Shown here in pieces: positions 1-64,000 of a stretch of DNA of 64,000 nucleotides. The translations under genes and the position numbers were made by a program. The notes under the pieces were generated by a model. The model made no database searches and was not told where the DNA came from. It saw only the letters and a program-made list of their open reading frames with translations. Where the stretch lies: the NCBI GenBank assembly GCA_024398845.1, contig JAKSIM010000002.1, forward strand, positions 1 to 64,000. The letters run 5' to 3'. Position 1 is the stretch's first letter, and each line of letters opens with the position of its first letter. Source of the stretch: Fibrobacter sp. GTDB taxonomy: Bacteria > Fibrobacterota > Fibrobacteria > Fibrobacterales > Fibrobacteraceae.

Positions 1-26
1 CCGCGCGGAACAACTCGCAAAATTTG

Positions 27-56
27 AGCCCGTGGTTAACGCCACGGGTTCTTTTG
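27..56 (+). terminator. Rho-independent terminator of an upstream gene
   Basis: The hairpin CCCGTGG-TTAACG-CCACGGG is followed by TTCTTTT. It probably ends a plus-strand gene or RNA lying to the left of the window. No coding sequence is visible in the first 70 bases. Confidence 0.6.
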
Positions 57-70
57 TGTATAACGACCCG

Positions 71-310
71 CTAGGGGTTGTGGGCGTTCCTTGCGGCTTG
101 GTTCGTCCATTCGTTGTTGATCATGTCGATGGCGCGTAACCACAGGGCGAGAGGCGTTTCGTCGAATTTGTAGCCTTTGCGCAGAAATTTTTTTGATTTC
201 AACCAAGGTGAGGTTCTGCTTTTTTGAAGAACACCTCGTTGTCCTGATTCCGCAGTTGTATGCTGTGCCTGTAATTTTTGGAGTCCGGCCAGGTATCGAA
301 CATCTGGAGC
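71..310 (-). pseudogene. Frameshifted remnant of a PD-(D/E)XK (Rpn-like) transposase/nuclease
   Basis: Two overlapping minus-strand frames together read like the middle of one protein. The frame covering about 199-310 gives the motif YRHSIQLRNQDNEVFF and ends at a TGA near 199. The frame covering 71-205 continues with FLRKGYKFDETPLALWLRAI and ends at 71. At least one frameshift near position 200 separates them, next to a run of A residues. The segment resembles the part after the catalytic core in PDDEXK_2-type transposase-derived proteins, which are abundant in Fibrobacter genomes; I recognise it from memory, not from a search. The catalytic N-terminal part is missing, because tRNA-His lies where it should be. 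It is most likely a non-functional insertion scar, but a short unrelated gene cannot be excluded. Confidence 0.45.
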
Positions 311-425
311 GCTACAATCGAAGAAATCCAGACTGCTGATTTCCCGCAGCATGGCTGCGTATTCTGTATTGTTGGTACGAATGCAAGCGTTATTCGTTTT
401 TTTTGTCGGTTTCTAGCTTGCAAAA

Positions 426-455
426 AAAAGTCCCGCATTGCTGCGAGACTTTTTT
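426..455 (-). terminator. Terminator after tRNA-His
   Basis: On the minus strand AAGTCTCGCA-GCAA-TGCGGGACTT is followed by a T run, starting a few bases after the tRNA 3' end. A-rich sequence on the other flank could make it work in both directions. Confidence 0.75.
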
Positions 456-458
456 TCG

Positions 459-533
459 GGTGGGTGACCGGACTTGAACCGACAACATCCAGAATCACAA
501 TCTGGGACTCTAACCAATTGAGCTACACCCACC
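459..533 (-). tRNA. tRNA-His (GTG anticodon)
   Basis: The minus strand folds into a complete cloverleaf. The acceptor stem is GTGGGTG/CACCCAC, the D arm carries GGTTAGA, the anticodon stem is CCAGA/TCTGG around loop TTGTGAT (anticodon GTG), and the T arm contains GTCGG-TTCAAGT-CCGGT. An extra G at the 5' end opposite C73 is the G-1:C73 identity pair typical of tRNA-His. CCA is not encoded. A terminator follows directly. Confidence 0.95.
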
Positions 534-626
534 GTGTAGTGAGCCCAAATATAAAAAAGCCATCCCAAATTTCAAGGGATGGAGTTTAAAAAAATATGAA
601 AAATGGCTTTTTGCTGTAAAAAACGG

Positions 627-992
627 TTAATCTCCGTTCTTTTTGGCCATGATTCTAATGAAGTTTTCGCGCTTGAAGTCGTTGCGGTGTTCCATGCAGA
701 AGCGCGGATAGACGGTCTGCTTGGGGAAAACCTTGATGGTGAAGAGCTCGTTGCAACCGTCAAGGCAGCACTTGAACGTGAGGTCCATGGCTTCGGTGTA
801 GTTGTGGCGGAAGATGATGTTCTTGGACTCGATGCTCTCGACGTTCTTCTTCTGCTTTTGACGAAGCTTGATGTCGCGGTGCAGCTCGCAGTACTTGGCA
901 ATCGGATGGCCCCAGAATTCGCGGCCGCAGCCGGGTTCCTGGCAAATCTTGAGCTTGATACGCTTTTTCTTTTTGTATTTGGGAAGCTGCAT
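627..992 (-). CDS. Small protein with two Cys/His putative zinc sites
   Basis: The 121-residue basic protein has two similar halves, each with a CxxxC ... CxxH arrangement: C17, C21, C34 and H37 in the first, and CLDGC ... FCMEH in the second. This spacing suggests two zinc-ribbon-like knuckles, so nucleic-acid binding is plausible; the N-terminus is very lysine-rich (KYKKKKRIKLK). A GGAG ribosome-binding site sits 5-6 bases before the ATG at 992. It stands alone, divergent from the gene at 1093. I do not recognise a named family, so the function is unknown; the ORF itself is convincing. Confidence 0.65.
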   Translation of the reverse strand: MQLPKYKKKKRIKLKICQEPGCGREFWGHPIAKYCELHRDIKLRQKQKKNVESIESKNIIFRHNYTEAMDLTFKCCLDGCNELFTIKVFPKQTVYPRFCMEHRNDFKRENFIRIMAKKNGD

Positions 993-1092
993 AAGGACTC
1001 CGTTTTGTAGACGAAACTCGTCTTAAATTAAAAATTAGTAAAAAAAAGGCTGAAAAAGGCACAATTTGGGTTAAAAATCCGTCTTAATAGGT

Positions 1093-2121
1093 ATGAGATA
1101 CCTTAAAAAATGGATTTGGATAAGAATTCTGTGGGTTTGGCTGGCCTTGGGGCTTGTCTTGGGTTTGTTTGGATGCACTTATGTGAGTGGTGGCGGGGCG
1201 GGTGATTCGGGGCCACTCCGGCTGACCGTGCTCGATGTGGGGCAGGGGCTTGCCGTGCTTTTGGAGTATGACGGACGGTATGCGATGTTTGACATGGGGC
1301 CAGATTCGGTTGGGGTGATGGATACGCTTGCGGCTCATGGGGTCGATACGCTGGAGTGGGTGGTTTTGAGTCACTACCATCGGGACCACTGTGGCGGGTT
1401 TATGGAACTCGAGACTGTGCCGCGAGTGTTTGTTCGCAGGTTGTACGTGGGGACGGATACTGCGGGTGGGTTCATTCGCGATAGCGTGTTTCGGGTCGCG
1501 CGTCGGTTCGATATTCCTGTCGATACGCTTGTGCGCGGCAGTGCGGAGCTTTGGGATGCTTTTGGACGAGAGCCTACGACGGCTGCGGGTGGTGGAGCCG
1601 CTATTGCTGCGGGGGCTGAATCCGCTATTGCCGCGGGTGCCGAATCTGCTATCGCCGCGGGTGCCGAATCTGTTATCGCCGCGGGTGCCGAGGTCGCGCC
1701 GCATTTTGAGGTGATGTGGCCGCCAAGTTACGTTCGGGTGGGGGAGAACGGGGCGAGCGTGGTGGTTCGGGTCGAATTCGGGGAAGCTTCGGCGTTGTTG
1801 ATGGGGGACCTGGACTCTTTAGGGGAGCGGCTTTTGTTGGAACTCTCACCGACGCTCTCGGCGAATGTTTTGCAGGTGGGGCATCATGGTTCAGCGGGGA
1901 GTAGTTCCCTCCGGTTTTTGAGTCGGGTTTCGCCCGACTATGCGGTAGTGAGCGTCGGGGCGCATAACCGGTACGGGCATCCGGCGTCGGGCGTAATCCG
2001 CAAGCTCGGGTTTGTGCTTGGGGATTCTTCGCGTGTCTACCGCACGGATGCTGACGGAAGTGTTCCGTTTGAACTTTATGGCGACCTCGGGGTGATTGTT
2101 CAGTTCCTCAAAAATTTATAG
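1093..2121 (+). CDS. ComEC-like metallo-beta-lactamase-fold lipoprotein
   Basis: The protein has 342 residues. A basic, hydrophobic N-terminus ends in the lipobox LFGC (Cys28), so it is probably a membrane-anchored lipoprotein. From about residue 42 it follows the soluble hydrolase domain of ComEC/Rec2: LDVGQG, the metal motif HYHRDH (His94, His96, Asp98, His99), LMGDLD, GHHGS and a late GHP. It lacks the multi-spanning competence domain of ComEC, so it is a stand-alone extracytoplasmic metallo-hydrolase, perhaps acting on nucleic acid or phosphoesters; the substrate is inferred only from the family. Residues about 170-200 are an inserted Ala-rich tandem repeat (see 1600-1692). The ribosome-binding site is weak. 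Confidence 0.8.
   Translation: MRYLKKWIWIRILWVWLALGLVLGLFGCTYVSGGGAGDSGPLRLTVLDVGQGLAVLLEYDGRYAMFDMGPDSVGVMDTLAAHGVDTLEWVVLSHYHRDHCGGFMELETVPRVFVRRLYVGTDTAGGFIRDSVFRVARRFDIPVDTLVRGSAELWDAFGREPTTAAGGGAAIAAGAESAIAAGAESAIAAGAESVIAAGAEVAPHFEVMWPPSYVRVGENGASVVVRVEFGEASALLMGDLDSLGERLLLELSPTLSANVLQVGHHGSAGSSSLRFLSRVSPDYAVVSVGAHNRYGHPASGVIRKLGFVLGDSSRVYRTDADGSVPFELYGDLGVIVQFLKNL
1600..1692 (+). repeat. In-frame 24-bp tandem repeat, about 4 copies
   Basis: The unit GCTATTGCCGCGGGTGCCGAATCT encodes AIAAGAES. Copies begin at 1600, 1624, 1648 and 1672, the last being partial. They differ only at a few positions, mostly silent. The array sits inside the metallo-hydrolase domain, between strands, and looks like a surface-loop expansion. 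Confidence 0.9.
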
Positions 2122-2171
2122 ATTGCATAAACGTTGCTTCTAAATTTTTTCAGGAATAGGGCCCTTTAGGC

Positions 2172-4187
2172 ATGCTTCACGATATTCACATTCCGGTCAT
2201 GGGAATTTGCTACACGGCAGATACGCCGGTGCGTGTGGCCCACATGGGGCTCACGTCCGTGATTTCGCTGGTGGACGATGGCCTGCTTGAAGAATACCGC
2301 ATGGCTTATGGCGAACGCCTGGGGGTTGATGTCGGGAGCCCGCAAACAACCCGCATTGGCCGGATTCGTGCGTATCTGGATTTTGTCGCAGAAGAAGTGG
2401 ACCGCAAGTTTGACTGGATTCGTGGCCTGCGGATTGCGGGTTGCGTGGAGTCGGGTGCGCTGTCAAATTCGGGAATGACTGGCGTTGCGGGTTGCCTGAA
2501 TGACAAGGACCGTTATTTTTTGATGCTGCCCGCACATTCGCCATTGCGTGCGGAATACGAACAAGTTTGTGCACTTTCGGGCTTGCGGCGTGTGGCCGCA
2601 GAAGTTGCGTTGACCGAGAAGATGGAATGTGGTGAGATTCAGGCGAACATTATGGTGAACCTGAATCACGAAGAGGCGGCGCTTGATGCTGTGCGCGGCT
2701 TTGCGGCTTCGAAGGTGAAGGGTTCGCTCGTTTTTAGTGCGGGCGTAAACCTGGGCGTGTTTGAAGAAGTCGCAAAGCATGAATGTTTTTATCGCAAGGG
2801 CTCGGGAACTGCTTCGATGGCGGATTCTGCGCCGACTGCTACCGCGTCGGTTGGTGCCACGCCGGTTGGTGTCGCGCGGGTTGGTGTCGCGCCGGTTGGT
2901 GCCGCGCCGGTTGGTGCCGCGCCGACTAAAAAGATTATTCTAAAGGTTTCGGATTTCCGCTCGGCGATGATTCAGGGACGCTACCTTGCAAAAAAAGGCT
3001 TGGATGTTTATGAATACCGTATTGAGTCGGGCGTAAACTGCGGTGGACACGCGTTCGTTGGGGCGAAGGTTCCGATGCTCGAAGTGCTCCGGGAATTTAT
3101 GGCGAAAAAAGAGGAACTGTTCCGCGCGACGGGAGGTGTTCCTGCTCGCATTACTGCACAGGGAGGCCTCTGTACCGCCGAAGAGATTTCGCAGGTCCTT
3201 GCGCTTGGTGCAGATGGCGTTGGCGTCGGGACGCCGTTTCTGCTTGTCCCGCAGGCCACGAGTTGCGACGCAGAAACGCGAGCCCTGCTCGCGGCGGCGA
3301 CGAGGGCGGACGTCCGGCTTACACATGCGTCGCCGCTCGGCGTCCCCTTCATGAATCTTGTAACGTCCACAGCCGCGGAAGCGTGCCGCCGCAAGACGGA
3401 TGCTTACTTCAAAGCCCGCATTGAAAAAAGTAAATCGCTTGTAGCGGCAAGCGAGGCCAATGTAACTGGCTCCGCAACAGCCGCCGATGCAGCCGCACAT
3501 GGCACCGAAACAAGCGAGGCCGATGCAGCTGGCTCCGCAACAGCCGCCGCTGCCGTTGCAAATGAAGCCTTTGCAAGTACGCCCGCAGCAGAAACGGCTG
3601 CGATGGCCGCAATCAGGGCAAATGCTGAAACTGTCGCGGCACCTGCCGATAATCTTCCGGGGTTCCCTTGCCGACAGCATTATCTGTGCCGCTCCATTCC
3701 TGGATTCAACCATCCGGTTTGCATGGCTTCGCGCGAATACGTGATGCATCGCCTCGCTGAAATTGATCGCCAGGAAGCCGAGTCGCTGGACGCATTGAAA
3801 TCTGCGCAGCCCGATGCTGCAGAAACGGTGCCGTCCGATGCCGTATCCATCCGCGAAAAGTTTGACGCCATTCGCCGCGAGACGCTTTCCCGCGAATGCA
3901 TCTGCCGATTCCTTGGAAACGCCGGCCGTGAAGAAATTCGAGCCAAAAGTCCGTCGCTTCATTACGACCCTGAAAAAATCGCTATTGCCCGTGGGGCCAA
4001 AACTGCCCGCGTCAAGGAACCGGTGACAATCTGCCCGGGCCCGAATATCGCTTACTTCAACCGCGAATACACTTTGCTCGAAATGATGCAGCACTTGTAT
4101 GGGACGGGGCCAACGCTTACGTCCACCGATAAACCTCTCGCGTTTGACCTGGAAAAGGAAATCTTCGATACCATATTGGGTGCTTGA
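2172..4187 (+). CDS. Nitronate monooxygenase-like FMN protein with low-complexity insertions
   Basis: The 671-residue protein has the TIM-barrel features of the 2-nitropropane dioxygenase / nitronate monooxygenase family. PVMGICYTADTPVRVAHMG is at the N-terminus, GVNCGGHAFVG lies near residue 288, and ITAQGGLCTAEEI followed by GADGVGVGTPFL forms the phosphate-binding side of the barrel near 330-360. It is about twice the usual family length because of a C-terminal extension (from about residue 500, with C-rich FPCRQHYLC) and two Ala-rich insertions. One is a pentapeptide-like array GVAPVGAAPVG near residue 235, the other ATAADAAAHG-type sequence near 430-470. It is probably an FMN oxidoreductase; the true substrate is unknown. 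No operon partner is evident. Confidence 0.7.
   Translation: MLHDIHIPVMGICYTADTPVRVAHMGLTSVISLVDDGLLEEYRMAYGERLGVDVGSPQTTRIGRIRAYLDFVAEEVDRKFDWIRGLRIAGCVESGALSNSGMTGVAGCLNDKDRYFLMLPAHSPLRAEYEQVCALSGLRRVAAEVALTEKMECGEIQANIMVNLNHEEAALDAVRGFAASKVKGSLVFSAGVNLGVFEEVAKHECFYRKGSGTASMADSAPTATASVGATPVGVARVGVAPVGAAPVGAAPTKKIILKVSDFRSAMIQGRYLAKKGLDVYEYRIESGVNCGGHAFVGAKVPMLEVLREFMAKKEELFRATGGVPARITAQGGLCTAEEISQVLALGADGVGVGTPFLLVPQATSCDAETRALLAAATRADVRLTHASPLGVPFMNLVTSTAAEACRRKTDAYFKARIEKSKSLVAASEANVTGSATAADAAAHGTETSEADAAGSATAAAAVANEAFASTPAAETAAMAAIRANAETVAAPADNLPGFPCRQHYLCRSIPGFNHPVCMASREYVMHRLAEIDRQEAESLDALKSAQPDAAETVPSDAVSIREKFDAIRRETLSRECICRFLGNAGREEIRAKSPSLHYDPEKIAIARGAKTARVKEPVTICPGPNIAYFNREYTLLEMMQHLYGTGPTLTSTDKPLAFDLEKEIFDTILGA
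2848..2926 (+). repeat. In-frame 15-bp tandem repeat
   Basis: Repeated GCGCCGGTTGGTGCC-type units encode a (V/A)GxAP pattern inside the nitronate monooxygenase-like gene, between the two halves of the barrel. About five copies with small differences are visible. Confidence 0.8.
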
Positions 4188-4246
4188 TGCGCCCGATACC
4201 GCCGAAGTTGTATTTTCTGCGAGCGCACCCCGAAAAACTCGCTCTA

Positions 4247-4579
4247 GTACCTGCTGAATCGCTGAAAATCCCTGTTTGGCAGGTACGGCGCGGAAATCTG
4301 CTTTGCTGACAGGTGTGAAAAAGGTTTTTTCAGGTGCTCAAACGGGATTTGTACCTGCTAGATTCGGAAAATGTTCGTTTTAGCAGGTACAAAATGAAGA
4401 AAACGGTGAGAAAATCTGGGCGCTGGCCTGTTCTGCTTCTGCTTTTCGAGGGTATGTACCTGCTAAATTGCTGAAAATCCCTATTTGGCAGGTACGTTTG
4501 CCCTGTTTTTGTCAATTTTATTACGGATAAAGTAATTTTGTACCTGCTGAATCGCAGAAAAATCCTATTTAGCAGGTAC
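4247..4579. repeat. 333-bp direct repeat, copy 1
   Basis: This block matches 5790-6122 at a constant offset of 1543 bases with no gaps. The first 278 or so bases are identical, and a handful of substitutions lie near the end. Each copy contains four 40-bp palindromic units with ends GTACCTGC and GCAGGTAC. The spacers between units (64, 65 and 44 bases) are also conserved between the copies, so the whole block was duplicated or converted, not only the units. Confidence 0.95.
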
Positions 4580-4601
4580 GCTTCGGTAAAAACTCGCTCA
4601 G

Positions 4602-4641
4602 GTACCTGCTAAATTGCCTAAAATCCCTATTTAGCAGGTAT
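4602..4641. repeat. Isolated 40-bp palindromic (REP-like) unit
   Basis: GTACCTGCTAAA and TTTAGCAGGTAT form a near-perfect 12-bp stem around a loop of about 16 bases. It is a fifth unit, outside the duplicated block. Confidence 0.85.
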
Positions 4642-4740
4642 GCGGCCAAAATTTGCAGGTACTCAACCACAATCAGGCCGGCACCCAGCCACGACCATGC
4701 CGGCACGTAACACGAAAAATAGGACAAATTAAAAAAATGT

Positions 4741-4770
4741 TTGTTTTTTCTTGAAAAGCTTTGTATATTC
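4741..4770 (+). promoter_or_regulatory. Putative promoter of the nuclease-like gene
   Basis: TTGTTT at 4741-4746 and TATATT at 4764-4769 are separated by 17 bases. The same TTTGTATATTC string precedes two other genes in the window (near 56168 and 58599), which supports it as a host -10 element. Confidence 0.45.
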
Positions 4771-4843
4771 CTAGATGTTCTGTTAACCGTATTTATATAT
4801 CTGTCCCTTATGTGGGGATGGATATTTTTTTTTGGAGAAATCT

Positions 4844-5665
4844 ATGGAAAATTTCGATCTGAAGATGTTGGATGCAATGTACGATTTGATGAATCAAGGC
4901 TTTTTAGGGCTTTCGTCATTTCTAGCCAACATTGAAAAAAAACTGAAAAATGCTCCTGCGGGAAGGCTCCGAATTGATAAATGTAAAAAGCAAATGCAAT
5001 GGTACCATGTGACGGAGAAATCGTCGGAGCATGGCAAGTACATTCCCTTACCGAAAATAAAACTTGCGAAGGCTTTGGCGCAAAAAGATTATGATACGAA
5101 ACTTTTGATGGAATTGAAACCTGTGTTGGCGTCGCTTCGGAAAATCTTAAAGTCTAATGCTTTAAGGAATGTTGAGAATTTGTATGAAATGATGATACCT
5201 TGCCGTCAGCAACTCGTGAATCCTGCATATTTGTCCGATGAGGATTTTGTCCGACAGTGGAAATCAGAGAAGTACGTAGGAAAAAATTTTGATGAAGCTT
5301 TGCTGACTACATCAAATGGCGAACGGGTTCGGTCAAAATCGGAAGTCATTATTGCGGATGTGCTGAATCGCTATAATGTGCCGTATAAATATGAACGTCC
5401 TTTGACTCTCTCTTTGAAAAGGAAAACAATCGAAGTGTATCCTGATTTTACGTGTCTGAATGTGCGGTTGCGTAAAGAAATTGTTTGGGAACATTTTGGA
5501 AAAATGGATGATTCGGAATATTTGGCCTCGACTATGATGAAATTGCAATCTTATGAAACAAATGGAATGTTTTTAGGGAGTGAACTTATTTGTTCCATGG
5601 AAACGAGTTATTCTCCTTTTGACGCTTGTAAGGCGGAACGTCTGGTGAAAAAGTTTCTTTTGTGA
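4844..5665 (+). CDS. Putative PD-(D/E)XK nuclease-like protein between direct repeats
   Basis: The protein has 273 residues, starting at the ATG at 4844 with GGAG seven bases upstream; a TTG at 4832 is in frame but has no better site. The C-terminal half contains RSKSEVIIADVL, YERPL, VYPDF and IVWEHFG, the order of acidic residues seen in restriction-endonuclease-like folds (E ... PD ... E). The final motif is not a canonical ExK, so activity is uncertain. The N-terminal half is helical and unrecognised. The gene is flanked on both sides by copies of a 333-bp repeat block and has a lower GC content than its neighbours, so it may be an acquired cassette or a defence-type gene; this is inference. 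Downstream to 5789 I see nothing else. Confidence 0.6.
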   Translation: MENFDLKMLDAMYDLMNQGFLGLSSFLANIEKKLKNAPAGRLRIDKCKKQMQWYHVTEKSSEHGKYIPLPKIKLAKALAQKDYDTKLLMELKPVLASLRKILKSNALRNVENLYEMMIPCRQQLVNPAYLSDEDFVRQWKSEKYVGKNFDEALLTTSNGERVRSKSEVIIADVLNRYNVPYKYERPLTLSLKRKTIEVYPDFTCLNVRLRKEIVWEHFGKMDDSEYLASTMMKLQSYETNGMFLGSELICSMETSYSPFDACKAERLVKKFLL

Positions 5666-6197
5666 TGGATCGCTGATTGCGAGGGGTGTGGTGATTTAAT
5701 TTTTTTTGGGGGGGCTTGATGCTTGGAAGTGGATGGCTTGGGGTTGATTGTCTGTAGCTGATTGTCTAGTGTCAAAGGCTTGGGGGTATGTACCTGCTGA
5801 ATCGCTGAAAATCCCTGTTTGGCAGGTACGGCGCGGAAATCTGCTTTGCTGACAGGTGTGAAAAAGGTTTTTTCAGGTGCTCAAACGGGATTTGTACCTG
5901 CTAGATTCGGAAAATGTTCGTTTTAGCAGGTACAAAATGAAGAAAACGGTGAGAAAATCTGGGCGCTGGCCTGTTCTGCTTCTGCTTTTCGAGGGTATGT
6001 ACCTGCTAAATTGCTGAAAATCCCTATTTGGCAGGTACGTTTGCCCTGTTTTTGTCAATTTTATTACAGACAAAGTAATTTTGTACCTGCTAATTCGCAG
6101 AAAATGTCTTTTTAGCAGGTACGCGACGCTTTCCGCGCTTCTCGTGCATCCCGCGCTTTCCGCGCATCCCGCGCTTTTCGTGCTTTCCGTGCGGTTT
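5666..6197. other. Gene-free stretch with second repeat block
   Basis: After the nuclease-like gene there are about 120 G-rich bases without features. The second copy of the 333-bp repeat block follows (5790-6122), then a C/G-rich stretch (6123-6195) of imperfect CGCGCTTTCCGCGCATCC-type tandem repeats that reaches the stop codon of the thioesterase gene. Confidence 0.8.
5790..6122. repeat. 333-bp direct repeat, copy 2
   Basis: This is the second copy of the block at 4247-4579. Palindromic 40-bp units lie at 5790-5829, 5894-5933, 5999-6038 and 6083-6122. The differences from copy 1 are concentrated in the last 60 bases, mainly in the fourth unit. Confidence 0.95.
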
Positions 6198-6944
6198 TTA
6201 GTCCGCGAATCCGATTCGCGCCTGGAAATGGCATACGCTCATGTCGTCGGCGTTCATCCCGAAAATGTAGGCGTGGTGATTCGTGTTCTTGAACCGCACG
6301 ATGTTCACTTTGGCGCCCAGCGGAATCTGCGTGATGTAATTCATTTGTATGGAGCGCACTCTGCGGTTCTTGATTTCGTCCTTGTCCAGGCTGTCCATGA
6401 CCCAGTCCACGTAGCGGCAGTGGTTCACGTGGTTGTTCATGTCGAGGTCGCTGTACTTGGCCTGCTCTGTGCGAACTACGCGAGGGTCGATTTGCGGGTC
6501 CAGAATTTCCATCATTTCGGGAAGTGCACTTTTGCCGGGGAACAGCGGAATGGGGTAGGGGCTGTTGGCTGGATTCTCGGACTTGCCTGTCTTCATGTTC
6601 ACGAGGAGCCACGAAGACGTGGCCTGCGCAATTGAATTCCCCTGCGAATCCATGATGGAGTAGTCCTTGAGGCAGACCTTGTCCTTGTAGAAATCCTTGG
6701 CCCAGGTGGACACGGAAATTTTTTCGCCCCACACGGGCTGGTGCAAAATGCGAATCTTGATGCGGGTGATGACCGTGGTGTAGCCTGCTTTCATCATCTT
6801 CCAGAGTCCGAAGCCGTTTTGCTCCGCATCGGCGATGGCGGTTTCTTCCATGAACAAAAACAGGTTCGAAAGTTTGAGTCGGCTATGGTGGTCGCAGTCC
6901 GAAAAACGAACGTCAAAATTCTTCGTAGTGATTTCTTGTTCCAT
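6198..6944 (-). CDS. Acyl-ACP thioesterase
   Basis: The 248-residue protein has the double hot-dog layout of bacterial acyl-ACP thioesterases (FatA/FatB-like), which release free fatty acids from acyl-ACP in the cytoplasm. The first hot-dog (about 1-135) starts DVRFSDCDHHSRLKLSNL. The second contains YSDLDMNNHVNHCRYVDW near residue 165, carrying the Asn and His used by this family. The length is typical. The start ATG at 6944 is followed by MEQEITT, and the sequence GGGAGACAGGA precedes it. The gene is divergent from aroA with about 50 bases between the starts, so the promoters probably overlap. Confidence 0.85.
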   Translation of the reverse strand: MEQEITTKNFDVRFSDCDHHSRLKLSNLFLFMEETAIADAEQNGFGLWKMMKAGYTTVITRIKIRILHQPVWGEKISVSTWAKDFYKDKVCLKDYSIMDSQGNSIAQATSSWLLVNMKTGKSENPANSPYPIPLFPGKSALPEMMEILDPQIDPRVVRTEQAKYSDLDMNNHVNHCRYVDWVMDSLDKDEIKNRRVRSIQMNYITQIPLGAKVNIVRFKNTNHHAYIFGMNADDMSVCHFQARIGFAD

Positions 6945-6994
6945 TCCTGTCTCCCGTTTAAAGTTTCATCCATAATTAATGTATAATTTAAATC

Positions 6995-8308
6995 ATGGAT
7001 GAGTTTCAATTTAGACCCAGTTTTGTGCAGTTATCGGCGCTAAGTTCCTTTAATGGGGAGGTTCGCGTCCCTGGATCCAAAAGTATTACTAATCGAGCCT
7101 TTTTGATTGCCGCGCTTTCTCGAGGAACGACCCGGCTTCACAATTTGCTCAAGAGTGACGACACTCGCTATATGGGCGAGGCGTTGCGTAAGCTTGGCGT
7201 GAAGATTGAATTTAATGAGGATTTTTCGGAAGCCGTTGTCGAAGGGATTGCTTCTCCGATTTCGGTGAAGGAACCCGTGGATATTTTTTTAGGGAATGCC
7301 GGTACGGCCATGCGTTCCCTGACGGCCGTCTTGACTCTTGGCCATGGCGAATTCCACTTGCGTGGTGAAGAACGTATGAGCGAACGCCCAATTCGCGATT
7401 TGGTCGATGCCCTTCGCTCCTTAGGGGCCGAAATTGAATACGAAGAAAGCGATGGTTTCCCGCCGGTCTGCATCAAGGCTCAAGGCCTGCGCGGTGGTAA
7501 CGTCAAGGTTCGCGGAAATATTTCGAGCCAGTATCTCACGGCACTTTTGATTTGCGCCCCTTATTGTGAATCTCCGCTGAGCATTGAGGTCGAAGGCGAT
7601 TTGATTTCGTCTCCGTACATTGAACTCACCATGAATGTGATGAAACGCTTTGGCGTGGAGGCTTCTGCCTATATAGGATTGCCGCTTCGCTTTGATGTGC
7701 CCAAGTGCGTTTACAATTCGCCGGGAGATTTTACCGTGGAAGGCGATGCTAGTTCTGCAAGTTATCCGCTTGCGGCAGCTGCTCTTTCGCATGGCAAGGT
7801 CCGTGTGCTTGGGGTAGGGTCCGAAAGTTGCCAAGGTGACATCGCGTTTGCAAATGTACTTGAAGCCATGGGCGCAAAAATTACGTGGGGACCTGATTTC
7901 ATTGAATGTGAAGGCCCTGCAGGGAAACTCCGCAGCCTAGGTCATTTTAACGCCATTGAAATTCCGGATGCGGCGATGACGATAGCGATTCTTGCGCTTT
8001 TTGCCGATGGACCTACGACAATTGAAGGTATTGGAAGTTGGCGCGTGAAAGAGACGGACCGCATTGCGGCAATGTCGGCGGAACTTCGCAAGGTTGGCGC
8101 CGAGGTCCGCGAATCTACAGATTTCATTTGCGTTATTCCGCCAAAACAATTGCAGCCGGCCACAATCGAAACGTACAATGACCATCGCATGGCCATGTGT
8201 TTTAGCCTTGTCGCTCTTGGTGGAGTTCCCATCAAGATTATGGATCCTTCGTGCGTGAACAAAACCTACCCGCGTTTCTTTGATGATTTTAAACGGTTGG
8301 CTCGATAA
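6995..8308 (+). CDS. aroA: 3-phosphoshikimate 1-carboxyvinyltransferase (EPSP synthase)
   Basis: This enzyme transfers enolpyruvyl from PEP to shikimate-3-phosphate in the shikimate pathway. The 437-residue protein carries VPGSKSITNRAF (residues 25-36), GNAGTAMRSL, GNISSQYLTALL, IPDAAMTIAILALF and a late NDHRMAM, covering both domains at normal length. The glyphosate/PEP-loop motif reads GNAGTAMRS; in E. coli-type enzymes the last position is Pro101, so this enzyme naturally has Ser there. Its stop codon overlaps the start of the next gene (TAATG), which suggests translational coupling. Confidence 0.95.
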   Translation: MDEFQFRPSFVQLSALSSFNGEVRVPGSKSITNRAFLIAALSRGTTRLHNLLKSDDTRYMGEALRKLGVKIEFNEDFSEAVVEGIASPISVKEPVDIFLGNAGTAMRSLTAVLTLGHGEFHLRGEERMSERPIRDLVDALRSLGAEIEYEESDGFPPVCIKAQGLRGGNVKVRGNISSQYLTALLICAPYCESPLSIEVEGDLISSPYIELTMNVMKRFGVEASAYIGLPLRFDVPKCVYNSPGDFTVEGDASSASYPLAAAALSHGKVRVLGVGSESCQGDIAFANVLEAMGAKITWGPDFIECEGPAGKLRSLGHFNAIEIPDAAMTIAILALFADGPTTIEGIGSWRVKETDRIAAMSAELRKVGAEVRESTDFICVIPPKQLQPATIETYNDHRMAMCFSLVALGGVPIKIMDPSCVNKTYPRFFDDFKRLAR

Positions 8309-10461
8309 TGAATAAAATTGCTTGCCTTGTTTTGGCTGTGGTGACAGCGACTTATGCCGGAATAGATTTGTCTTCTTTCCAGACTTACGTGGATTCTGTG
8401 GTTCCTGGGTCGCGTTATGGCGTCTCAGTGCGTTCGGTAAAGACCGGCAAAGAAATTGCGAATTTGCGTGGCATGGAAAAGTTCACTCCGGCGAGTACTC
8501 TCAAAACGCTTACCACGGCGACGGCACTGCATTTTTTGCCGCTCGATTATGAACCCAAAACGCAAATGTCTTTGGATGGAAGCGTGCGCAATGGCGCTTT
8601 TTGGGGAACCGTGCATGTGCATGGCGAAGGCGATCCGAATTTTTCTGGACGTTATTTTGCTGACCCGTTTTACATGCTGAACCAGATGGCCGATTCCATC
8701 AAGGTGCTTGGGGTCGATACCATCCGCGGAAAAATTGATTTGGATTCCTCTTATTACACGGGCCCCTGGAAAGCGGAACATTGGCGCAAGAATTTTTATA
8801 ATTCTTGGTATGGGGCCGAAATAGGTCCGCTTGGTTTTAACGATAATTGCACCATGGTGCGCTTCAAGCCCGGCGAAAAGGAAGGCGATACTGCCATCGT
8901 GTCGATTCTCCCCGATGTGGGCTACGTAACTGTTAAAAATGAACTTGTGACGGTGGCGGGCAAAAAGAAAAAGTGGACCTATGCCATTGACTCCGTAAAA
9001 TCTGTCGTTACGCTTGGTGGAACCATTGGCCAGAATGTGGATTCGGCAAGCCTTGTGCTCCCGATTCGAAATCCGGTGGGCTATTTCCGTGCTGCGTTTA
9101 TGACGGCTCTCAAGGAACGCGGTATTATATTTATCGAAGACGTGGCCGTGCCAAAGGGCATTGAAATTTGCAGGTTTACTTATTCGGCGGCGCCGCTCCT
9201 GAGCATTTTGGACGAAATCAACCAGCGCAGCCAAAACTTCCATGCCGAGACGCTCTTCCGCAATTTGGGTGCGCAAAAAGCTGGCGAGGGAAGCGTTGAA
9301 GGTGGTAAAAAAATGGAGCGCAAGTTCCTTACCGAAATGGGCATCAATCCCGATGATTTTGAAGTTTGGGATGGTTGCGGCCTCTCGCCCAAGAATAAAT
9401 TGAAACCTTCCGTGGAAACGCAGATGCTTGCCAAGATGGCGCGCCACCCCAAGGGAGAATTCTACATAAACAGTTTTGCAAGTCCCGGTGTTGGCACCGG
9501 CGGCAAGCGCATGCTCGATATGCCGTTCCCGTGGCTCACGCATTTTAAAACAGGATTTATTGGCGAAGCCCATGCGCTTGTAGGCTACATTTTTGCAATG
9601 GATGGCGATACACTTACGGTTGCCATGTACTTGAATGACACCGGCAAGAATCCCGACCAAAAATGCAAGGATGTTCTGGATACGCTTTGGACAAGACTCG
9701 TTGCCGCCACAAATGACAATTATGCATCCCTCATGGAAATGAAACGCTTGTGGCTCTCGGCGCAGAATGTGCGCGGACTCCATGCTCGCTTGGAGTTTTT
9801 CTCTAGAGCGCTTTTTGGTAAGCCTTACCGACTTGGCCCTATGGGCGAAAGCTACCTGGATTCCATTGAAAACAAGCCGTTAGTTTATTTGGATTCCGTG
9901 GACTGCGTGACTTTTGTGGAGCATGCGCTTGCAATGGCGCTTGCCCCGAGTGAAGACTCCATTTTCGCCGTCCACCAACGTATTCGTTACTTCGACGGGA
10001 AAATTGGCTATACAACCCGTAAACATTACCTGCTCTTGGATTGGGTGGGCGAGGGCAAGTTTGCTCGAATCATCCCGATGCCTGGCGATTCCGTTGTTCA
10101 GCGAATTATGCCCAAGAACGAATTTTTCAAGTCCCAAAAGTTAAAGTATCTGGTCAATGGAGAGGCTGCTCGGGACCCGAATATGAACATGTCGTTTTTG
10201 CCTTACAAAAAGGCCTTGGAGTGGGCTAACGCACCCCAGGGCGACTCTTTGAAGGTCATCGGTATTGCGTTCATTGGTAAATCCGAAAAAATTGATGCGA
10301 CCCATACTGGTTTTGTGGTGCTTCGCCCTGGTCAAAAGCCAATGCTCCGTCACGCATCTTCGCTGCGGAAAAAGGTTGTTGAACAACCCTTGGCCGAATA
10401 TCTTGTGAGTCGCAAGGGTAAACTCCCCGGCGTTGCGTTCTTTGAATTTTTGCCGAGATAA
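8308..10461 (+). CDS. PBP4-type D-Ala-D-Ala carboxypeptidase (S13) fused to a DUF1460 amidase-like domain
   Basis: The 717-residue periplasmic protein has a signal peptide at residues 1-17. The N-terminal part is a class C penicillin-binding protein of the DacB/PBP4 (S13) type: S63-x-x-K66 (PASTLKTLT), SQN at 308-310 and KTG at 414-416. Residues about 470-717 are a second peptidoglycan domain of the DUF1460 type, with VDCVTFVE (Cys533), RKHYLLLDW (His573) and THTGF near 665, a set seen in NlpC/P60-related amidases. One polypeptide could therefore trim D-Ala and cleave another wall bond. It is coupled to aroA by an overlapping TAATG. The family assignments are firm; the reaction of the second domain is inferred. 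Confidence 0.85.
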   Translation: MNKIACLVLAVVTATYAGIDLSSFQTYVDSVVPGSRYGVSVRSVKTGKEIANLRGMEKFTPASTLKTLTTATALHFLPLDYEPKTQMSLDGSVRNGAFWGTVHVHGEGDPNFSGRYFADPFYMLNQMADSIKVLGVDTIRGKIDLDSSYYTGPWKAEHWRKNFYNSWYGAEIGPLGFNDNCTMVRFKPGEKEGDTAIVSILPDVGYVTVKNELVTVAGKKKKWTYAIDSVKSVVTLGGTIGQNVDSASLVLPIRNPVGYFRAAFMTALKERGIIFIEDVAVPKGIEICRFTYSAAPLLSILDEINQRSQNFHAETLFRNLGAQKAGEGSVEGGKKMERKFLTEMGINPDDFEVWDGCGLSPKNKLKPSVETQMLAKMARHPKGEFYINSFASPGVGTGGKRMLDMPFPWLTHFKTGFIGEAHALVGYIFAMDGDTLTVAMYLNDTGKNPDQKCKDVLDTLWTRLVAATNDNYASLMEMKRLWLSAQNVRGLHARLEFFSRALFGKPYRLGPMGESYLDSIENKPLVYLDSVDCVTFVEHALAMALAPSEDSIFAVHQRIRYFDGKIGYTTRKHYLLLDWVGEGKFARIIPMPGDSVVQRIMPKNEFFKSQKLKYLVNGEAARDPNMNMSFLPYKKALEWANAPQGDSLKVIGIAFIGKSEKIDATHTGFVVLRPGQKPMLRHASSLRKKVVEQPLAEYLVSRKGKLPGVAFFEFLPR

Positions 10462-10482
10462 TAAAAGCCGACTCGCGGCTTG
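10462..10482. terminator. Short hairpin between convergent genes
   Basis: AAGCCG-ACTCG-CGGCTT lies directly between the stop codons of two convergent genes. There is no T run on the plus side, so it is a weak terminator candidate. Confidence 0.35.
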
Positions 10483-10968
10483 CTAGTCGCCGTAGTCAAA
10501 GGCGAGAATGGCGGTCAGCTTGTAGCCCGCGCGTTCCGAACCTACGTTGTCAGCGCGTTCCGAGCCCACGTTGTCCGCGCTTGCGTCAAAGGCGGTCCAG
10601 GCGTCTGGAGCCCAGCCGTAGGCATTTGTCGTGAGTTCCTTGCCCATGGCAATTTCTGCAGCTTCGATTTCTTCCCACCTGATTTGACCTGTGGGCGCAC
10701 TGTAGTAGCGTAACATGCCAAGAGCCTCGAGAGCCTCTGGGTGGTCGTCAATAAGCTGGTAAACGCAATCTTTGTATGATTCCCCATGCAGGCGGATTAC
10801 GCGGTAAAGCCGCTTGCGTCCAAGGAATCTCGAAAGGTCCTTGCGGTCTACGGGGATTTTGGCTCCTTCGCCAAAGAATACCGCGAGTTCGCGGAATACC
10901 TCGGAACTTTCCTCGAGTAACGGGGAAAGGTTCTTGATAACATCGCGAATGTTTTCGGTTGCGCTCAT
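10483..10968 (-). CDS. Hypothetical protein with a C-terminal peptide repeat
   Basis: The protein has 161 residues, no signal peptide and no membrane segment. The N-terminal half is helical and acidic (ENIRDVIKNLSPLLEESSEVF) and the middle carries YRVIRLHGESYKDCVYQLIDDHPEALEAL. Near residue 130 the octapeptide ADNVGSER occurs twice in tandem (nt about 10530-10585, an in-frame 24-bp duplication). I do not recognise a family. The start at 10968 is the first ATG in a well-behaved frame. It is a single gene, convergent with the PBP4 fusion gene. Confidence 0.6.
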   Translation of the reverse strand: MSATENIRDVIKNLSPLLEESSEVFRELAVFFGEGAKIPVDRKDLSRFLGRKRLYRVIRLHGESYKDCVYQLIDDHPEALEALGMLRYYSAPTGQIRWEEIEAAEIAMGKELTTNAYGWAPDAWTAFDASADNVGSERADNVGSERAGYKLTAILAFDYGD

Positions 10969-11057
10969 CTGTTGTAAATCTAGAATAAAAAGGGTACCAA
11001 AGTTTTTAATATCGTTCTAAAATCAGAGACGTACTCCTAATCTTGATTTACCGCCGA

Positions 11058-12761
11058 TTATCTTACATTTACTTTTTGCAGCGTTTTACCTGTACGTACC
11101 AGATAGATGCCTGGAACTCCAAAGGTTGCCTTGAGGACGTCCTTCATGTTTTTGTTGCGCAAAGATTCGGTCTGCAGTGTCCCTAGGTAACGGCCCTGCA
11201 AATCGAATACGCTCGCCGGGCCTTGTGCCGCTGCGGAAATCCCTAGACTCCTTGCGATGAATGTCGTGCCGGAACTGCTCTCTGGCTCCTGTGAGCTGCT
11301 CGACGCCGGCATCCCGAATTCGTATGCGCCCAAATCCGGGGCGGTACCGGCAAAAGGCATGCCCAAGTCTTCGCCCTTGTCGATGGCGCGGCTCCCTTCC
11401 TTGAGTCGTAAAAATCCAACGACCGGGATGCTGCCGTCCGCATTGCGGGGGCCCAGGATTCCAGGAATCTTGGAAATGTCTTCGCCCGTCACTGTCATGC
11501 TCGGGTCATCTAGACTTTCAAAATCGTCTTCGGTCAAGTCAAGTTTCAGGTTCCACGTGTTGTTCTCGCCGGCGGTGCATTCCACGTACTCGTCGATTGT
11601 TGCTGTCTTGTACCAGCATTCGCCAATTTGCGATAGTTTGTTCGGAAAAGCGATGTTGTTCTTGAGTACGTGGGCGTTGTCTCCCGTTAGCGGGGCCACA
11701 TCGGCGGTGCGGTGCCCTTCGGCGTCGAACGTGGTGGAGGCCATGCTGAAGGCGCGGTCCTCATTCATGTACGATGTGTTGTTGAACCACCTGCTTCCGG
11801 CGCCTGTATAGTTGGCGTAAAAACCGGAGGACCTGTTTTTCCAGGCGACGCAATACTGAATCAGGTGGTGCCCGCCGCCCTTTGTGCTTTCGCCCATCTT
11901 GATTCCGTGACCGTTCCCGTTAGGCGGCCTATCGACGCCGTAATGGCTGTAGCCGTTTCCCATGGCGTAGCAGTTCTCCATCACAACCGGGAATTCCTGG
12001 TTGATGAAGTCGAAACCGTCGTCGCTGTTCCACCAGGAACGGCACCCGATGAACTTCGTGGTGTCGCCATCGCCCGGCTCCTGGTAATGGGCACCGAAGC
12101 CGTCGGCGTTTTCACCATCGCCCTGGCGGCCTGTGGGGTCGTAGTTGTCGTGTGCGTCGCAGTTCAAGACGAGGTGTCCGCCGCCGTCCGATGCGCCATC
12201 GTTGATGAAGAATCCCGGGCCCGCGTTGTGGTGGCTCTCGATTTGCTCCAAAAAGATATGCTTGCTCGCGTAAAGGAAAATTCCTGAATTCGAATTGTGC
12301 TTCATGGTGATGCCGCGAACTTCGAATCCCTTCAAATGCAGGTACTTCGCGGAAATCACGATGGGCGAAGTGTACGTGACGCTGTCGATGACTCCCGCGT
12401 CGCTGTGGCTGTGGCCTTGACCGATGGGGAGGTTCGCCCCGTCAAAAATCGGACGCTCGCCGGGGTACGCCAGATAATGGATACGGTTGTCGTCGCTTTC
12501 GCCGCTCGCGGTCAAAAGAATGCCCGCAGTCATCCTGTAGCGCTTATAGTAAACCGTGTCGCGTAAGTCGTACACGCCTCCGCGAATCCACACGGTATCG
12601 CCCGCCGTAACGACCGAATTCGCCTTGTTGAGCGAAGCGAAGGGCTTTTCCTTCGAGCCCGCCGCACTGTCGTCACCGTCGGTCGCCACGTAGTAAACGG
12701 AACCGAATGCCTGGGCGACCGCCAGCGCAAACCCTATTGCAAACAGGAACCTCTTATCCAT
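11058..12761 (-). CDS. Secreted PL9-type pectate lyase
   Basis: The 567-residue protein starts at the ATG at 12761, with GAGG just upstream; an upstream GTG is less likely. A signal peptide ending FALAVAQAFG is followed by a right-handed parallel beta-helix. VYYVATDGDDSAAGSKEKPF at its start and NCDAHDNYDP ... NADGFGAH ... WNSDDGFDF near 205-270 are the hallmark of family 9 pectate lyases, which cleave polygalacturonate by beta-elimination using Ca2+ and a Lys base. After a Ser-rich linker (SSSSQEPESSSG) comes the basic C-terminal tail FDLQGRYLG ... GIYLVR shared with the hemicellulases here, interpreted as a type IX secretion sorting domain. It has no CBM6. A matching palindromic operator is not seen upstream. 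Confidence 0.85.
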   Translation of the reverse strand: MDKRFLFAIGFALAVAQAFGSVYYVATDGDDSAAGSKEKPFASLNKANSVVTAGDTVWIRGGVYDLRDTVYYKRYRMTAGILLTASGESDDNRIHYLAYPGERPIFDGANLPIGQGHSHSDAGVIDSVTYTSPIVISAKYLHLKGFEVRGITMKHNSNSGIFLYASKHIFLEQIESHHNAGPGFFINDGASDGGGHLVLNCDAHDNYDPTGRQGDGENADGFGAHYQEPGDGDTTKFIGCRSWWNSDDGFDFINQEFPVVMENCYAMGNGYSHYGVDRPPNGNGHGIKMGESTKGGGHHLIQYCVAWKNRSSGFYANYTGAGSRWFNNTSYMNEDRAFSMASTTFDAEGHRTADVAPLTGDNAHVLKNNIAFPNKLSQIGECWYKTATIDEYVECTAGENNTWNLKLDLTEDDFESLDDPSMTVTGEDISKIPGILGPRNADGSIPVVGFLRLKEGSRAIDKGEDLGMPFAGTAPDLGAYEFGMPASSSSQEPESSSGTTFIARSLGISAAAQGPASVFDLQGRYLGTLQTESLRNKNMKDVLKATFGVPGIYLVRTGKTLQKVNVR

Positions 12762-12940
12762 AAACACCTCGAACCATTTTTCTTAATATAAGTTCTTCCG
12801 TTAAAAAGCGGTAACGGTGACTGGTATGGATCAGTATTTGCCGTCCATTTTATGCTTTACTGTTGTTATGTTGAATCAGTCAAAACCCCGTGCCGAAATC
12901 AAGCCTTTGGGACAATATATATTTTTTTAGAGTATCCAAT

Positions 12941-12976
12941 AAAAAAAGACGGGAGCCTTCACTCTCGTCTTTTTTG
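12941..12976 (-). terminator. Terminator of pgi
   Basis: GACGAGAG-TGAAGG-CTCCCGTC is followed by a T run on the minus strand and preceded by A residues, so it may be bidirectional. Confidence 0.75.
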
Positions 12977-13036
12977 TTGGCTGGTGGTTAGAAATCCTAA
13001 CCACTAACCACTGTTTACTACAAAACTAAACTTCGC

Positions 13037-14701
13037 TTAGTTTTGGTGGCTCTTGAACCAGTTGATGAGCTGGTTGGTGGAGGTATCGTGCTTCAGTTCG
13101 GCGTCGGCCTTTGCAAGTTCCGGGAGGATCTTCTTGGCGAGCTGCTTGCCGAGTTCAACACCCCACTGGTCGTAGCTGTTGATGTTCCAGATAACGCCCT
13201 GCGTGAAGATCTTGTGTTCGTACATGGCGATGAGGGCGCCGAGGCGTTCCGGGCTCACGTAGTCCATCATGATGGAGTTCGTCGGCTTGTTGCCTTCGAA
13301 CACCTTGTGCGGGGCGAGGAATGCGATTTCCTCTTCGCTCTTGCCGGCGGCGCGGAGTTCTTCCTGGGCCTGGGCGAGGGTCTTGCCGTTCATCAAGGCT
13401 TCCGGCTGTGCAAAGAAGTTGCTGAGAAGCTTCTGGTGATGGTCACCGACCGGGTTGTGGCTGTTGGCCGGGGCGATGAAGTCGCAAGGAATCATCTTGG
13501 TGCCCTGGTGGATGAGCTGGTAGAAGGCGTGCTGGCCGTTCGTACCCGGTTCGCCCCAGAGGATCGGGCCAGTCTGGTAGTTCACGCGCTTGGAATCGCG
13601 GTCAACGGTCTTGCCGTTAGATTCCATGTCGGCCTGCTGGAAGTAGGCGGCGAGGCGGTGCAGGTACTGGTCGTACGGGAGCATGGCGTAGCTCGATGCG
13701 CCAAAGAAGTTGTTGTACCACACGCCGATGAGGGCGAGGATGGCCGGGAGGTTCTTTTCCACAGGGGCGGTCTTGAAATGCTGATCCATTTCGTAGGCAC
13801 CCTGGTGGAGCTTCATGTAGTTTTCGAAACCGATGCGGAGGCTGATGGAAAGGCCGATGGCAGACCACAGGGAGTAGCGGCCGCCAACCCAGTTCCAGAA
13901 GGCGAACATGTTGGCCGGGTCGATACCGAATTCCGTGACGGCTTCGGTGTTCGTGGAGAGGGCCACGAAGTGCTTCGCGATGGCGGCCTTGTCGCCATTG
14001 AATGCCTTGAGGACGGCGTTCTTCGCGGTTTCGGCGTTCGTCATGGTTTCGAGAGTCGTAAATGTCTTGGAAGCGACGATGAAGAGCGTTTCTTCGAGGT
14101 TCACCTTCTTGAGGGTTTCGGCCATGTGCGTGCCGTCGATGTTACTGACGAAGTAGACTTCCGGAGAAGTTTCGCCGGCAATCGGCTTTTCGGCATACGG
14201 CTTCAAAGCTTCGGTGACCATCACCGGGCCGAGGTCGGAACCGCCGATACCGATGTTCACAACGTACTTGATGGACTTGCCGGTGAAGCCTTTCCACTTG
14301 CCGCTACGAACGAGGTGGGTGAAGTCTTCCATGTGCTGAAGTACGGCGCGAACTTCGGGCATCACGTCCTTGCCATCGACGCAAATCTGATCCTTGCCTT
14401 TGTAACGGAGTGCGGTGTGAAGCACGGCACGCTTTTCGGTGGTGTTGATCTTTTCGCCGCCAAAGTACTTGGCGCGGATTTCTTCAAAATTGGCAGACTT
14501 CAAAAGGTTTTGGAGTTTGGCCATGGTCTCGTCGTTGATGATGTTCTTGGAGTAATCCAAGAAGAGACCGCAGGCTTCGGCGCTGTACTTTTCGGCGCGG
14601 GCCGGGTCCTTGGCGAACATTTCGCGCATGTGCCAGGTTTTTGCCACTTCGGCATGGGCCTCAAGGGCCTTCCATTCCTTAGAATCTGTCAATTTGGACA
14701 T
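13037..14701 (-). CDS. pgi: Glucose-6-phosphate isomerase
   Basis: This enzyme interconverts glucose-6-phosphate and fructose-6-phosphate in glycolysis and gluconeogenesis (cytoplasm). The 554-residue length is that of the long, E. coli-like PGI family. Visible signatures are [12 protein letters not shown] near 150, [13 protein letters not shown] near 212, the PGI signature [18 protein letters not shown] near 270, [15 protein letters not shown] and the late [14 protein letters not shown]. The gene is transcribed alone, and its terminator is at 12941-12976. It has an equally long open frame on the other strand that is only an antisense shadow. Confidence 0.97.
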
Positions 14702-14798
14702 TGTTTTAATCCTTTCCGCAAAAGCGGGTGTTTTTGTTTCGCCTTAAATGTAGAAAAAGAAGGGAACAAGCAAGTGCCGGTTCCCTGAAAGTTATGTA

Positions 14799-15371
14799 TT
14801 AAAACTTTGGATGGTGCTTGAAATTCTTGAATTTCTCTTTTTGGAAGGCGTGGAACTTTTGTAACTGTTCGCTCGTGAGCACCTTGTTGAACGAGGAAAT
14901 GCCTTTAATGCGTTGGTCAAGTAAAGCTTCGTTGGCAGCGAGAACCCCTTGCTTTGCGTTAGCAATCTGGTTTGCGTCTCCTGTGTCCAGCGCATCCTTG
15001 AGGGCTTTTTCGGCATCCATTTTTTGTTTGCGCAAAACCTTGAAGGAGGAATCCATTTCTGTGCGTTGGGCATCCAAGGCGGCCTTTTGTTCCGGAGTTA
15101 CTTGAAGCAGGGAATCCATAAAGGCGTGTCCTTTTTCTTTATTGAAGTCCGGCTTTTTGTGAAAGTCTCCGTGACGCTTGTCGCCGTGATGTTTTTTGTG
15201 AGCCCCGGGATGTTCAAAGTTCGGTGCCATCATGTGTTGCATCATAGGGCAGTCTCTTTGGGGGCATTTGGATATGCCGCAGAAACCTCCAGAAAAGGAA
15301 CCTGCGAAGAAACCGATGGAGCAAGCGAAAATGATGAGGCTTGCGATGAATGTTTTTGTTGAACCGTTCAT
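14799..15371 (-). CDS. Spy/CpxP-like periplasmic protein with His-rich segment
   Basis: The 190-residue protein has an N-terminal membrane or signal segment (FIASLIIFACSIGFFAGSF), then a Cys/Met/His-rich region (CPQRDCPMMQHMM, HKKHHGDKRHGDFHKK, residues about 37-75) and a helical core with LLQVTPEQKAALD and KVLTSEQLQKF, which match the LTxxQ repeats of the Spy/CpxP/metal-sensor family. It is the last gene of a three-gene operon with an ECF sigma factor and a membrane protein; its start overlaps the stop of the preceding gene. The likely role is envelope or metal stress sensing in the periplasm, and the metal-binding idea comes from the His/Cys cluster. Confidence 0.7.
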   Translation of the reverse strand: MNGSTKTFIASLIIFACSIGFFAGSFSGGFCGISKCPQRDCPMMQHMMAPNFEHPGAHKKHHGDKRHGDFHKKPDFNKEKGHAFMDSLLQVTPEQKAALDAQRTEMDSSFKVLRKQKMDAEKALKDALDTGDANQIANAKQGVLAANEALLDQRIKGISSFNKVLTSEQLQKFHAFQKEKFKNFKHHPKF

Positions 15372-15715
15372 TAGTGGTCCTCCTTTAACAGATAACTTAA
15401 CATATTTATCTCGTCCATGTCTTCGAAATCGTCAGATTCGGTATCGCCAAGAGTGTTGTACCAGCTGCTGATTTCGGTGGATTGCAAATTTTGCATGGGC
15501 ATGGGGTTAGATTCGGGGCTGCCAAAGTAAGTGAGCAAAATGCTCAGGGCGACAATGGCCAAGCTTGCCGCGAGTGGAATTGCGGTGCGGATACCAATGT
15601 GGATTACATTGGATTTTTTTGCCTCGGCGGCGTCAAGACGAGCGCAAACTTTGCTCCACGAGTCTTCGCGGGGTGTGAGGCGTTTTAGTTTTGAGAAGTC
15701 GATTGCGTTAGGCAT
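15371..15715 (-). CDS. Single-pass membrane protein, candidate anti-sigma factor
   Basis: The protein has 114 residues, with a cytoplasmic N-terminus (about 1-45) containing DSWSKVCARLDAAEA, one transmembrane segment (about 47-65, AIPLAASLAIVALSILLTYF) and an acidic periplasmic C-terminus. It starts inside the end of the ECF sigma gene (8-base overlap). Position, topology and size fit an anti-sigma factor, but no ASD zinc motif (HxxxCxxC) is visible, so the call rests on context. Confidence 0.55.
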   Translation of the reverse strand: MPNAIDFSKLKRLTPREDSWSKVCARLDAAEAKKSNVIHIGIRTAIPLAASLAIVALSILLTYFGSPESNPMPMQNLQSTEISSWYNTLGDTESDDFEDMDEINMLSYLLKEDH

Positions 15716-16250
15716 AGTTCAATTTCTCCTTTAAAAATTCTTTCACAAAGTGTCTTGCGCGGCTAAGGCGTGCTTTGATGGTGCCTTCGGGCATTTTGTA
15801 AATGTCTACGAGGTCCTTTAAATCCAAGCCTTCGGCGTCCTTGAGCCAGAGCATGCTGCGGGTTTGCGCGGGGAGTAACGAGAGTCCCGCTTCCAAAAAT
15901 TCGGTATCGAAACTCGGGTCTTCGCTGGTTTTCCCAAGGACTTGCTCTATGATGGATTCCAGATGTTCATCTTCGAGTTCACTGTGGCGCTTGCTTTCGC
16001 GAAGCTTCATGAGGCATGCGTTTACTGTGAGCCTGTAAAGCCAAGTGTTGAGGGCGCTATCGCCTCGAAATTTTTGAATGGCGGTGGGAACTTGCACAAA
16101 GACGTCCATCAAAATATCTTCGGCCTGGTCCCTGTCCTTAAGCATTCTGAAGGCTAGGTTCAGCATGTTGGAACTGTGCTCCTTCCAGAGAAGTTCCAAT
16201 GCTTCGCGCTTGCCTTGCTTTAAGCTATTTAGGATTACCGTTTGATTCAT
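15708..16250 (-). CDS. ECF-type RNA polymerase sigma factor
   Basis: The protein has 180 residues, the usual ECF length. Region 2 is visible as LAFRMLKDRDQAEDILMDVFVQV ending in NTWLYRLTVNACL. Region 4 near 120-170 has LPAQTRSMLWLKDAEGLDLKDLVDIYKMPEGTIKARLSRAR, the helix-turn-helix that binds the -35 element. It heads an operon with the putative anti-sigma protein and the Spy-like protein, so it probably responds to an envelope signal and activates its own operon. Confidence 0.9.
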   Translation of the reverse strand: MNQTVILNSLKQGKREALELLWKEHSSNMLNLAFRMLKDRDQAEDILMDVFVQVPTAIQKFRGDSALNTWLYRLTVNACLMKLRESKRHSELEDEHLESIIEQVLGKTSEDPSFDTEFLEAGLSLLPAQTRSMLWLKDAEGLDLKDLVDIYKMPEGTIKARLSRARHFVKEFLKEKLNYA

Positions 16251-16389
16251 TCTGTGATTTTGATGAGCGAAACACTCGATAGGTTGCCTTAATCATAATT
16301 TTTTGTGAAAAATATCAAGGGTTTCTTTAAAAAAAATGTGCTGAATGTGTGTAAAATCACATGGATCATGGTTTTAGCACATTTGGCCG

Positions 16390-16404
16390 TGGATAAAACG
16401 TCCA
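16390..16404 (+). promoter_or_regulatory. Xylan-locus operator site 1 (before TIGR02147 regulator)
   Basis: TGGATAAAACGTCCA, an imperfect dyad, ends 56 bases before the regulator ATG. It is one of nine copies in the locus. Confidence 0.6.
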
Positions 16405-16460
16405 TAGGAAATGTAAACGATTCTTAAAAAAGCTACCTTGAAGTAGGTATCTTATTATTG

Positions 16461-17324
16461 ATGGTTACTTTTTCTGACATAGCGGACTACCGCGACTTCC
16501 TGAAAGACTTCTACGACCGGCGCAAGGCCGAGATGCCTTTCTACAGCTATCGCATGATGGGCGATAAGTTGGGGCTGGATTCCAGCTACCTGTATCGTGT
16601 GCTGCAAAAGAAACAGCACCTGCCTGCCCATGCGCTTCCGGCTGCTAAAGAGATCCTGGCCCTAAGCGGGCGTCAGGCAGAATACTTTGATCTTTTGTTC
16701 TCTGCTGCGGTTAGCAAGGACAAGTCAAAGCAAGAAGAATTGATGGCGAAGGCTCTCTCCCTTCGCGACGTGGAACGCCACAGCTTGCAGGCGGCTGAAC
16801 TCAAGCTCCTCGAGAACTGGTGGATTCCTGCCGTTCGCGCCTACCTGGAATTGAATGGTGGTGTGGTGAACGTTAAACAAATTGCCAAAGATATTTGCCC
16901 TCCTATTACCGAGGAACAAGCTGCCGAAGCCATTGAGACACTGAAGGAGGTCGGTTTGGTGAAGAAGCTTGCTTCGGGCAAACTGGCTCTGACGGATGCC
17001 CATCTCACGGTGGGCGGCCCCGAAAAGGCGAAGGCGGTTCGAAGCTTCCAACGTCAGGTTTTGGGCCTTGCAAGCGATGCGCTCGATAATATTCCAGTAA
17101 GCGAACGCAATATCTCGACACTTACGCTTTCTGTTGATCAGTCGTGTTTTGATGATTTGGGTGATATGTTGCGCGAATTTCGCCGTTTGGTGCAAAAACG
17201 TGTGGACGAGGCTAAGACCCCGGACCGCGTTATGCAGCTTTCGATGGCTTTTTACCCGGTAGCCCGCAAAGGTGGCATTCCGGAAAATACTATTATGGGG
17301 GAAGGCGCAGGAGACAAAAAATGA
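16461..17324 (+). CDS. TIGR02147-family transcriptional regulator (left pair)
   Basis: The protein has 287 residues; the ATG at 16461 is preferred over the TTG just before it. The N-terminus DIADYRDFLKDFYDRRK and the helix-turn-helix-like stretch YSYRMMGDKLGLDSSYLYRVL (about 25-45) are typical of TIGR02147, a family expanded in Fibrobacteres. Residues about 125-185 look like a winged helix (VNVKQIAKDICPPITEEQAAEAIETLKEVGLV). The C-terminal part (DRVMQLSMAFYPVAR) is shared with the paralog at 51381-52277. Its TGA overlaps the ATG of the following lipoprotein (ATGATGA), so the two are co-translated. A copy of the locus operator lies 56 bases upstream, suggesting autoregulation. The family is confident; target genes are inferred. 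Confidence 0.8.
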   Translation: MVTFSDIADYRDFLKDFYDRRKAEMPFYSYRMMGDKLGLDSSYLYRVLQKKQHLPAHALPAAKEILALSGRQAEYFDLLFSAAVSKDKSKQEELMAKALSLRDVERHSLQAAELKLLENWWIPAVRAYLELNGGVVNVKQIAKDICPPITEEQAAEAIETLKEVGLVKKLASGKLALTDAHLTVGGPEKAKAVRSFQRQVLGLASDALDNIPVSERNISTLTLSVDQSCFDDLGDMLREFRRLVQKRVDEAKTPDRVMQLSMAFYPVARKGGIPENTIMGEGAGDKK

Positions 17325-18529
17325 TGACCAGGGTGTGGAAATATGGACTAGCGGCATTGGGTGGAGCCTTTGTCGCGTGTAGCGGTGGCGGTAGTGGCGA
17401 CGTCGCTGGATCGTCAATGGAGACTGAGAACTCAATTGCGTATTCGGTGGTTTTAGCCGATGGTTCCCCCGCTGCTCAAATGCGCGTCCGTGTGCGTCCT
17501 GTTGATTTTGTTGCTGCAGGAGAAGGTGTCGACGCTCTTGATAGCTCCCTCTTTATTGATGATACAACCGATAGTAATGGATTTATTTCGATTTCGAGCT
17601 TGATTGAAGGTGATTACCGTATTGAAGTTGGTAATGATTCCCTTAAGGGGACAGACGCTTTTGCCGTAAAGCAAAATGATGGCAAGATTATTTCGGATTC
17701 CCTTTCTATTACGGTGGATGAACCTGGGCGCGTGGTTGGACAGGTTGAATTGCCTGAGGGCCAAAAGTACGCAATGGTTGCCATTGTGGGCTTGGACTAC
17801 TACGCCAAGACGGATTCCCTTGGATTCTTTGAATTTGAAAGCTTGCCTGCAGGTGAGTTCGAAGTGTTGGCTCTTTCGGACTCCTACGCTTCTATGGGTT
17901 CTGTGCCTGCCGAAGTGGAATCGGGTGATTCTGTGGAAGTCTTGATTGAACTCCCTGCCGATACCGTGAAGCATTTTATGCTGGACGATTTTGAAGATGG
18001 CGTTGACAACTGGTTTGTGCGTCACTCCGAATATGGCGAGGGCGAACTTCTCCCGGTAAAGGATAAGGATGACGCTCGCGGTATTGTTGCGTACTTCAAT
18101 TGCAAAAATGATTCAAACCTGAATTGGGCTCTGTTCGGGTATGGCTTTGATGAAAAAGCCGTAGACATGAGTGAACTTGATTCTATTGTGTTCTGGGCTC
18201 GCGGTCTCCCGAAAAATGATTCCGTTGGGGTTTATCTGTCGTTCTCGTTTGACGTGAACGTGGACAGCTCTTCGGGATTCGAATCCGGCAAGGCTTGGGT
18301 GCATATGGATTTGACCGAAGAATGGTCTCGTTATGTGGTTAAGCCGAGTATCCTTATGGATCCGGACAGTAACAAGAATGGCGGAAACATTGGCTGGGAT
18401 GCTGTTAAATCTCACGTGACGAATATTTCCATTTTTGGCGGTATCGGCGGTAAGATTTGGGTCGATGATATTGAGGTCTTTGGCTACAATGAATTTGTTG
18501 GTAAAGAACTGAAAAAGAAAGACGATTGA
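17321..18529 (+). CDS. Lipoprotein with carbohydrate-binding-type domain, partner of TIGR02147 (left pair)
   Basis: The 402-residue protein has a signal peptide with Cys20 in GAFVACSGGGSG as the lipobox. Two carboxypeptidase-regulatory-like beta-sandwich stretches follow (TTDSNGFISISSLIEGDYRI, then FFEFESLPAGEFEVL). From about residue 220 there is a jelly-roll domain beginning MLDDFEDGVDNWF and ending IWVDDIEVFG, the pattern of CBM11/CBM30-like carbohydrate-binding modules. There is no catalytic domain. It starts inside the stop codon of the TIGR02147 gene. The same two-gene arrangement recurs at 50120-52277. A surface or periplasmic sugar sensor feeding the regulator is a reasonable hypothesis but is not shown by sequence alone. 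Confidence 0.7.
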   Translation: MMTRVWKYGLAALGGAFVACSGGGSGDVAGSSMETENSIAYSVVLADGSPAAQMRVRVRPVDFVAAGEGVDALDSSLFIDDTTDSNGFISISSLIEGDYRIEVGNDSLKGTDAFAVKQNDGKIISDSLSITVDEPGRVVGQVELPEGQKYAMVAIVGLDYYAKTDSLGFFEFESLPAGEFEVLALSDSYASMGSVPAEVESGDSVEVLIELPADTVKHFMLDDFEDGVDNWFVRHSEYGEGELLPVKDKDDARGIVAYFNCKNDSNLNWALFGYGFDEKAVDMSELDSIVFWARGLPKNDSVGVYLSFSFDVNVDSSSGFESGKAWVHMDLTEEWSRYVVKPSILMDPDSNKNGGNIGWDAVKSHVTNISIFGGIGGKIWVDDIEVFGYNEFVGKELKKKDD

Positions 18530-18552
18530 AAATTTAAAAGTTCACTAAACTT

Positions 18553-18567
18553 TTGACAATTTATCCA
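18553..18567 (-). promoter_or_regulatory. Xylan-locus operator site 2
   Basis: TGGATAAATTGTCAA on the minus strand, 85 bases before the ATG of the first GH43 gene. Confidence 0.55.
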
Positions 18568-18569
18568 TA

Positions 18570-18597
18570 AAAAGTGCTGCCTTTGGCGGCGCTTTTG
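18570..18597 (+). terminator. Terminator of the left regulator/lipoprotein operon
   Basis: AAAGTGCTGCC-TTT-GGCGGCGCTTTT forms a strong hairpin with a short T run. It lies between the operator copy and the next gene, so the promoter of that gene is probably downstream of it. Confidence 0.6.
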
Positions 18598-18652
18598 TGT
18601 TTGTGGAACATAATTTATAAGCGTTGAGGGTGTGATTTCCAAAGGAGTATAT

Positions 18653-20890
18653 ATGCGAGCATGGAATCGTTTTGTGCAGGGTTGTGCCAGTGCGTGCCTT
18701 GCATTTGGGTTGGGTGCAAGCGCTTTTGCGTATAATCCAATTTCTACTTATCACTACTTGGCGGACCCGGGTGCCGCCGCCGATGATGAATATTTCTACA
18801 TCATCACGGACTCCGATGATCCGGCTCCGGCAAATGCGAGCGGCTATGAGATTAAAGCCTTGTACGGCTTCCGCAGCAAGGATATGCAGAACTGGACCGA
18901 TTTCGGCATTATTTACGATGCCCGTAAGGTCGACGGTGTCGATGCCATTTGGGCATCTGGCATTGCTAAAAACCCAAACGACGGCAGACTCTACATCGTG
19001 TTCCCCGATGGCGGTGGCGGCGGTATTGTACTCATTGGTGCCGATAGCATTGCAGGGCCTTGGACGAACCCGCTGAATGGCGGCAAGAGGCTTATTGGTT
19101 GGGGCAATGCCGGCATTTCGGACTGCGACGGTATCGGTTGGTGCTTTGACCCTGCTATCTTTTTTGACGACGATGGCCAGGGTTACTTTACCTTTGGCGG
19201 TGGTGACAGCGATTCCCGCCCGGCAAGGGACAATGGCAGCGATATCTTTAATATCTACAAGCTTGACAAGGATATGAAGAGCTACAATCCGGGTACCAAG
19301 ACTCACTTGAAGATAGGTGGCCCCCAGGCGATGGAAGCTTCATACATTCACAAGTACAAAAACAAATACTATTTGTCTTATAGTACTGCTGATTTGCGCA
19401 TTGCTTACGGCATGTCGGATAGCCCCATGGGCCCCTATGAATACAAGGGAATCTTTATGGGTAACCCGAATATTGGCGGACAGAACATCAACGCCAACAA
19501 CAATAACCACCACGGCATTGCCGAATTCAAGGGCCACTGGTACGTGGCTTACCATGATCGCCGTATCTCCAATGGTTACGACGGTTTGGAAAAAATTCCT
19601 GCCGAGGATGGGCTGCCGAACCCGAATCCTGCTTTCCACCGCAGCGTAAGCATCGATGAGTTTACTTACAATGCCGATGGCACCATGAAGGAACTGACTT
19701 TTACGAAGGAAGGCCCTGAACAGCTCGAAAACTTCGATCCGTACGATTGGTATCCGGCTCTCACGAGTTCCAAGCAGAAGGGCATCCGCAGCCGTTCTAA
19801 CTGGGCTCCGGGCAAGGTCGCCGAACACATTTTGCTTCCGCTTTCCTCGAAGGAATCCTGGATTCGCGTGAGTGGCGTTGACTTTGGTACGGCCGCTACG
19901 GGCTTCACGGTGGAAGCGGCTAGTGCTGCGGCTGGTAACAAGATTGAAATTCGTACAGGTTCTGCTTCGGGAACTTTGGCTGGTACTTGTGAACTCAAGA
20001 ATACGGGGAGCAAGACTAGCTTTGAACAGAACACTTGCGAAGTTGAAGGACTCAAGGGCATTGTGAACTATCTGTTCCTGGTGTTCAAGGGTTCCCAGGA
20101 TTCGACCATGGCTATCAAGGCCTGGGGCTTTGAAGGAAGTGGCACGACTCCGCCGACTCCGCATTCTGCTTACGAAGGCAAAGTCGTCACACTCCCGGCA
20201 AAGATTGAAGCCGAAAACTACGATGTCCCGGGAACTGGTCGCGGTAGCGATGTCAAGTCTTATAACGATGCCGATAGCGAAAACCAGGGCGATGCGGAAT
20301 TCCGCACCGATGAAGGTGTTGATGTCGTTCTTGGTGGTACTGGCAAGGCTATTGGTTATACAAGCGAAGGCGAATGGCTCCTTTATACCGTGAACGTTCC
20401 GGCCGATGGTGAATACGCTATCAAGGCAAGTGCTTCTACGGGCATGGAATCAACAAGCTTCAAGTTCCAGGTCGATGGCAAGGATGTGGGCTCCGAAATC
20501 ACGGTTCCGCAGACTGGCGAAGACTGGAGCGTTTACAAGGAGTTTGATGGCGGCAAGGCGACCCTCACCGCAGGCGAACACGTCGTTAAGCTTGTCATTA
20601 CCGGCAACAACGTGAACGTAGACTGGTTCTCTTTGGGAGACGTGACGGGTGAAGTGGTTACTCCGGGAGATTCTTCACGTACAGCCTTGAAGGCTGTTGC
20701 TGCTAACCTTAATTCCGGTGCTTTCAGTACGTATCGCGTGTACAACGTGAAGGGCAAACTTGTAGGCATTGTGGATTTGAATGGCAAGAAGGCCGCTAGC
20801 GCTTTAAGTGAGGCTGGTTTTGATAAAGGAATTTATATGTTGCGTTCCGTGAACGGCAATAAAAAGTTCATGGCTAGCGTAGCTAAGTAA
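18653..20890 (+). CDS. Secreted GH43 glycosidase with two CBM6-type modules (copy A)
   Basis: The 745-residue protein starts at the ATG at 18653 with AAAGGAG upstream; an in-frame GTG at 18632 is rejected. The signal peptide ends GASAFA. The five-bladed GH43 domain (about 27-330) shows all three acids: Asp38 in YLADPG, Asp in CFDPAIFFDDDG, and Glu in MEASYIHKYKNKYYLSY. A CBM6-like sandwich follows (about 370-500), then a typical CBM6 (about 512-650, PAKIEAENYD ... GEWLLYTVNV ... VNVDWFSLG) and the basic tail (YNVKGKLVG ... GIYMLRS). The likely activity is alpha-L-arabinofuranosidase or beta-xylosidase on arabinoxylan; the subfamily was not assigned. It is a close paralog of the next gene. Confidence 0.88.
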   Translation: MRAWNRFVQGCASACLAFGLGASAFAYNPISTYHYLADPGAAADDEYFYIITDSDDPAPANASGYEIKALYGFRSKDMQNWTDFGIIYDARKVDGVDAIWASGIAKNPNDGRLYIVFPDGGGGGIVLIGADSIAGPWTNPLNGGKRLIGWGNAGISDCDGIGWCFDPAIFFDDDGQGYFTFGGGDSDSRPARDNGSDIFNIYKLDKDMKSYNPGTKTHLKIGGPQAMEASYIHKYKNKYYLSYSTADLRIAYGMSDSPMGPYEYKGIFMGNPNIGGQNINANNNNHHGIAEFKGHWYVAYHDRRISNGYDGLEKIPAEDGLPNPNPAFHRSVSIDEFTYNADGTMKELTFTKEGPEQLENFDPYDWYPALTSSKQKGIRSRSNWAPGKVAEHILLPLSSKESWIRVSGVDFGTAATGFTVEAASAAAGNKIEIRTGSASGTLAGTCELKNTGSKTSFEQNTCEVEGLKGIVNYLFLVFKGSQDSTMAIKAWGFEGSGTTPPTPHSAYEGKVVTLPAKIEAENYDVPGTGRGSDVKSYNDADSENQGDAEFRTDEGVDVVLGGTGKAIGYTSEGEWLLYTVNVPADGEYAIKASASTGMESTSFKFQVDGKDVGSEITVPQTGEDWSVYKEFDGGKATLTAGEHVVKLVITGNNVNVDWFSLGDVTGEVVTPGDSSRTALKAVAANLNSGAFSTYRVYNVKGKLVGIVDLNGKKAASALSEAGFDKGIYMLRSVNGNKKFMASVAK

Positions 20891-20941
20891 AAGAGCTCCC
20901 TAAACACCACATAATCGAATCGGTACTGAATGGTACCGTAG

Positions 20942-20976
20942 AATCCCCTAGAACGCAAGTTTTAGGGGATTTTTTT
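20942..20976 (+). terminator. Terminator of GH43 copy A
   Basis: AATCCCCTA-GAACGCAAGTT-TTAGGGGATT is followed by a T run. A second small hairpin (GGTAC-TGAAT-GGTACC) lies just before it. Confidence 0.85.
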
Positions 20977-20986
20977 ATGTCGTTCG

Positions 20987-21001
20987 TGGATAAAATGTCC
21001 A
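20987..21001 (+). promoter_or_regulatory. Xylan-locus operator site 3
   Basis: TGGATAAAATGTCCA, 88 bases before the ATG of GH43 copy B. A further GGGTAT-ACAAA-ATACCC hairpin (21058-21074) lies just before the ribosome-binding site. Confidence 0.6.
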
Positions 21002-21089
21002 TAAAACATGCTTTTAAGGGCGTAAAATTGCGTTTTTGGAAGTATAGATTAGAGCTAGGGTATACAAAATACCCCTTTAAGGAGTTGTT

Positions 21090-23336
21090 ATGGAATTGAA
21101 AAGCTATGTCTGTGCGGCTGTATTGACCGCGGGTTTGGGAATGCAGGCTATGGCTGATAACCCGATTTCAACGTACCATTACTTGGCGGACCCTTCTGCC
21201 GCCGCTGATGACAGTACCTTCTACATTTTGACAGACGTAGACGATTACAACAATCAGACTAACTGGAGTTACGACATTATCGGTCTTTACGCCTTCTCGT
21301 CCAACGACATGAAGAACTGGACCGACCATGGCATGATTTTCAAGTCCAATCGCGAATTCGGAAATTACCCGAACAACACGTGGGCTTCGGGCATTGCTGT
21401 CCATAACGGTCGTATTTTTATTGTGTATCCCGATGGCGCGAGCGGTGTGGGCATGATTACCGCTCCGAGTATTGACGGCCCCTATACCGACCCCATCATG
21501 GAAACCCATGGCAAGAATAGAATCGCAGGTGCGGGCAGTTTCCTTGGCGACTGTGATGGTATTGCGCACTGCTTTGATCCGGGCATCCTCTTTGACGACG
21601 ACGGAACGGGCTATGTGATTTTCGGCGGTGGCGAAAGCGGACAGCGCCCGTTTGGCAACAACTTCGATATCATCAAGTTTAGCGAGAACAACGGCAAGGT
21701 GACTTTGGATAGAAATTCCCTGACTAGGGTCCAGTTGCCTAACTCCTTCGAGGCGCCTTACTTGCACAAGAAGGGGAGTACCTATTATTTGAGTTTCAAC
21801 AACCGCAGCCAGGTGATTGACTACGGTATGTCGAATAACATTATGGGCCCGTACAATTATGTGGGCTCCGTTATTCCCGGCATTGGTTCTGTTCCCGATG
21901 CCCATGGCGAAGGCGGAAACAACCACCAGGGCTTCGCTGAATTCCAGGGCAAGTGGTATGCCGTGTACCATGACCGTCGCCTGGTGACTTCGGACAACCA
22001 TCCGGCGGCAACAACGCGAAACGGCACTCGCTCCGAGAACCCGAACTACGAAAACCATAGAAGCGTGAGTATCGATGAACTCACCTGGAATGGCGACAAG
22101 ATGAACACCCTGAAATTCACGAGGGAAGGTCCTGCGCAAATTAGGAATTTCGATCCGTACAAGACGTACAAGGCTACTACGAGTTCCAAGCAGATGAATA
22201 TCCGCAGCCGTACCGACTGGACTAAGGGTGAGCCCGTGAAGCATGTGCTGTTGCCCCTTACGAGCAGAAGTGAATCCTGGATTCGCGTCTCTGGCGTGGA
22301 CTTTGGCAAGGGCGCCGAAAACTTGCGCATCAAGGCGGCGAACGTGGGTGACGGCAACAAGGTCGAAATCCACACGGGTAGCGCCACGGGTCCGTTGGCC
22401 GGTTCTTGCGAAATTGCAAAGACCAGCAATAATATGACGTTTACGGATAATGATTGCGCAATGACGGGGCTTACGGGCGTCGTCGATCAGCTCTTCTTTG
22501 TGTTCAAGGGCAGTAAGGATTCCACCATGGGCCTTTTGGAATGGGAATTTCAAGGCACCAAGCGCGAACCGGAGCCGCAGACTACTTTCGGAAACGATGG
22601 CAAGGCTTGGACTGTTCCCGGAAAGATTGAAGCCGAAAACTTTGATGAGCCGGGTTATGGTGCCGGTAACGATTCCTACGCCGATAACGATGCAAGCAAC
22701 CATTCCTGCACCGACGAAGGCAAGGAAGCAGAATGCACTGATTACCGCGAAGGGACTGGCGTCGATATTTATAAGAAAGCTGACGGAAAAATGGTCGTCG
22801 GTTACATCAATGCCGGTGAATGGCTGGAATACACCATCAACGTAAAAGAGGACGGTGATTATACTTTGTTCGCGGCGGTCGCTTCGGAAGGGGGTTCCAC
22901 CTTTAACTTTGAACTTGACGGTAAAGAATTGACCGGCGATATGGAAGTGCCTGCAGGTGGTAACGGTTTTGACGATTTCTCCAGTGTCAAGGCAAACGTG
23001 GCTTTGACGGCGGGGACGCATATTCTGCGTTTCAACGCTGTGGCGGATTGGTTTGACTTTGACTACGTCAGTTTCGTGAAGGGCAAGGACGCTGTTGAAT
23101 CGAATATCAATGTTACTGAATCGGATTCCGGTACTACTTTTATTGGCGAAAAAATTGCTTTGCAACGTTCCATGGATTCTTTCAAGGTGTTTGATATCTC
23201 TGGAAAAAATGTCGGGTTCGTAAAGTTGAACGGCATGTCAATTGAACAGGCTTTAATCGCTTCGGGTTACAAGAAGGGCGTGTATGTCCTTCGGGGAATG
23301 CAAAATGGAAAGAAATTTATGGTCGCCGTCCGTTAA
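21090..23336 (+). CDS. Secreted GH43 glycosidase with two CBM6-type modules (copy B)
   Basis: The 748-residue protein has AAGGAG seven bases before its ATG. Signal peptide to MQAMA. The GH43 domain contains Asp34 (YLADPS), Asp in CFDPGILFDDDG and Glu in FEAPYLHKKG. The order of domains is the same as in the preceding gene: a CBM6-like sandwich about 355-490, CBM6 about 508-670 with an extra Cys-containing loop (SCTDEGKEAECT), and the basic tail FDISGKNVG ... GVYVLRG. The shared start NPISTYHYLADP and whole-length similarity indicate tandem duplication followed by divergence. It is probably an arabinoxylan side-chain or short-xylan hydrolase. Confidence 0.88.
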   Translation: MELKSYVCAAVLTAGLGMQAMADNPISTYHYLADPSAAADDSTFYILTDVDDYNNQTNWSYDIIGLYAFSSNDMKNWTDHGMIFKSNREFGNYPNNTWASGIAVHNGRIFIVYPDGASGVGMITAPSIDGPYTDPIMETHGKNRIAGAGSFLGDCDGIAHCFDPGILFDDDGTGYVIFGGGESGQRPFGNNFDIIKFSENNGKVTLDRNSLTRVQLPNSFEAPYLHKKGSTYYLSFNNRSQVIDYGMSNNIMGPYNYVGSVIPGIGSVPDAHGEGGNNHQGFAEFQGKWYAVYHDRRLVTSDNHPAATTRNGTRSENPNYENHRSVSIDELTWNGDKMNTLKFTREGPAQIRNFDPYKTYKATTSSKQMNIRSRTDWTKGEPVKHVLLPLTSRSESWIRVSGVDFGKGAENLRIKAANVGDGNKVEIHTGSATGPLAGSCEIAKTSNNMTFTDNDCAMTGLTGVVDQLFFVFKGSKDSTMGLLEWEFQGTKREPEPQTTFGNDGKAWTVPGKIEAENFDEPGYGAGNDSYADNDASNHSCTDEGKEAECTDYREGTGVDIYKKADGKMVVGYINAGEWLEYTINVKEDGDYTLFAAVASEGGSTFNFELDGKELTGDMEVPAGGNGFDDFSSVKANVALTAGTHILRFNAVADWFDFDYVSFVKGKDAVESNINVTESDSGTTFIGEKIALQRSMDSFKVFDISGKNVGFVKLNGMSIEQALIASGYKKGVYVLRGMQNGKKFMVAVR

Positions 23337-23398
23337 GGATTGACCAAAAAGGGTCCCTAAACACCACACATCCAAACCGACGCCATGTCGGCGTCATA

Positions 23399-23437
23399 AA
23401 GTCTCCCGAGACATTTGTCTTGGGAGACTTTCTTATT
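23399..23437 (+). terminator. Terminator of GH43 copy B
   Basis: AAGTCTCCC-loop-GGGAGACTT is followed by a T-rich tract. A smaller hairpin GACGCC-ATGTC-GGCGTC precedes it. Confidence 0.85.
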
Positions 23438-23449
23438 TTATATATAAAA

Positions 23450-23492
23450 TTGTATACAAAGTTTTAACTTAAAATCGTATACAAAATGTTCA
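23450..23492 (+). promoter_or_regulatory. Twin GTATAC sites and a degenerate operator before GH30
   Basis: TTGTATACAA (23450-23459) and TCGTATACAA (23475-23484) are 25 bases apart. The second runs into AAAATGTTCA (to 23492), a poor match to the locus operator. GTATACAAAA also occurs before GH43 copy B. Confidence 0.35.
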
Positions 23493-23592
23493 TGGAATAT
23501 TTTTTTAATTAACGCAAAAATGATGGAGGGAAAGGTATTTTTTGTTGTTAGGGGGATTGCGTTTTGCAGGCTCAACCAAAAAGGGATGTTTT

Positions 23593-25716
23593 ATGATGAA
23601 AAAAATTGCACTTATGACGGCTTGTGGCTCACTTGCGATTTCTGCTGCATTTGCAAGCACCGTGACCGTGAACTTAGACGAAGAACACCAGGTGATTCGC
23701 GGTTTCGGCGGCATGGTGCATAATGAATGGCAGGGCGGCGCTGGTCTTTCCGATGCTGATGCCGAACTTGCCTTTGGTACGGGCGACGGCCACATTGGCC
23801 TCAATACGCTCCGTATTCCGGTGTATGCGAATTCTGGCAGTTTCAACAAGGAAGTGAACGCTGCGAAGGCCGCAAAGAAGTACGCTGGCGATGACTTCCT
23901 CTTTTATGCGACTCCGTGGACTTCCCCGTATGCGGGCGCAAATCAGCACATCAAGTCTTCCGATTACCAGAAGTACGTTGATCACCTGAACAGCTTTACC
24001 AAGTACATGAAGGACCAGGGAATTCCGCTGGATGCCATTTCCATCAGTAACGAACCGGACTGGTGCGGTGAATGGGCCTGCTGGAGCGCCGACGAAATCT
24101 ACAACTTCACCAAGGGCTACGCCGATCAGATGCGCAAGAACGGCACCAAGGTGATTTCTACGGAATCCTTCCGCTACGACAAGAATCTTTACAACAAAGT
24201 ATTGAACGATGCGAGCGCCCTCAAGAACTGGGATATTCTCGGTGCGCATTTCTATGCGAGCGAAGCTAAAACGGGCGATGACTTCTTTGCGTATTCCCTC
24301 GCCGACCAGAAGGGTGTTGAACGCTGGATGACGGAACACTACACCGAAAGCCAGGGAAGCGGCAACTACTGGCGCACCGTGATGCGTACGGGTGACCAGG
24401 CGAACCAAAGCAAGATGGATACGGTGCGCGCCATGGACGTGGCTTACGAAATCCACCGCGCGATGGTCGTGGGTAATTTTAATCAGTACACCTGGTGGTA
24501 CATCCGCCGCTGCTATGGCCTTATCATGGAAAAGGATTTCGGCAACAAGTTGCAAGTCCCGCAGAACGAAATCGGAAAGATTTCGAAGCGCGGCTACGTG
24601 ATGAGCCAGTTTGCACGTTTCGTGCGCCCGGGGGCAATCCGCGTGGGTGCTACCGCAAAGCCCGAAGCGAACCTTTTTGCGAGCGCCTACAAGAGCGCCG
24701 ATGGCGATAGCACGATTGTTGTGCTCGTGAACCGCGATTACAAGAATGCAAAAACCGTGACCATCAATGTGAAGGGGGCGAATATCGAGACCTTCCACGT
24801 GTACACGACGAGTGAAGCCAAAAATGCGAAGTACGACGGTGAAGTTGAGGTGAAAGACGGCAGTGTGACTATCACGACGGATGCCGGAAACACAAGCAAC
24901 AAGGACTGCATTGTGACCCTCGTGGGCGTTGGCCCGCAGATTATTGTACCGCGCGAGCCGTTCGGCGGCAAGAAGGCCGTTCTCCCTGGAAAGATTGAAG
25001 TGGAAGATTTTGATATTCCGGGTTCCGGCAAGGGCAACAATACGTACAAGGACAACGAATCCGAAAACAAGGGCGCTTCCAAGTACCGCGATGGACTTGG
25101 CGTTGACCTCTATGACGAAGGTACTGGTGTAGTGCTTGGCATGACGCAGACTGGCGAATGGCTGGAATATTCTGTGAATGTGACTGCAGATGGCGAATAC
25201 GACGCTGTGGCAAGCGTTTCGAGCGGTACTGAAACATCGAGTTTCAGGATGCTTTTGGATGGCGAGGAAATTGTCCCGACAACGACTGTGCCTAAGACAG
25301 GCGAGGATTGGAGCGTGTATAAGGAACTTTCGCTGGGTAAGGTGAAGTTCACGAAGGGCGAGCACATTATTCGCTTGGAAATCATGAGCGATTACGTGAA
25401 TATTGACTGGATGCAGTTCTGCGCTGGTGATAAATGCGAAGAAAGCGAAACTACAGAAAACGGAAATGTTGCCGATTCTAGCAAGAATGTGCCTGCTGAT
25501 ACGACCATGGCGATTGCTGCAATGAAGTTTAATGCTTCGAATGTGATGGAAATTTATGTTGTTTACGATTTGATGGGGTCCTTTATGGGTCGTGTCGAGG
25601 CTATGAATGGTGCTGAAGCCGTACAAAAAGCTCGTGGTCTTGTGCGCAACGGTGGCGCCTACTTGGTGAAGTCCATGACGGGTAATAAAATGTTCCGTTT
25701 TACAGCTATTAAGTAA
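23593..25716 (+). CDS. Secreted GH30 xylanase (glucuronoxylanase-type) with CBM6
   Basis: The 707-residue protein starts at MMKK (23593) with AAAGGGA upstream; an earlier in-frame start is rejected because it gives no signal peptide at its N-terminus. Signal peptide to AAFA. The GH30 TIM barrel with its side beta-domain covers about 23-455, with acid/base Glu154 in ISISNEPDW and nucleophile Glu248 in WMTEHYTES. The barrel start VIRGFGGMVHNEW and the compact size fit subfamily 8, endo-acting xylanases guided by glucuronate side groups. CBM6 spans about 464-610 and the basic tail about 650-707. It works on the xylan backbone outside the cell or at the cell surface. Confidence 0.88.
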   Translation: MMKKIALMTACGSLAISAAFASTVTVNLDEEHQVIRGFGGMVHNEWQGGAGLSDADAELAFGTGDGHIGLNTLRIPVYANSGSFNKEVNAAKAAKKYAGDDFLFYATPWTSPYAGANQHIKSSDYQKYVDHLNSFTKYMKDQGIPLDAISISNEPDWCGEWACWSADEIYNFTKGYADQMRKNGTKVISTESFRYDKNLYNKVLNDASALKNWDILGAHFYASEAKTGDDFFAYSLADQKGVERWMTEHYTESQGSGNYWRTVMRTGDQANQSKMDTVRAMDVAYEIHRAMVVGNFNQYTWWYIRRCYGLIMEKDFGNKLQVPQNEIGKISKRGYVMSQFARFVRPGAIRVGATAKPEANLFASAYKSADGDSTIVVLVNRDYKNAKTVTINVKGANIETFHVYTTSEAKNAKYDGEVEVKDGSVTITTDAGNTSNKDCIVTLVGVGPQIIVPREPFGGKKAVLPGKIEVEDFDIPGSGKGNNTYKDNESENKGASKYRDGLGVDLYDEGTGVVLGMTQTGEWLEYSVNVTADGEYDAVASVSSGTETSSFRMLLDGEEIVPTTTVPKTGEDWSVYKELSLGKVKFTKGEHIIRLEIMSDYVNIDWMQFCAGDKCEESETTENGNVADSSKNVPADTTMAIAAMKFNASNVMEIYVVYDLMGSFMGRVEAMNGAEAVQKARGLVRNGGAYLVKSMTGNKMFRFTAIK

Positions 25717-25762
25717 ACAAAAATATGCTATAGTAGAGCCTTAATTAATACTCCTATGACTT

Positions 25763-25794
25763 AAAGTCTCCCGTTTTGTCGGGGGACTTTTTTT
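25763..25794 (+). terminator. Terminator of GH30
   Basis: AAGTCTCCC-GTTTTGTC-GGGGGACTT is followed by a T run. Confidence 0.85.
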
Positions 25795-25817
25795 GTAACA
25801 TTTTTTTTGCTTTGGTG

Positions 25818-25832
25818 TGGATGTTTTATCCA
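25818..25832 (-). promoter_or_regulatory. Xylan-locus operator site 4
   Basis: TGGATAAAACATCCA on the minus strand (TGGATGTTTTATCCA on the plus strand), 80 bases before the CE6 ATG. Confidence 0.6.
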
Positions 25833-25912
25833 CAGAATGGGTGTAAAAAAAAGGAGTTTTGCGGTCTTTAAGAATATTTTTAGTCCAGGACTTTTTTAAA
25901 AAAGGGATTGTT

Positions 25913-27589
25913 ATGGCGTGTATAAAAAAAGCTGTAGGCTTTGCGGCCGCTATTGCGTGTATTGCATTTGCCGCCCCGAATCCAAATTTCCATATCTACT
26001 TCGCTTACGGACAAAGTAATATGGCCGGTAACGGCGATATCGTGCCTTCTGTAGATCAGGCTACACCTCCCAAGAATTTCTTGATGATTGCCTCCCATAC
26101 TGCGAATGCCAGCAGCCGTGCAGGGCAAACAAACCAATCCATCGAAACTGGTAATTGGTATGCCGCCATTCCTCCAATGTTCCACCCCTCCGAACGCCTT
26201 TCCCCTGCTGATTACTTTGGCCGCGCCATGGTAGATTCCTTGCCGGGTGTTACCGTGGGTATTATCCCTGTGGCCATTGGCGCCGTGAGTATCGATGCCT
26301 TTGTGCCGAGTAAGTACCAGGCCTATTTTAGTTCTGCCGCAAGTTATATTCAGGGCTGGGCTAAGGACTACGACATGAACCCGCACCAGAGAATGGTGGA
26401 CCTTGGCAAAAAGGCCATGGAAGTGGGCGTTATCAAGGGCTTTATTTTCCATCAGGGTGAATCCGACGGAGCCGACGATAACTGGCGTAACCGCGTTTAT
26501 GATTCCTACAAGAGCATCGTTGATGAACTTGGCCTGGATGAAAACGAAGTGGCCTTTGTCGCGGGCGAAATGATGAACGACCCCTCGGGCAATTCTGGCC
26601 AGGGCAGCTGCTGCAGCAGCAAGAATGGTGGTGTCGCTCAACTGAAAGATAAATTCAAGAAATTTGGCTTGGCCTCTTCTTCGGGCTTGCATGGGAACGG
26701 CAATGATCCTTACCATTTTAATCGTGAAGGCGTGATTGAACTTGGCAAGCGTTACTGCTCCGAAATGCTCAAGCTCATCGACAAGACAATCGACCCGGAT
26801 GCTCCTGCGGTGGATCTTGTTGACCCCAGTAATTCCACCGTGCCGGACGCGCCTCCTGAAGAATACGGCCCTTACGGCGATGCTCCTATTGCAATCCCTG
26901 GTACAGTTGAAGCGGAACAGTATAATAAAGGTGGCTCTGGCAAGGCGTATTTGGACAACGACAAGACGAACCAGGGTGGCAAATTCCGTAAGGACGAAGT
27001 TGACCTCTACCAGCCGAATATGGGCATTGTCGTTGGCTACAATCAAACGGGCGAATGGCTCAAGTACACCGTGAAGGTGGAAGCCGATGGCGAATATGAA
27101 ATTTCCGCCTTGGTTGCCGGAGATAACGGTACGGGAAGTTTTGTGCTTTACATGGACGACGAACGTATTGGCGATGAAATCGTGAATAAGGGAGCCGGTT
27201 TTGACACTTATGAAAGCGTTAGTGGCGGGAAGGCCAACCTCAAGGCGGGCGAACACGAATTGAAACTTGAAATCACGAACGATTGGATTGATATTGACTA
27301 CGTGGAATTCAAGAAGGCTTCAACAAGCCCGTCCGATACCGGAAAAACGTTGATTTTAGCTCAAAATCTCGGTATGAATATTACCGAAGCGGAATCTACG
27401 TTTGGTGTACTCGATGTGCAGGGTCGTCAACTGCAGAGCTTTAAGGCTAAAAATATGGCTGAAGCCATTGAAATTGCGAAAAAAAGTGTGATGCAGAACA
27501 TAGTTTCTGGAGGTACATATTTTGTATTTTCAAAGAGAGGGAGCAAGATAACCCAATTGCATAAGGTGGTAACCTATGAAAACAAGTGA
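25913..27589 (+). CDS. Secreted CE6 acetyl xylan esterase with CBM6
   Basis: The 558-residue protein starts at the ATG at 25913 (AAAGGGA before it). Signal peptide to CIAFA. The SGNH-like esterase domain of family CE6 covers about 22-300: Ser35 in AYGQSNMAG, the block FIFHQGESDG near 185, and Asp265/His268 in DPYHFN. It removes O-acetyl groups from xylan, opening it to the GH10, GH30 and GH43 enzymes encoded nearby. CBM6 spans about 327-465, and a long form of the basic tail about 495-558. A CE6+CBM6 protein of this design is known from F. succinogenes. A small ORF starts within its last codons. Confidence 0.88.
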   Translation: MACIKKAVGFAAAIACIAFAAPNPNFHIYFAYGQSNMAGNGDIVPSVDQATPPKNFLMIASHTANASSRAGQTNQSIETGNWYAAIPPMFHPSERLSPADYFGRAMVDSLPGVTVGIIPVAIGAVSIDAFVPSKYQAYFSSAASYIQGWAKDYDMNPHQRMVDLGKKAMEVGVIKGFIFHQGESDGADDNWRNRVYDSYKSIVDELGLDENEVAFVAGEMMNDPSGNSGQGSCCSSKNGGVAQLKDKFKKFGLASSSGLHGNGNDPYHFNREGVIELGKRYCSEMLKLIDKTIDPDAPAVDLVDPSNSTVPDAPPEEYGPYGDAPIAIPGTVEAEQYNKGGSGKAYLDNDKTNQGGKFRKDEVDLYQPNMGIVVGYNQTGEWLKYTVKVEADGEYEISALVAGDNGTGSFVLYMDDERIGDEIVNKGAGFDTYESVSGGKANLKAGEHELKLEITNDWIDIDYVEFKKASTSPSDTGKTLILAQNLGMNITEAESTFGVLDVQGRQLQSFKAKNMAEAIEIAKKSVMQNIVSGGTYFVFSKRGSKITQLHKVVTYENK

Positions 27590-27659
27590 GCTCCTCGTCG
27601 TTAAACAGATTGTGTTCTTTACGGCTGTAGCGACCCTTCTTGGATTTATCTACGGTTAG
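27576..27659 (+). CDS. Possible 27-residue membrane peptide overlapping the CE6 end
   Basis: ATG at 27576 to TAG at 27659 encodes MKTSELLVVKQ followed by a hydrophobic stretch VFFTAVATLLGFIYG. AAGGTGG lies six bases before the ATG, a good ribosome-binding site. The start overlaps the CE6 stop by 14 bases, and the transcript terminator follows at 27685-27712. The peptide could span the membrane once. There is no homology evidence; it may also be chance. Confidence 0.35.
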   Translation: MKTSELLVVKQIVFFTAVATLLGFIYG

Positions 27660-27684
27660 GTTTCTCTTGATCATCGAACAAAAG

Positions 27685-27712
27685 CCTCGGTTGTGTACCG
27701 AGTTTTTTTTTT
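27685..27712 (+). terminator. Terminator of CE6 transcript
   Basis: CTCGG-TTGTGTA-CCGAG is followed by ten T residues. Confidence 0.8.
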
Positions 27713-27732
27713 GTGTCTGTTATTGCAAGCCA

Positions 27733-27747
27733 TTGATAAAACATCCA
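27733..27747 (+). promoter_or_regulatory. Xylan-locus operator site 5
   Basis: TTGATAAAACATCCA, 72 bases before the GH43 copy C ATG. Confidence 0.55.
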
Positions 27748-27819
27748 TAAAACTTTGTTAGAAAAGTGTATAAGTGAGATACTTATAAAATATTTTATAG
27801 GGGAACAAGGAGTTCAAAA

Positions 27820-30114
27820 ATGGGATGTTTTAAAAGAATTGCAGGTGCCGCGCTGGTGGCTGTAGGCCTTGCAGGTGCTGTTTCCGTGAGCAATCCGATT
27901 ATTTGGTCTGATTCTCCGGATCCGTCAATTGTGCGAGTGGGTGAAAACTACTACATGGTGACCACTACCATGCATTACGCTCCGGGTGTTCCTATTTTTA
28001 AAAGCACCGATTTGGCCCAGTGGCGTACAATTGGTTATGTGTACGAAACTCTTGCCAATAACGATAATATCAATTTGAATGGTGGCAAGGACGCCTATGG
28101 TAAGGGCTCCTGGGCTTCTAGCATTCGCTATCGCGAAAAGGACGGCTATTACTACGTTCTTACGCCGTCTTATACCACCAATAAAACTCATTTGTACAAA
28201 ACCAAGGATATTGAAAATGGCGGATGGAGTGAAATTCAATTGCCGTTCTATCATGACCCTTCGTTGTTCTTTGATGATGACGGAACCGCATGGATCTTTT
28301 ATGGCAGCGGTGACCAGATTAGCTATGTGCAGTTGAACGATGATGCCAGTGGCGTGAAGGCTGGCGGCAAGAGCGGTAAACTCGGTGGTGTAAGCGTCAA
28401 CCAGGTGACGGGTACGAGCAATTACTATGTGCAGCAGGAAGGCTCCCACATGGAAAAGGTGAACGGAGAATATTACCTGTTCACGATTTCTTGGCCGGCT
28501 GGTTCTTGCCGTAGTGAAATTGTTTACCGTTCCAAGAGCCTGCTCTCGGGCTTTAGCGGCAGAATTTTCTTGCAGGCCAATGGCGTTGCACAGGGCGGTA
28601 TTTTTGATACTCCCGATGGCAATTGGTATGCGTTACTGTTCCGCGATTCTGGCCCGGTGGGTCGTATTTCTCACTTGGTTCCTACCGTGTGGAAAGATGG
28701 CTGGCCGGAACCTGCTGGCGGTTCCAAGAGTGCGCCTGCAACTCTTGACTTGCCGAATGAACCGGAACCGGGTTATGGCTTGGTGACTTCTGATGATTTT
28801 GATGGTGAAGAATTGCGCTTGGAATGGCAATGGAACCACAATCCGGATAACAGCAAGTGGGCTTTGACCGATGGTAAGCTCCGCATTACGACGGGTCGTA
28901 CGGATTCTCGCATTGTGAATGCCAAAAACACCCTCACGCAGCGAACCTTTGGCCCCAAGTGCGTTGGCCGCACTCTGGTAGATGGCGCTGGCATGAAGGA
29001 AGGTGACTTGGCGGGTATTGCTGCTCTTCAGGATGACAAGGGCTTTGTTGCTCTCACGAAGAGCGGCAACGGTTACAAGGTCGTGATGTACCAGGGAACT
29101 CAGGATGGAGAAACCATGAAGGAGTCTGTGGATATTGATGGCTCGCAGGTTTATCTCCGCACGGATTTCGATATTCCTATTGACAAGGGTACGGCGTCTT
29201 TCTATTACAGCACGGATGGTTCCAGCTGGAAGAAAATTGGTACGAATGTCAACTTGAGTTTCAACCTGCACTTTTTCACGGGTTATCGCTTTGCTTTGTT
29301 CAACTTTGCGACAAAGACTGCCGGCGGCTATGCTGAATTCGATTGGTTTAAGGTCGGCGAAACCGCAAATGACGAAATCAAGCTAGACGACAATTCTGCA
29401 GAACCGGTACCGCAGTCTCCGTATTGCGAATCGGGGGAAAACTGCGTGGCTGCAGCCGTTCCGGGTCGTATTGAAGCTGAAAATTTTGATATTCCGGGTG
29501 TTGGCAGTAAGAACAAGTCCTATAAGGATAATGATGGCGAAAATCAGGGCGATGCGGATTTCCGTGCCGACATGGGTGTGGATGTTGTGCTGGGCGGCTC
29601 GGGTAAGGCTATTGGCTACACCAATGAAGGCGAATGGTTGGAATACACAATTAATGTGAAAACGGCAGGAACTTATGACCTTTATGCAAATGTTGCTAGC
29701 GGTTCTGAAACCTCTGGATTCCAGTTCTCCGTAGATGGGGAAAATGTTACGGATGCTTTTACGGCTCCCAAAACTGGTGAAGATTGGAGTGTTTATGATA
29801 CGGTCAAGGTTGGCTCGGTAAAACTTGATGCTGGTGATCATGAAGTCCGCCTTACCATTACGGGAAGCTTTGTGAATATAGACTGGTTCCAGTTTATTGA
29901 AGAAGGCAATGTTATTGAAGAACCGGAAATGGCTATTTCTAACAAGTTTGTTGGTGACGTTTCTTTTGAAATGATGAAGAATGCTCGCAATGTGCAGTAC
30001 TTTGATTTGCAGGGCCATCGTTTGAAGGAATCGGCGACGTTGAACGCAGGTGTTTACCTGGTTAAGGTCCCCGGAGTGGGGAGCCGCTTGATTCGCGTCG
30101 AAAAGAACCATTAA
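27820..30114 (+). CDS. Secreted GH43 beta-xylosidase-type enzyme with beta-sandwich and CBM6 (copy C)
   Basis: The 764-residue protein starts at 27820 after AAGGAG. Signal peptide to about residue 23. The GH43 domain (about 25-310) shows Asp in DSPDPSIVRVGENYY, Asp in FYHDPSLFFDDDG and Glu in QQEGSHMEKVNGEYY. Unlike copies A and B it is followed by the large C-terminal beta-sandwich typical of GH43 beta-xylosidase/arabinofuranosidases (about 320-525, FDGEELRLEWQWNHNP ... WFKVGE). CBM6 covers about 546-690, then a short basic tail (FDLQGHRLK ... GVYLVKV). It likely releases xylose or arabinose from arabinoxylan oligosaccharides. Confidence 0.88.
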   Translation: MGCFKRIAGAALVAVGLAGAVSVSNPIIWSDSPDPSIVRVGENYYMVTTTMHYAPGVPIFKSTDLAQWRTIGYVYETLANNDNINLNGGKDAYGKGSWASSIRYREKDGYYYVLTPSYTTNKTHLYKTKDIENGGWSEIQLPFYHDPSLFFDDDGTAWIFYGSGDQISYVQLNDDASGVKAGGKSGKLGGVSVNQVTGTSNYYVQQEGSHMEKVNGEYYLFTISWPAGSCRSEIVYRSKSLLSGFSGRIFLQANGVAQGGIFDTPDGNWYALLFRDSGPVGRISHLVPTVWKDGWPEPAGGSKSAPATLDLPNEPEPGYGLVTSDDFDGEELRLEWQWNHNPDNSKWALTDGKLRITTGRTDSRIVNAKNTLTQRTFGPKCVGRTLVDGAGMKEGDLAGIAALQDDKGFVALTKSGNGYKVVMYQGTQDGETMKESVDIDGSQVYLRTDFDIPIDKGTASFYYSTDGSSWKKIGTNVNLSFNLHFFTGYRFALFNFATKTAGGYAEFDWFKVGETANDEIKLDDNSAEPVPQSPYCESGENCVAAAVPGRIEAENFDIPGVGSKNKSYKDNDGENQGDADFRADMGVDVVLGGSGKAIGYTNEGEWLEYTINVKTAGTYDLYANVASGSETSGFQFSVDGENVTDAFTAPKTGEDWSVYDTVKVGSVKLDAGDHEVRLTITGSFVNIDWFQFIEEGNVIEEPEMAISNKFVGDVSFEMMKNARNVQYFDLQGHRLKESATLNAGVYLVKVPGVGSRLIRVEKNH

Positions 30115-30136
30115 AAACTCCATAACCATACCCTCT

Positions 30137-30169
30137 AGGTCTCTCTGCGAAAGCGGGGAGACCTTTTTT
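30137..30169 (+). terminator. Terminator of GH43 copy C
   Basis: AGGTCTCTC-TGCGAAAGCG-GGGAGACCT is followed by a T run. Confidence 0.85.
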
Positions 30170-30193
30170 GCCTGAGGCCATAAAAATTCAATA

Positions 30194-30208
30194 TTGATAA
30201 ACTGTCCA
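30194..30208 (+). promoter_or_regulatory. Xylan-locus operator site 6
   Basis: TTGATAAACTGTCCA, 67 bases before the chosen start of GH43 copy D. Confidence 0.55.
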
Positions 30209-30275
30209 TAAAATGTACTTGGCGGCAAAAGATTTATGAGGAGATATCAAATATTTTTAAGGTAGAATGATAAAC

Positions 30276-32393
30276 ATGGTGGGTTCAAAGATGCTTGGAA
30301 TGAAAAAAGTAAGCCTAGTGCTGGCTTTTGGCGCTGTAGCCGCTTTTGCGGACAATCCGATTATCCAAACGTACTATTCACCGGACCCGGCTCCTGTCGT
30401 GTTTGGCGATACGGTTTGCGTCTATACCGGTAACGACGAAGGCGGTTCCTTCTTTACCATGCATGGTTGGCGTGTTTCGTGCACGACCGATATGGTGAAC
30501 TGGACCGACATGAATACGCTTATCCTGGAAGCGGGCGACTTTAACGGCAACGCCAAGAAGAACGGTGACTGGGCTTCTCAATGCATTCGACGCAATGGTA
30601 AGTATTACTACTACGTGACTGTGGAATCCTCTTCTGGGGGAGGCCGCGCTGTGAACGTCGCTGTTTCCGATACTAAGGAAGGCCCTTTCAAGGACGCTCT
30701 CAATGGAAAGCATTTGGCTGGCCCGAACTGGGATTACATCGACCCGACCGTGTTTATCGATGACGACGGCCAGGCTTATCTCTACTGGGGTAACCCGGCC
30801 CTTTATTCGGCAAAACTCAATGAAGACATGATTTCGTTTGATGGAAAAATCCAATCGACAAAAGACGGATTCAATGGTAAGTACACCGAAGGCCCGTGGA
30901 TTCACAAGCGCAATAACAAGTACTACATGATTTACGCTGCCGGAGGCATTCCGGAATCCATTGACTATTCCTGGAGCGATTCTCCGATGGGTCCGTGGAC
31001 ATACAAGGGAACCATTATGCCGAGTAACGAATCGGGAGCCGCATTCACGGTGCATTCCGGCGTTATCGATTTCAAGGGCCATAGCTACTTCTTCTACCAT
31101 AACCAGCGTCGCGTCCCGGGTGCAGGCGGCTATTCCCGCACTTCTGCCGTGGAAGAATTTACCTGGAAGGAAGATGGAACCTTCCCGACAATTCACATGA
31201 CCGATGAAGGCGTCACGAAGCCTGTCAAGAATTTGGACCCGTATACTCGCGTTGAAGCCGAAACCAAGGCATGGGTCGAAGGAATCAATCTGAACAAGTC
31301 CGGTGGATACACCATTATCCAGAATGTTGAAACCGAGGGCAAGAGAGTCTACCTCACGAACATGAATAAGGACTCCTATACCAAGGTTCGCTTTGTGGAT
31401 ATGAGCGATGGCGCCGACAATATCGTTGTCTGCACCAAGGGCGGCTCTGGAAAGATTGAACTCCACGTAGGCTCTGCCAAGGGGGATTTGCTTTCGACAA
31501 TCAACGTCCCTGCAAGCGACGATTGGACGGAAAGCTCCTTTGAAGTGACTGGCGCCGACGGCGTCCAGGACCTTTACTTTGTATTCAAGGAAGGAAACTT
31601 CAAGTTTGATTACTGGTATTTTGAAAGCAATGCCCAGGCTGTTCCGCAGGAACCGTTCAAGGGTACGCCTTTCGCTATTCCGGGAACCATCCAGATGGAA
31701 GATTTCGATAAGACGGGTGTTGGTCGCGGCAACAAGTCTTTCCAGGATAATGATGCTGAAAATCATGGCGATAGCGAATATCGTAAGGATGATGCTCCGT
31801 CTGTTGATTTGTACAATAAGTCCGGCGATCGCATTGTGGTGGGTTACATTCAGAAAGGTGAATGGCTTGCCTATACGGTTGACATTGCCGAAGCGGGAGA
31901 CTATACCATGTTTGCGTCGGTCGCATCAGATGGTGGCTCTAGTTTTAGCATGACTCTTGATAGTACAGTTGTTGCAGAAACTATCGAGGTTCCCAAGGCT
32001 GTAAAGGCTGAAGGCGATACGACGCAGAACTTTGATGACTATGCCAAGGTGAGAGTCAATGTGACACTTCCTGCAGGCAAGCATATTTTGCGCATGACTG
32101 CTACGAATGATTGGTTTGATATTGACTATGTCAAGTTTGTCAAGGGCAAAAATGCCGAGGATACCATTCCTCAAAGCCTATATGGCAAAGCGCAGTTGGT
32201 GAATAACTCCGTTGCAGGAATACACTCGGCTCAGGTATTTGACATGAATGGCAGGTATCTTGGCAATGTGCGTGTGAATAGCTCTGCATACGACGAAATG
32301 CTACAAAGTCTACGTAGTGCCGGATTTACGAATGGTTCTTATTTTGTTCGTATTCCGGGAATGAAAACGTTGAAACTTAATGCTGTAAAATAA
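30276..32393 (+). CDS. Secreted GH43 arabinoxylan arabinofuranohydrolase-like enzyme with two CBM6 (copy D)
   Basis: The protein has about 705 residues. Three starts are possible: 30267, 30276 and 30300. AAGGTAG about 11 bases before 30276 favours that one, while 30300 (MKKVSLVLAFGAVAAFA) gives the cleanest signal peptide. The GH43 domain has Asp in YYSPDPAPVVFGD, Asp in YIDPTVFIDDDG and Glu in YTEGPWIHKRNNKYY. The opening NPIIQTYYSPDPAP and TGNDEGG resemble the arabinoxylan arabinofuranohydrolases of the XynD type. A first CBM6 (about 320-455) and a second (about 467-620) are followed by the tail FDMNGRYLG ... GSYFVRI. It removes arabinose from xylan chains, if the family resemblance holds. 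Confidence 0.87.
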   Translation: MVGSKMLGMKKVSLVLAFGAVAAFADNPIIQTYYSPDPAPVVFGDTVCVYTGNDEGGSFFTMHGWRVSCTTDMVNWTDMNTLILEAGDFNGNAKKNGDWASQCIRRNGKYYYYVTVESSSGGGRAVNVAVSDTKEGPFKDALNGKHLAGPNWDYIDPTVFIDDDGQAYLYWGNPALYSAKLNEDMISFDGKIQSTKDGFNGKYTEGPWIHKRNNKYYMIYAAGGIPESIDYSWSDSPMGPWTYKGTIMPSNESGAAFTVHSGVIDFKGHSYFFYHNQRRVPGAGGYSRTSAVEEFTWKEDGTFPTIHMTDEGVTKPVKNLDPYTRVEAETKAWVEGINLNKSGGYTIIQNVETEGKRVYLTNMNKDSYTKVRFVDMSDGADNIVVCTKGGSGKIELHVGSAKGDLLSTINVPASDDWTESSFEVTGADGVQDLYFVFKEGNFKFDYWYFESNAQAVPQEPFKGTPFAIPGTIQMEDFDKTGVGRGNKSFQDNDAENHGDSEYRKDDAPSVDLYNKSGDRIVVGYIQKGEWLAYTVDIAEAGDYTMFASVASDGGSSFSMTLDSTVVAETIEVPKAVKAEGDTTQNFDDYAKVRVNVTLPAGKHILRMTATNDWFDIDYVKFVKGKNAEDTIPQSLYGKAQLVNNSVAGIHSAQVFDMNGRYLGNVRVNSSAYDEMLQSLRSAGFTNGSYFVRIPGMKTLKLNAVK

Positions 32394-32415
32394 AGAAAAT
32401 TAAAATCCAACTTAT

Positions 32416-32444
32416 AGCCCTAGGTTTGTGCCTGGGGCTTTTTT
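32416..32444 (+). terminator. Terminator of GH43 copy D
   Basis: AGCCCTAGG-TTTGTG-CCTGGGGCT is followed by a T run. Confidence 0.8.
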
Positions 32445-32448
32445 GTTC

Positions 32449-32463
32449 TTGATAAACTGTCAA
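32449..32463 (+). promoter_or_regulatory. Xylan-locus operator site 7
   Basis: TTGATAAACTGTCAA, 73 bases before the GH141 ATG. It starts five bases after the preceding terminator. Confidence 0.5.
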
Positions 32464-32536
32464 TGGTAAAATGAAAAATGGTCTTCAAAATTGATTCTTA
32501 TGAAGATATTTTTTAAGTGGTGAAAAGGATGGATTT

Positions 32537-39012
<6,476 letters not shown>

Positions 39013-39019
39013 AAATTTA

Positions 39020-39061
39020 AAGGAGCCCTGCGGAGTTTATTTCGTGTGGCTCCATTTTTTT
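39020..39061 (+). terminator. Attenuator-like hairpin between GH2 and GH95
   Basis: GGAGCC ... GGCTCC, with an internal loop of about 20 bases, is followed by ATTTTTTTAGGG. It lies inside the four-gene run, so it may reduce rather than stop downstream transcription. Confidence 0.5.
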
Positions 39062-39072
39062 AGGGTAGGATA

Positions 39073-41970
39073 ATGAATAAGTTGTTTGCTTTTGGTGCTG
39101 CCTTTGTACTTTTAACTGCGGCGGCATTTGCGTCTCCAGAATCATCGCATGTGCTTTGGTACAATGGCGACGCGGGTTCCACGTTTACGGATGCTCTCCC
39201 GATTGGCAACGGCTATATGGGCGGCATGGTCTATGGCGGGACGGACAAGGACTACATTGGCCTTAATGAAGGTACTGTGTGGAATAGTGGCCCGGGCAAC
39301 AACAATAAGACTGATGGCGCAAGCAAACTCAAGTCCATTCGTGATGCCCTTTTCTCCGGGAACTATGCCCAAGCGGAAAATATTACGGGTTCTCTTGCCA
39401 CTTACGATATTGCTGCTTTCCAGCCTGTGGGCGACCTCGTTTTGAACGTGGGTCACAAGGGGGCCAATTATCGTCGTGAATTGGACCTTAATACAGCTAT
39501 TGCAAAAACGACTTATACTACCGACGGCGTGACCTACACTCGCGAGTATTTTGCGAGCTACCCGGATAAGGTAATTGTTGTGCATATTTCGGCTAGCGAA
39601 AAAGGCAAGGTCGGTTTTAGCGCATCGCTCACGACGCCGCACAAGAATAGCAAGGTCAGCAATTCTAACGATAATACGCTTGTGATGGATGGAACGGTGA
39701 ATTCCATCAAGTTCCAAACTCGTGTTTTAGTGAGTTCCGATGGCGGTAAAGTTTCTGCGGGGAATGGCTCCGTGAATGTGTCTGGCGCAAATTCCGCAAC
39801 CATCATTTTGAATATCGGTACGAACTTCAAGTCTTTTGAAGATGTTTCGGGAGATCCGGGGGCACTTGCAACAGCTGTCATTTCAGCCGCTAGTAAAAAG
39901 ACTTACGAACAACTTAAAGAAGCGCATTTGAAGGACTATCAAGAAATTTTCAATCGTGTTCGCTTGAATTTGGGAACTCCGGCAAGTAACGCAGGTGACG
40001 TGACCAATAGCCGCGTAAAGGCTTTCAACAGTACGGATGACCCCTCTTTTGTGGAACTGTACTATCAGTTTGGCCGCTACCTTTTGATTGCCTGCTCTCG
40101 CGAAGGTGGCCAACCGGCGAACTTGCAGGGCATTTGGAATCGCGATACGTCTCCAATGTGGGGTAGTAAGTACACGACGAACATCAACCTCGAAATGAAC
40201 TATTGGATGGTGGAGTCGGCGAACTTGCAGGAATGTGCAAAGCCGCTCTTTGAAAAAATCAAGGGCCTCGTGGTGCAGGGAAGCAAGACCGCAAAATCCA
40301 ATTGGGGTTCTGACAAGGGCTGGGTGGTTCATCACAATACCGACCTCTGGAACCGTACGGGTCCTGTGGATGGTTCCTGGGGCGTGTGGCCTTCGGGCGC
40401 AGGCTGGCTGAGTACGCACCTGTGGGAGCATTACCTCTTTACGCAAGACAAGACTTTTTTGAAGGAGTATTATTATGCTTTGAAGGGCGCCGCCGAATTC
40501 TTCCTCAACACACTTGTTGAAGAACCGAAGAGCGGGAACAAGTATTTGGTGACGGCACCAAGCGATTCTCCCGAAAATACGCATGGCGGTTACAACGTGT
40601 GCTTTGGCCCGACGATGGACAACCAGATTATTCGTGACGTGTTCAACTACACGATAGAAGCGTCCAAGATTCTTGAAACTGACGAGGAACTGCGTGCTCA
40701 GATTGAAACGGCGGTCAAACGCCTCCCGCCCAGCCGTATTGGCAAATATGGCCAGTTGATGGAATGGTTCGAGGATTGGGATGACCCGAAAAGCGACCAC
40801 CGCCACGTTTCTCACCTGTATGGACTTTTCCCGAGTGCCCAGATTTCTGTGGATGAGACAAAGGAATTGGCCGATGCTGCAAAGGAAACTTTGAAGGAAC
40901 GCGGCGACCTTGCGACGGGTTGGTCGCTTGCCTGGAAAATTAACCTCTGGGCTCGTTTGCAAGATGGCGACCACGCCTACAATCTTGTGCGTATGCTCCT
41001 CACTCCGGATCGTACGTACAATAACCTCTTTGATGCGCATCCACCGTTCCAGATTGATGGTAACTTCGGTGCGGTCTCGGGTATCAACGAAATGTTCCTG
41101 CAGAGCCAGGGCGGAAAGATTCGCATTTTGCCTGCGCTTCCGTCCAAGTGGTCGACTGGTAGCGTCGCAGGACTTCGCGCCCGCGGTGGCGTGGTGGTCG
41201 ATTCCCTCGCGTGGAAGGACGGCAAGCTTGTTTACCTGAAGCTCACCAGCGAAAATGGCGGTGCCCTGAATGTGGAATACGCCGGGAAGAAACTCTCCAT
41301 CTCGACCAAGCCGGGCTCCGATTGCGAACTCGATGGCAACTTGAAGCTTTTGAATCAGCCGGTCGAGGCAGTTGCGCTCCCCACCAAGATTAACGCCGAA
41401 GACTATGTGGAAATGTCCGGTGTCGAAATTGAAGATGACGCCGAAGGCAATACCAACATGGGCTGGATTAACGATGGTGACTATGCGACTTACTTTGTGA
41501 ATTCTCCGGCTGCGGCGACATATACCTTGAAGGCTTCCGTTGGTTCCGCTGCAGAATCAAAGAGTGAAATTATCGTCAAGGATGCGTCGGGCAAGGCTCT
41601 TGCGACTCTGACGGTGGATCCTTCCAAGACGACTGGGTGGAATGACTGGTATGAATCCGAGGCCGAGATTTCCCTCCCGAAGGGCGAACAAAAACTCACA
41701 TTTGCATTCAGTGGCGAGGACACCTTCCTTATGAACATTGATTGGATTGAGTTTGTAAATGATGGCCTTACGCATGTGGTTCCGCAGGTGACTTCTGTAA
41801 TCGCTAAAAATGCTTTGTATCGCGTTTTTGACATGAATGGAAAATTCCTTAGGAATGTGAAATTAAATGACCACGAAAGTGCTGAAAAAACGCTAAAACA
41901 GCAAGGTTTTGGTCCTGGTCGTTATGTAGTTATGGATAAAAAGTCCACGAGACTTGTTGTGGTGAAGTGA
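39073..41970 (+). CDS. Secreted GH95 alpha-L-fucosidase / alpha-L-galactosidase with CBM6-like module
   Basis: The 965-residue protein has a signal peptide to AAAFA. The GH95 design is complete: N-terminal beta-domain (WYNGDAGSTFTDALPIGNGYMGGMVYGG), linker, and an alpha/alpha barrel with NINLEMNYWM near residue 370 (the Asn pair that activates water) and FQIDGNFG near 660 (catalytic-site Asp). GH95 members invert alpha-L-fucosides or alpha-L-galactosides. A diverged CBM6 (about 770-900, INAEDYVEM ... MNIDWIEFV) and a long-form basic tail follow. The gap to GH27 is 52 bases with no terminator. Next to GH43 and GH2 genes, L-galactose on complex glucuronoarabinoxylan is a plausible substrate, as is fucosylated xyloglucan. 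Confidence 0.88.
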   Translation: MNKLFAFGAAFVLLTAAAFASPESSHVLWYNGDAGSTFTDALPIGNGYMGGMVYGGTDKDYIGLNEGTVWNSGPGNNNKTDGASKLKSIRDALFSGNYAQAENITGSLATYDIAAFQPVGDLVLNVGHKGANYRRELDLNTAIAKTTYTTDGVTYTREYFASYPDKVIVVHISASEKGKVGFSASLTTPHKNSKVSNSNDNTLVMDGTVNSIKFQTRVLVSSDGGKVSAGNGSVNVSGANSATIILNIGTNFKSFEDVSGDPGALATAVISAASKKTYEQLKEAHLKDYQEIFNRVRLNLGTPASNAGDVTNSRVKAFNSTDDPSFVELYYQFGRYLLIACSREGGQPANLQGIWNRDTSPMWGSKYTTNINLEMNYWMVESANLQECAKPLFEKIKGLVVQGSKTAKSNWGSDKGWVVHHNTDLWNRTGPVDGSWGVWPSGAGWLSTHLWEHYLFTQDKTFLKEYYYALKGAAEFFLNTLVEEPKSGNKYLVTAPSDSPENTHGGYNVCFGPTMDNQIIRDVFNYTIEASKILETDEELRAQIETAVKRLPPSRIGKYGQLMEWFEDWDDPKSDHRHVSHLYGLFPSAQISVDETKELADAAKETLKERGDLATGWSLAWKINLWARLQDGDHAYNLVRMLLTPDRTYNNLFDAHPPFQIDGNFGAVSGINEMFLQSQGGKIRILPALPSKWSTGSVAGLRARGGVVVDSLAWKDGKLVYLKLTSENGGALNVEYAGKKLSISTKPGSDCELDGNLKLLNQPVEAVALPTKINAEDYVEMSGVEIEDDAEGNTNMGWINDGDYATYFVNSPAAATYTLKASVGSAAESKSEIIVKDASGKALATLTVDPSKTTGWNDWYESEAEISLPKGEQKLTFAFSGEDTFLMNIDWIEFVNDGLTHVVPQVTSVIAKNALYRVFDMNGKFLRNVKLNDHESAEKTLKQQGFGPGRYVVMDKKSTRLVVVK

Positions 41971-42022
41971 AAAAACGACCCAAATGAAGGTACTTTTACA
42001 GTACAATCAAGGAAAATTGGGT

Positions 42023-43903
42023 ATGAATAAGTTTGGATTCTCTTTAGCGAGTGTTGCTTTGGCTGCACTTCCCGCGTTCTCTAACCCCGACAGTTTGGTG
42101 CTGACTCCTCCCATGGGCTGGAACAGCTGGAACGTATTCCACGAGAACATCAACGAAAAGCAAATTCAGGAAATCGCGGACGCCATGGTGGAATCCGGCC
42201 TTCGCGATGCTGGCTACATTTTCTTGAACTTGGATGACAACTGGATGGACACCAAGCGCGATGCGAGCGGCGCCCTCCAGAACAACCCGAAGACATTCCC
42301 GAGCGGCATGAAGGCGATTGCCGATTACGTCCATAACAAGGGGCTCAAATTCGGTCTTTACGGCGACCATGGCAAACGCACCTGCCACCACTCCAATTCC
42401 AACTGGCAGAGCGAAAGCGGCTCCTATGGTCACGAAGAAATCGATGCCAAGAAATTGGCCGAATGGGGCGTGGACTACTGGAAATACGACAACTGTGACG
42501 TTGTTCCGGGTTCTGATCAAGAAGAAGATTACACCCGTATGTCGAAGGCTCTGCGCAATTCCGGTCGCGACATCGTCTTCAGCATTTGCATGTGGGAATA
42601 CAAGGACTGGATGCCGAAAATCGCGAACTTGTGGCGTACCACTTTCGATATCGGCCCTGAGTGGAGATCGACTTCCTGGTACCGCGGCGTTTACGAAATT
42701 ATCGATGCCAACGACAAGTATTGGCAAATAGCAAAGCCCGGGCACTGGAACGACCCGGACATGCTTGAAGTGGACAACAACAAGCTCAGTTACGAAGAAC
42801 AGAAGTCCCAGATGACGATGTGGTCCATCATGGCGGCTCCGATCATGATCAGTTCCGATGTCCGCAAGATGTCTGCCCAGGTCAAGGAACTTTACATGAA
42901 CAAGGACATGATTGCCATTAACCAGGATTCCCTCGGCGTTCAGGGCCACAGAATTTCGAACGATAAAGGCAAGCAGGTTTGGACAAAGCCCTTGAAGAAT
43001 GGCGACATTGCGGTTGCTCTCCTTAACGACAACACCTCGACCCAGACCATTAGCGTCAATTTTGCAGATCTTGGCATTACGGGCGAAGTAGAAGTTCGCG
43101 ATGCTTGGCAGAAGAAGGATTTGGGTCCCAAGAGTGGCGTGTCTGCAGAAGTCCCGGCTCACGGCTCCGTGCTCCTCCGCTTGGTGGTGACGCCTGTTCC
43201 CCGCAAGCCGTTCAAGGGCGAAGCGCTCGCGATTCCTGGCAAGATTGAAATGGAAGATTTTGATATTTCGGGCATTGGCGCAGGGAATACTTCCTATAAC
43301 GACATGGATGCCACTAACCAGGGCACGAGCGAATACCGCAAGGAAACCGGCGTTGACATTTACGAAAAGGATGATGGCAGACTCGTAATCGGCTACAACC
43401 AGGTGGGCGACTGGCTCGAATACACCGTGAATGTGGCTGCCGATGGCGAATATACCATGTCCGCTTCTGTTGCTTCCGCAAACGAAACTTCCGGCTTCAA
43501 GCTTTCCATGGACGGCAAGGATATTACCGATTCCGTCAATGTGCCGAAGGGCGAAGGCGACGATAACTACGACGATTACAAGACTGTCGAAGCGAAGGTG
43601 AACCTGACGAAGGGCGAACACATTATGCGCTTCACCGTTCTTGGCGACTGGATGGACATTGACTACATCAATTTTGTGAAGTCGGGGTCGACGGCTGAAG
43701 GAGATTCTTCTACCACGGCAATAGCCATTCGCAAAACTCCGTTGAACTACAATATTGAATTTGCGGTTCCTCATACTTACGGAATTTACAGTATGAACGG
43801 CAAGTTACTTGGCAAGATTTCTGCTTCTAACGCTCGTGAAGTGAACCAAATGGCGCGCCGTGTTGCTCATGATCAGGTGTTCTATGTACGTCGCATAAAA
43901 TAA
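42023..43903 (+). CDS. Secreted GH27 alpha-galactosidase with CBM6
   Basis: The 626-residue protein starts at the ATG at 42023 (AAGGA upstream); an earlier in-frame ATG gives no better signal peptide. The GH27 barrel starts LTPPMGWNSWN and has nucleophile Asp156 in WKYDNCD and acid/base Asp246 in WNDPDML. A C-terminal beta-domain runs to about 395. CBM6 about 405-555 and a long-form tail (YSMNGKLLG ... VFYVRR) follow. It removes alpha-linked D-galactose from side chains. It is the last gene of the GH141-GH2-GH95-GH27 run, and a strong terminator follows. Confidence 0.92.
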   Translation: MNKFGFSLASVALAALPAFSNPDSLVLTPPMGWNSWNVFHENINEKQIQEIADAMVESGLRDAGYIFLNLDDNWMDTKRDASGALQNNPKTFPSGMKAIADYVHNKGLKFGLYGDHGKRTCHHSNSNWQSESGSYGHEEIDAKKLAEWGVDYWKYDNCDVVPGSDQEEDYTRMSKALRNSGRDIVFSICMWEYKDWMPKIANLWRTTFDIGPEWRSTSWYRGVYEIIDANDKYWQIAKPGHWNDPDMLEVDNNKLSYEEQKSQMTMWSIMAAPIMISSDVRKMSAQVKELYMNKDMIAINQDSLGVQGHRISNDKGKQVWTKPLKNGDIAVALLNDNTSTQTISVNFADLGITGEVEVRDAWQKKDLGPKSGVSAEVPAHGSVLLRLVVTPVPRKPFKGEALAIPGKIEMEDFDISGIGAGNTSYNDMDATNQGTSEYRKETGVDIYEKDDGRLVIGYNQVGDWLEYTVNVAADGEYTMSASVASANETSGFKLSMDGKDITDSVNVPKGEGDDNYDDYKTVEAKVNLTKGEHIMRFTVLGDWMDIDYINFVKSGSTAEGDSSTTAIAIRKTPLNYNIEFAVPHTYGIYSMNGKLLGKISASNAREVNQMARRVAHDQVFYVRRIK

Positions 43904-43941
43904 TCAAAAGTTTTATTAACTCCATAACCACACCCATACAT

Positions 43942-43978
43942 AAACGTCTCGAGAACAATTTGTCGAGGCGTTTTTTTT
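43942..43978 (+). terminator. Terminator of the GH141-GH27 run
   Basis: AACGTCTCGA-loop-TCGAGGCGTT is followed by eight T residues. Confidence 0.85.
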
Positions 43979-44078
43979 AATTACTATTGGACGTTGTAAT
44001 TATCAATAGAATGTATTAGAAAAATAAAATCAATAGGAATTGTGTATATGATTCCTGTCATTGGTAGTATTTTTGCAT

Positions 44079-44110
44079 AAAAAAAAGAGCCCTCGCGTTC
44101 GCGAGGACTC
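44079..44110 (-). terminator. Terminator of the CE1 gene
   Basis: On the minus strand GAGTCCTCGCG-AA-CGCGAGGGCTC is followed by a long T run. A second hairpin, CCACC-GTTAA-GGTGG, lies between it and the stop codon. Confidence 0.85.
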
Positions 44111-44173
44111 TACCACCGTTAAGGTGGCGGTGTTGGGGGAGGTTATATCCCTTTTGCCTTTACGGCATAAACC

Positions 44174-45688
44174 TTACGGCAACGTGAACTGCTTCAGGAA
44201 CGGCCAGCCGACGGTACCGTCGCCCTGGTCGTGACCTTTTCCGTTGTGGTTGTTTGTGCTCTTGTTGGTGCAGAGAACGACCTTGACGCCGTCCTTGCAG
44301 TTGGAGTATTCTTCACAACCATTGGAGTTCGTTGTCGGGTTGCCGGTGCAGCCGTTCTTTTCGGCCCAGAACTTGAAATTGCCCTTGGCGCCGAGGAAGT
44401 TCAGACCATCGTTAAAGCCGCTGTCGCCACCATCGTATTTGCAGGTTCCATCTTCTGTTCCGCGGAACATGATAATGGAAATTGGACGTTCAGGGTTGCA
44501 CTTTTCACTATTGACGGTGTTCAAATCCATACCTGCCGGAGCAACAGCTGCATAAACATCGGACATAAAGCAGGCCACGTGGTTGCTCATGCCGCCGCCC
44601 ATGGAGAAGCCTGTTGCATAAATGCGCTTCGGGTCAATACAGGCTATTTCTTGAACCTGCTTGATCATGTCGCGGGAGAACTGGACGTCATCCTTGGCAG
44701 AACAGCACGGACCCACGTTCCAGCCCGGCTTCATAAAGCCGCTCCATCCGTCGCCAGAACCATCCGGGTACAGGGAAATGACTCCTTCTGGGTCAGTTTG
44801 GGATTTGTATTGAGTGCTTCCCATTTGGCCTTCGCCGGAACCCATAATCGGGTGGTAGTCCACTACGAGCGGAACCGGTTTGTCGCCCTTGTAGGCGCTC
44901 GGCACGTGCATAATGTAGGTACGGCCGTTGATAGACATGTTCTTGTCGCCCGGTGTGGCTGTTTTGCCAGAGCAATCCACGACTTCTTCCTGCTTGGAGG
45001 AAGAAGAAACTGCGGTTGTAGAAGATACCGGCGTTACGTTTTGAGAAGACGCGGGAGCCACGCTGGAATTTGGCTCAACGGAATTGGAACTTGTGGGTTC
45101 GTTCGCACCCTGTTCCATGGTGACTTTTACGTTTGTTTCCACTTCTTGGGACATTTTGTAAGCGACGCTCTTGTAGCCTTGCTTTACAAACGAGAAGGAT
45201 GGAAGCGGGTCGCCTTCCTTAAGAAGCAAGCCCTTGCCGCCAACGATGTAGTTGGTATTAGTGTTGTCGATGCTTACGCGAATGAACTTGACGTTTGTGC
45301 CTTGGCCTTTGCTCAGGTCAAAGCTTGCGCTGCCAAAGATATTGTACAAAGTGCGCTGGTAAGTGATTTTACCCAAGGCGTTGATTGCAAAAACCTTTAC
45401 GGTTTGTGCGTTCAGGCCTTCAATGGACAAAATGTTGCCATGCAAAAAGACCTGACTGTTAGAAATTACGCTTCCCTGGAGGCTTTGACCTTCATTGGAA
45501 AGGTTAAATGTACCGTCAGCTGCGCTTTTGGTACTCATGCCCGCGTAGTTGAAAGATGTGATATCCACATCTGAAAGTGGTTGATCAGTAGTAGAGAATA
45601 CCGCCCCCGATATGCTCCATCCAAATGCCATAGAACTGCTCAGCGCCACTCCTCCTGCGATTGCAGCTATTTTTTTTGGAAAAACCAT
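44174..45688 (-). CDS. Secreted CE1-type esterase (acetylxylan/feruloyl esterase-like)
   Basis: The 504-residue protein starts at the ATG at 45688 with AAAGGAG upstream; a longer start is rejected. Signal peptide to SMAFG, then an N-terminal domain (about 24-190) that begins like a carboxypeptidase-regulatory sandwich (ISGAVFSTTDQPLSDVDI) and ends like the metamotif FAINALGKITY seen in Fibrobacter tails. A Ser/Pro/Thr linker (about 197-235) leads to the alpha/beta-hydrolase domain with Ser362 in GFSMGGG, several Cys and a final His in the GHDQGDG segment. This matches LpqC/PHB-depolymerase-like CE1 esterases, which cut acetyl or feruloyl esters from xylan. It alone of the locus enzymes lacks CBM6 and a C-terminal basic tail. 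Confidence 0.82.
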   Translation of the reverse strand: MVFPKKIAAIAGGVALSSSMAFGWSISGAVFSTTDQPLSDVDITSFNYAGMSTKSAADGTFNLSNEGQSLQGSVISNSQVFLHGNILSIEGLNAQTVKVFAINALGKITYQRTLYNIFGSASFDLSKGQGTNVKFIRVSIDNTNTNYIVGGKGLLLKEGDPLPSFSFVKQGYKSVAYKMSQEVETNVKVTMEQGANEPTSSNSVEPNSSVAPASSQNVTPVSSTTAVSSSSKQEEVVDCSGKTATPGDKNMSINGRTYIMHVPSAYKGDKPVPLVVDYHPIMGSGEGQMGSTQYKSQTDPEGVISLYPDGSGDGWSGFMKPGWNVGPCCSAKDDVQFSRDMIKQVQEIACIDPKRIYATGFSMGGGMSNHVACFMSDVYAAVAPAGMDLNTVNSEKCNPERPISIIMFRGTEDGTCKYDGGDSGFNDGLNFLGAKGNFKFWAEKNGCTGNPTTNSNGCEEYSNCKDGVKVVLCTNKSTNNHNGKGHDQGDGTVGWPFLKQFTLP

Positions 45689-45796
45689 TATTGCTCCTTT
45701 TTTTTGATCTAGTTTTTCCAAACATCCTCAACACAACCCCACACTGAAATTTATAAGAGCGTGAGTGTTTAATAATGTAAAATAAAATCCCGCGCT

Positions 45797-45811
45797 TGGA
45801 TAAATTGTCTA
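45797..45811 (+). promoter_or_regulatory. Xylan-locus operator site 8
   Basis: TGGATAAATTGTCTA, 109 bases before the CE1 ATG. Confidence 0.5.
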
Positions 45812-45927
45812 TGCCGTTTTGGTAAAATGATTTTTACCGCCGCCCCTGAAAATGGCGAAAAGTGTGTAAATTTGTGTAATTTTGGCCGAAATAGCGTAGC
45901 TTCGGTACAAAGTTTTGACACCCGTTA

Positions 45928-45942
45928 TGGACAATATGTCCA
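45928..45942 (+). promoter_or_regulatory. Xylan-locus operator site 9
   Basis: TGGACAATATGTCCA is the most symmetric copy; extended by one base on each side it is a perfect palindrome ATGGACA-ATA-TGTCCAT. It ends 90 bases before the GH10 ATG. Confidence 0.65.
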
Positions 45943-46032
45943 TGGAAATTAGCGTGCTTATGGAATATTTTCCCTAAATAGCAGTAGTTTTATATTGGTT
46001 TGTATGGGATACAACCAACGAGGATGTGGATT

Positions 46033-47886
46033 ATGAATAAAAAGGTGTCAAAAACCCTAAAGGGTTTATCTGTTGCTGTACTTGCGGCAGCATCGTTCTC
46101 CTTTGCGGGACCCGGCATGGCCGATGGCTTCGCAAAGTTCGTCGGTAACATTACCACTCGTGGTCAGGTTCGCTCTGATTTCGGTACCTACTGGAACCAG
46201 ATTACGGCTGAAAACGAATGTAAATGGGCTTCTGTTGAAGGTTCCCGTGGTAATTACAACTTCAGCGGTTGCGATGCTGCTTACAACTGGGCCAAAAAGA
46301 ACGGTGGCCATTTCAAGTTCCACGCTTTGGTGTGGGGCTCTCAGTACCCGAATTGGCTGAACAATTTGAACGCTGAGCAAACCAAGGAAGCTATTACGCA
46401 GTGGATGGACCGTGTCCAGAAGCAGTATCCGGACCTCGAAATGATCGACGTGGTGAACGAGGCTATTCGTGGCGGTAACGGGTACCATTCTCCCTATGGT
46501 AACGGAAATAAAATCGTTGAAGCGCTTGGTGGCGACAATGGCCAGTATACCTTTGTGACCACGGCTTTCAAGATGGCCCGTGAACGTTGGCCGAAGGCTA
46601 TTTTGATTTATAACGACTATAATACCGTGCAATGGGACAAGGATGGCGGTATCAACCTCATCAATACCATTAAGAAAAACGGTGCACCGGTCGATGCCTA
46701 CGGCCTCCAGGCTCATGACATGACTACTCAGGGCGGTGGCGCTGGTGGTACCGGTGGTGGCGGCTCTTGCTTGAACATCAATACCCTCAAGAGTACTATT
46801 GAAGAAATCTGGAACAAGACGCAGATGCCGATGTTCATTTCTGAATATGACATCGGTATTGCCGATGATAATACGCAGAAGAAGTGCTATGAGGAACAAA
46901 TTTCCTACTTCATGGAGAATGAACACATTGCGGGTATCACCATTTGGGGCTACATCAATGGTGCAACCTGGCTTGACAACTCCGGTATTATCAATGATGG
47001 CCGTGGCGACCGTCCTGCCATGACTTGGCTGAAGGAATACTTCGGCAACGAAAGCAACAAGGCGAAGAGCAAGAACACCACGGGCCTTGCCGGTGGTTCG
47101 GAATACGTTCCGCCTGAACCGGTAGCACGTGAACCGTTCAAGGGCTCGCCTCTCGCAGTTCCTGGAAAAATTGAAGTCGAGGACTACGATAAGAATGGTG
47201 TCGGCAAGGATTCCGTAACTGGCATCAGCAACATCACCTTCGAAGATGACTACACGAACGACGGTGGCTCCACCTATCGTGGCGACGACGGCGTGGATAT
47301 CTATGACGAAGGCACCGGCCATGTGCTTGGTATGACAAAGGCTGGCGAATGGCTTGAGTACACTATTGAAGTTGCAAAGGACGGTGAATACACTATCATA
47401 ACGAATGCTGCTGCTGGTGGTACCTCCGCTGCAATTCAGTACTCTATCGATGGTAAGGCCATTACCGATGAAATCAAGATTGACCAGACCGCCGACAACA
47501 AGTGGGATGTCTATAAGGACTTCTCTGCCAATACATCGACGATTACCGCTGGCAAGCATATCTTGAGACTTGAAATCACGGGTGACTACGCCAACGTTGA
47601 CTACTTCACCTTTGTCGCTGGAAAGGATGCCTCAGTTGGTTCTGATACCAGCAGCACGGGCTCGGGTGAAATGACCGCGATTAAGGACATTCACATGGAC
47701 ATGAATACCCTCCAGCATTATCAAGTCGTTGACATGCAGGGTCATTTCATGGGTGTCTTGAGTGCTTATGGTTTTGACGCCGCCGCCGATATCCTTAAGA
47801 ACTCTAACGCTGTGAAGACTTCTGGTGTTTACTTCTTGCGCAACCGCCTTACGGGCAAGATGCAGAGCGTTCGCGTCGTTCGCTAA
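46033..47886 (+). CDS. Secreted GH10 endo-xylanase with CBM6
   Basis: The 617-residue protein starts at the ATG at 46033 (GAGGA upstream); an in-frame ATG at 46000 would bury the signal peptide. Signal peptide to FSFA. The GH10 barrel covers about 26-345: acid/base Glu143 in DVVNEAIRG, nucleophile Glu271 in FISEYDIGI, plus ENECKWASVEG and HALVWGSQYPNW. A Gly-rich loop (GGGAGGTGGGG, about 234-244) interrupts the barrel before the nucleophile strand. CBM6 lies about 376-530 and a long-form tail (VDMQGHFMG ... GVYFLRN) ends the protein. It cuts the beta-1,4-xylan backbone outside the cell. Confidence 0.93.
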   Translation: MNKKVSKTLKGLSVAVLAAASFSFAGPGMADGFAKFVGNITTRGQVRSDFGTYWNQITAENECKWASVEGSRGNYNFSGCDAAYNWAKKNGGHFKFHALVWGSQYPNWLNNLNAEQTKEAITQWMDRVQKQYPDLEMIDVVNEAIRGGNGYHSPYGNGNKIVEALGGDNGQYTFVTTAFKMARERWPKAILIYNDYNTVQWDKDGGINLINTIKKNGAPVDAYGLQAHDMTTQGGGAGGTGGGGSCLNINTLKSTIEEIWNKTQMPMFISEYDIGIADDNTQKKCYEEQISYFMENEHIAGITIWGYINGATWLDNSGIINDGRGDRPAMTWLKEYFGNESNKAKSKNTTGLAGGSEYVPPEPVAREPFKGSPLAVPGKIEVEDYDKNGVGKDSVTGISNITFEDDYTNDGGSTYRGDDGVDIYDEGTGHVLGMTKAGEWLEYTIEVAKDGEYTIITNAAAGGTSAAIQYSIDGKAITDEIKIDQTADNKWDVYKDFSANTSTITAGKHILRLEITGDYANVDYFTFVAGKDASVGSDTSSTGSGEMTAIKDIHMDMNTLQHYQVVDMQGHFMGVLSAYGFDAAADILKNSNAVKTSGVYFLRNRLTGKMQSVRVVR

Positions 47887-47922
47887 TCAAGACAGATTCA
47901 AACTCCATTAAGGGAGTTCTCT

Positions 47923-47957
47923 AAAAGCTTGTGAGTTTATCTCACAGGCTTTTTTTG
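47923..47957 (+). terminator. Terminator of GH10
   Basis: AAGCTTGTGAG-TTTAT-CTCACAGGCTT is followed by a T run. A smaller hairpin AACTCC-ATTA-AGGGAGTT precedes it. Confidence 0.85.
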
Positions 47958-47979
47958 TTTACTCTGCGGGAATGCCACC

Positions 47980-47998
47980 TTTTGAGAAAATCTCAAAA
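47980..47998. promoter_or_regulatory. Perfect palindrome before the GH39-like gene
   Basis: TTTTGAGA-AAA-TCTCAAAA has 8-base arms and a 3-base centre, 72 bases before the ATG. It has the same geometry as the locus operator but a different sequence; there is no T run to make it a terminator. Confidence 0.5.
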
Positions 47999-48070
47999 GT
48001 AAGTTTATTCCCCCCATAGAAAAGGCAACTCCAAAAAAATATTTTATAGGTAATAATGCAGGAGTTGTGT

Positions 48071-50038
48071 ATGAAAAAATGGGATTTTGGTTTTTTAAGC
48101 ACGGCGTTCGTGTCTGCCGCAGTCTCTGTCAGCTTGTTGGCGACATTTGCGTCGGCCGACGAGATTCTAAAAGTCAACCTTTCCGATAGCATTCGCCCTG
48201 CGACGCATTGCGCTTCGGGCGCCTTGTATGGCATTACCGCCGATTTGCCGGCCGATGTTAATGCCCATATAGCGCCTCTTAAGGGCAATGTTTATTTGCA
48301 GCCTGCCGTTAGCGGCAATGGTCATCAGCAACCTATTGGTGATGCCTTTGACGTGGCGAAACGCCTGGTGGGCACAACGGGCAAGGTGCAAATTCGCTTG
48401 GCCGATATTCTTCCGGGTTGGCCGTACAAGTGGCCTGGCAAGGATTCCTGGCTCAAAAGCGTTGAAGAAATTATCAAAAAGAAGTTGAATTCCGGCCTTG
48501 AATTTGACGGTTACGAAATTTGGAACGAACCCGATGGTACATGGCAAAGCGGGAATGGCGATTTTTATACGAACTGCTGGAAACCTACCTATGATTTGAT
48601 TCGCAAGTTGGACCCGAAGGCGAAAATCATTGGCCCTTCGTACTCCTGGTTCAATTCCAGCCGTGTAGACGAATTCCTCAAGTACTGCTCTCAAAACAAT
48701 TGCCTCCCGGACGTGTTTAGCTGGCATCAGTGGGGGAGCGGCGGCTTTATCGGCTCTGTGGAGAGTCTCCGCAACATCGAAAAAAAGTATAACATTACGC
48801 CGCGTGCACTGAGCATTAACGAATATTCTTCTGATACCCATACGTATGAAGGGGCTCCTGGAATTTCTGTGCCGTTCATTGCAAAATTTGAACGCAATAA
48901 TGTTGAAAGTGCTATGATTTCCTGGTGGTTTACAAACTTGCCAGGGCGTCTCGGCAGCCTCCTTACCGCCAGTAACCAAAAAGGGGGTGGTTGGTGGCTC
49001 TACAAGTGGTATGGTGACATGACCGGCTATATGGCCCGAGTCACGCCGCCTAATGACAAGAGCGAAAAGGTCGATGGATTCGCTGCCGTAGACGCAAAGC
49101 AGAATTATGCAAGCTTGGTCCTTGGAGGCAATTCCGTGGGAACGGTGAATGTGGTTTTCGAAAAACTGCCTGCCTTCCTCGGTGGAAAAATGAAGGTGCT
49201 TGTGGAACGCGTGACATGGAAGGACAAGGATACTCCGGTTGCCTCTACAGACAAAATTTCCGAAACCGAAATGACGCTTGATGGTTCCACGCTTACGGTT
49301 CCCGTGAAAGTCGAAAGTCAGTTCTACGGCTATCGCGTGTACTTGACTCCGATTGATGTCCCGCAGAATCCGTACAAGAATACTGCAGCGACCATTCCGG
49401 GCAAAGTCGAAGCCGAAAATTATGACGAGGCGGGTCAGGGATTCTCTTATAGCGATACGGATTCCGACAACCAGGGCAAAGCCTACCGCGAAGATGGCGT
49501 GGATATTGAAGAGGGTGGAGACAACTACACCATTGGCTATACCATTGCCGACGAATGGCTTGAATATACCGTGAATGTGACGACTGCCGGCGAGTATGCT
49601 GTTAAGGCAAATGTCGCAAGTGGTAGCGAAACTTCGGGTTTCCAGCTGTTTATGGATGACAAGGCGATTACCGAAAACTTTACTGCTCCAAAAACAGGCG
49701 AAGATTGGAAAACGTACGAGGTGGTGGACCTAGGTAAGGTAAACTTGACCGCAGGTGAACACATCTTGAAACTCGCCATTACCGGAAGCTACGTGAATGT
49801 GGACTGGATTGAATTTGTAGATCCGAGTACCGTTGTGGAAACTCCAAAGGATACTACGGAGGAAGATGACAAAACAAGTTTGCTGAAAATGCATCAGTCC
49901 GTGAATCAAACTCCCGTGGAACCGCAATATTTTGATATGAACGGAAATCGTGTGAGCAAGGCTGTAACCAAACAACCGGGAGTCTACTTTGTGAGAATTC
50001 CGGGATTTAAAACCTACATGATTCGAACGACCAAGTAA
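48071..50038 (+). CDS. Secreted clan GH-A glycosidase (GH39-like) with CBM6
   Basis: The 655-residue protein starts at the ATG at 48071 with GGAG upstream. Signal peptide to FASA. The catalytic domain (about 30-335) has two candidate Glu residues in the spacing expected of clan GH-A barrels: Glu153 in YEIWNEPDGTW (acid/base) and Glu250 in LSINEYSS (nucleophile), then a beta-domain to about 435. It resembles GH39 beta-xylosidases, but the exact family could not be fixed by eye. CBM6 about 442-585 and a short tail (FDMNGNRVS ... GVYFVRI) follow. It is the last enzyme gene of the locus and has its own palindrome upstream. Confidence 0.7.
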   Translation: MKKWDFGFLSTAFVSAAVSVSLLATFASADEILKVNLSDSIRPATHCASGALYGITADLPADVNAHIAPLKGNVYLQPAVSGNGHQQPIGDAFDVAKRLVGTTGKVQIRLADILPGWPYKWPGKDSWLKSVEEIIKKKLNSGLEFDGYEIWNEPDGTWQSGNGDFYTNCWKPTYDLIRKLDPKAKIIGPSYSWFNSSRVDEFLKYCSQNNCLPDVFSWHQWGSGGFIGSVESLRNIEKKYNITPRALSINEYSSDTHTYEGAPGISVPFIAKFERNNVESAMISWWFTNLPGRLGSLLTASNQKGGGWWLYKWYGDMTGYMARVTPPNDKSEKVDGFAAVDAKQNYASLVLGGNSVGTVNVVFEKLPAFLGGKMKVLVERVTWKDKDTPVASTDKISETEMTLDGSTLTVPVKVESQFYGYRVYLTPIDVPQNPYKNTAATIPGKVEAENYDEAGQGFSYSDTDSDNQGKAYREDGVDIEEGGDNYTIGYTIADEWLEYTVNVTTAGEYAVKANVASGSETSGFQLFMDDKAITENFTAPKTGEDWKTYEVVDLGKVNLTAGEHILKLAITGSYVNVDWIEFVDPSTVVETPKDTTEEDDKTSLLKMHQSVNQTPVEPQYFDMNGNRVSKAVTKQPGVYFVRIPGFKTYMIRTTK

Positions 50039-50079
50039 AGTATGGTTAAGTAATTAAAATACCCTACCTTGAAAAGTAA

Positions 50080-50107
50080 ACGGTAGCCTCGTGGCTACCG
50101 TTTTTTG
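50080..50107 (+). terminator. Terminator between convergent genes
   Basis: ACGGTAGCC-TCGT-GGCTACCGT is followed by a T run on the plus side, ending the GH39-like gene. Confidence 0.85.
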
Positions 50108-50119
50108 TATAAAGTAGGT

Positions 50120-51388
50120 TTAAAAGTCTTTCCCTAGGCTCGGCCACATGGCGGGTGAAATTCCGTCGAGCCTAATGTTGTCAAGGAAAAATTCCGCGTC
50201 TTCTTCGGCAAGGAAGTTAATGGAGTTGACCTCGTAAAGTTCTGTGCCAAAGTCATCGGCGGTGAGTGTGTAGTGGGTCCACTCGTCGTTGAGTAAAATT
50301 CCTTCGGTATGGTGATATTCTCGTTCATCCACAAAACCGCTGTCGCCTGGAGCGGGGTTCCCCTCAATGTCGGGGCCACGCTTTACGACTTGCAAAAATA
50401 ATTCGCCCTTGCCTTTGGCATCAAAACTAATAGCCGTGGCCGCGCGCAGGTCAAAGAGCCCATACCCTTCGTAGGTGCCACTCTTTGCCATGTAATAGTC
50501 GTTTGCGATGGTGAAGCCCGCAACCCCGTAATGGCCGTTGTAATCTTCGTTGAGGTCGAATACAATGTGGAAACTGCTTCCGGTTTTTGCCGCTTCGCCG
50601 GTAACGAGAATTTCGTCGCTTTCAATGTGCTGAGGCGTCATGTGGCTTCCGCCGCCTTGCAAAGAGTCTGTGCAAATGAACCACCAGCCTTGACCAAAGC
50701 TGCGCCCGATTAGGGTGCGACGGCTGCGCCAGTTTTCAAAGTCCTCGATGACGGTAAAGATGCTGTCGGCAATATCGATGTTGTTCGTTGTTTCGGTGCT
50801 GTCGAGGCCTGTTTGCATTTGGTAGGTGAATCTACCAAAAAATCCTTCGACATAGGCGTAGTGGACACCTTCGGGAATGCCTGTAAAACTGAATTCCCCA
50901 TTTGCGTTTGTGGTGGCTTTTTTGTCGAGAATGCTGACGTTTGCGCCTTCAACGGCGGCTCCGTTATTCAAAATATGGCCTTTCAGCGATACGCTGGCTG
51001 CTGCGGCTAGTGTTTGCGACGGTTGTTTGCCGAAGTCGACCCAGCGCATCACTGAAAGGGAATCTCCTAAGTGGCTCTCGAGCAGGTGCTGGCCGCTCAA
51101 GTTCGTTGCGAACTTCAATTGTCCATTCTGGTCTAATGTGTCGCTGATTTCCACTTCAATAGCGTTTTCGTTCATGCTCCAAATGCGAGCCGCGGCGCGT
51201 GCGAGCGGTGCGCCGTTGGGCGAAGTTACCACAATGGTACTTGCGATTTCTGTTTCGCCCGCATTGGAACCTGTGCCGTTTGCGGTTTCGCTACCGCTAC
51301 TGCAGGCGGTGAACGGAGCAAGCGCTGCGGCGCCTGCCATAAAGATTGCAAATGCCGAAATTTTTTGACGGAGGCTAAAGCTATTCAC
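50120..51388 (-). CDS. Lipoprotein with carbohydrate-binding-type domain, partner of TIGR02147 (right pair)
   Basis: The 422-residue protein has a lipobox Cys at about 29 (PFTACSSG). Its domain order is the same as in the protein at 17321-18529: two carboxypeptidase-regulatory-like stretches (VTSPNGAPLARAAARIW, then FSFTGIPEGVHYAYV) and a C-terminal jelly roll from about 215 (VIEDFENWRSR ... FFLDNIRLDGI) of the CBM11/CBM30 kind, here longer and more divergent. The start overlaps the end of its TIGR02147 gene by eight bases, so the two are translated together. It faces inward toward the enzyme locus. Confidence 0.7.
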   Translation of the reverse strand: MNSFSLRQKISAFAIFMAGAAALAPFTACSSGSETANGTGSNAGETEIASTIVVTSPNGAPLARAAARIWSMNENAIEVEISDTLDQNGQLKFATNLSGQHLLESHLGDSLSVMRWVDFGKQPSQTLAAAASVSLKGHILNNGAAVEGANVSILDKKATTNANGEFSFTGIPEGVHYAYVEGFFGRFTYQMQTGLDSTETTNNIDIADSIFTVIEDFENWRSRRTLIGRSFGQGWWFICTDSLQGGGSHMTPQHIESDEILVTGEAAKTGSSFHIVFDLNEDYNGHYGVAGFTIANDYYMAKSGTYEGYGLFDLRAATAISFDAKGKGELFLQVVKRGPDIEGNPAPGDSGFVDEREYHHTEGILLNDEWTHYTLTADDFGTELYEVNSINFLAEEDAEFFLDNIRLDGISPAMWPSLGKDF

Positions 51389-52277
51389 TGTCGCCTCCCT
51401 TGTCGTCCTTGGGGACGTCCTTGAGAATCGCGCGTGGCACGAACTGGATGCCTAAATGGCAGACTCGATCCGGATTCCTGTCTTCGCGGGCAATGGCGAG
51501 AATCTTGTCGCGGAACTGCGCAATTTCCAAGCGTACTTTTTCGAAGGATTCCTTGGAGAGGCTGCAGGTTACGGAACTTACGCTGCGTTCGTTTCCGTCA
51601 AGTGCATCGTAAACTTCGCTGTTGATTTCGAGGTTCTTCAGGTGGTACTTGCGGAGGAGGGTGCTTCTCACGCGGGGCGGCGTCGAAATGATGGGCTCCG
51701 AAACAACGAAGCGTCCGTCGTGATCTTCAATGAAGCCGTTCTCGATGAGGTAGTTAATGGCGCCCTGCACCTGGTTCGCCTTGAGGGTGGGAATCATCAT
51801 GCGGCCGATTTTTTGCGCAAGCGTGTCCTTGTTTTTGCAGGCGCTTTCGGGCAAAAGAGGAAGCAGGTCGCGAATGACGGGGTAGTACCACTTGCCAAAA
51901 AATTGCAGGGCGGAATCCTTGAGGGCGTAGTTTTGCGTTGCCTCCTGATTGTCGCGCCTTGCGGCAAGCAACTTTTTGAGCAGGTCTTCGCGCTTGTCGA
52001 CGTTTTTTTCGTTGCCGAACTTCACCAAGTTCGTGAAGTAGTCCTTTTCGGCGGTATTGAACCCAAGTGCTTCGGAAATGTTTTTGGAGTTCTCGATTGA
52101 TAGCGGTCGGCTGCCGTCTAAAATACGCGTGAAAAACGCCGACCCCTTGACCCTGAGGGCGTTCTGGATGCTTCGCAACGAAGCTCCGCTCTCGCCTTGG
52201 AGGTTGTTTAGCAGGTCGCGCAAGTACTCGACGTAGTCGAAGTATGCAAATACGCTTATTTTGGAAACAGAAGCCAT
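51381..52277 (-). CDS. TIGR02147-family transcriptional regulator (right pair)
   Basis: The protein has 298 residues. It opens ISVFAYFDYVEYLRDLLNNL and has the helix-turn-helix-like region LRSIQNALRVKGSAFFTRIL (about 35-55), then a winged-helix-like part with KANQVQGAINYLIENGFIED near 170-190, and ends with PDRVCHLGIQFVPRA as in the left paralog. Its similarity to the left paralog is limited to the family pattern, so the two probably read different signals or sites. A perfect palindrome (52327-52345) lies 50 bases upstream of its start. Confidence 0.8.
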   Translation of the reverse strand: MASVSKISVFAYFDYVEYLRDLLNNLQGESGASLRSIQNALRVKGSAFFTRILDGSRPLSIENSKNISEALGFNTAEKDYFTNLVKFGNEKNVDKREDLLKKLLAARRDNQEATQNYALKDSALQFFGKWYYPVIRDLLPLLPESACKNKDTLAQKIGRMMIPTLKANQVQGAINYLIENGFIEDHDGRFVVSEPIISTPPRVRSTLLRKYHLKNLEINSEVYDALDGNERSVSSVTCSLSKESFEKVRLEIAQFRDKILAIAREDRNPDRVCHLGIQFVPRAILKDVPKDDKGGDSE

Positions 52278-52326
52278 ATCATAAATATAGGTCTATTTTT
52301 TTAGAATTCAATATAAAATTTGCTGT

Positions 52327-52345
52327 TTTCCAAATATTTTGGAAA
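52327..52345. promoter_or_regulatory. Perfect palindrome before the right TIGR02147 gene
   Basis: TTTCCAAA-TAT-TTTGGAAA has 8-base arms and a 3-base centre. It is a likely operator, perhaps autoregulatory. Its sequence is unrelated to the locus operator. Confidence 0.5.
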
Positions 52346-52422
52346 CGTTTGGGCGATTTTCAATAGGCTGCTAGGTTTCTAATCTTTGATTTTGTGCTGT
52401 AATTTCTAATTTTGGTTTTACC

Positions 52423-53604
52423 ATGGAACAACCTGAGCAAAAATCGAATCGTGTGTATTTCCCGGCCATCGACGGCCTCCGCTTGTTGGCTAGTATCAAC
52501 ATTGTGATGCTTCACCTTGGAAGTTCCAACGCCCTCCAGTACATGGCTGACTGCAAGTGGCTCATGCCCATCATCAATGCGCCGGCCTTTGCTGCAGGCA
52601 TCTTCTATGTTTTTGCGGGTTTCCTTTTTGCAAGCAAGTTCAGTGACCCGGACCGCCGCATTCCGGTGATTCCGTTCATGTTTGGGCGCATCGCGAAACT
52701 TTACCGCTTGCACTTCTTCATGACGCTTTTGATGTTTTTGGCACTTGTGGTCAAGTTCAGTGGGTACACGCACCTCCCGTCGTTCAGCGAAATTCCGGAT
52801 TGCTTTACCAAGGGCCTTGCCGGAATGTACCATCCGTGGCGCAGCCTTCTTATGCACCTCACGCTCACGTGGTCCATCGCTCCCGATTTTGGCATGAAGC
52901 TCAATGAACCCTCGTGGTCCTTGACCAGCTTCTTCCTCTGCTACGCCATTACCCCGTGGTTCAGCCGCTGGCTTTTTAAGCAGAACCGCCGCACGCTCTG
53001 GATTCTCTTTGGCACGGTGTTTATCCCGGGAATTGTCTGGGCGGTAGTCTTTGGTGCTACGGGTAACCTCTGGTTTGACGGTTACTCCACCAAGTATCGC
53101 TTTTTCCACATGTTTGCGCCGGTCCGTATTTTCGAGTACATCTTTGGCATGGTCCTCTTCCGCCTTTACAAGGAAGGCTGCTTTGAGTACCTAAAAAAGA
53201 ATTATGTGAGTGGCATCGCGCAGGCGCTTTTACTCGCCGCCCTTTACGGAAGCCTCTTCCTCATGAGCCCAAAGTGGAATCCTGGCGTCAATTACTTTAT
53301 CCACCACAGCCTGCCGATTCTCATTTACGGATTGTTTGTGCTTTCGCTCCTTTCGGGCAAGGGCTTCATGGCCCGTTTCTTCTGCATTGGGATTGTCCGT
53401 AAAATCGGCCGCGCAAGCTTTTACCCGTACTTGATCCACCTGCCGATTATCTGTGGCGCATGGGGCATTTGCAACCTCAACTGCCCCAAGAACACCATCA
53501 TCCTCATGGTGTTCATCTACACCATCAGTACGCTGTACATGGAATTCAAGATTTGGAAAAAGAAGCGCGCCAAGGCCAAGGCCGCTGCAAAAACCGCTGC
53601 TTAG
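52423..53604 (+). CDS. Acyltransferase family 3 membrane protein
   Basis: The 393-residue protein has about ten hydrophobic segments. YFPAIDGLRLLASINIVMLHLG at the N-terminus carries the Arg/His pattern of acyltransferase family 3 (OafA/YrhL), which transfer acetyl or other acyl groups to cell-surface sugars. Further matches are FYVFAGFLFASKF and SWSLTSFFLCYAITP. The C-terminus is Lys/Ala-rich and cytoplasmic. The gene stands alone, divergent from the right TIGR02147 gene. The acceptor sugar is unknown. Confidence 0.8.
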   Translation: MEQPEQKSNRVYFPAIDGLRLLASINIVMLHLGSSNALQYMADCKWLMPIINAPAFAAGIFYVFAGFLFASKFSDPDRRIPVIPFMFGRIAKLYRLHFFMTLLMFLALVVKFSGYTHLPSFSEIPDCFTKGLAGMYHPWRSLLMHLTLTWSIAPDFGMKLNEPSWSLTSFFLCYAITPWFSRWLFKQNRRTLWILFGTVFIPGIVWAVVFGATGNLWFDGYSTKYRFFHMFAPVRIFEYIFGMVLFRLYKEGCFEYLKKNYVSGIAQALLLAALYGSLFLMSPKWNPGVNYFIHHSLPILIYGLFVLSLLSGKGFMARFFCIGIVRKIGRASFYPYLIHLPIICGAWGICNLNCPKNTIILMVFIYTISTLYMEFKIWKKKRAKAKAAAKTAA

Positions 53605-53744
53605 CGCAAAAAATTTTTGGTGATGTGGCGGTAAGGGTAAAATCGCCGCTTGTATGCGTTTTTGAAACAACGTAATAACTGTGACATTTGACACACTTTG
53701 GTCATGGTATATCTTTTTTTACTCAAAAACGGCACTTTGAAACG

Positions 53745-53759
53745 GATTTGTTACAAATC
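53745..53759. promoter_or_regulatory. Small palindrome before GH8
   Basis: GATTTG-TTA-CAAATC, 74 bases before the ATG. It is short enough to be chance, but shares the 3-base-centre geometry of the other palindromes. Confidence 0.3.
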
Positions 53760-53833
53760 GGGGGTTCAAAAATAGGCGCATTCAACTTATATTTTAATGG
53801 GGATTGGGCTTACACCTTAACAAGGATTGTTAA

Positions 53834-56068
53834 ATGAAAAACTTTTTCAAGATTGCACTTGGAGCTATTGCACTGACGTCTGTGGTAGCCTCTGCTGCCC
53901 CGCAGTTTCCGTTCCCGCAGAATATGAAAAACCCCCATGGCGCAACTGCCATGTATGCGGATCCGTCCGTGATTCAGGATCACTTTAAAACGTGGAAGAA
54001 GGCCTGGATGAAGGATGTGAATGGTCAAAGGTACATCCTTGCTCCGGAAGGCACCTGCTCTACCGTTTCCGAAGCTATCGCCTACGGCATGCTGATCATG
54101 GTCTACATGGACGATGGTACAAATGGTGCCGAACAGGATTTTAAGAACTTGTATAATACCTGGACGCAAAATGGCGGCAATGGTGCTGGCATGAACTGGC
54201 GCATTGGTTGCGACGGCGGTAGTGGCTCTGCATCTGACGCTGACTTTGATGCCGCTCTTGCTCTCATTATGGCTTCCAAGCAGTGGAATAACAGCCAGTA
54301 CTTGGAAGATGCCAAGAAAATCATCGGCTGGATGAAGACCAATGACATCAATGGTTCGAGTATCAAGCCGGGTAGCGGTTGGAATGATTACTTCAACCCG
54401 AGTTACGCCGCCACTGCCAACTTCAGAGTCTTCGGCGAAGTGACAAACGACGCCAGTTTCTGGAATGGTGTAATCTCCACGGCTTACTCGGACCTGAGTA
54501 AATGTCAGAACAGCAAGACCGGCCTTGTGACCGACTGGTGCGACTGGGGCTCTCATCAGCCTACGACGAACTCTAAGGCTGCCGTGGCCCAGAACGATAA
54601 CGCCGGCTTCTTTGACGACGCCGCTCGTACTCCGTGGCGCATGGCCTGGGCGTACTACTGGTTTGGTGACTCCGACGCCAAGAAGTTCAACGACAAGATT
54701 GTTTCTTGGATGTACAAGGAAACCAAGATGAGCGCAGGCGCAATCAATTCCGGTTACTATCCTGATGGAACAATCTCCTCCAAGCGTGACAATTTTACTT
54801 CCTCTACGTTCTCTGGAGGCATGGGCCTTGCCGCTGCCAGTGCCGACGAACCTGAACCGTACCTCGAAACGGTTTACAGGACTTTGAAGAATAAGACCAG
54901 CTGCGCCCAGGCTGAGAACTGCGGCTCTGGCGTTTCGGGTGAAAAGTATTATCCGGCAACATTGAACCTCCTCTATCTGCTCCTCATGACTGGCAACATG
55001 CCGAACCTCTACAATACGGCCGGCTTCGAAAAGTTTACTCCGGATCCGAGCCTCGGTCAGCAGCTTAGCTCCAGCGATGGTGTCCAGGTAGAAACGGGGG
55101 ATTCCACTGTGGGTGTTTCTGGTTTCTGGAACTGGGGTGCCTATCATGATAAGCTCAACATTGGTACGACGATGTCGGTGGATTCCGGTGCATCTCCGCT
55201 TTTTGTCATCGATGGTGAAGTTTTTGCTAACGCCTCCATGGAAATCGGTCCGGAACCGGCGTATGATGAAGAAAAGAAGAAGGCTGGTTTGCTTAAGTAT
55301 CCGTCTGCTGGTATTGCGATGTCTTTCAGGGGTGACGAAAAGGGCGTGGACTTCACGACGCTTGGTGTTGCTTCTGTTCGTATCAATGTCAAGACCTCGG
55401 GTACAATGCGTTTTGCCTTGCTCTATGAAAAAGAACATTGCGCCGGTTGCGAACCGGGAATTCTTTTGGATCCGACGGATGACTATCAGACGCTCACCTT
55501 CACGTTGAAGCCGAATGGCTACACTCTTGGCGATTTGGACGTTGACAAGTGGATGACTGATGAACCTGTTCCGGCTGCTAGTGCTAACGATGTTATGAAG
55601 ACCGCCTCTGGTGTGAAGTTCGAAGCCAAGATGGCTGATGGCGGCCAGGGCTCCGTGTCTGTGAAGTCCATCGAATTCCTCGATGCTAGCGGCAATGTCA
55701 TTGACCCGGAAAAGCTTGTTGGCTTCAAGGTCGCAAACGATCTCTCCAAGTACACTGGCGGCTCTAATCCGACTTCTTCTGCCTCTACGGATCCGGCTTC
55801 CTCTGGTTCTGTTGTTCCGGGTTCCAGCGCTGGTGGCGATGCTATCGTAGCTGTTGATGCCCTGAGCGTTGCCAAGGTGAACGTCTCCGGTATGCAAATC
55901 CAGTTGATGGGCGCCAAGATTGGTGCTACCTACGCTGTGTTCAGCATGCAGGGCAAGGTGATTGCTTCTGGCCGCGTGAACAGTGCAAGCCAGAGCATCG
56001 CGGTGCCGAACAAGGGCCAGTTCCTGGTTCGCGTTGGCAACCAGATTAGCTCTGTCCGTGTGAAGTAA
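53834..56068 (+). CDS. Secreted GH8 endoglucanase/xylanase with carbohydrate-binding-type domain
   Basis: The 744-residue protein has a signal peptide to VASA. The GH8 alpha/alpha barrel covers about 23-395, with proton donor Glu80 in STVSEAIAYGM and acidic residues in SDADFDAALAL near 135. From about 415 to 640 there is a beta-sandwich (VSGFWNWGAYHD ... ASGNVIDPEKL) that looks like a carbohydrate-binding module, then a Ser/Thr linker and a short basic tail (FSMQGKVIA ... FLVRV). GH8 acts on cellulose, mixed-linkage glucan or xylan; which one cannot be read here. It lacks CBM6 and the locus operator, so it is probably controlled separately. Confidence 0.88.
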   Translation: MKNFFKIALGAIALTSVVASAAPQFPFPQNMKNPHGATAMYADPSVIQDHFKTWKKAWMKDVNGQRYILAPEGTCSTVSEAIAYGMLIMVYMDDGTNGAEQDFKNLYNTWTQNGGNGAGMNWRIGCDGGSGSASDADFDAALALIMASKQWNNSQYLEDAKKIIGWMKTNDINGSSIKPGSGWNDYFNPSYAATANFRVFGEVTNDASFWNGVISTAYSDLSKCQNSKTGLVTDWCDWGSHQPTTNSKAAVAQNDNAGFFDDAARTPWRMAWAYYWFGDSDAKKFNDKIVSWMYKETKMSAGAINSGYYPDGTISSKRDNFTSSTFSGGMGLAAASADEPEPYLETVYRTLKNKTSCAQAENCGSGVSGEKYYPATLNLLYLLLMTGNMPNLYNTAGFEKFTPDPSLGQQLSSSDGVQVETGDSTVGVSGFWNWGAYHDKLNIGTTMSVDSGASPLFVIDGEVFANASMEIGPEPAYDEEKKKAGLLKYPSAGIAMSFRGDEKGVDFTTLGVASVRINVKTSGTMRFALLYEKEHCAGCEPGILLDPTDDYQTLTFTLKPNGYTLGDLDVDKWMTDEPVPAASANDVMKTASGVKFEAKMADGGQGSVSVKSIEFLDASGNVIDPEKLVGFKVANDLSKYTGGSNPTSSASTDPASSGSVVPGSSAGGDAIVAVDALSVAKVNVSGMQIQLMGAKIGATYAVFSMQGKVIASGRVNSASQSIAVPNKGQFLVRVGNQISSVRVK

Positions 56069-56097
56069 TAAACTCACATACAATCTTTTGTTAAGTG

Positions 56098-56133
56098 AAG
56101 CCGAGGCTTAAATGCTTCGGCTTCTCTTTTTTT
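56098..56133 (+). terminator. Terminator of GH8
   Basis: AAGCCGAGG-CTTAAATG-CTTCGGCTT is followed by TCTTTTTTT. Confidence 0.85.
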
Positions 56134-56167
56134 ATTGATTTTGCTTAAAATTTCAAGGAAGATTTTT

Positions 56168-56183
56168 TTGTATATTCTCGGGC
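56168..56183 (+). promoter_or_regulatory. Putative promoter placing the transcript start at the batA ATG
   Basis: TTGTATATTC has the -10-like TATATT at 56171-56176, only seven bases before the ATG at 56184. No ribosome-binding site is visible, so the message may be leaderless. Confidence 0.4.
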
Positions 56184-57287
56184 ATGGATATTGGTGCCCT
56201 ACATTTTCAGAACCCTGAAGCCTTTTGGCTCTTTATCTTTGTCCCGATTTTAATTGCGCTGTACGTGTTCCGCCAGAAACGTCGCAAAAGTACCATTAAG
56301 TTCCCGGCGCTTGCGATTGCAAAGAAGGCGGTGCCGAGCCGTCGAGTGCGTTTGCGCCACATTGTGCCCGCTCTACGCCTTATGGCCTTGTGCTGCTTTA
56401 TTGTGGCTCTTGCGCGTCCGCAAAATGCAATGGAAGTCGAGTATACGAATACCGATGGCGTCGATATCATGCTGGTGCTCGATGTTTCCGGCTCCATGGG
56501 GACGCTTGACATGCTTACCCGCGCAGAACAGGCGAAACTTGGCGTGATGAATGCGGAACGCATCCTCAAGTCGGGCGATTACTGGAAGTACAGCCGCATG
56601 GGCTATGCGCAGGAAGTCATTGCCGATTTCATTAAAAAACGTCACAGTGACCGTATTGGTCTTTCTGCCTTTGGTAGTCGTGCCGTGACGCAGTGCCCGC
56701 TTACGCTGGACTATGGCAGCCTACTCGAGATTCTCGGGGCAACCGACGAGCTGGCCCGCGATTCCATTTTTGCGAACCGCACCGCTATTGGCGATGGCCT
56801 TATGAATTCGCTTGCCCGTCTTGAAAAATCCGAGGCGAAGAGCCGTGTGGTGGTTCTCTTGACCGATGGCAAGGACAATGCGAGCGTCATCTCTCCGGTG
56901 CGTGCCGCGGAGGTCGCCCAGTCGCTTGGCGTAAAGGTCTACACGATTGGCGTCGGTAAAAAGAACGGCAAGATTCTTGGGTTCCAGCAGAACCCGTGGA
57001 CGGGTGAAATTTCGTGGGGCGAACGCGAAATCACTCCCGAAGAAGGCATTGACGAAGCGGCCTTGCAGGCAGTGGCTCAAAAGACGGGAGGCAAGTTCTA
57101 CCGTGCCGAGAACAAGGAACAGCTCGAGGGCATTTATACCGAAATCGACCAACTCGAAAAGACTGAAATCGAGACGGTCGCCTATGCGCGCTACGCCGAA
57201 AAGTTCTACCCATGGCTTTTGCTGGGTGCCGTGTTGATTTTGCTTGAATTGATTCTCGCCAATACTAGATTCGTCAGGATTCCGTAA
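56184..57287 (+). CDS. BatA-type von Willebrand factor A membrane protein
   Basis: The 367-residue protein has transmembrane segments near 12-30 and 62-80 (ALCCFIVALARPQ) and at the C-terminus (LLLGAVLILLELIL). The VWA domain in between has the metal site DVSGSM near 99-104 and LLTDGKDN near 230. These features match the Bat (Bacteroides aerotolerance) family, whose partners usually sit in one operon. Here the related protein at 58652 is separated by a convergent GGDEF-like gene. The role is probably periplasmic protein scaffolding; the exact function is not known. Confidence 0.82.
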   Translation: MDIGALHFQNPEAFWLFIFVPILIALYVFRQKRRKSTIKFPALAIAKKAVPSRRVRLRHIVPALRLMALCCFIVALARPQNAMEVEYTNTDGVDIMLVLDVSGSMGTLDMLTRAEQAKLGVMNAERILKSGDYWKYSRMGYAQEVIADFIKKRHSDRIGLSAFGSRAVTQCPLTLDYGSLLEILGATDELARDSIFANRTAIGDGLMNSLARLEKSEAKSRVVVLLTDGKDNASVISPVRAAEVAQSLGVKVYTIGVGKKNGKILGFQQNPWTGEISWGEREITPEEGIDEAALQAVAQKTGGKFYRAENKEQLEGIYTEIDQLEKTEIETVAYARYAEKFYPWLLLGAVLILLELILANTRFVRIP

Positions 57288-57306
57288 ACCATAATGATGG
57301 ATGGCA

Positions 57307-57338
57307 AAAAAATACGCCCGTAAGGGCGTTTTTTTTAT
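57307..57338. terminator. Bidirectional terminator between convergent genes
   Basis: ACGCCC-GTAA-GGGCGT is flanked by A7 on the left and T8 on the right, so it can serve both the BatA gene and the GGDEF-like gene. Confidence 0.8.
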
Positions 57339-58474
57339 TCCTTGATTGGACTGCTAACGGGAATACGGGTGGGCGGTTGTATGCAGTGCTCGTCTACATG
57401 CTTAAGCCAGGTGTCTATGGTTTGGGTCTGTTCTGTACCATATTCGGCCCAGTACACATTGAACGAAATTTTCCAAGGAATTAACGTTTGAATTTCGTCT
57501 TTTTCACAGTTACGTAGAATTTCGTTGCACATGAATTCCATATCTAAAATAGCGGTCTTTTCGCAGATAATGGCGAATTTATCTTTGTCGAAACGGGCAA
57601 GGAAGGTGCATTGATTTATGCTTTGCTTTTTGAGGAACTTTGCGACTTTTTCCATAATGGCGTTGGTTTTTTCGAGGCCGTATTTCTTTTGAATTTTGTC
57701 GTAGTAGTCAATGGTCAAGCGAATAAAGAATAAACGCTTGGAGAGATTCTGGTTTCGCGTGATTTGGCTTAGGTAGTGAGCCATCTTGTATTTGTTGTTG
57801 AGCCCTGTAGAGGGGTCTGTTGATATTTGATGGACTAGCCTAAATATGTAGATGTGTAAAATGGCGAGGATTACGGTTGGGGCTGTAATGTCTAGTGTTG
57901 AAAAGTGAAATTGGACGATGAGCGCAATAATCGGAACTAGCGCAACCAGGCTCAAATAACTGTATTCTGCCTTGTGGAACGGATTTGTGGTGTGTGTGGA
58001 TTGCCTGAGGGCTATTAAAGAGGCGAAAAGGAAGTAGGCGGCCCCAATGACGCTGATGACCATCCAAAAGTATGGGCTCAGGTATAGGGTAGCGTCGTGA
58101 AGGTGGTTAAAGAAATCAAAAATGCCATAAATGCCAACGCCAATGGCTGGGGCTATAAGGATAGGTCTCCACCTTCTAAAGCTGTAGGTGCTGTATCCGC
58201 TGGCAAAAAACGTGTAATTGAACCAGTAGTAGCCAATGAACGAGCAGGTAATGGTCTTTAGGCAGACTACAAGACGAATGAGGTCGAGTTTGTCTGCCGG
58301 AATTACGTGGCTTATGGTGCCTGTAAAACAGAAAATGGAAAACCAAATGAGCAGGGCCCTAAACATGCGGACCTGAGTTTTGAGTAAAAATGTTACCTGC
58401 AAAGAGAATAACATAATGACAGATATGAGTATACAAATAATATCTGTTTCGATTCCAATGATATTTCCAAACAT
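57335..58474 (-). CDS. Membrane protein with degenerate GGDEF domain
   Basis: The 379-residue protein starts at the ATG at 58474, with GGAGG upstream. Seven or so hydrophobic helices (about 1-215) form an MHYT/7TM-like sensor region. The C-terminal part (TDPSTGLNNKYKMAHYLSQI ... TFLARFDKDKFAIIC) has the layout of a diguanylate cyclase domain, but the GG(D/E)EF signature reads RFDKDKF. It should therefore lack cyclase activity and might bind a ligand or partner instead. It sits convergent between two Bat-type genes. Confidence 0.7.
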   Translation of the reverse strand: MFGNIIGIETDIICILISVIMLFSLQVTFLLKTQVRMFRALLIWFSIFCFTGTISHVIPADKLDLIRLVVCLKTITCSFIGYYWFNYTFFASGYSTYSFRRWRPILIAPAIGVGIYGIFDFFNHLHDATLYLSPYFWMVISVIGAAYFLFASLIALRQSTHTTNPFHKAEYSYLSLVALVPIIALIVQFHFSTLDITAPTVILAILHIYIFRLVHQISTDPSTGLNNKYKMAHYLSQITRNQNLSKRLFFIRLTIDYYDKIQKKYGLEKTNAIMEKVAKFLKKQSINQCTFLARFDKDKFAIICEKTAILDMEFMCNEILRNCEKDEIQTLIPWKISFNVYWAEYGTEQTQTIDTWLKHVDEHCIQPPTRIPVSSPIKE

Positions 58475-58598
58475 AGCCCTAACCTCCGTAAGTAAAATAT
58501 AGCAACAATTTACGCATTGTGTCAAAATTTTTACAAAGTGGTGATTTGGCTTACATTTCGTTGATTTCCGTAATGTTTGGGGCGGTCGAATGTGATTT

Positions 58599-58610
58599 TT
58601 GTATATTCTT
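58599..58610 (+). promoter_or_regulatory. Putative promoter of the BatB-like gene
   Basis: TTGTATATTCTT with TATATT at 58602-58607, the same string as before the BatA gene and the gene at 4844. Confidence 0.4.
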
Positions 58611-58651
58611 GAGCACGATACGCTCTTTTTTTTTGTGCCTTGGAGGCCTTA

Positions 58652-59680
58652 ATGCGATTTGCCGAACCGAATTTTTTGTGGTGCCTATTCACACTGCCGC
58701 TGTTTGCGCTGCTGTTTTACTACGCCTATCGCCGCCGCAAAAAGCTGGCATCCCGCTTTGTTTCGCTTTCAATGCTCCCCAAGCTTTCGACGAGCGTTTC
58801 GCCGTGGCGTCGCCTTGCGAAGGTTTCGCTTTTGCTTTTGGCAATCGCGTTCTTGTTTGTGGCCTTGGCCCGTCCGCAGTGGGGGCGCAAAATGGAACAT
58901 ATTGAACGTCGTGGCCTAGATTTGGTGCTGTTGCAAGATATTTCTCTTTCGATGCTTGCCGAAGATGTGAAGCCGAACCGCTTGGTGCGCAGTCGTCATG
59001 AAATTTCGTCTTTTTTGGAGGGACTCTCGGGTGACCGCGTAGGTCTTGTGGCTTTTAGCGGCGAGGCTCAGGTAATGGTCCCCCTGACGCTTGACTATGG
59101 CACGGTGCAGATGATGCTCCGCGAGCTCAATCCCGGTTGGCTCATGCCGGGTACGAACCTCGAAAACGCCATTCGCAAGGGAATGAACCTGTTCAAAAAT
59201 TCCGGCGGGGCGGGCCAGTACTCTGTGATGATTTTGATGAGCGATGGTGAGGAACTGGAGGCCGAGGCTGTGAATGCGGCCAAGGAAGCCGCCGAGATGG
59301 GAATCAAGATTTATACCATCGGTATTGGTAGCCGCGAAGGCGTTCCTATACCGGTCAAGACCAAGAATGGCGAAGTGGCCTATAAAAAGGATATGCAGGG
59401 GAATATCGTGACGACGCGCCTTGAAGAGGGTACCTTGCAGGAGATTGCTAGCGTTACGGGCGCCCTGTACTTTTACGCAAGTCCGGGCGAGTTCCAGTTG
59501 CAGAAGGTGCTGACCGAAATTGCTGGCCTCGAAAAGAAGGAACAGGCGAGCGACCGCATGGAAAATTACCAGGACCGCTATCAGATATTCCTTGGGCTCT
59601 CGGCACTTTTGTTCTTGATCGAAGCCCTCGTTTCGGAACGTGGCCGCCGTCGCAAACAACTTAACGGCCGCTTTAGCTAA
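58652..59680 (+). CDS. BatB-type von Willebrand factor A membrane protein
   Basis: The 342-residue protein starts at the ATG at 58652 after GGAGG; an earlier in-frame ATG at 58640 is rejected because the ribosome-binding site lies after it. Two N-terminal membrane segments (about 7-25 and 55-72) and one at the C-terminus flank a VWA domain with the metal site QDISLSM near 92 and MSDGEELEAEA near 195. It is a paralog of the protein at 56184. It is followed by a hairpin terminator. Confidence 0.82.
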   Translation: MRFAEPNFLWCLFTLPLFALLFYYAYRRRKKLASRFVSLSMLPKLSTSVSPWRRLAKVSLLLLAIAFLFVALARPQWGRKMEHIERRGLDLVLLQDISLSMLAEDVKPNRLVRSRHEISSFLEGLSGDRVGLVAFSGEAQVMVPLTLDYGTVQMMLRELNPGWLMPGTNLENAIRKGMNLFKNSGGAGQYSVMILMSDGEELEAEAVNAAKEAAEMGIKIYTIGIGSREGVPIPVKTKNGEVAYKKDMQGNIVTTRLEEGTLQEIASVTGALYFYASPGEFQLQKVLTEIAGLEKKEQASDRMENYQDRYQIFLGLSALLFLIEALVSERGRRRKQLNGRFS

Positions 59681-59698
59681 TTAAAATTGAATAAAATT

Positions 59699-59730
59699 TA
59701 AAAAGGCACCGCAAACGCGATGCCTTTTTA
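59699..59730. terminator. Bidirectional terminator after BatB-like gene and candidate RNA
   Basis: AAAAAGGCA-loop-TGCCTTTTT serves the plus-strand gene and, in reverse, the minus-strand RNA. Confidence 0.75.
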
Positions 59731-59825
59731 ATAGGATAGAGAAAAGCCATTCTGGTGGGTGTGTCTCTCTTGGAGACGGGCGGCTCGCAGGGGCGAGGCC
59801 GAGAAGTATCCACCAGAAGGGCTCT
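59699..59825 (-). ncRNA. Candidate structured small RNA (unknown class)
   Basis: On the minus strand a promoter (TTGCAC, 18 bases, TATATT; plus-strand 59832-59861) would start an RNA near 59825. The RNA folds with an outer helix of 13 pairs and one mismatch (59745-59758 with 59810-59823), closing two inner hairpins: GTCTC/GAGAC (59763-59777) and CGG-CTCGC/GCGAG-CCG (59781-59801, one bulge). A terminator hairpin with T5 follows at 59730-59699. No open frame overlaps convincingly. It does not contain the SRP or 6S signatures I know. A plus-strand leader of the M16 gene is the alternative. Confidence 0.5.
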
Positions 59826-59917
59826 ATTGATAATATAAGTCCATTTAGCTTGCCCGTGCAAAATCTTTTTCAATATGATACTCCAACTTGGAAGAACGAG
59901 TTTAACTATATTATTCT

Positions 59918-61441
59918 ATGATGCAAAATAAATATCGATACCTTGCTTTTGTTGTTTGTGCGGCGGCTTCGCTTGCTGCAGTGGTGGCTTGTTCTTCGGC
60001 TCCTGCTCCAGAGGCTGAACCTGCTCAGGCGATAAGCGTGTCAAAGGCACCAGTGACTAGCGCCAAAGCGGAGGCTTCGCCAGTTCCTGCGACTTATAAA
60101 GATATTAAGTACCCGGCTTTTAATTATGTGGCCCCTTCGCCAAAGGATTATCGTGTAGACGTGGCCGAGGGTATTACAGGCTTTATTGTGAGTGACCACA
60201 GTTTGCCACTTGTCAATTTGACGGTGTTCTTTGAAGAATCCAAGGTTCCTGCAAAGCTTGAGGACGAGGCTGCTTCGGAAATGGTCGGTTCCATGCTCCG
60301 TCGCGGTGCCGGCGGTGGAATCTCGGCTCACGATCTTGACGACTCCCTGGAATTTGTAAGCGCGTCTATTTCGACCAGTGCGGGTTCCTTTTACTCGGCT
60401 TTTGATATAGATTGCCTTTCGAAGGATTTCCCGGCATTGCTTGAACTTTCGAGGAAGGTTCTGACGGAGCCGGCGTTCGACAAGGACCAGTTGGAAATTT
60501 TGAAGGCTAATTTTGTGACGGCTTATGAACGCCGTTACGAAACGCCGGCCAAGGTGCTTTCGGCCCTGAAGGCGAAGGTGAACTATGCCCCTAACCCAAG
60601 GCTTTGGGACGCGACCGCCGAAGAATACAAGAAGGTCACTGTTGAAGATGTAAAACGCCTTGCGCAGGGCGCCTTCTCCTCGAAGCACATTGTCTTTGCT
60701 CTCTCGGGGGATGTTGACAGGGATTCCGCCGTAACGCAAATGAAGGAATTCTTTGCGAACTGGAAGGTTGCTCCGGCAGATTCGAATAAGCCTACACCGA
60801 AAACCATCTCGTTTGTGCGTAAACCCGGTATTTACGTTGTTGATAAAGACATTACGCAAGCGAATATTACCATGAATCAGCCGTTTGTAATGCGTCCGCA
60901 TCCGGATTACTACCCGACGGCCGTGGCAAGCTTTATTTTGGGTGGTGGTAGCTTTACGAGCCGACTTATGAATCGAGTTCGTAGTGAAGAGGGACTGGCT
61001 TACAGCATTTACAGCCTTGCCGGTAATGATTACCGCGATACGGCTATGACGACTATCGCCTTGCAGACCAAGGTGGAATCGGTGGGTTTTGCCATGAAAC
61101 TTATTTTTGAAGAAATCGATAAGCTTGCGAAGGACGGTCCTACGGCAGATGAGTTGGAACAGGCTAAAAAGGCTATTGTCGAAAGCTTGCCCGCGATGTT
61201 CGATTCGCCAGAATCCATTGCCTCTATTTTTGCTAAGGATGCCTTGCTTGGTAAGACCGATGATCATTACGTGAAATTTGTATCCGAGGTGAATGCTGTA
61301 ACGGCCGAACAGGTAAAGGCGATGGTCGCAAAGTACTTTGACAAAAACAAGATGACAATTTCTATTGTGGCGCCTGTTGCAAAATTGGATTCCATAAAGC
61401 CCTTTACCGTAGTACCGCTTGATAGTCTCGAGTTTAGATAA
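59918..61441 (+). CDS. M16-type peptidase-like lipoprotein lacking the zinc motif
   Basis: The 507-residue protein has a lipobox Cys at about 25 (AAVVACSSA). The M16 (insulinase) fold is seen in both halves: NLTVFFEESKVPA and EDEAASEMVGSMLRRGAGG in the first, and the RxxxxY-type region FTSRLMNRVRSEEGLAYSIYS in the second. The first half lacks the HxxEH zinc motif, so it is probably non-catalytic, like the regulatory partner subunits of two-chain M16 proteases; no HxxEH partner is encoded in the window. The start (ATGATG) has no clear ribosome-binding site. It slightly precedes the next gene, with which it probably shares a transcript. Confidence 0.8.
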   Translation: MMQNKYRYLAFVVCAAASLAAVVACSSAPAPEAEPAQAISVSKAPVTSAKAEASPVPATYKDIKYPAFNYVAPSPKDYRVDVAEGITGFIVSDHSLPLVNLTVFFEESKVPAKLEDEAASEMVGSMLRRGAGGGISAHDLDDSLEFVSASISTSAGSFYSAFDIDCLSKDFPALLELSRKVLTEPAFDKDQLEILKANFVTAYERRYETPAKVLSALKAKVNYAPNPRLWDATAEEYKKVTVEDVKRLAQGAFSSKHIVFALSGDVDRDSAVTQMKEFFANWKVAPADSNKPTPKTISFVRKPGIYVVDKDITQANITMNQPFVMRPHPDYYPTAVASFILGGGSFTSRLMNRVRSEEGLAYSIYSLAGNDYRDTAMTTIALQTKVESVGFAMKLIFEEIDKLAKDGPTADELEQAKKAIVESLPAMFDSPESIASIFAKDALLGKTDDHYVKFVSEVNAVTAEQVKAMVAKYFDKNKMTISIVAPVAKLDSIKPFTVVPLDSLEFR

Positions 61442-61454
61442 TGGGGAAACTGGT

Positions 61455-62537
61455 TTGAATAGCAGAAAATCCAAATGTTTGGTTAAAATTTGGGCGCTCC
61501 TTTTGGTTGCGCTTTCTGCTTGCTTTGCTGGCGAGTATATGCCCGCAAATCCAGAACAGCTCTCGAAGGCGGAAATCGTAGATGCCAAGCGTGATTCGCT
61601 TGCCAAGGCTCGTTTCCGTTCGTTGGTGGTGCGCCAGCTGGCGGGCAAAGAAGACGATGTGCGCAGTCTTTGCTCGGGGGTAAAAGTTTGCCTCGATATT
61701 CAATACGATTTTTGTACCGAAGAAGATTTAAAGCCGTGGCCTAAAACAAAGTACAACGAGGAATTCTGCGCACCCTACAAGGAAATTACCAAGCGTGGAT
61801 TCCCGGCGGACTTGAGAAAACCGATGGCTGCCGAAATATTTGCACGCCTTGGACGCCAGTATCGCGTTATTTACGAGAACAAGGGGACTCTTCCGCTTGG
61901 GGCAAATGTCATTAGCTATTTGTTCGATAACATGCCTTTTACGGCTCAACTCATTAATGCTTATTTAAATTCGAACTATGAACTTGAGTACACAAGCCGC
62001 AACAGACGCTTTTTTTCGGGGAGTAACGGACGCAGCTTGTCTGGAGAATTTTACTGGGCTCTGCAAGACAGTGCGGGCCAAAAACTTGGACTTCGCAACT
62101 TGTTCTTTGGCTATGGCCATGCCAAGGTTTTAAGGTGGTCTTTGCATGGAACCGCGATTGCTTATTTGGATATGGAAGAAGTTTCGAAAAATGAATTGAA
62201 GTACAAGCTGACCGCAATCGTTTTCCCGGCGAACTCCGTGCTGAATTCCATTATGCAAATGAACGTTTTTAAAAGCGTGGTGAACGATAAAATCAACGAT
62301 ATTGTGGATGACGTGAAAAAGGCTTCTAAGTCTTACTTTAGCGGAAACAAGGAGCCGATGCTTAGAAGTGCTTCCTTGAAGTCTCAAGAGAATATTCAGT
62401 ACGTTTTGGATTTTGAAAATGTGGTGAATGGTGCTCCATGGCACCTAGGTGATTTTGAAAAACAAAAAAAGGAAAGGGAAAAGGACCGTAAGGTCATGGC
62501 CCCATTGAAGGTCGAAGAACCGAGGATGATAAAATGA
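61455..62537 (+). CDS. Secreted or lipid-exposed hypothetical protein
   Basis: The 360-residue protein probably starts at the TTG at 61455, with GGGGA upstream; no ATG precedes the signal-like stretch IWALLLVALSACFAG. The mature protein has four Cys in an early cluster (CSGVKVCLDIQYDFCTEEDL ... FCAPY) and no family I recognise. The middle region (RRFFSGSNGRSLSGEFYWALQDS, SLHGTAIAYLDMEEV) looks like a beta-rich barrel or sandwich. Its stop overlaps the start region of the methyltransferase gene. It is genuinely coding by frame and context, function unknown. Confidence 0.6.
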   Translation: MNSRKSKCLVKIWALLLVALSACFAGEYMPANPEQLSKAEIVDAKRDSLAKARFRSLVVRQLAGKEDDVRSLCSGVKVCLDIQYDFCTEEDLKPWPKTKYNEEFCAPYKEITKRGFPADLRKPMAAEIFARLGRQYRVIYENKGTLPLGANVISYLFDNMPFTAQLINAYLNSNYELEYTSRNRRFFSGSNGRSLSGEFYWALQDSAGQKLGLRNLFFGYGHAKVLRWSLHGTAIAYLDMEEVSKNELKYKLTAIVFPANSVLNSIMQMNVFKSVVNDKINDIVDDVKKASKSYFSGNKEPMLRSASLKSQENIQYVLDFENVVNGAPWHLGDFEKQKKEREKDRKVMAPLKVEEPRMIK

Positions 62538-63190
62538 GTACAAATGAATCTCTGGAATCTCTTTTGGCACGCGTGACGGATCGCCGCCAGGAACTGCTTA
62601 CTGGTGTGGTGAATCGCCGTACGCGCCATTTTTGCATGGTGCTAGAAGACTTGTTTGACCCGCACAATATTTCGGCGGTTATCCGCACGGCTGAGGTCTT
62701 TGGCATTCAAGATGTTCACGTGATTGAAGAGGACAATGCCTACAGCGTGAACAAGTCCATTTTAAAGGGTTCGTACAAGTGGATGAGCTTGTACCTTTAT
62801 AAAAAGCGCATGCTTTGCATGGAAAAGCTCCGTGCGAAGGGTTACAAGATTGCCGTCGCCAGTACGAATACCACGAACTCCGTTTTGGACTTGGATTTGA
62901 GCCAGCCGACGGCTTTTTACCTGGGTAGCGAATTCCACGGGAACCATCCCGATACTTTGGCTCATGCCGATTATGAATTCAAGCTTCCGCAGTATGGCAT
63001 TACCGAATCAATGAACGTTTCTGTTGCCGGTGGCGTGCTTATGACCTACCTTGATGTGTTTATGCAAAAGGAAGGTCGCGAAAAGTTCCTGTTGCCACAG
63101 GCGGAACGCGATGCCTTGTTGCACGATTGGCTTGACCGCCATGTGAATGGTATTGAAAATAATAGCCCGATTGTTAGGGTTGATGGCTAA
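62534..63190 (+). CDS. TrmH/SpoU-family tRNA 2'-O-methyltransferase
   Basis: The 218-residue protein carries VLEDLFDPHNISAVIRTAEVFGI (motif 1) near 35-58, FYLGSEFHGN (motif 2) near 135 and LPQYGITESMNVSVAGGVLMTYL (motif 3) near 155-177. These form the SPOUT knot that binds SAM and, in TrmH, methylates G18 of tRNA. Sequence alone does not separate it fully from related SpoU enzymes. It is translationally coupled to the upstream gene by a 4-base overlap (ATGA). Confidence 0.88.
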   Translation: MSTNESLESLLARVTDRRQELLTGVVNRRTRHFCMVLEDLFDPHNISAVIRTAEVFGIQDVHVIEEDNAYSVNKSILKGSYKWMSLYLYKKRMLCMEKLRAKGYKIAVASTNTTNSVLDLDLSQPTAFYLGSEFHGNHPDTLAHADYEFKLPQYGITESMNVSVAGGVLMTYLDVFMQKEGREKFLLPQAERDALLHDWLDRHVNGIENNSPIVRVDG

Positions 63191-63273
63191 AATTGCAGAA
63201 AAAGGTCTAAAAAGGTATCTTTTTTATAAGCAAATTCCGTTGAATTTCGGAAATATGCTAATTTGAAAATAGA

Positions 63274-64000
63274 ATGAAAAAGAATTCTACACTTTATTTT
63301 TCCGTTGGCCTGGTTGTCCTCCTGGCGGTCGTGATTTTAGTATTTGGTATATTCTTCTTGAATGAGAAGGATCCTCGTGAAACGTTCAATACTTTTTATT
63401 TGCGTTTTACCCAGGTAAGTACGCTTGTGCTTGATGACCCTGTGAAGGTCAATGGTGTTAAGATGGGTAAGGTCGAGGATATTGGCCTTGCCGGTCATCG
63501 TGTAGTCGTTCGTGTTAGACTCCGTACCGACGTGAAAATCCCGAAGGATTCCGAAATACGTGTGCAGAATATTGGTATTATGGGTGAACGTCAGATTGGC
63601 GTTATTCTCGGGGACGAAGAGAACTATTTTGCTCCGAATGATACCATTGATGGTCAGTTTGATGCCGGTATTGCCGAGGCTCTTGGTCTTGCCGGCGAAG
63701 TTTGCGACAGTACCAAGGTCTTGCTCGAGGCTGTTAAGCAGGCCTTGAACGGAACTATTGCGAGCCCGGATTTCCAGGACCGCTTTAAAACCCTTTTGGT
63801 CAAGGCTGAAACCTTGGAAGACCGCTTGATGGGAATGGTCAATACTACGGACCCGCAACTCAAGAAGAGTCTTGCCGGTTTGAATGAGGTGACCGTCAAG
63901 GTCAACGAACTGGTTGACGGAGTCAAGCCGCCTATTGATAATATGTTTGCAGGTGCCGATAAGGTGATGTCCAATGCCAATACCTTGATTGCAGATTTGG
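63274..64000 (+). CDS. MCE/MlaD-family lipid transport protein, 3' end outside window
   Basis: The ATG at 63274 opens a frame with no stop to the window end (at least 242 residues). One N-terminal membrane helix (LYFSVGLVVLLAVVILVFGIFFL) is followed by the MCE domain: FYLRFTQVSTLVLDDPVKVNGVKMGKV, VRLRTDVKIPKDSEIRVQNIGIMGERQI and the end of the domain near 125. After it comes a long helical region (KTLLVKAETLEDRLM). MCE proteins form rings that move phospholipids between inner and outer membranes, usually with an ABC permease and ATPase lying nearby. Confidence 0.88.
   Translation, partial: MKKNSTLYFSVGLVVLLAVVILVFGIFFLNEKDPRETFNTFYLRFTQVSTLVLDDPVKVNGVKMGKVEDIGLAGHRVVVRVRLRTDVKIPKDSEIRVQNIGIMGERQIGVILGDEENYFAPNDTIDGQFDAGIAEALGLAGEVCDSTKVLLEAVKQALNGTIASPDFQDRFKTLLVKAETLEDRLMGMVNTTDPQLKKSLAGLNEVTVKVNELVDGVKPPIDNMFAGADKVMSNANTLIADL

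Follow-up and report, generated by a model that had tools for sequence, protein, structure and literature searches.

A shared palindrome at a Fibrobacter xylan locus as the probable operator of an autoregulated TIGR02147 activator

Fibrobacter is a major plant-fibre-degrading gut bacterium. In the 64,000-nucleotide stretch of Fibrobacter DNA analyzed here (the window), a series of secreted-hemicellulase units is preceded by similar short palindromes, and so is the gene of a putative regulator, which raises the question of which protein recognizes these sites, and whether it switches the genes on or off. The consulted part of the F. succinogenes genome paper treats the transcriptional control of the organism's cellulases as an unanswered question, credits two other response regulators with the corresponding cluster, and does not list a TIGR02147 protein among its candidate regulators (PMC3079729).

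The palindrome and the units it precedes

The initial annotation had listed nine sites before nine units, and had summarized them by the consensus T[GT]GATAAAnnGTCCA with positions 6 and 7, among others, invariant. Each of the nine 15-mers is indeed present at its coordinate, but the written consensus and the number of sites had to be revised. The consensus fits only three of the nine exactly (16390, 20987, and 30194), plus an unlisted one at 41933; the site at 25818, as written, breaks the invariance of positions 6 and 7; and the palindrome precedes 12 transcription units, those with sites at 41933, 23478 (weak), and 47982 (weak) having been overlooked. Relative to the consensus, the sites at 18553 and 25818 show the other type or orientation of half-site, and the element is correctly described as the inverted repeat TKGAYA-N3-TRTCMA. 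The putative operators, their −10 boxes, and the genes concerned are as follows:

16390..16404 (+): operator TGGATAAAACGTCCA, TIGR02147 regulator (putative autoregulatory site)
16448..16453 (+): −10 box TATCTT of the regulator promoter, 43 nt after the palindrome; ATG 16461 is 8 nt beyond
16458..17324 (+): TIGR02147/DUF4423 regulator with a predicted N-terminal XRE-like helix-turn-helix (HTH); the frame opens at TTG 16458, likely start ATG 16461
17321..18529 (+): protein with a CarboxypepD_reg domain and an apparent lipobox, its gene overlapping that of the regulator by ATGA
18553..18567 (+): operator TTGACAATTTATCCA, GH43 A; −10 TAATTT 18611-18616
20987..21001 (+): operator TGGATAAAATGTCCA (exact), GH43 B; −10 TAGATT 21045-21050
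23478..23492 (+): weak operator TATACAAAATGTTCA, GH30 XynC-like gene; −10 TATTTT 23536-23541
25818..25832 (+): operator TGGATGTTTTATCCA, CE6; −10 TATTTT 25875-25880
27733..27747 (+): operator TTGATAAAACATCCA, GH43 C; −10 TATTTT 27791-27796
30194..30208 (+): operator TTGATAAACTGTCCA, GH43 D; −10 TATTTT 30252-30257
32449..32463 (+): operator TTGATAAACTGTCAA, GH141-GH2-GH95 run; −10 TATTTT 32507-32512
41933..41947 (+): operator TGGATAAAAAGTCCA, GH27, within the 3′ end of the GH95 gene; −10 TACTTT 41991-41996
45797..45811 (−): operator TAGACAATTTATCCA, feruloyl-esterase-like (CE1) gene; −10 TAAATT 45753-45748
45928..45942 (+): operator TGGACAATATGTCCA (exact), GH10; −10 TAGTTT 45985-45990
47982..47996 (+): weak variant palindrome TTGAGA-AAA-TCTCAA, GH39-like gene; −10 TATTTT 48040-48045
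18632..50038: target genes (four GH43, GH30, CE6, GH141-GH2-GH95, GH27, CE1-like, GH10, and GH39-like), CBM6 and apparent signal peptides being present in most

If one mismatch to TGGAYAN3TRTCCA is allowed, the window has nine sites, where Markov-1 randomised sequence would give 0.3; two sites match it exactly, where 0.025 would be expected. The whole 2.77-Mb genome holds 25 sites at the one-mismatch tolerance, nine of them inside the window, which is 2.3% of the genome; the reversed pattern, used as a control, gave 10. Outside the window, several of the palindromes with one mismatch fall within genes, and these were treated as chance matches. When the upstream DNA of 34 genes was scanned, no site with fewer than four mismatches plus a −10 box was found outside the locus. 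Within it, the composite rule of palindrome plus −10 box adds the weak GH30 and GH39-like sites, so that all twelve units carry a palindrome at the same position.

Distance from the palindrome to the −10 box

The constant spacing between palindrome and −10 box had been overlooked in the initial annotation, and it points to activation. At all 12 window sites (10 strong, 2 weak), the palindrome ends 42-44 nt before a TAnnTT box, mostly TATTTT or TATCTT. Four intergenic sites on other contigs have the box at the same distance:

Contig C54: precedes a CE1-like esterase
Contig C58: precedes a secreted protein
Contig C48: precedes a PETase-like hydrolase
Contig C23: minus orientation, intergenic

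When the window was combined with 60 orthologous loci, TAnnTT was found 42-44 nt behind 106 of 116 palindromes (exactly 43 nt in 77), while other distances mostly accounted for 0-4 palindromes each. A further set of 165 non-redundant promoters was picked by the TAnnTT box and is thus informative at the other positions only; there, the palindrome extends to YYR-TKGAYA-wwT-TRTCMA-TRR, the gap is 43 nt in 118 of the 165, and a search for a −35 consensus returned an A/T-rich tract and no TTGACA-like conservation. The box itself is like the −7 box TAnnTTTG of Bacteroidetes promoters.

If the first T of TAnnTT lies near −12, the palindrome is centred at about −62 to −63. Since the ATG of the regulator follows its −10 box by only 8 nt, the regulator mRNA is probably leaderless, and the palindrome in front of it would then be centred at about −64. 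The same 8-nt interval (window 16448-16461) occurs in many orthologs, and some clades have a longer leader. A palindrome 42-44 nt before the −10 box, and so centred near −62, has the geometry of a Class I activator site, the type case being E. coli CRP at lac, where the site is centred at −61.5. As in Class I activator-dependent promoters, the position is constant near −62, with starts predicted from sequence, and the −35 box is weak or absent. The likeness to CRP at lac thus extends to a dimeric palindrome, its fixed distance, and the state of the −35 box. In contrast to lac, the Fibrobacter promoters use an FCB-type TAnnTT −10 box, an XRE/lambda-type HTH is predicted for the regulator in place of a CRP fold, and activation is a prediction.

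The regulator, its orthologs and its lipoprotein partner

The regulator matches TIGR02147 (Fsuc_second) with 190 bits (cut-off 50) over residues 9-270, and DUF4423 with 94.9 bits (cut-off 30), and is, by full-length profile match over the curated cut-off, a member of this family. In the AlphaFold model, the N-terminal domain is predicted with confidence (pLDDT about 90 over residues 10-80) and has helices at 10-24, 30-37, 41-48, 56-65, and 71-84; outside it the prediction is poor (pTM 0.38), and the C-terminal half is of low confidence. Foldseek matched this domain to the N-domains of SinR and CapH (prob 0.98-0.99), with HigA also among the matches; the CapH N-domain superposed at 2.2 Å over 68 columns (prob 0.99), with weak E-values of 0.3-0.7. 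A weak match to lambda CI came from a profile search. The predicted fold is therefore the five-helix HTH of the XRE/lambda type, with weak E-values, and at the sequence level Pfam gave DUF4423 only and no HTH match. While the predicted N-terminal helices match those of SinR, CapH, and lambda CI, the regulator differs from these proteins in its C-terminal region and in its operator half-site, TGGAYA, and no significant full-length match to XRE/lambda-CI-like proteins was found. The residues of the predicted HTH hardly vary across orthologs; the segment YSYRMMGDKLGLDSSYLYRVLQKKQHLP is nearly invariant among them and different in paralogs; such near-invariance is expected if the operator has remained unchanged.

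The palindrome is conserved upstream of the TIGR02147 gene, as in an autoregulated regulon. All 60 named Fibrobacteraceae loci have it, with two mismatches or fewer and in flanks that have otherwise diverged, and it is also present upstream of regulator homologs at 54-63% identity. At locus L271 (G164:C267), from another bacterial family, a palindrome that looks perfect, TTGACATTCTATCAA, lies ~93 bp upstream of the start of a homolog with 50% identity; a −10 box at the set distance behind it was not found. None of the other 21 TIGR02147 paralogs in this genome has a convincing palindrome of the same spacing upstream (6-bp arms, 3-bp spacer; mechanically chosen starts).

Among 80 Fibrobacter genomes, the exact palindrome gave 322 matches, compared with 48 for the reversed pattern, and the composite of palindrome and −10 box gave 448, compared with 12 for its reversed control. 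The ortholog was found in 76 of these 80 genomes. Family genomes with the ortholog (n = 91) have a mean of 5.5 composite sites and those without it (n = 20) a mean of 0.9, a comparison that ignores kinship. Among the genomes lacking the ortholog, G027, G028, g9, and most of g4 have no composite site; G052 and G149, with assemblies 72-78% complete, have 5-6 composite sites yet no detected ortholog. Of the GH10 genes in ortholog-free genomes, four could be read upstream, and no site was found before any of these.

Composite promoters with an ORF near the regulator precede the regulator or homologs of the window hemicellulases in 168 of 171 cases, a count that is not independent because the loci were anchored on the regulator. 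In a genome-wide sample of 58 distinct promoters, about 50, by our count, precede hemicellulase, esterase, or regulator genes (GH10, GH43, GH2, GH5, GH141, GH95, GH127, esterase, and regulator); of the rest, two precede secreted Ig-domain proteins and two precede small ORFs, while four have no clear enzyme behind them. The initial annotation's idea of a hemicellulase regulon with a shared palindromic operator, including its own regulator gene, is thus borne out by genome-wide and comparative data, the motif being neither random nor unconserved. Independent proteomics agrees with co-regulation: in S85, where FSU_2263 to FSU_2294 apparently form the homologous cluster by composition, the hemicellulases FSU_2263, 2264, 2269, 2272, 2274, 2288, 2292, and 2293/2294 were higher on cellulose than on glucose (PMC6851124).

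Some of the genes behind composite promoters have features of their own. The secreted proteins with bacterial Ig/cadherin-like domains (L212:208-2898 and L250:209-2902) gave no enzyme domain. A small ORF of 36-42 aa with a hydrophobic C-terminal end (MEQR[YF]xAQxxTI[ST]KQYGPKVEAILSG... and relatives) lies directly behind the promoter at three loci, and is possibly a membrane protein of the regulon:

L171:1396 (+): small conserved ORF
L227:225 (−, rc coordinates): small conserved ORF
L257:212 (+): small conserved ORF

Before the GH5 cellulase genes of L241, L243, and L245, all 64 bp between the start of the palindrome and the end of the −10 box are almost the same in several otherwise diverged genomes, which sets them apart from other promoters.

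A homolog of the 17321 protein lies directly downstream of the regulator in 59 of 61 loci, with a 4-bp overlap in 40, and evolves much faster than the regulator (median identity 41%). We speculate that this lipoprotein may carry the signal. A second TIGR02147 gene in the window overlaps a CarboxypepD_reg lipoprotein-like gene (50120-52277, minus strand), mirroring the 16458/17321 pair, and a third TIGR02147 and lipoprotein-like pair is seemingly present on C5 (L056). Such pairing may be general for the TIGR02147 family.

Proposed activation, competing readings and known systems

We consider it probable that the palindrome is the operator of the TIGR02147 protein encoded at 16458-17324, and that this protein is an autoregulated activator of a xylan regulon. 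A regulator dimer would bind the palindrome via its N-terminal XRE/lambda-type HTH, at a position whose centre is about −62 to −64 relative to the transcription start, and would bring about Class I-like activation of promoters that have a TAnnTT −10 box and lack a −35 box. The targets at this locus would be its own gene plus the overlapping lipoprotein gene, and 11 further secreted-hemicellulase units; elsewhere in the genome, they would be a few esterase and other units. The input would be the lipoprotein or a xylan-derived signal.

The same regulator might instead bind the palindrome as a repressor and be released by an inducer. XRE/lambda-type HTH proteins are often repressors, SinR, CapH, and HigA are among the fold matches, and autoregulation is equally compatible with repression. 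However, a repressor could work from varied positions that overlap the core promoter, whereas the invariant 42-44 nt spacing and the missing −35 box suit contact with RNA polymerase. Because constant spacing upstream of a −35-less promoter is the signature of such contact, we regard repression as unlikely.

Nor does it seem probable that the sites are bound by some other transcription factor, with the TIGR02147 gene only one among its targets. Other DNA-binding proteins are encoded in the genome, and, with 22 TIGR02147 proteins among them, another member could share the site; but the motif and this particular ortholog are present or absent together. The second TIGR02147 regulator of the window (51381-52277) was rejected as the binder, since it has a minority distribution (29 of 111 family genomes over E 1e-80) that does not track the motif. 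The ECF sigma gene (15708-16250) adjoins the regulator in the window and is near it in only 6 of 53 loci; not being a conserved neighbour, it too was rejected. A related reading, in which the palindrome is no operator and forms part of an alternative sigma-factor promoter served by this ECF protein, is scarcely credible, as 43 nt is too distant for a −35 element and the ECF gene is unconserved at the locus. Spacing and synteny together largely refute it.

Regulators of Bacteroidetes polysaccharide-utilisation loci are hybrid two-component or ECF/anti-sigma systems. As in the arrangement proposed for Fibrobacter, the regulator is encoded next to the glycan-degrading enzymes under its control, and a surface-type partner is present. 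Fibrobacter differs in having one soluble HTH protein, to which a lipoprotein is coupled, and many separate target promoters across the genome. A tentative wider view, which we hold to be possible and no stronger, is that TIGR02147 proteins are lineage-expanded activators, many operon-coupled to fast-evolving envelope lipoproteins that would sense surface glycans, and each pair with its own operators near −62, and that they would be a Fibrobacter-specific stand-in for the Bacteroidetes systems.

Activator regulons built on a shared operator are a familiar kind of system. In the literature searched, no description seems to exist of the regulator family, of its coupling to a lipoprotein, or of the operator. 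TIGR02147 was not found named there, no function was found for the TIGR02147/DUF4423 family, and DUF4423 had one mention, in a Bdellovibrio protein table. For this family member, a target operator and regulon are proposed here; the analysis puts a name to the proposed regulator, specifies its operator exactly, predicts in which direction control runs, and lists the targets. Palindrome, 43 nt, and TAnnTT make up a search pattern for activator promoters in a phylum with little-studied promoters. If true, the proposal would provide the first DNA target for a family of unknown function, and a point of access to fibre breakdown in the guts of herbivores.
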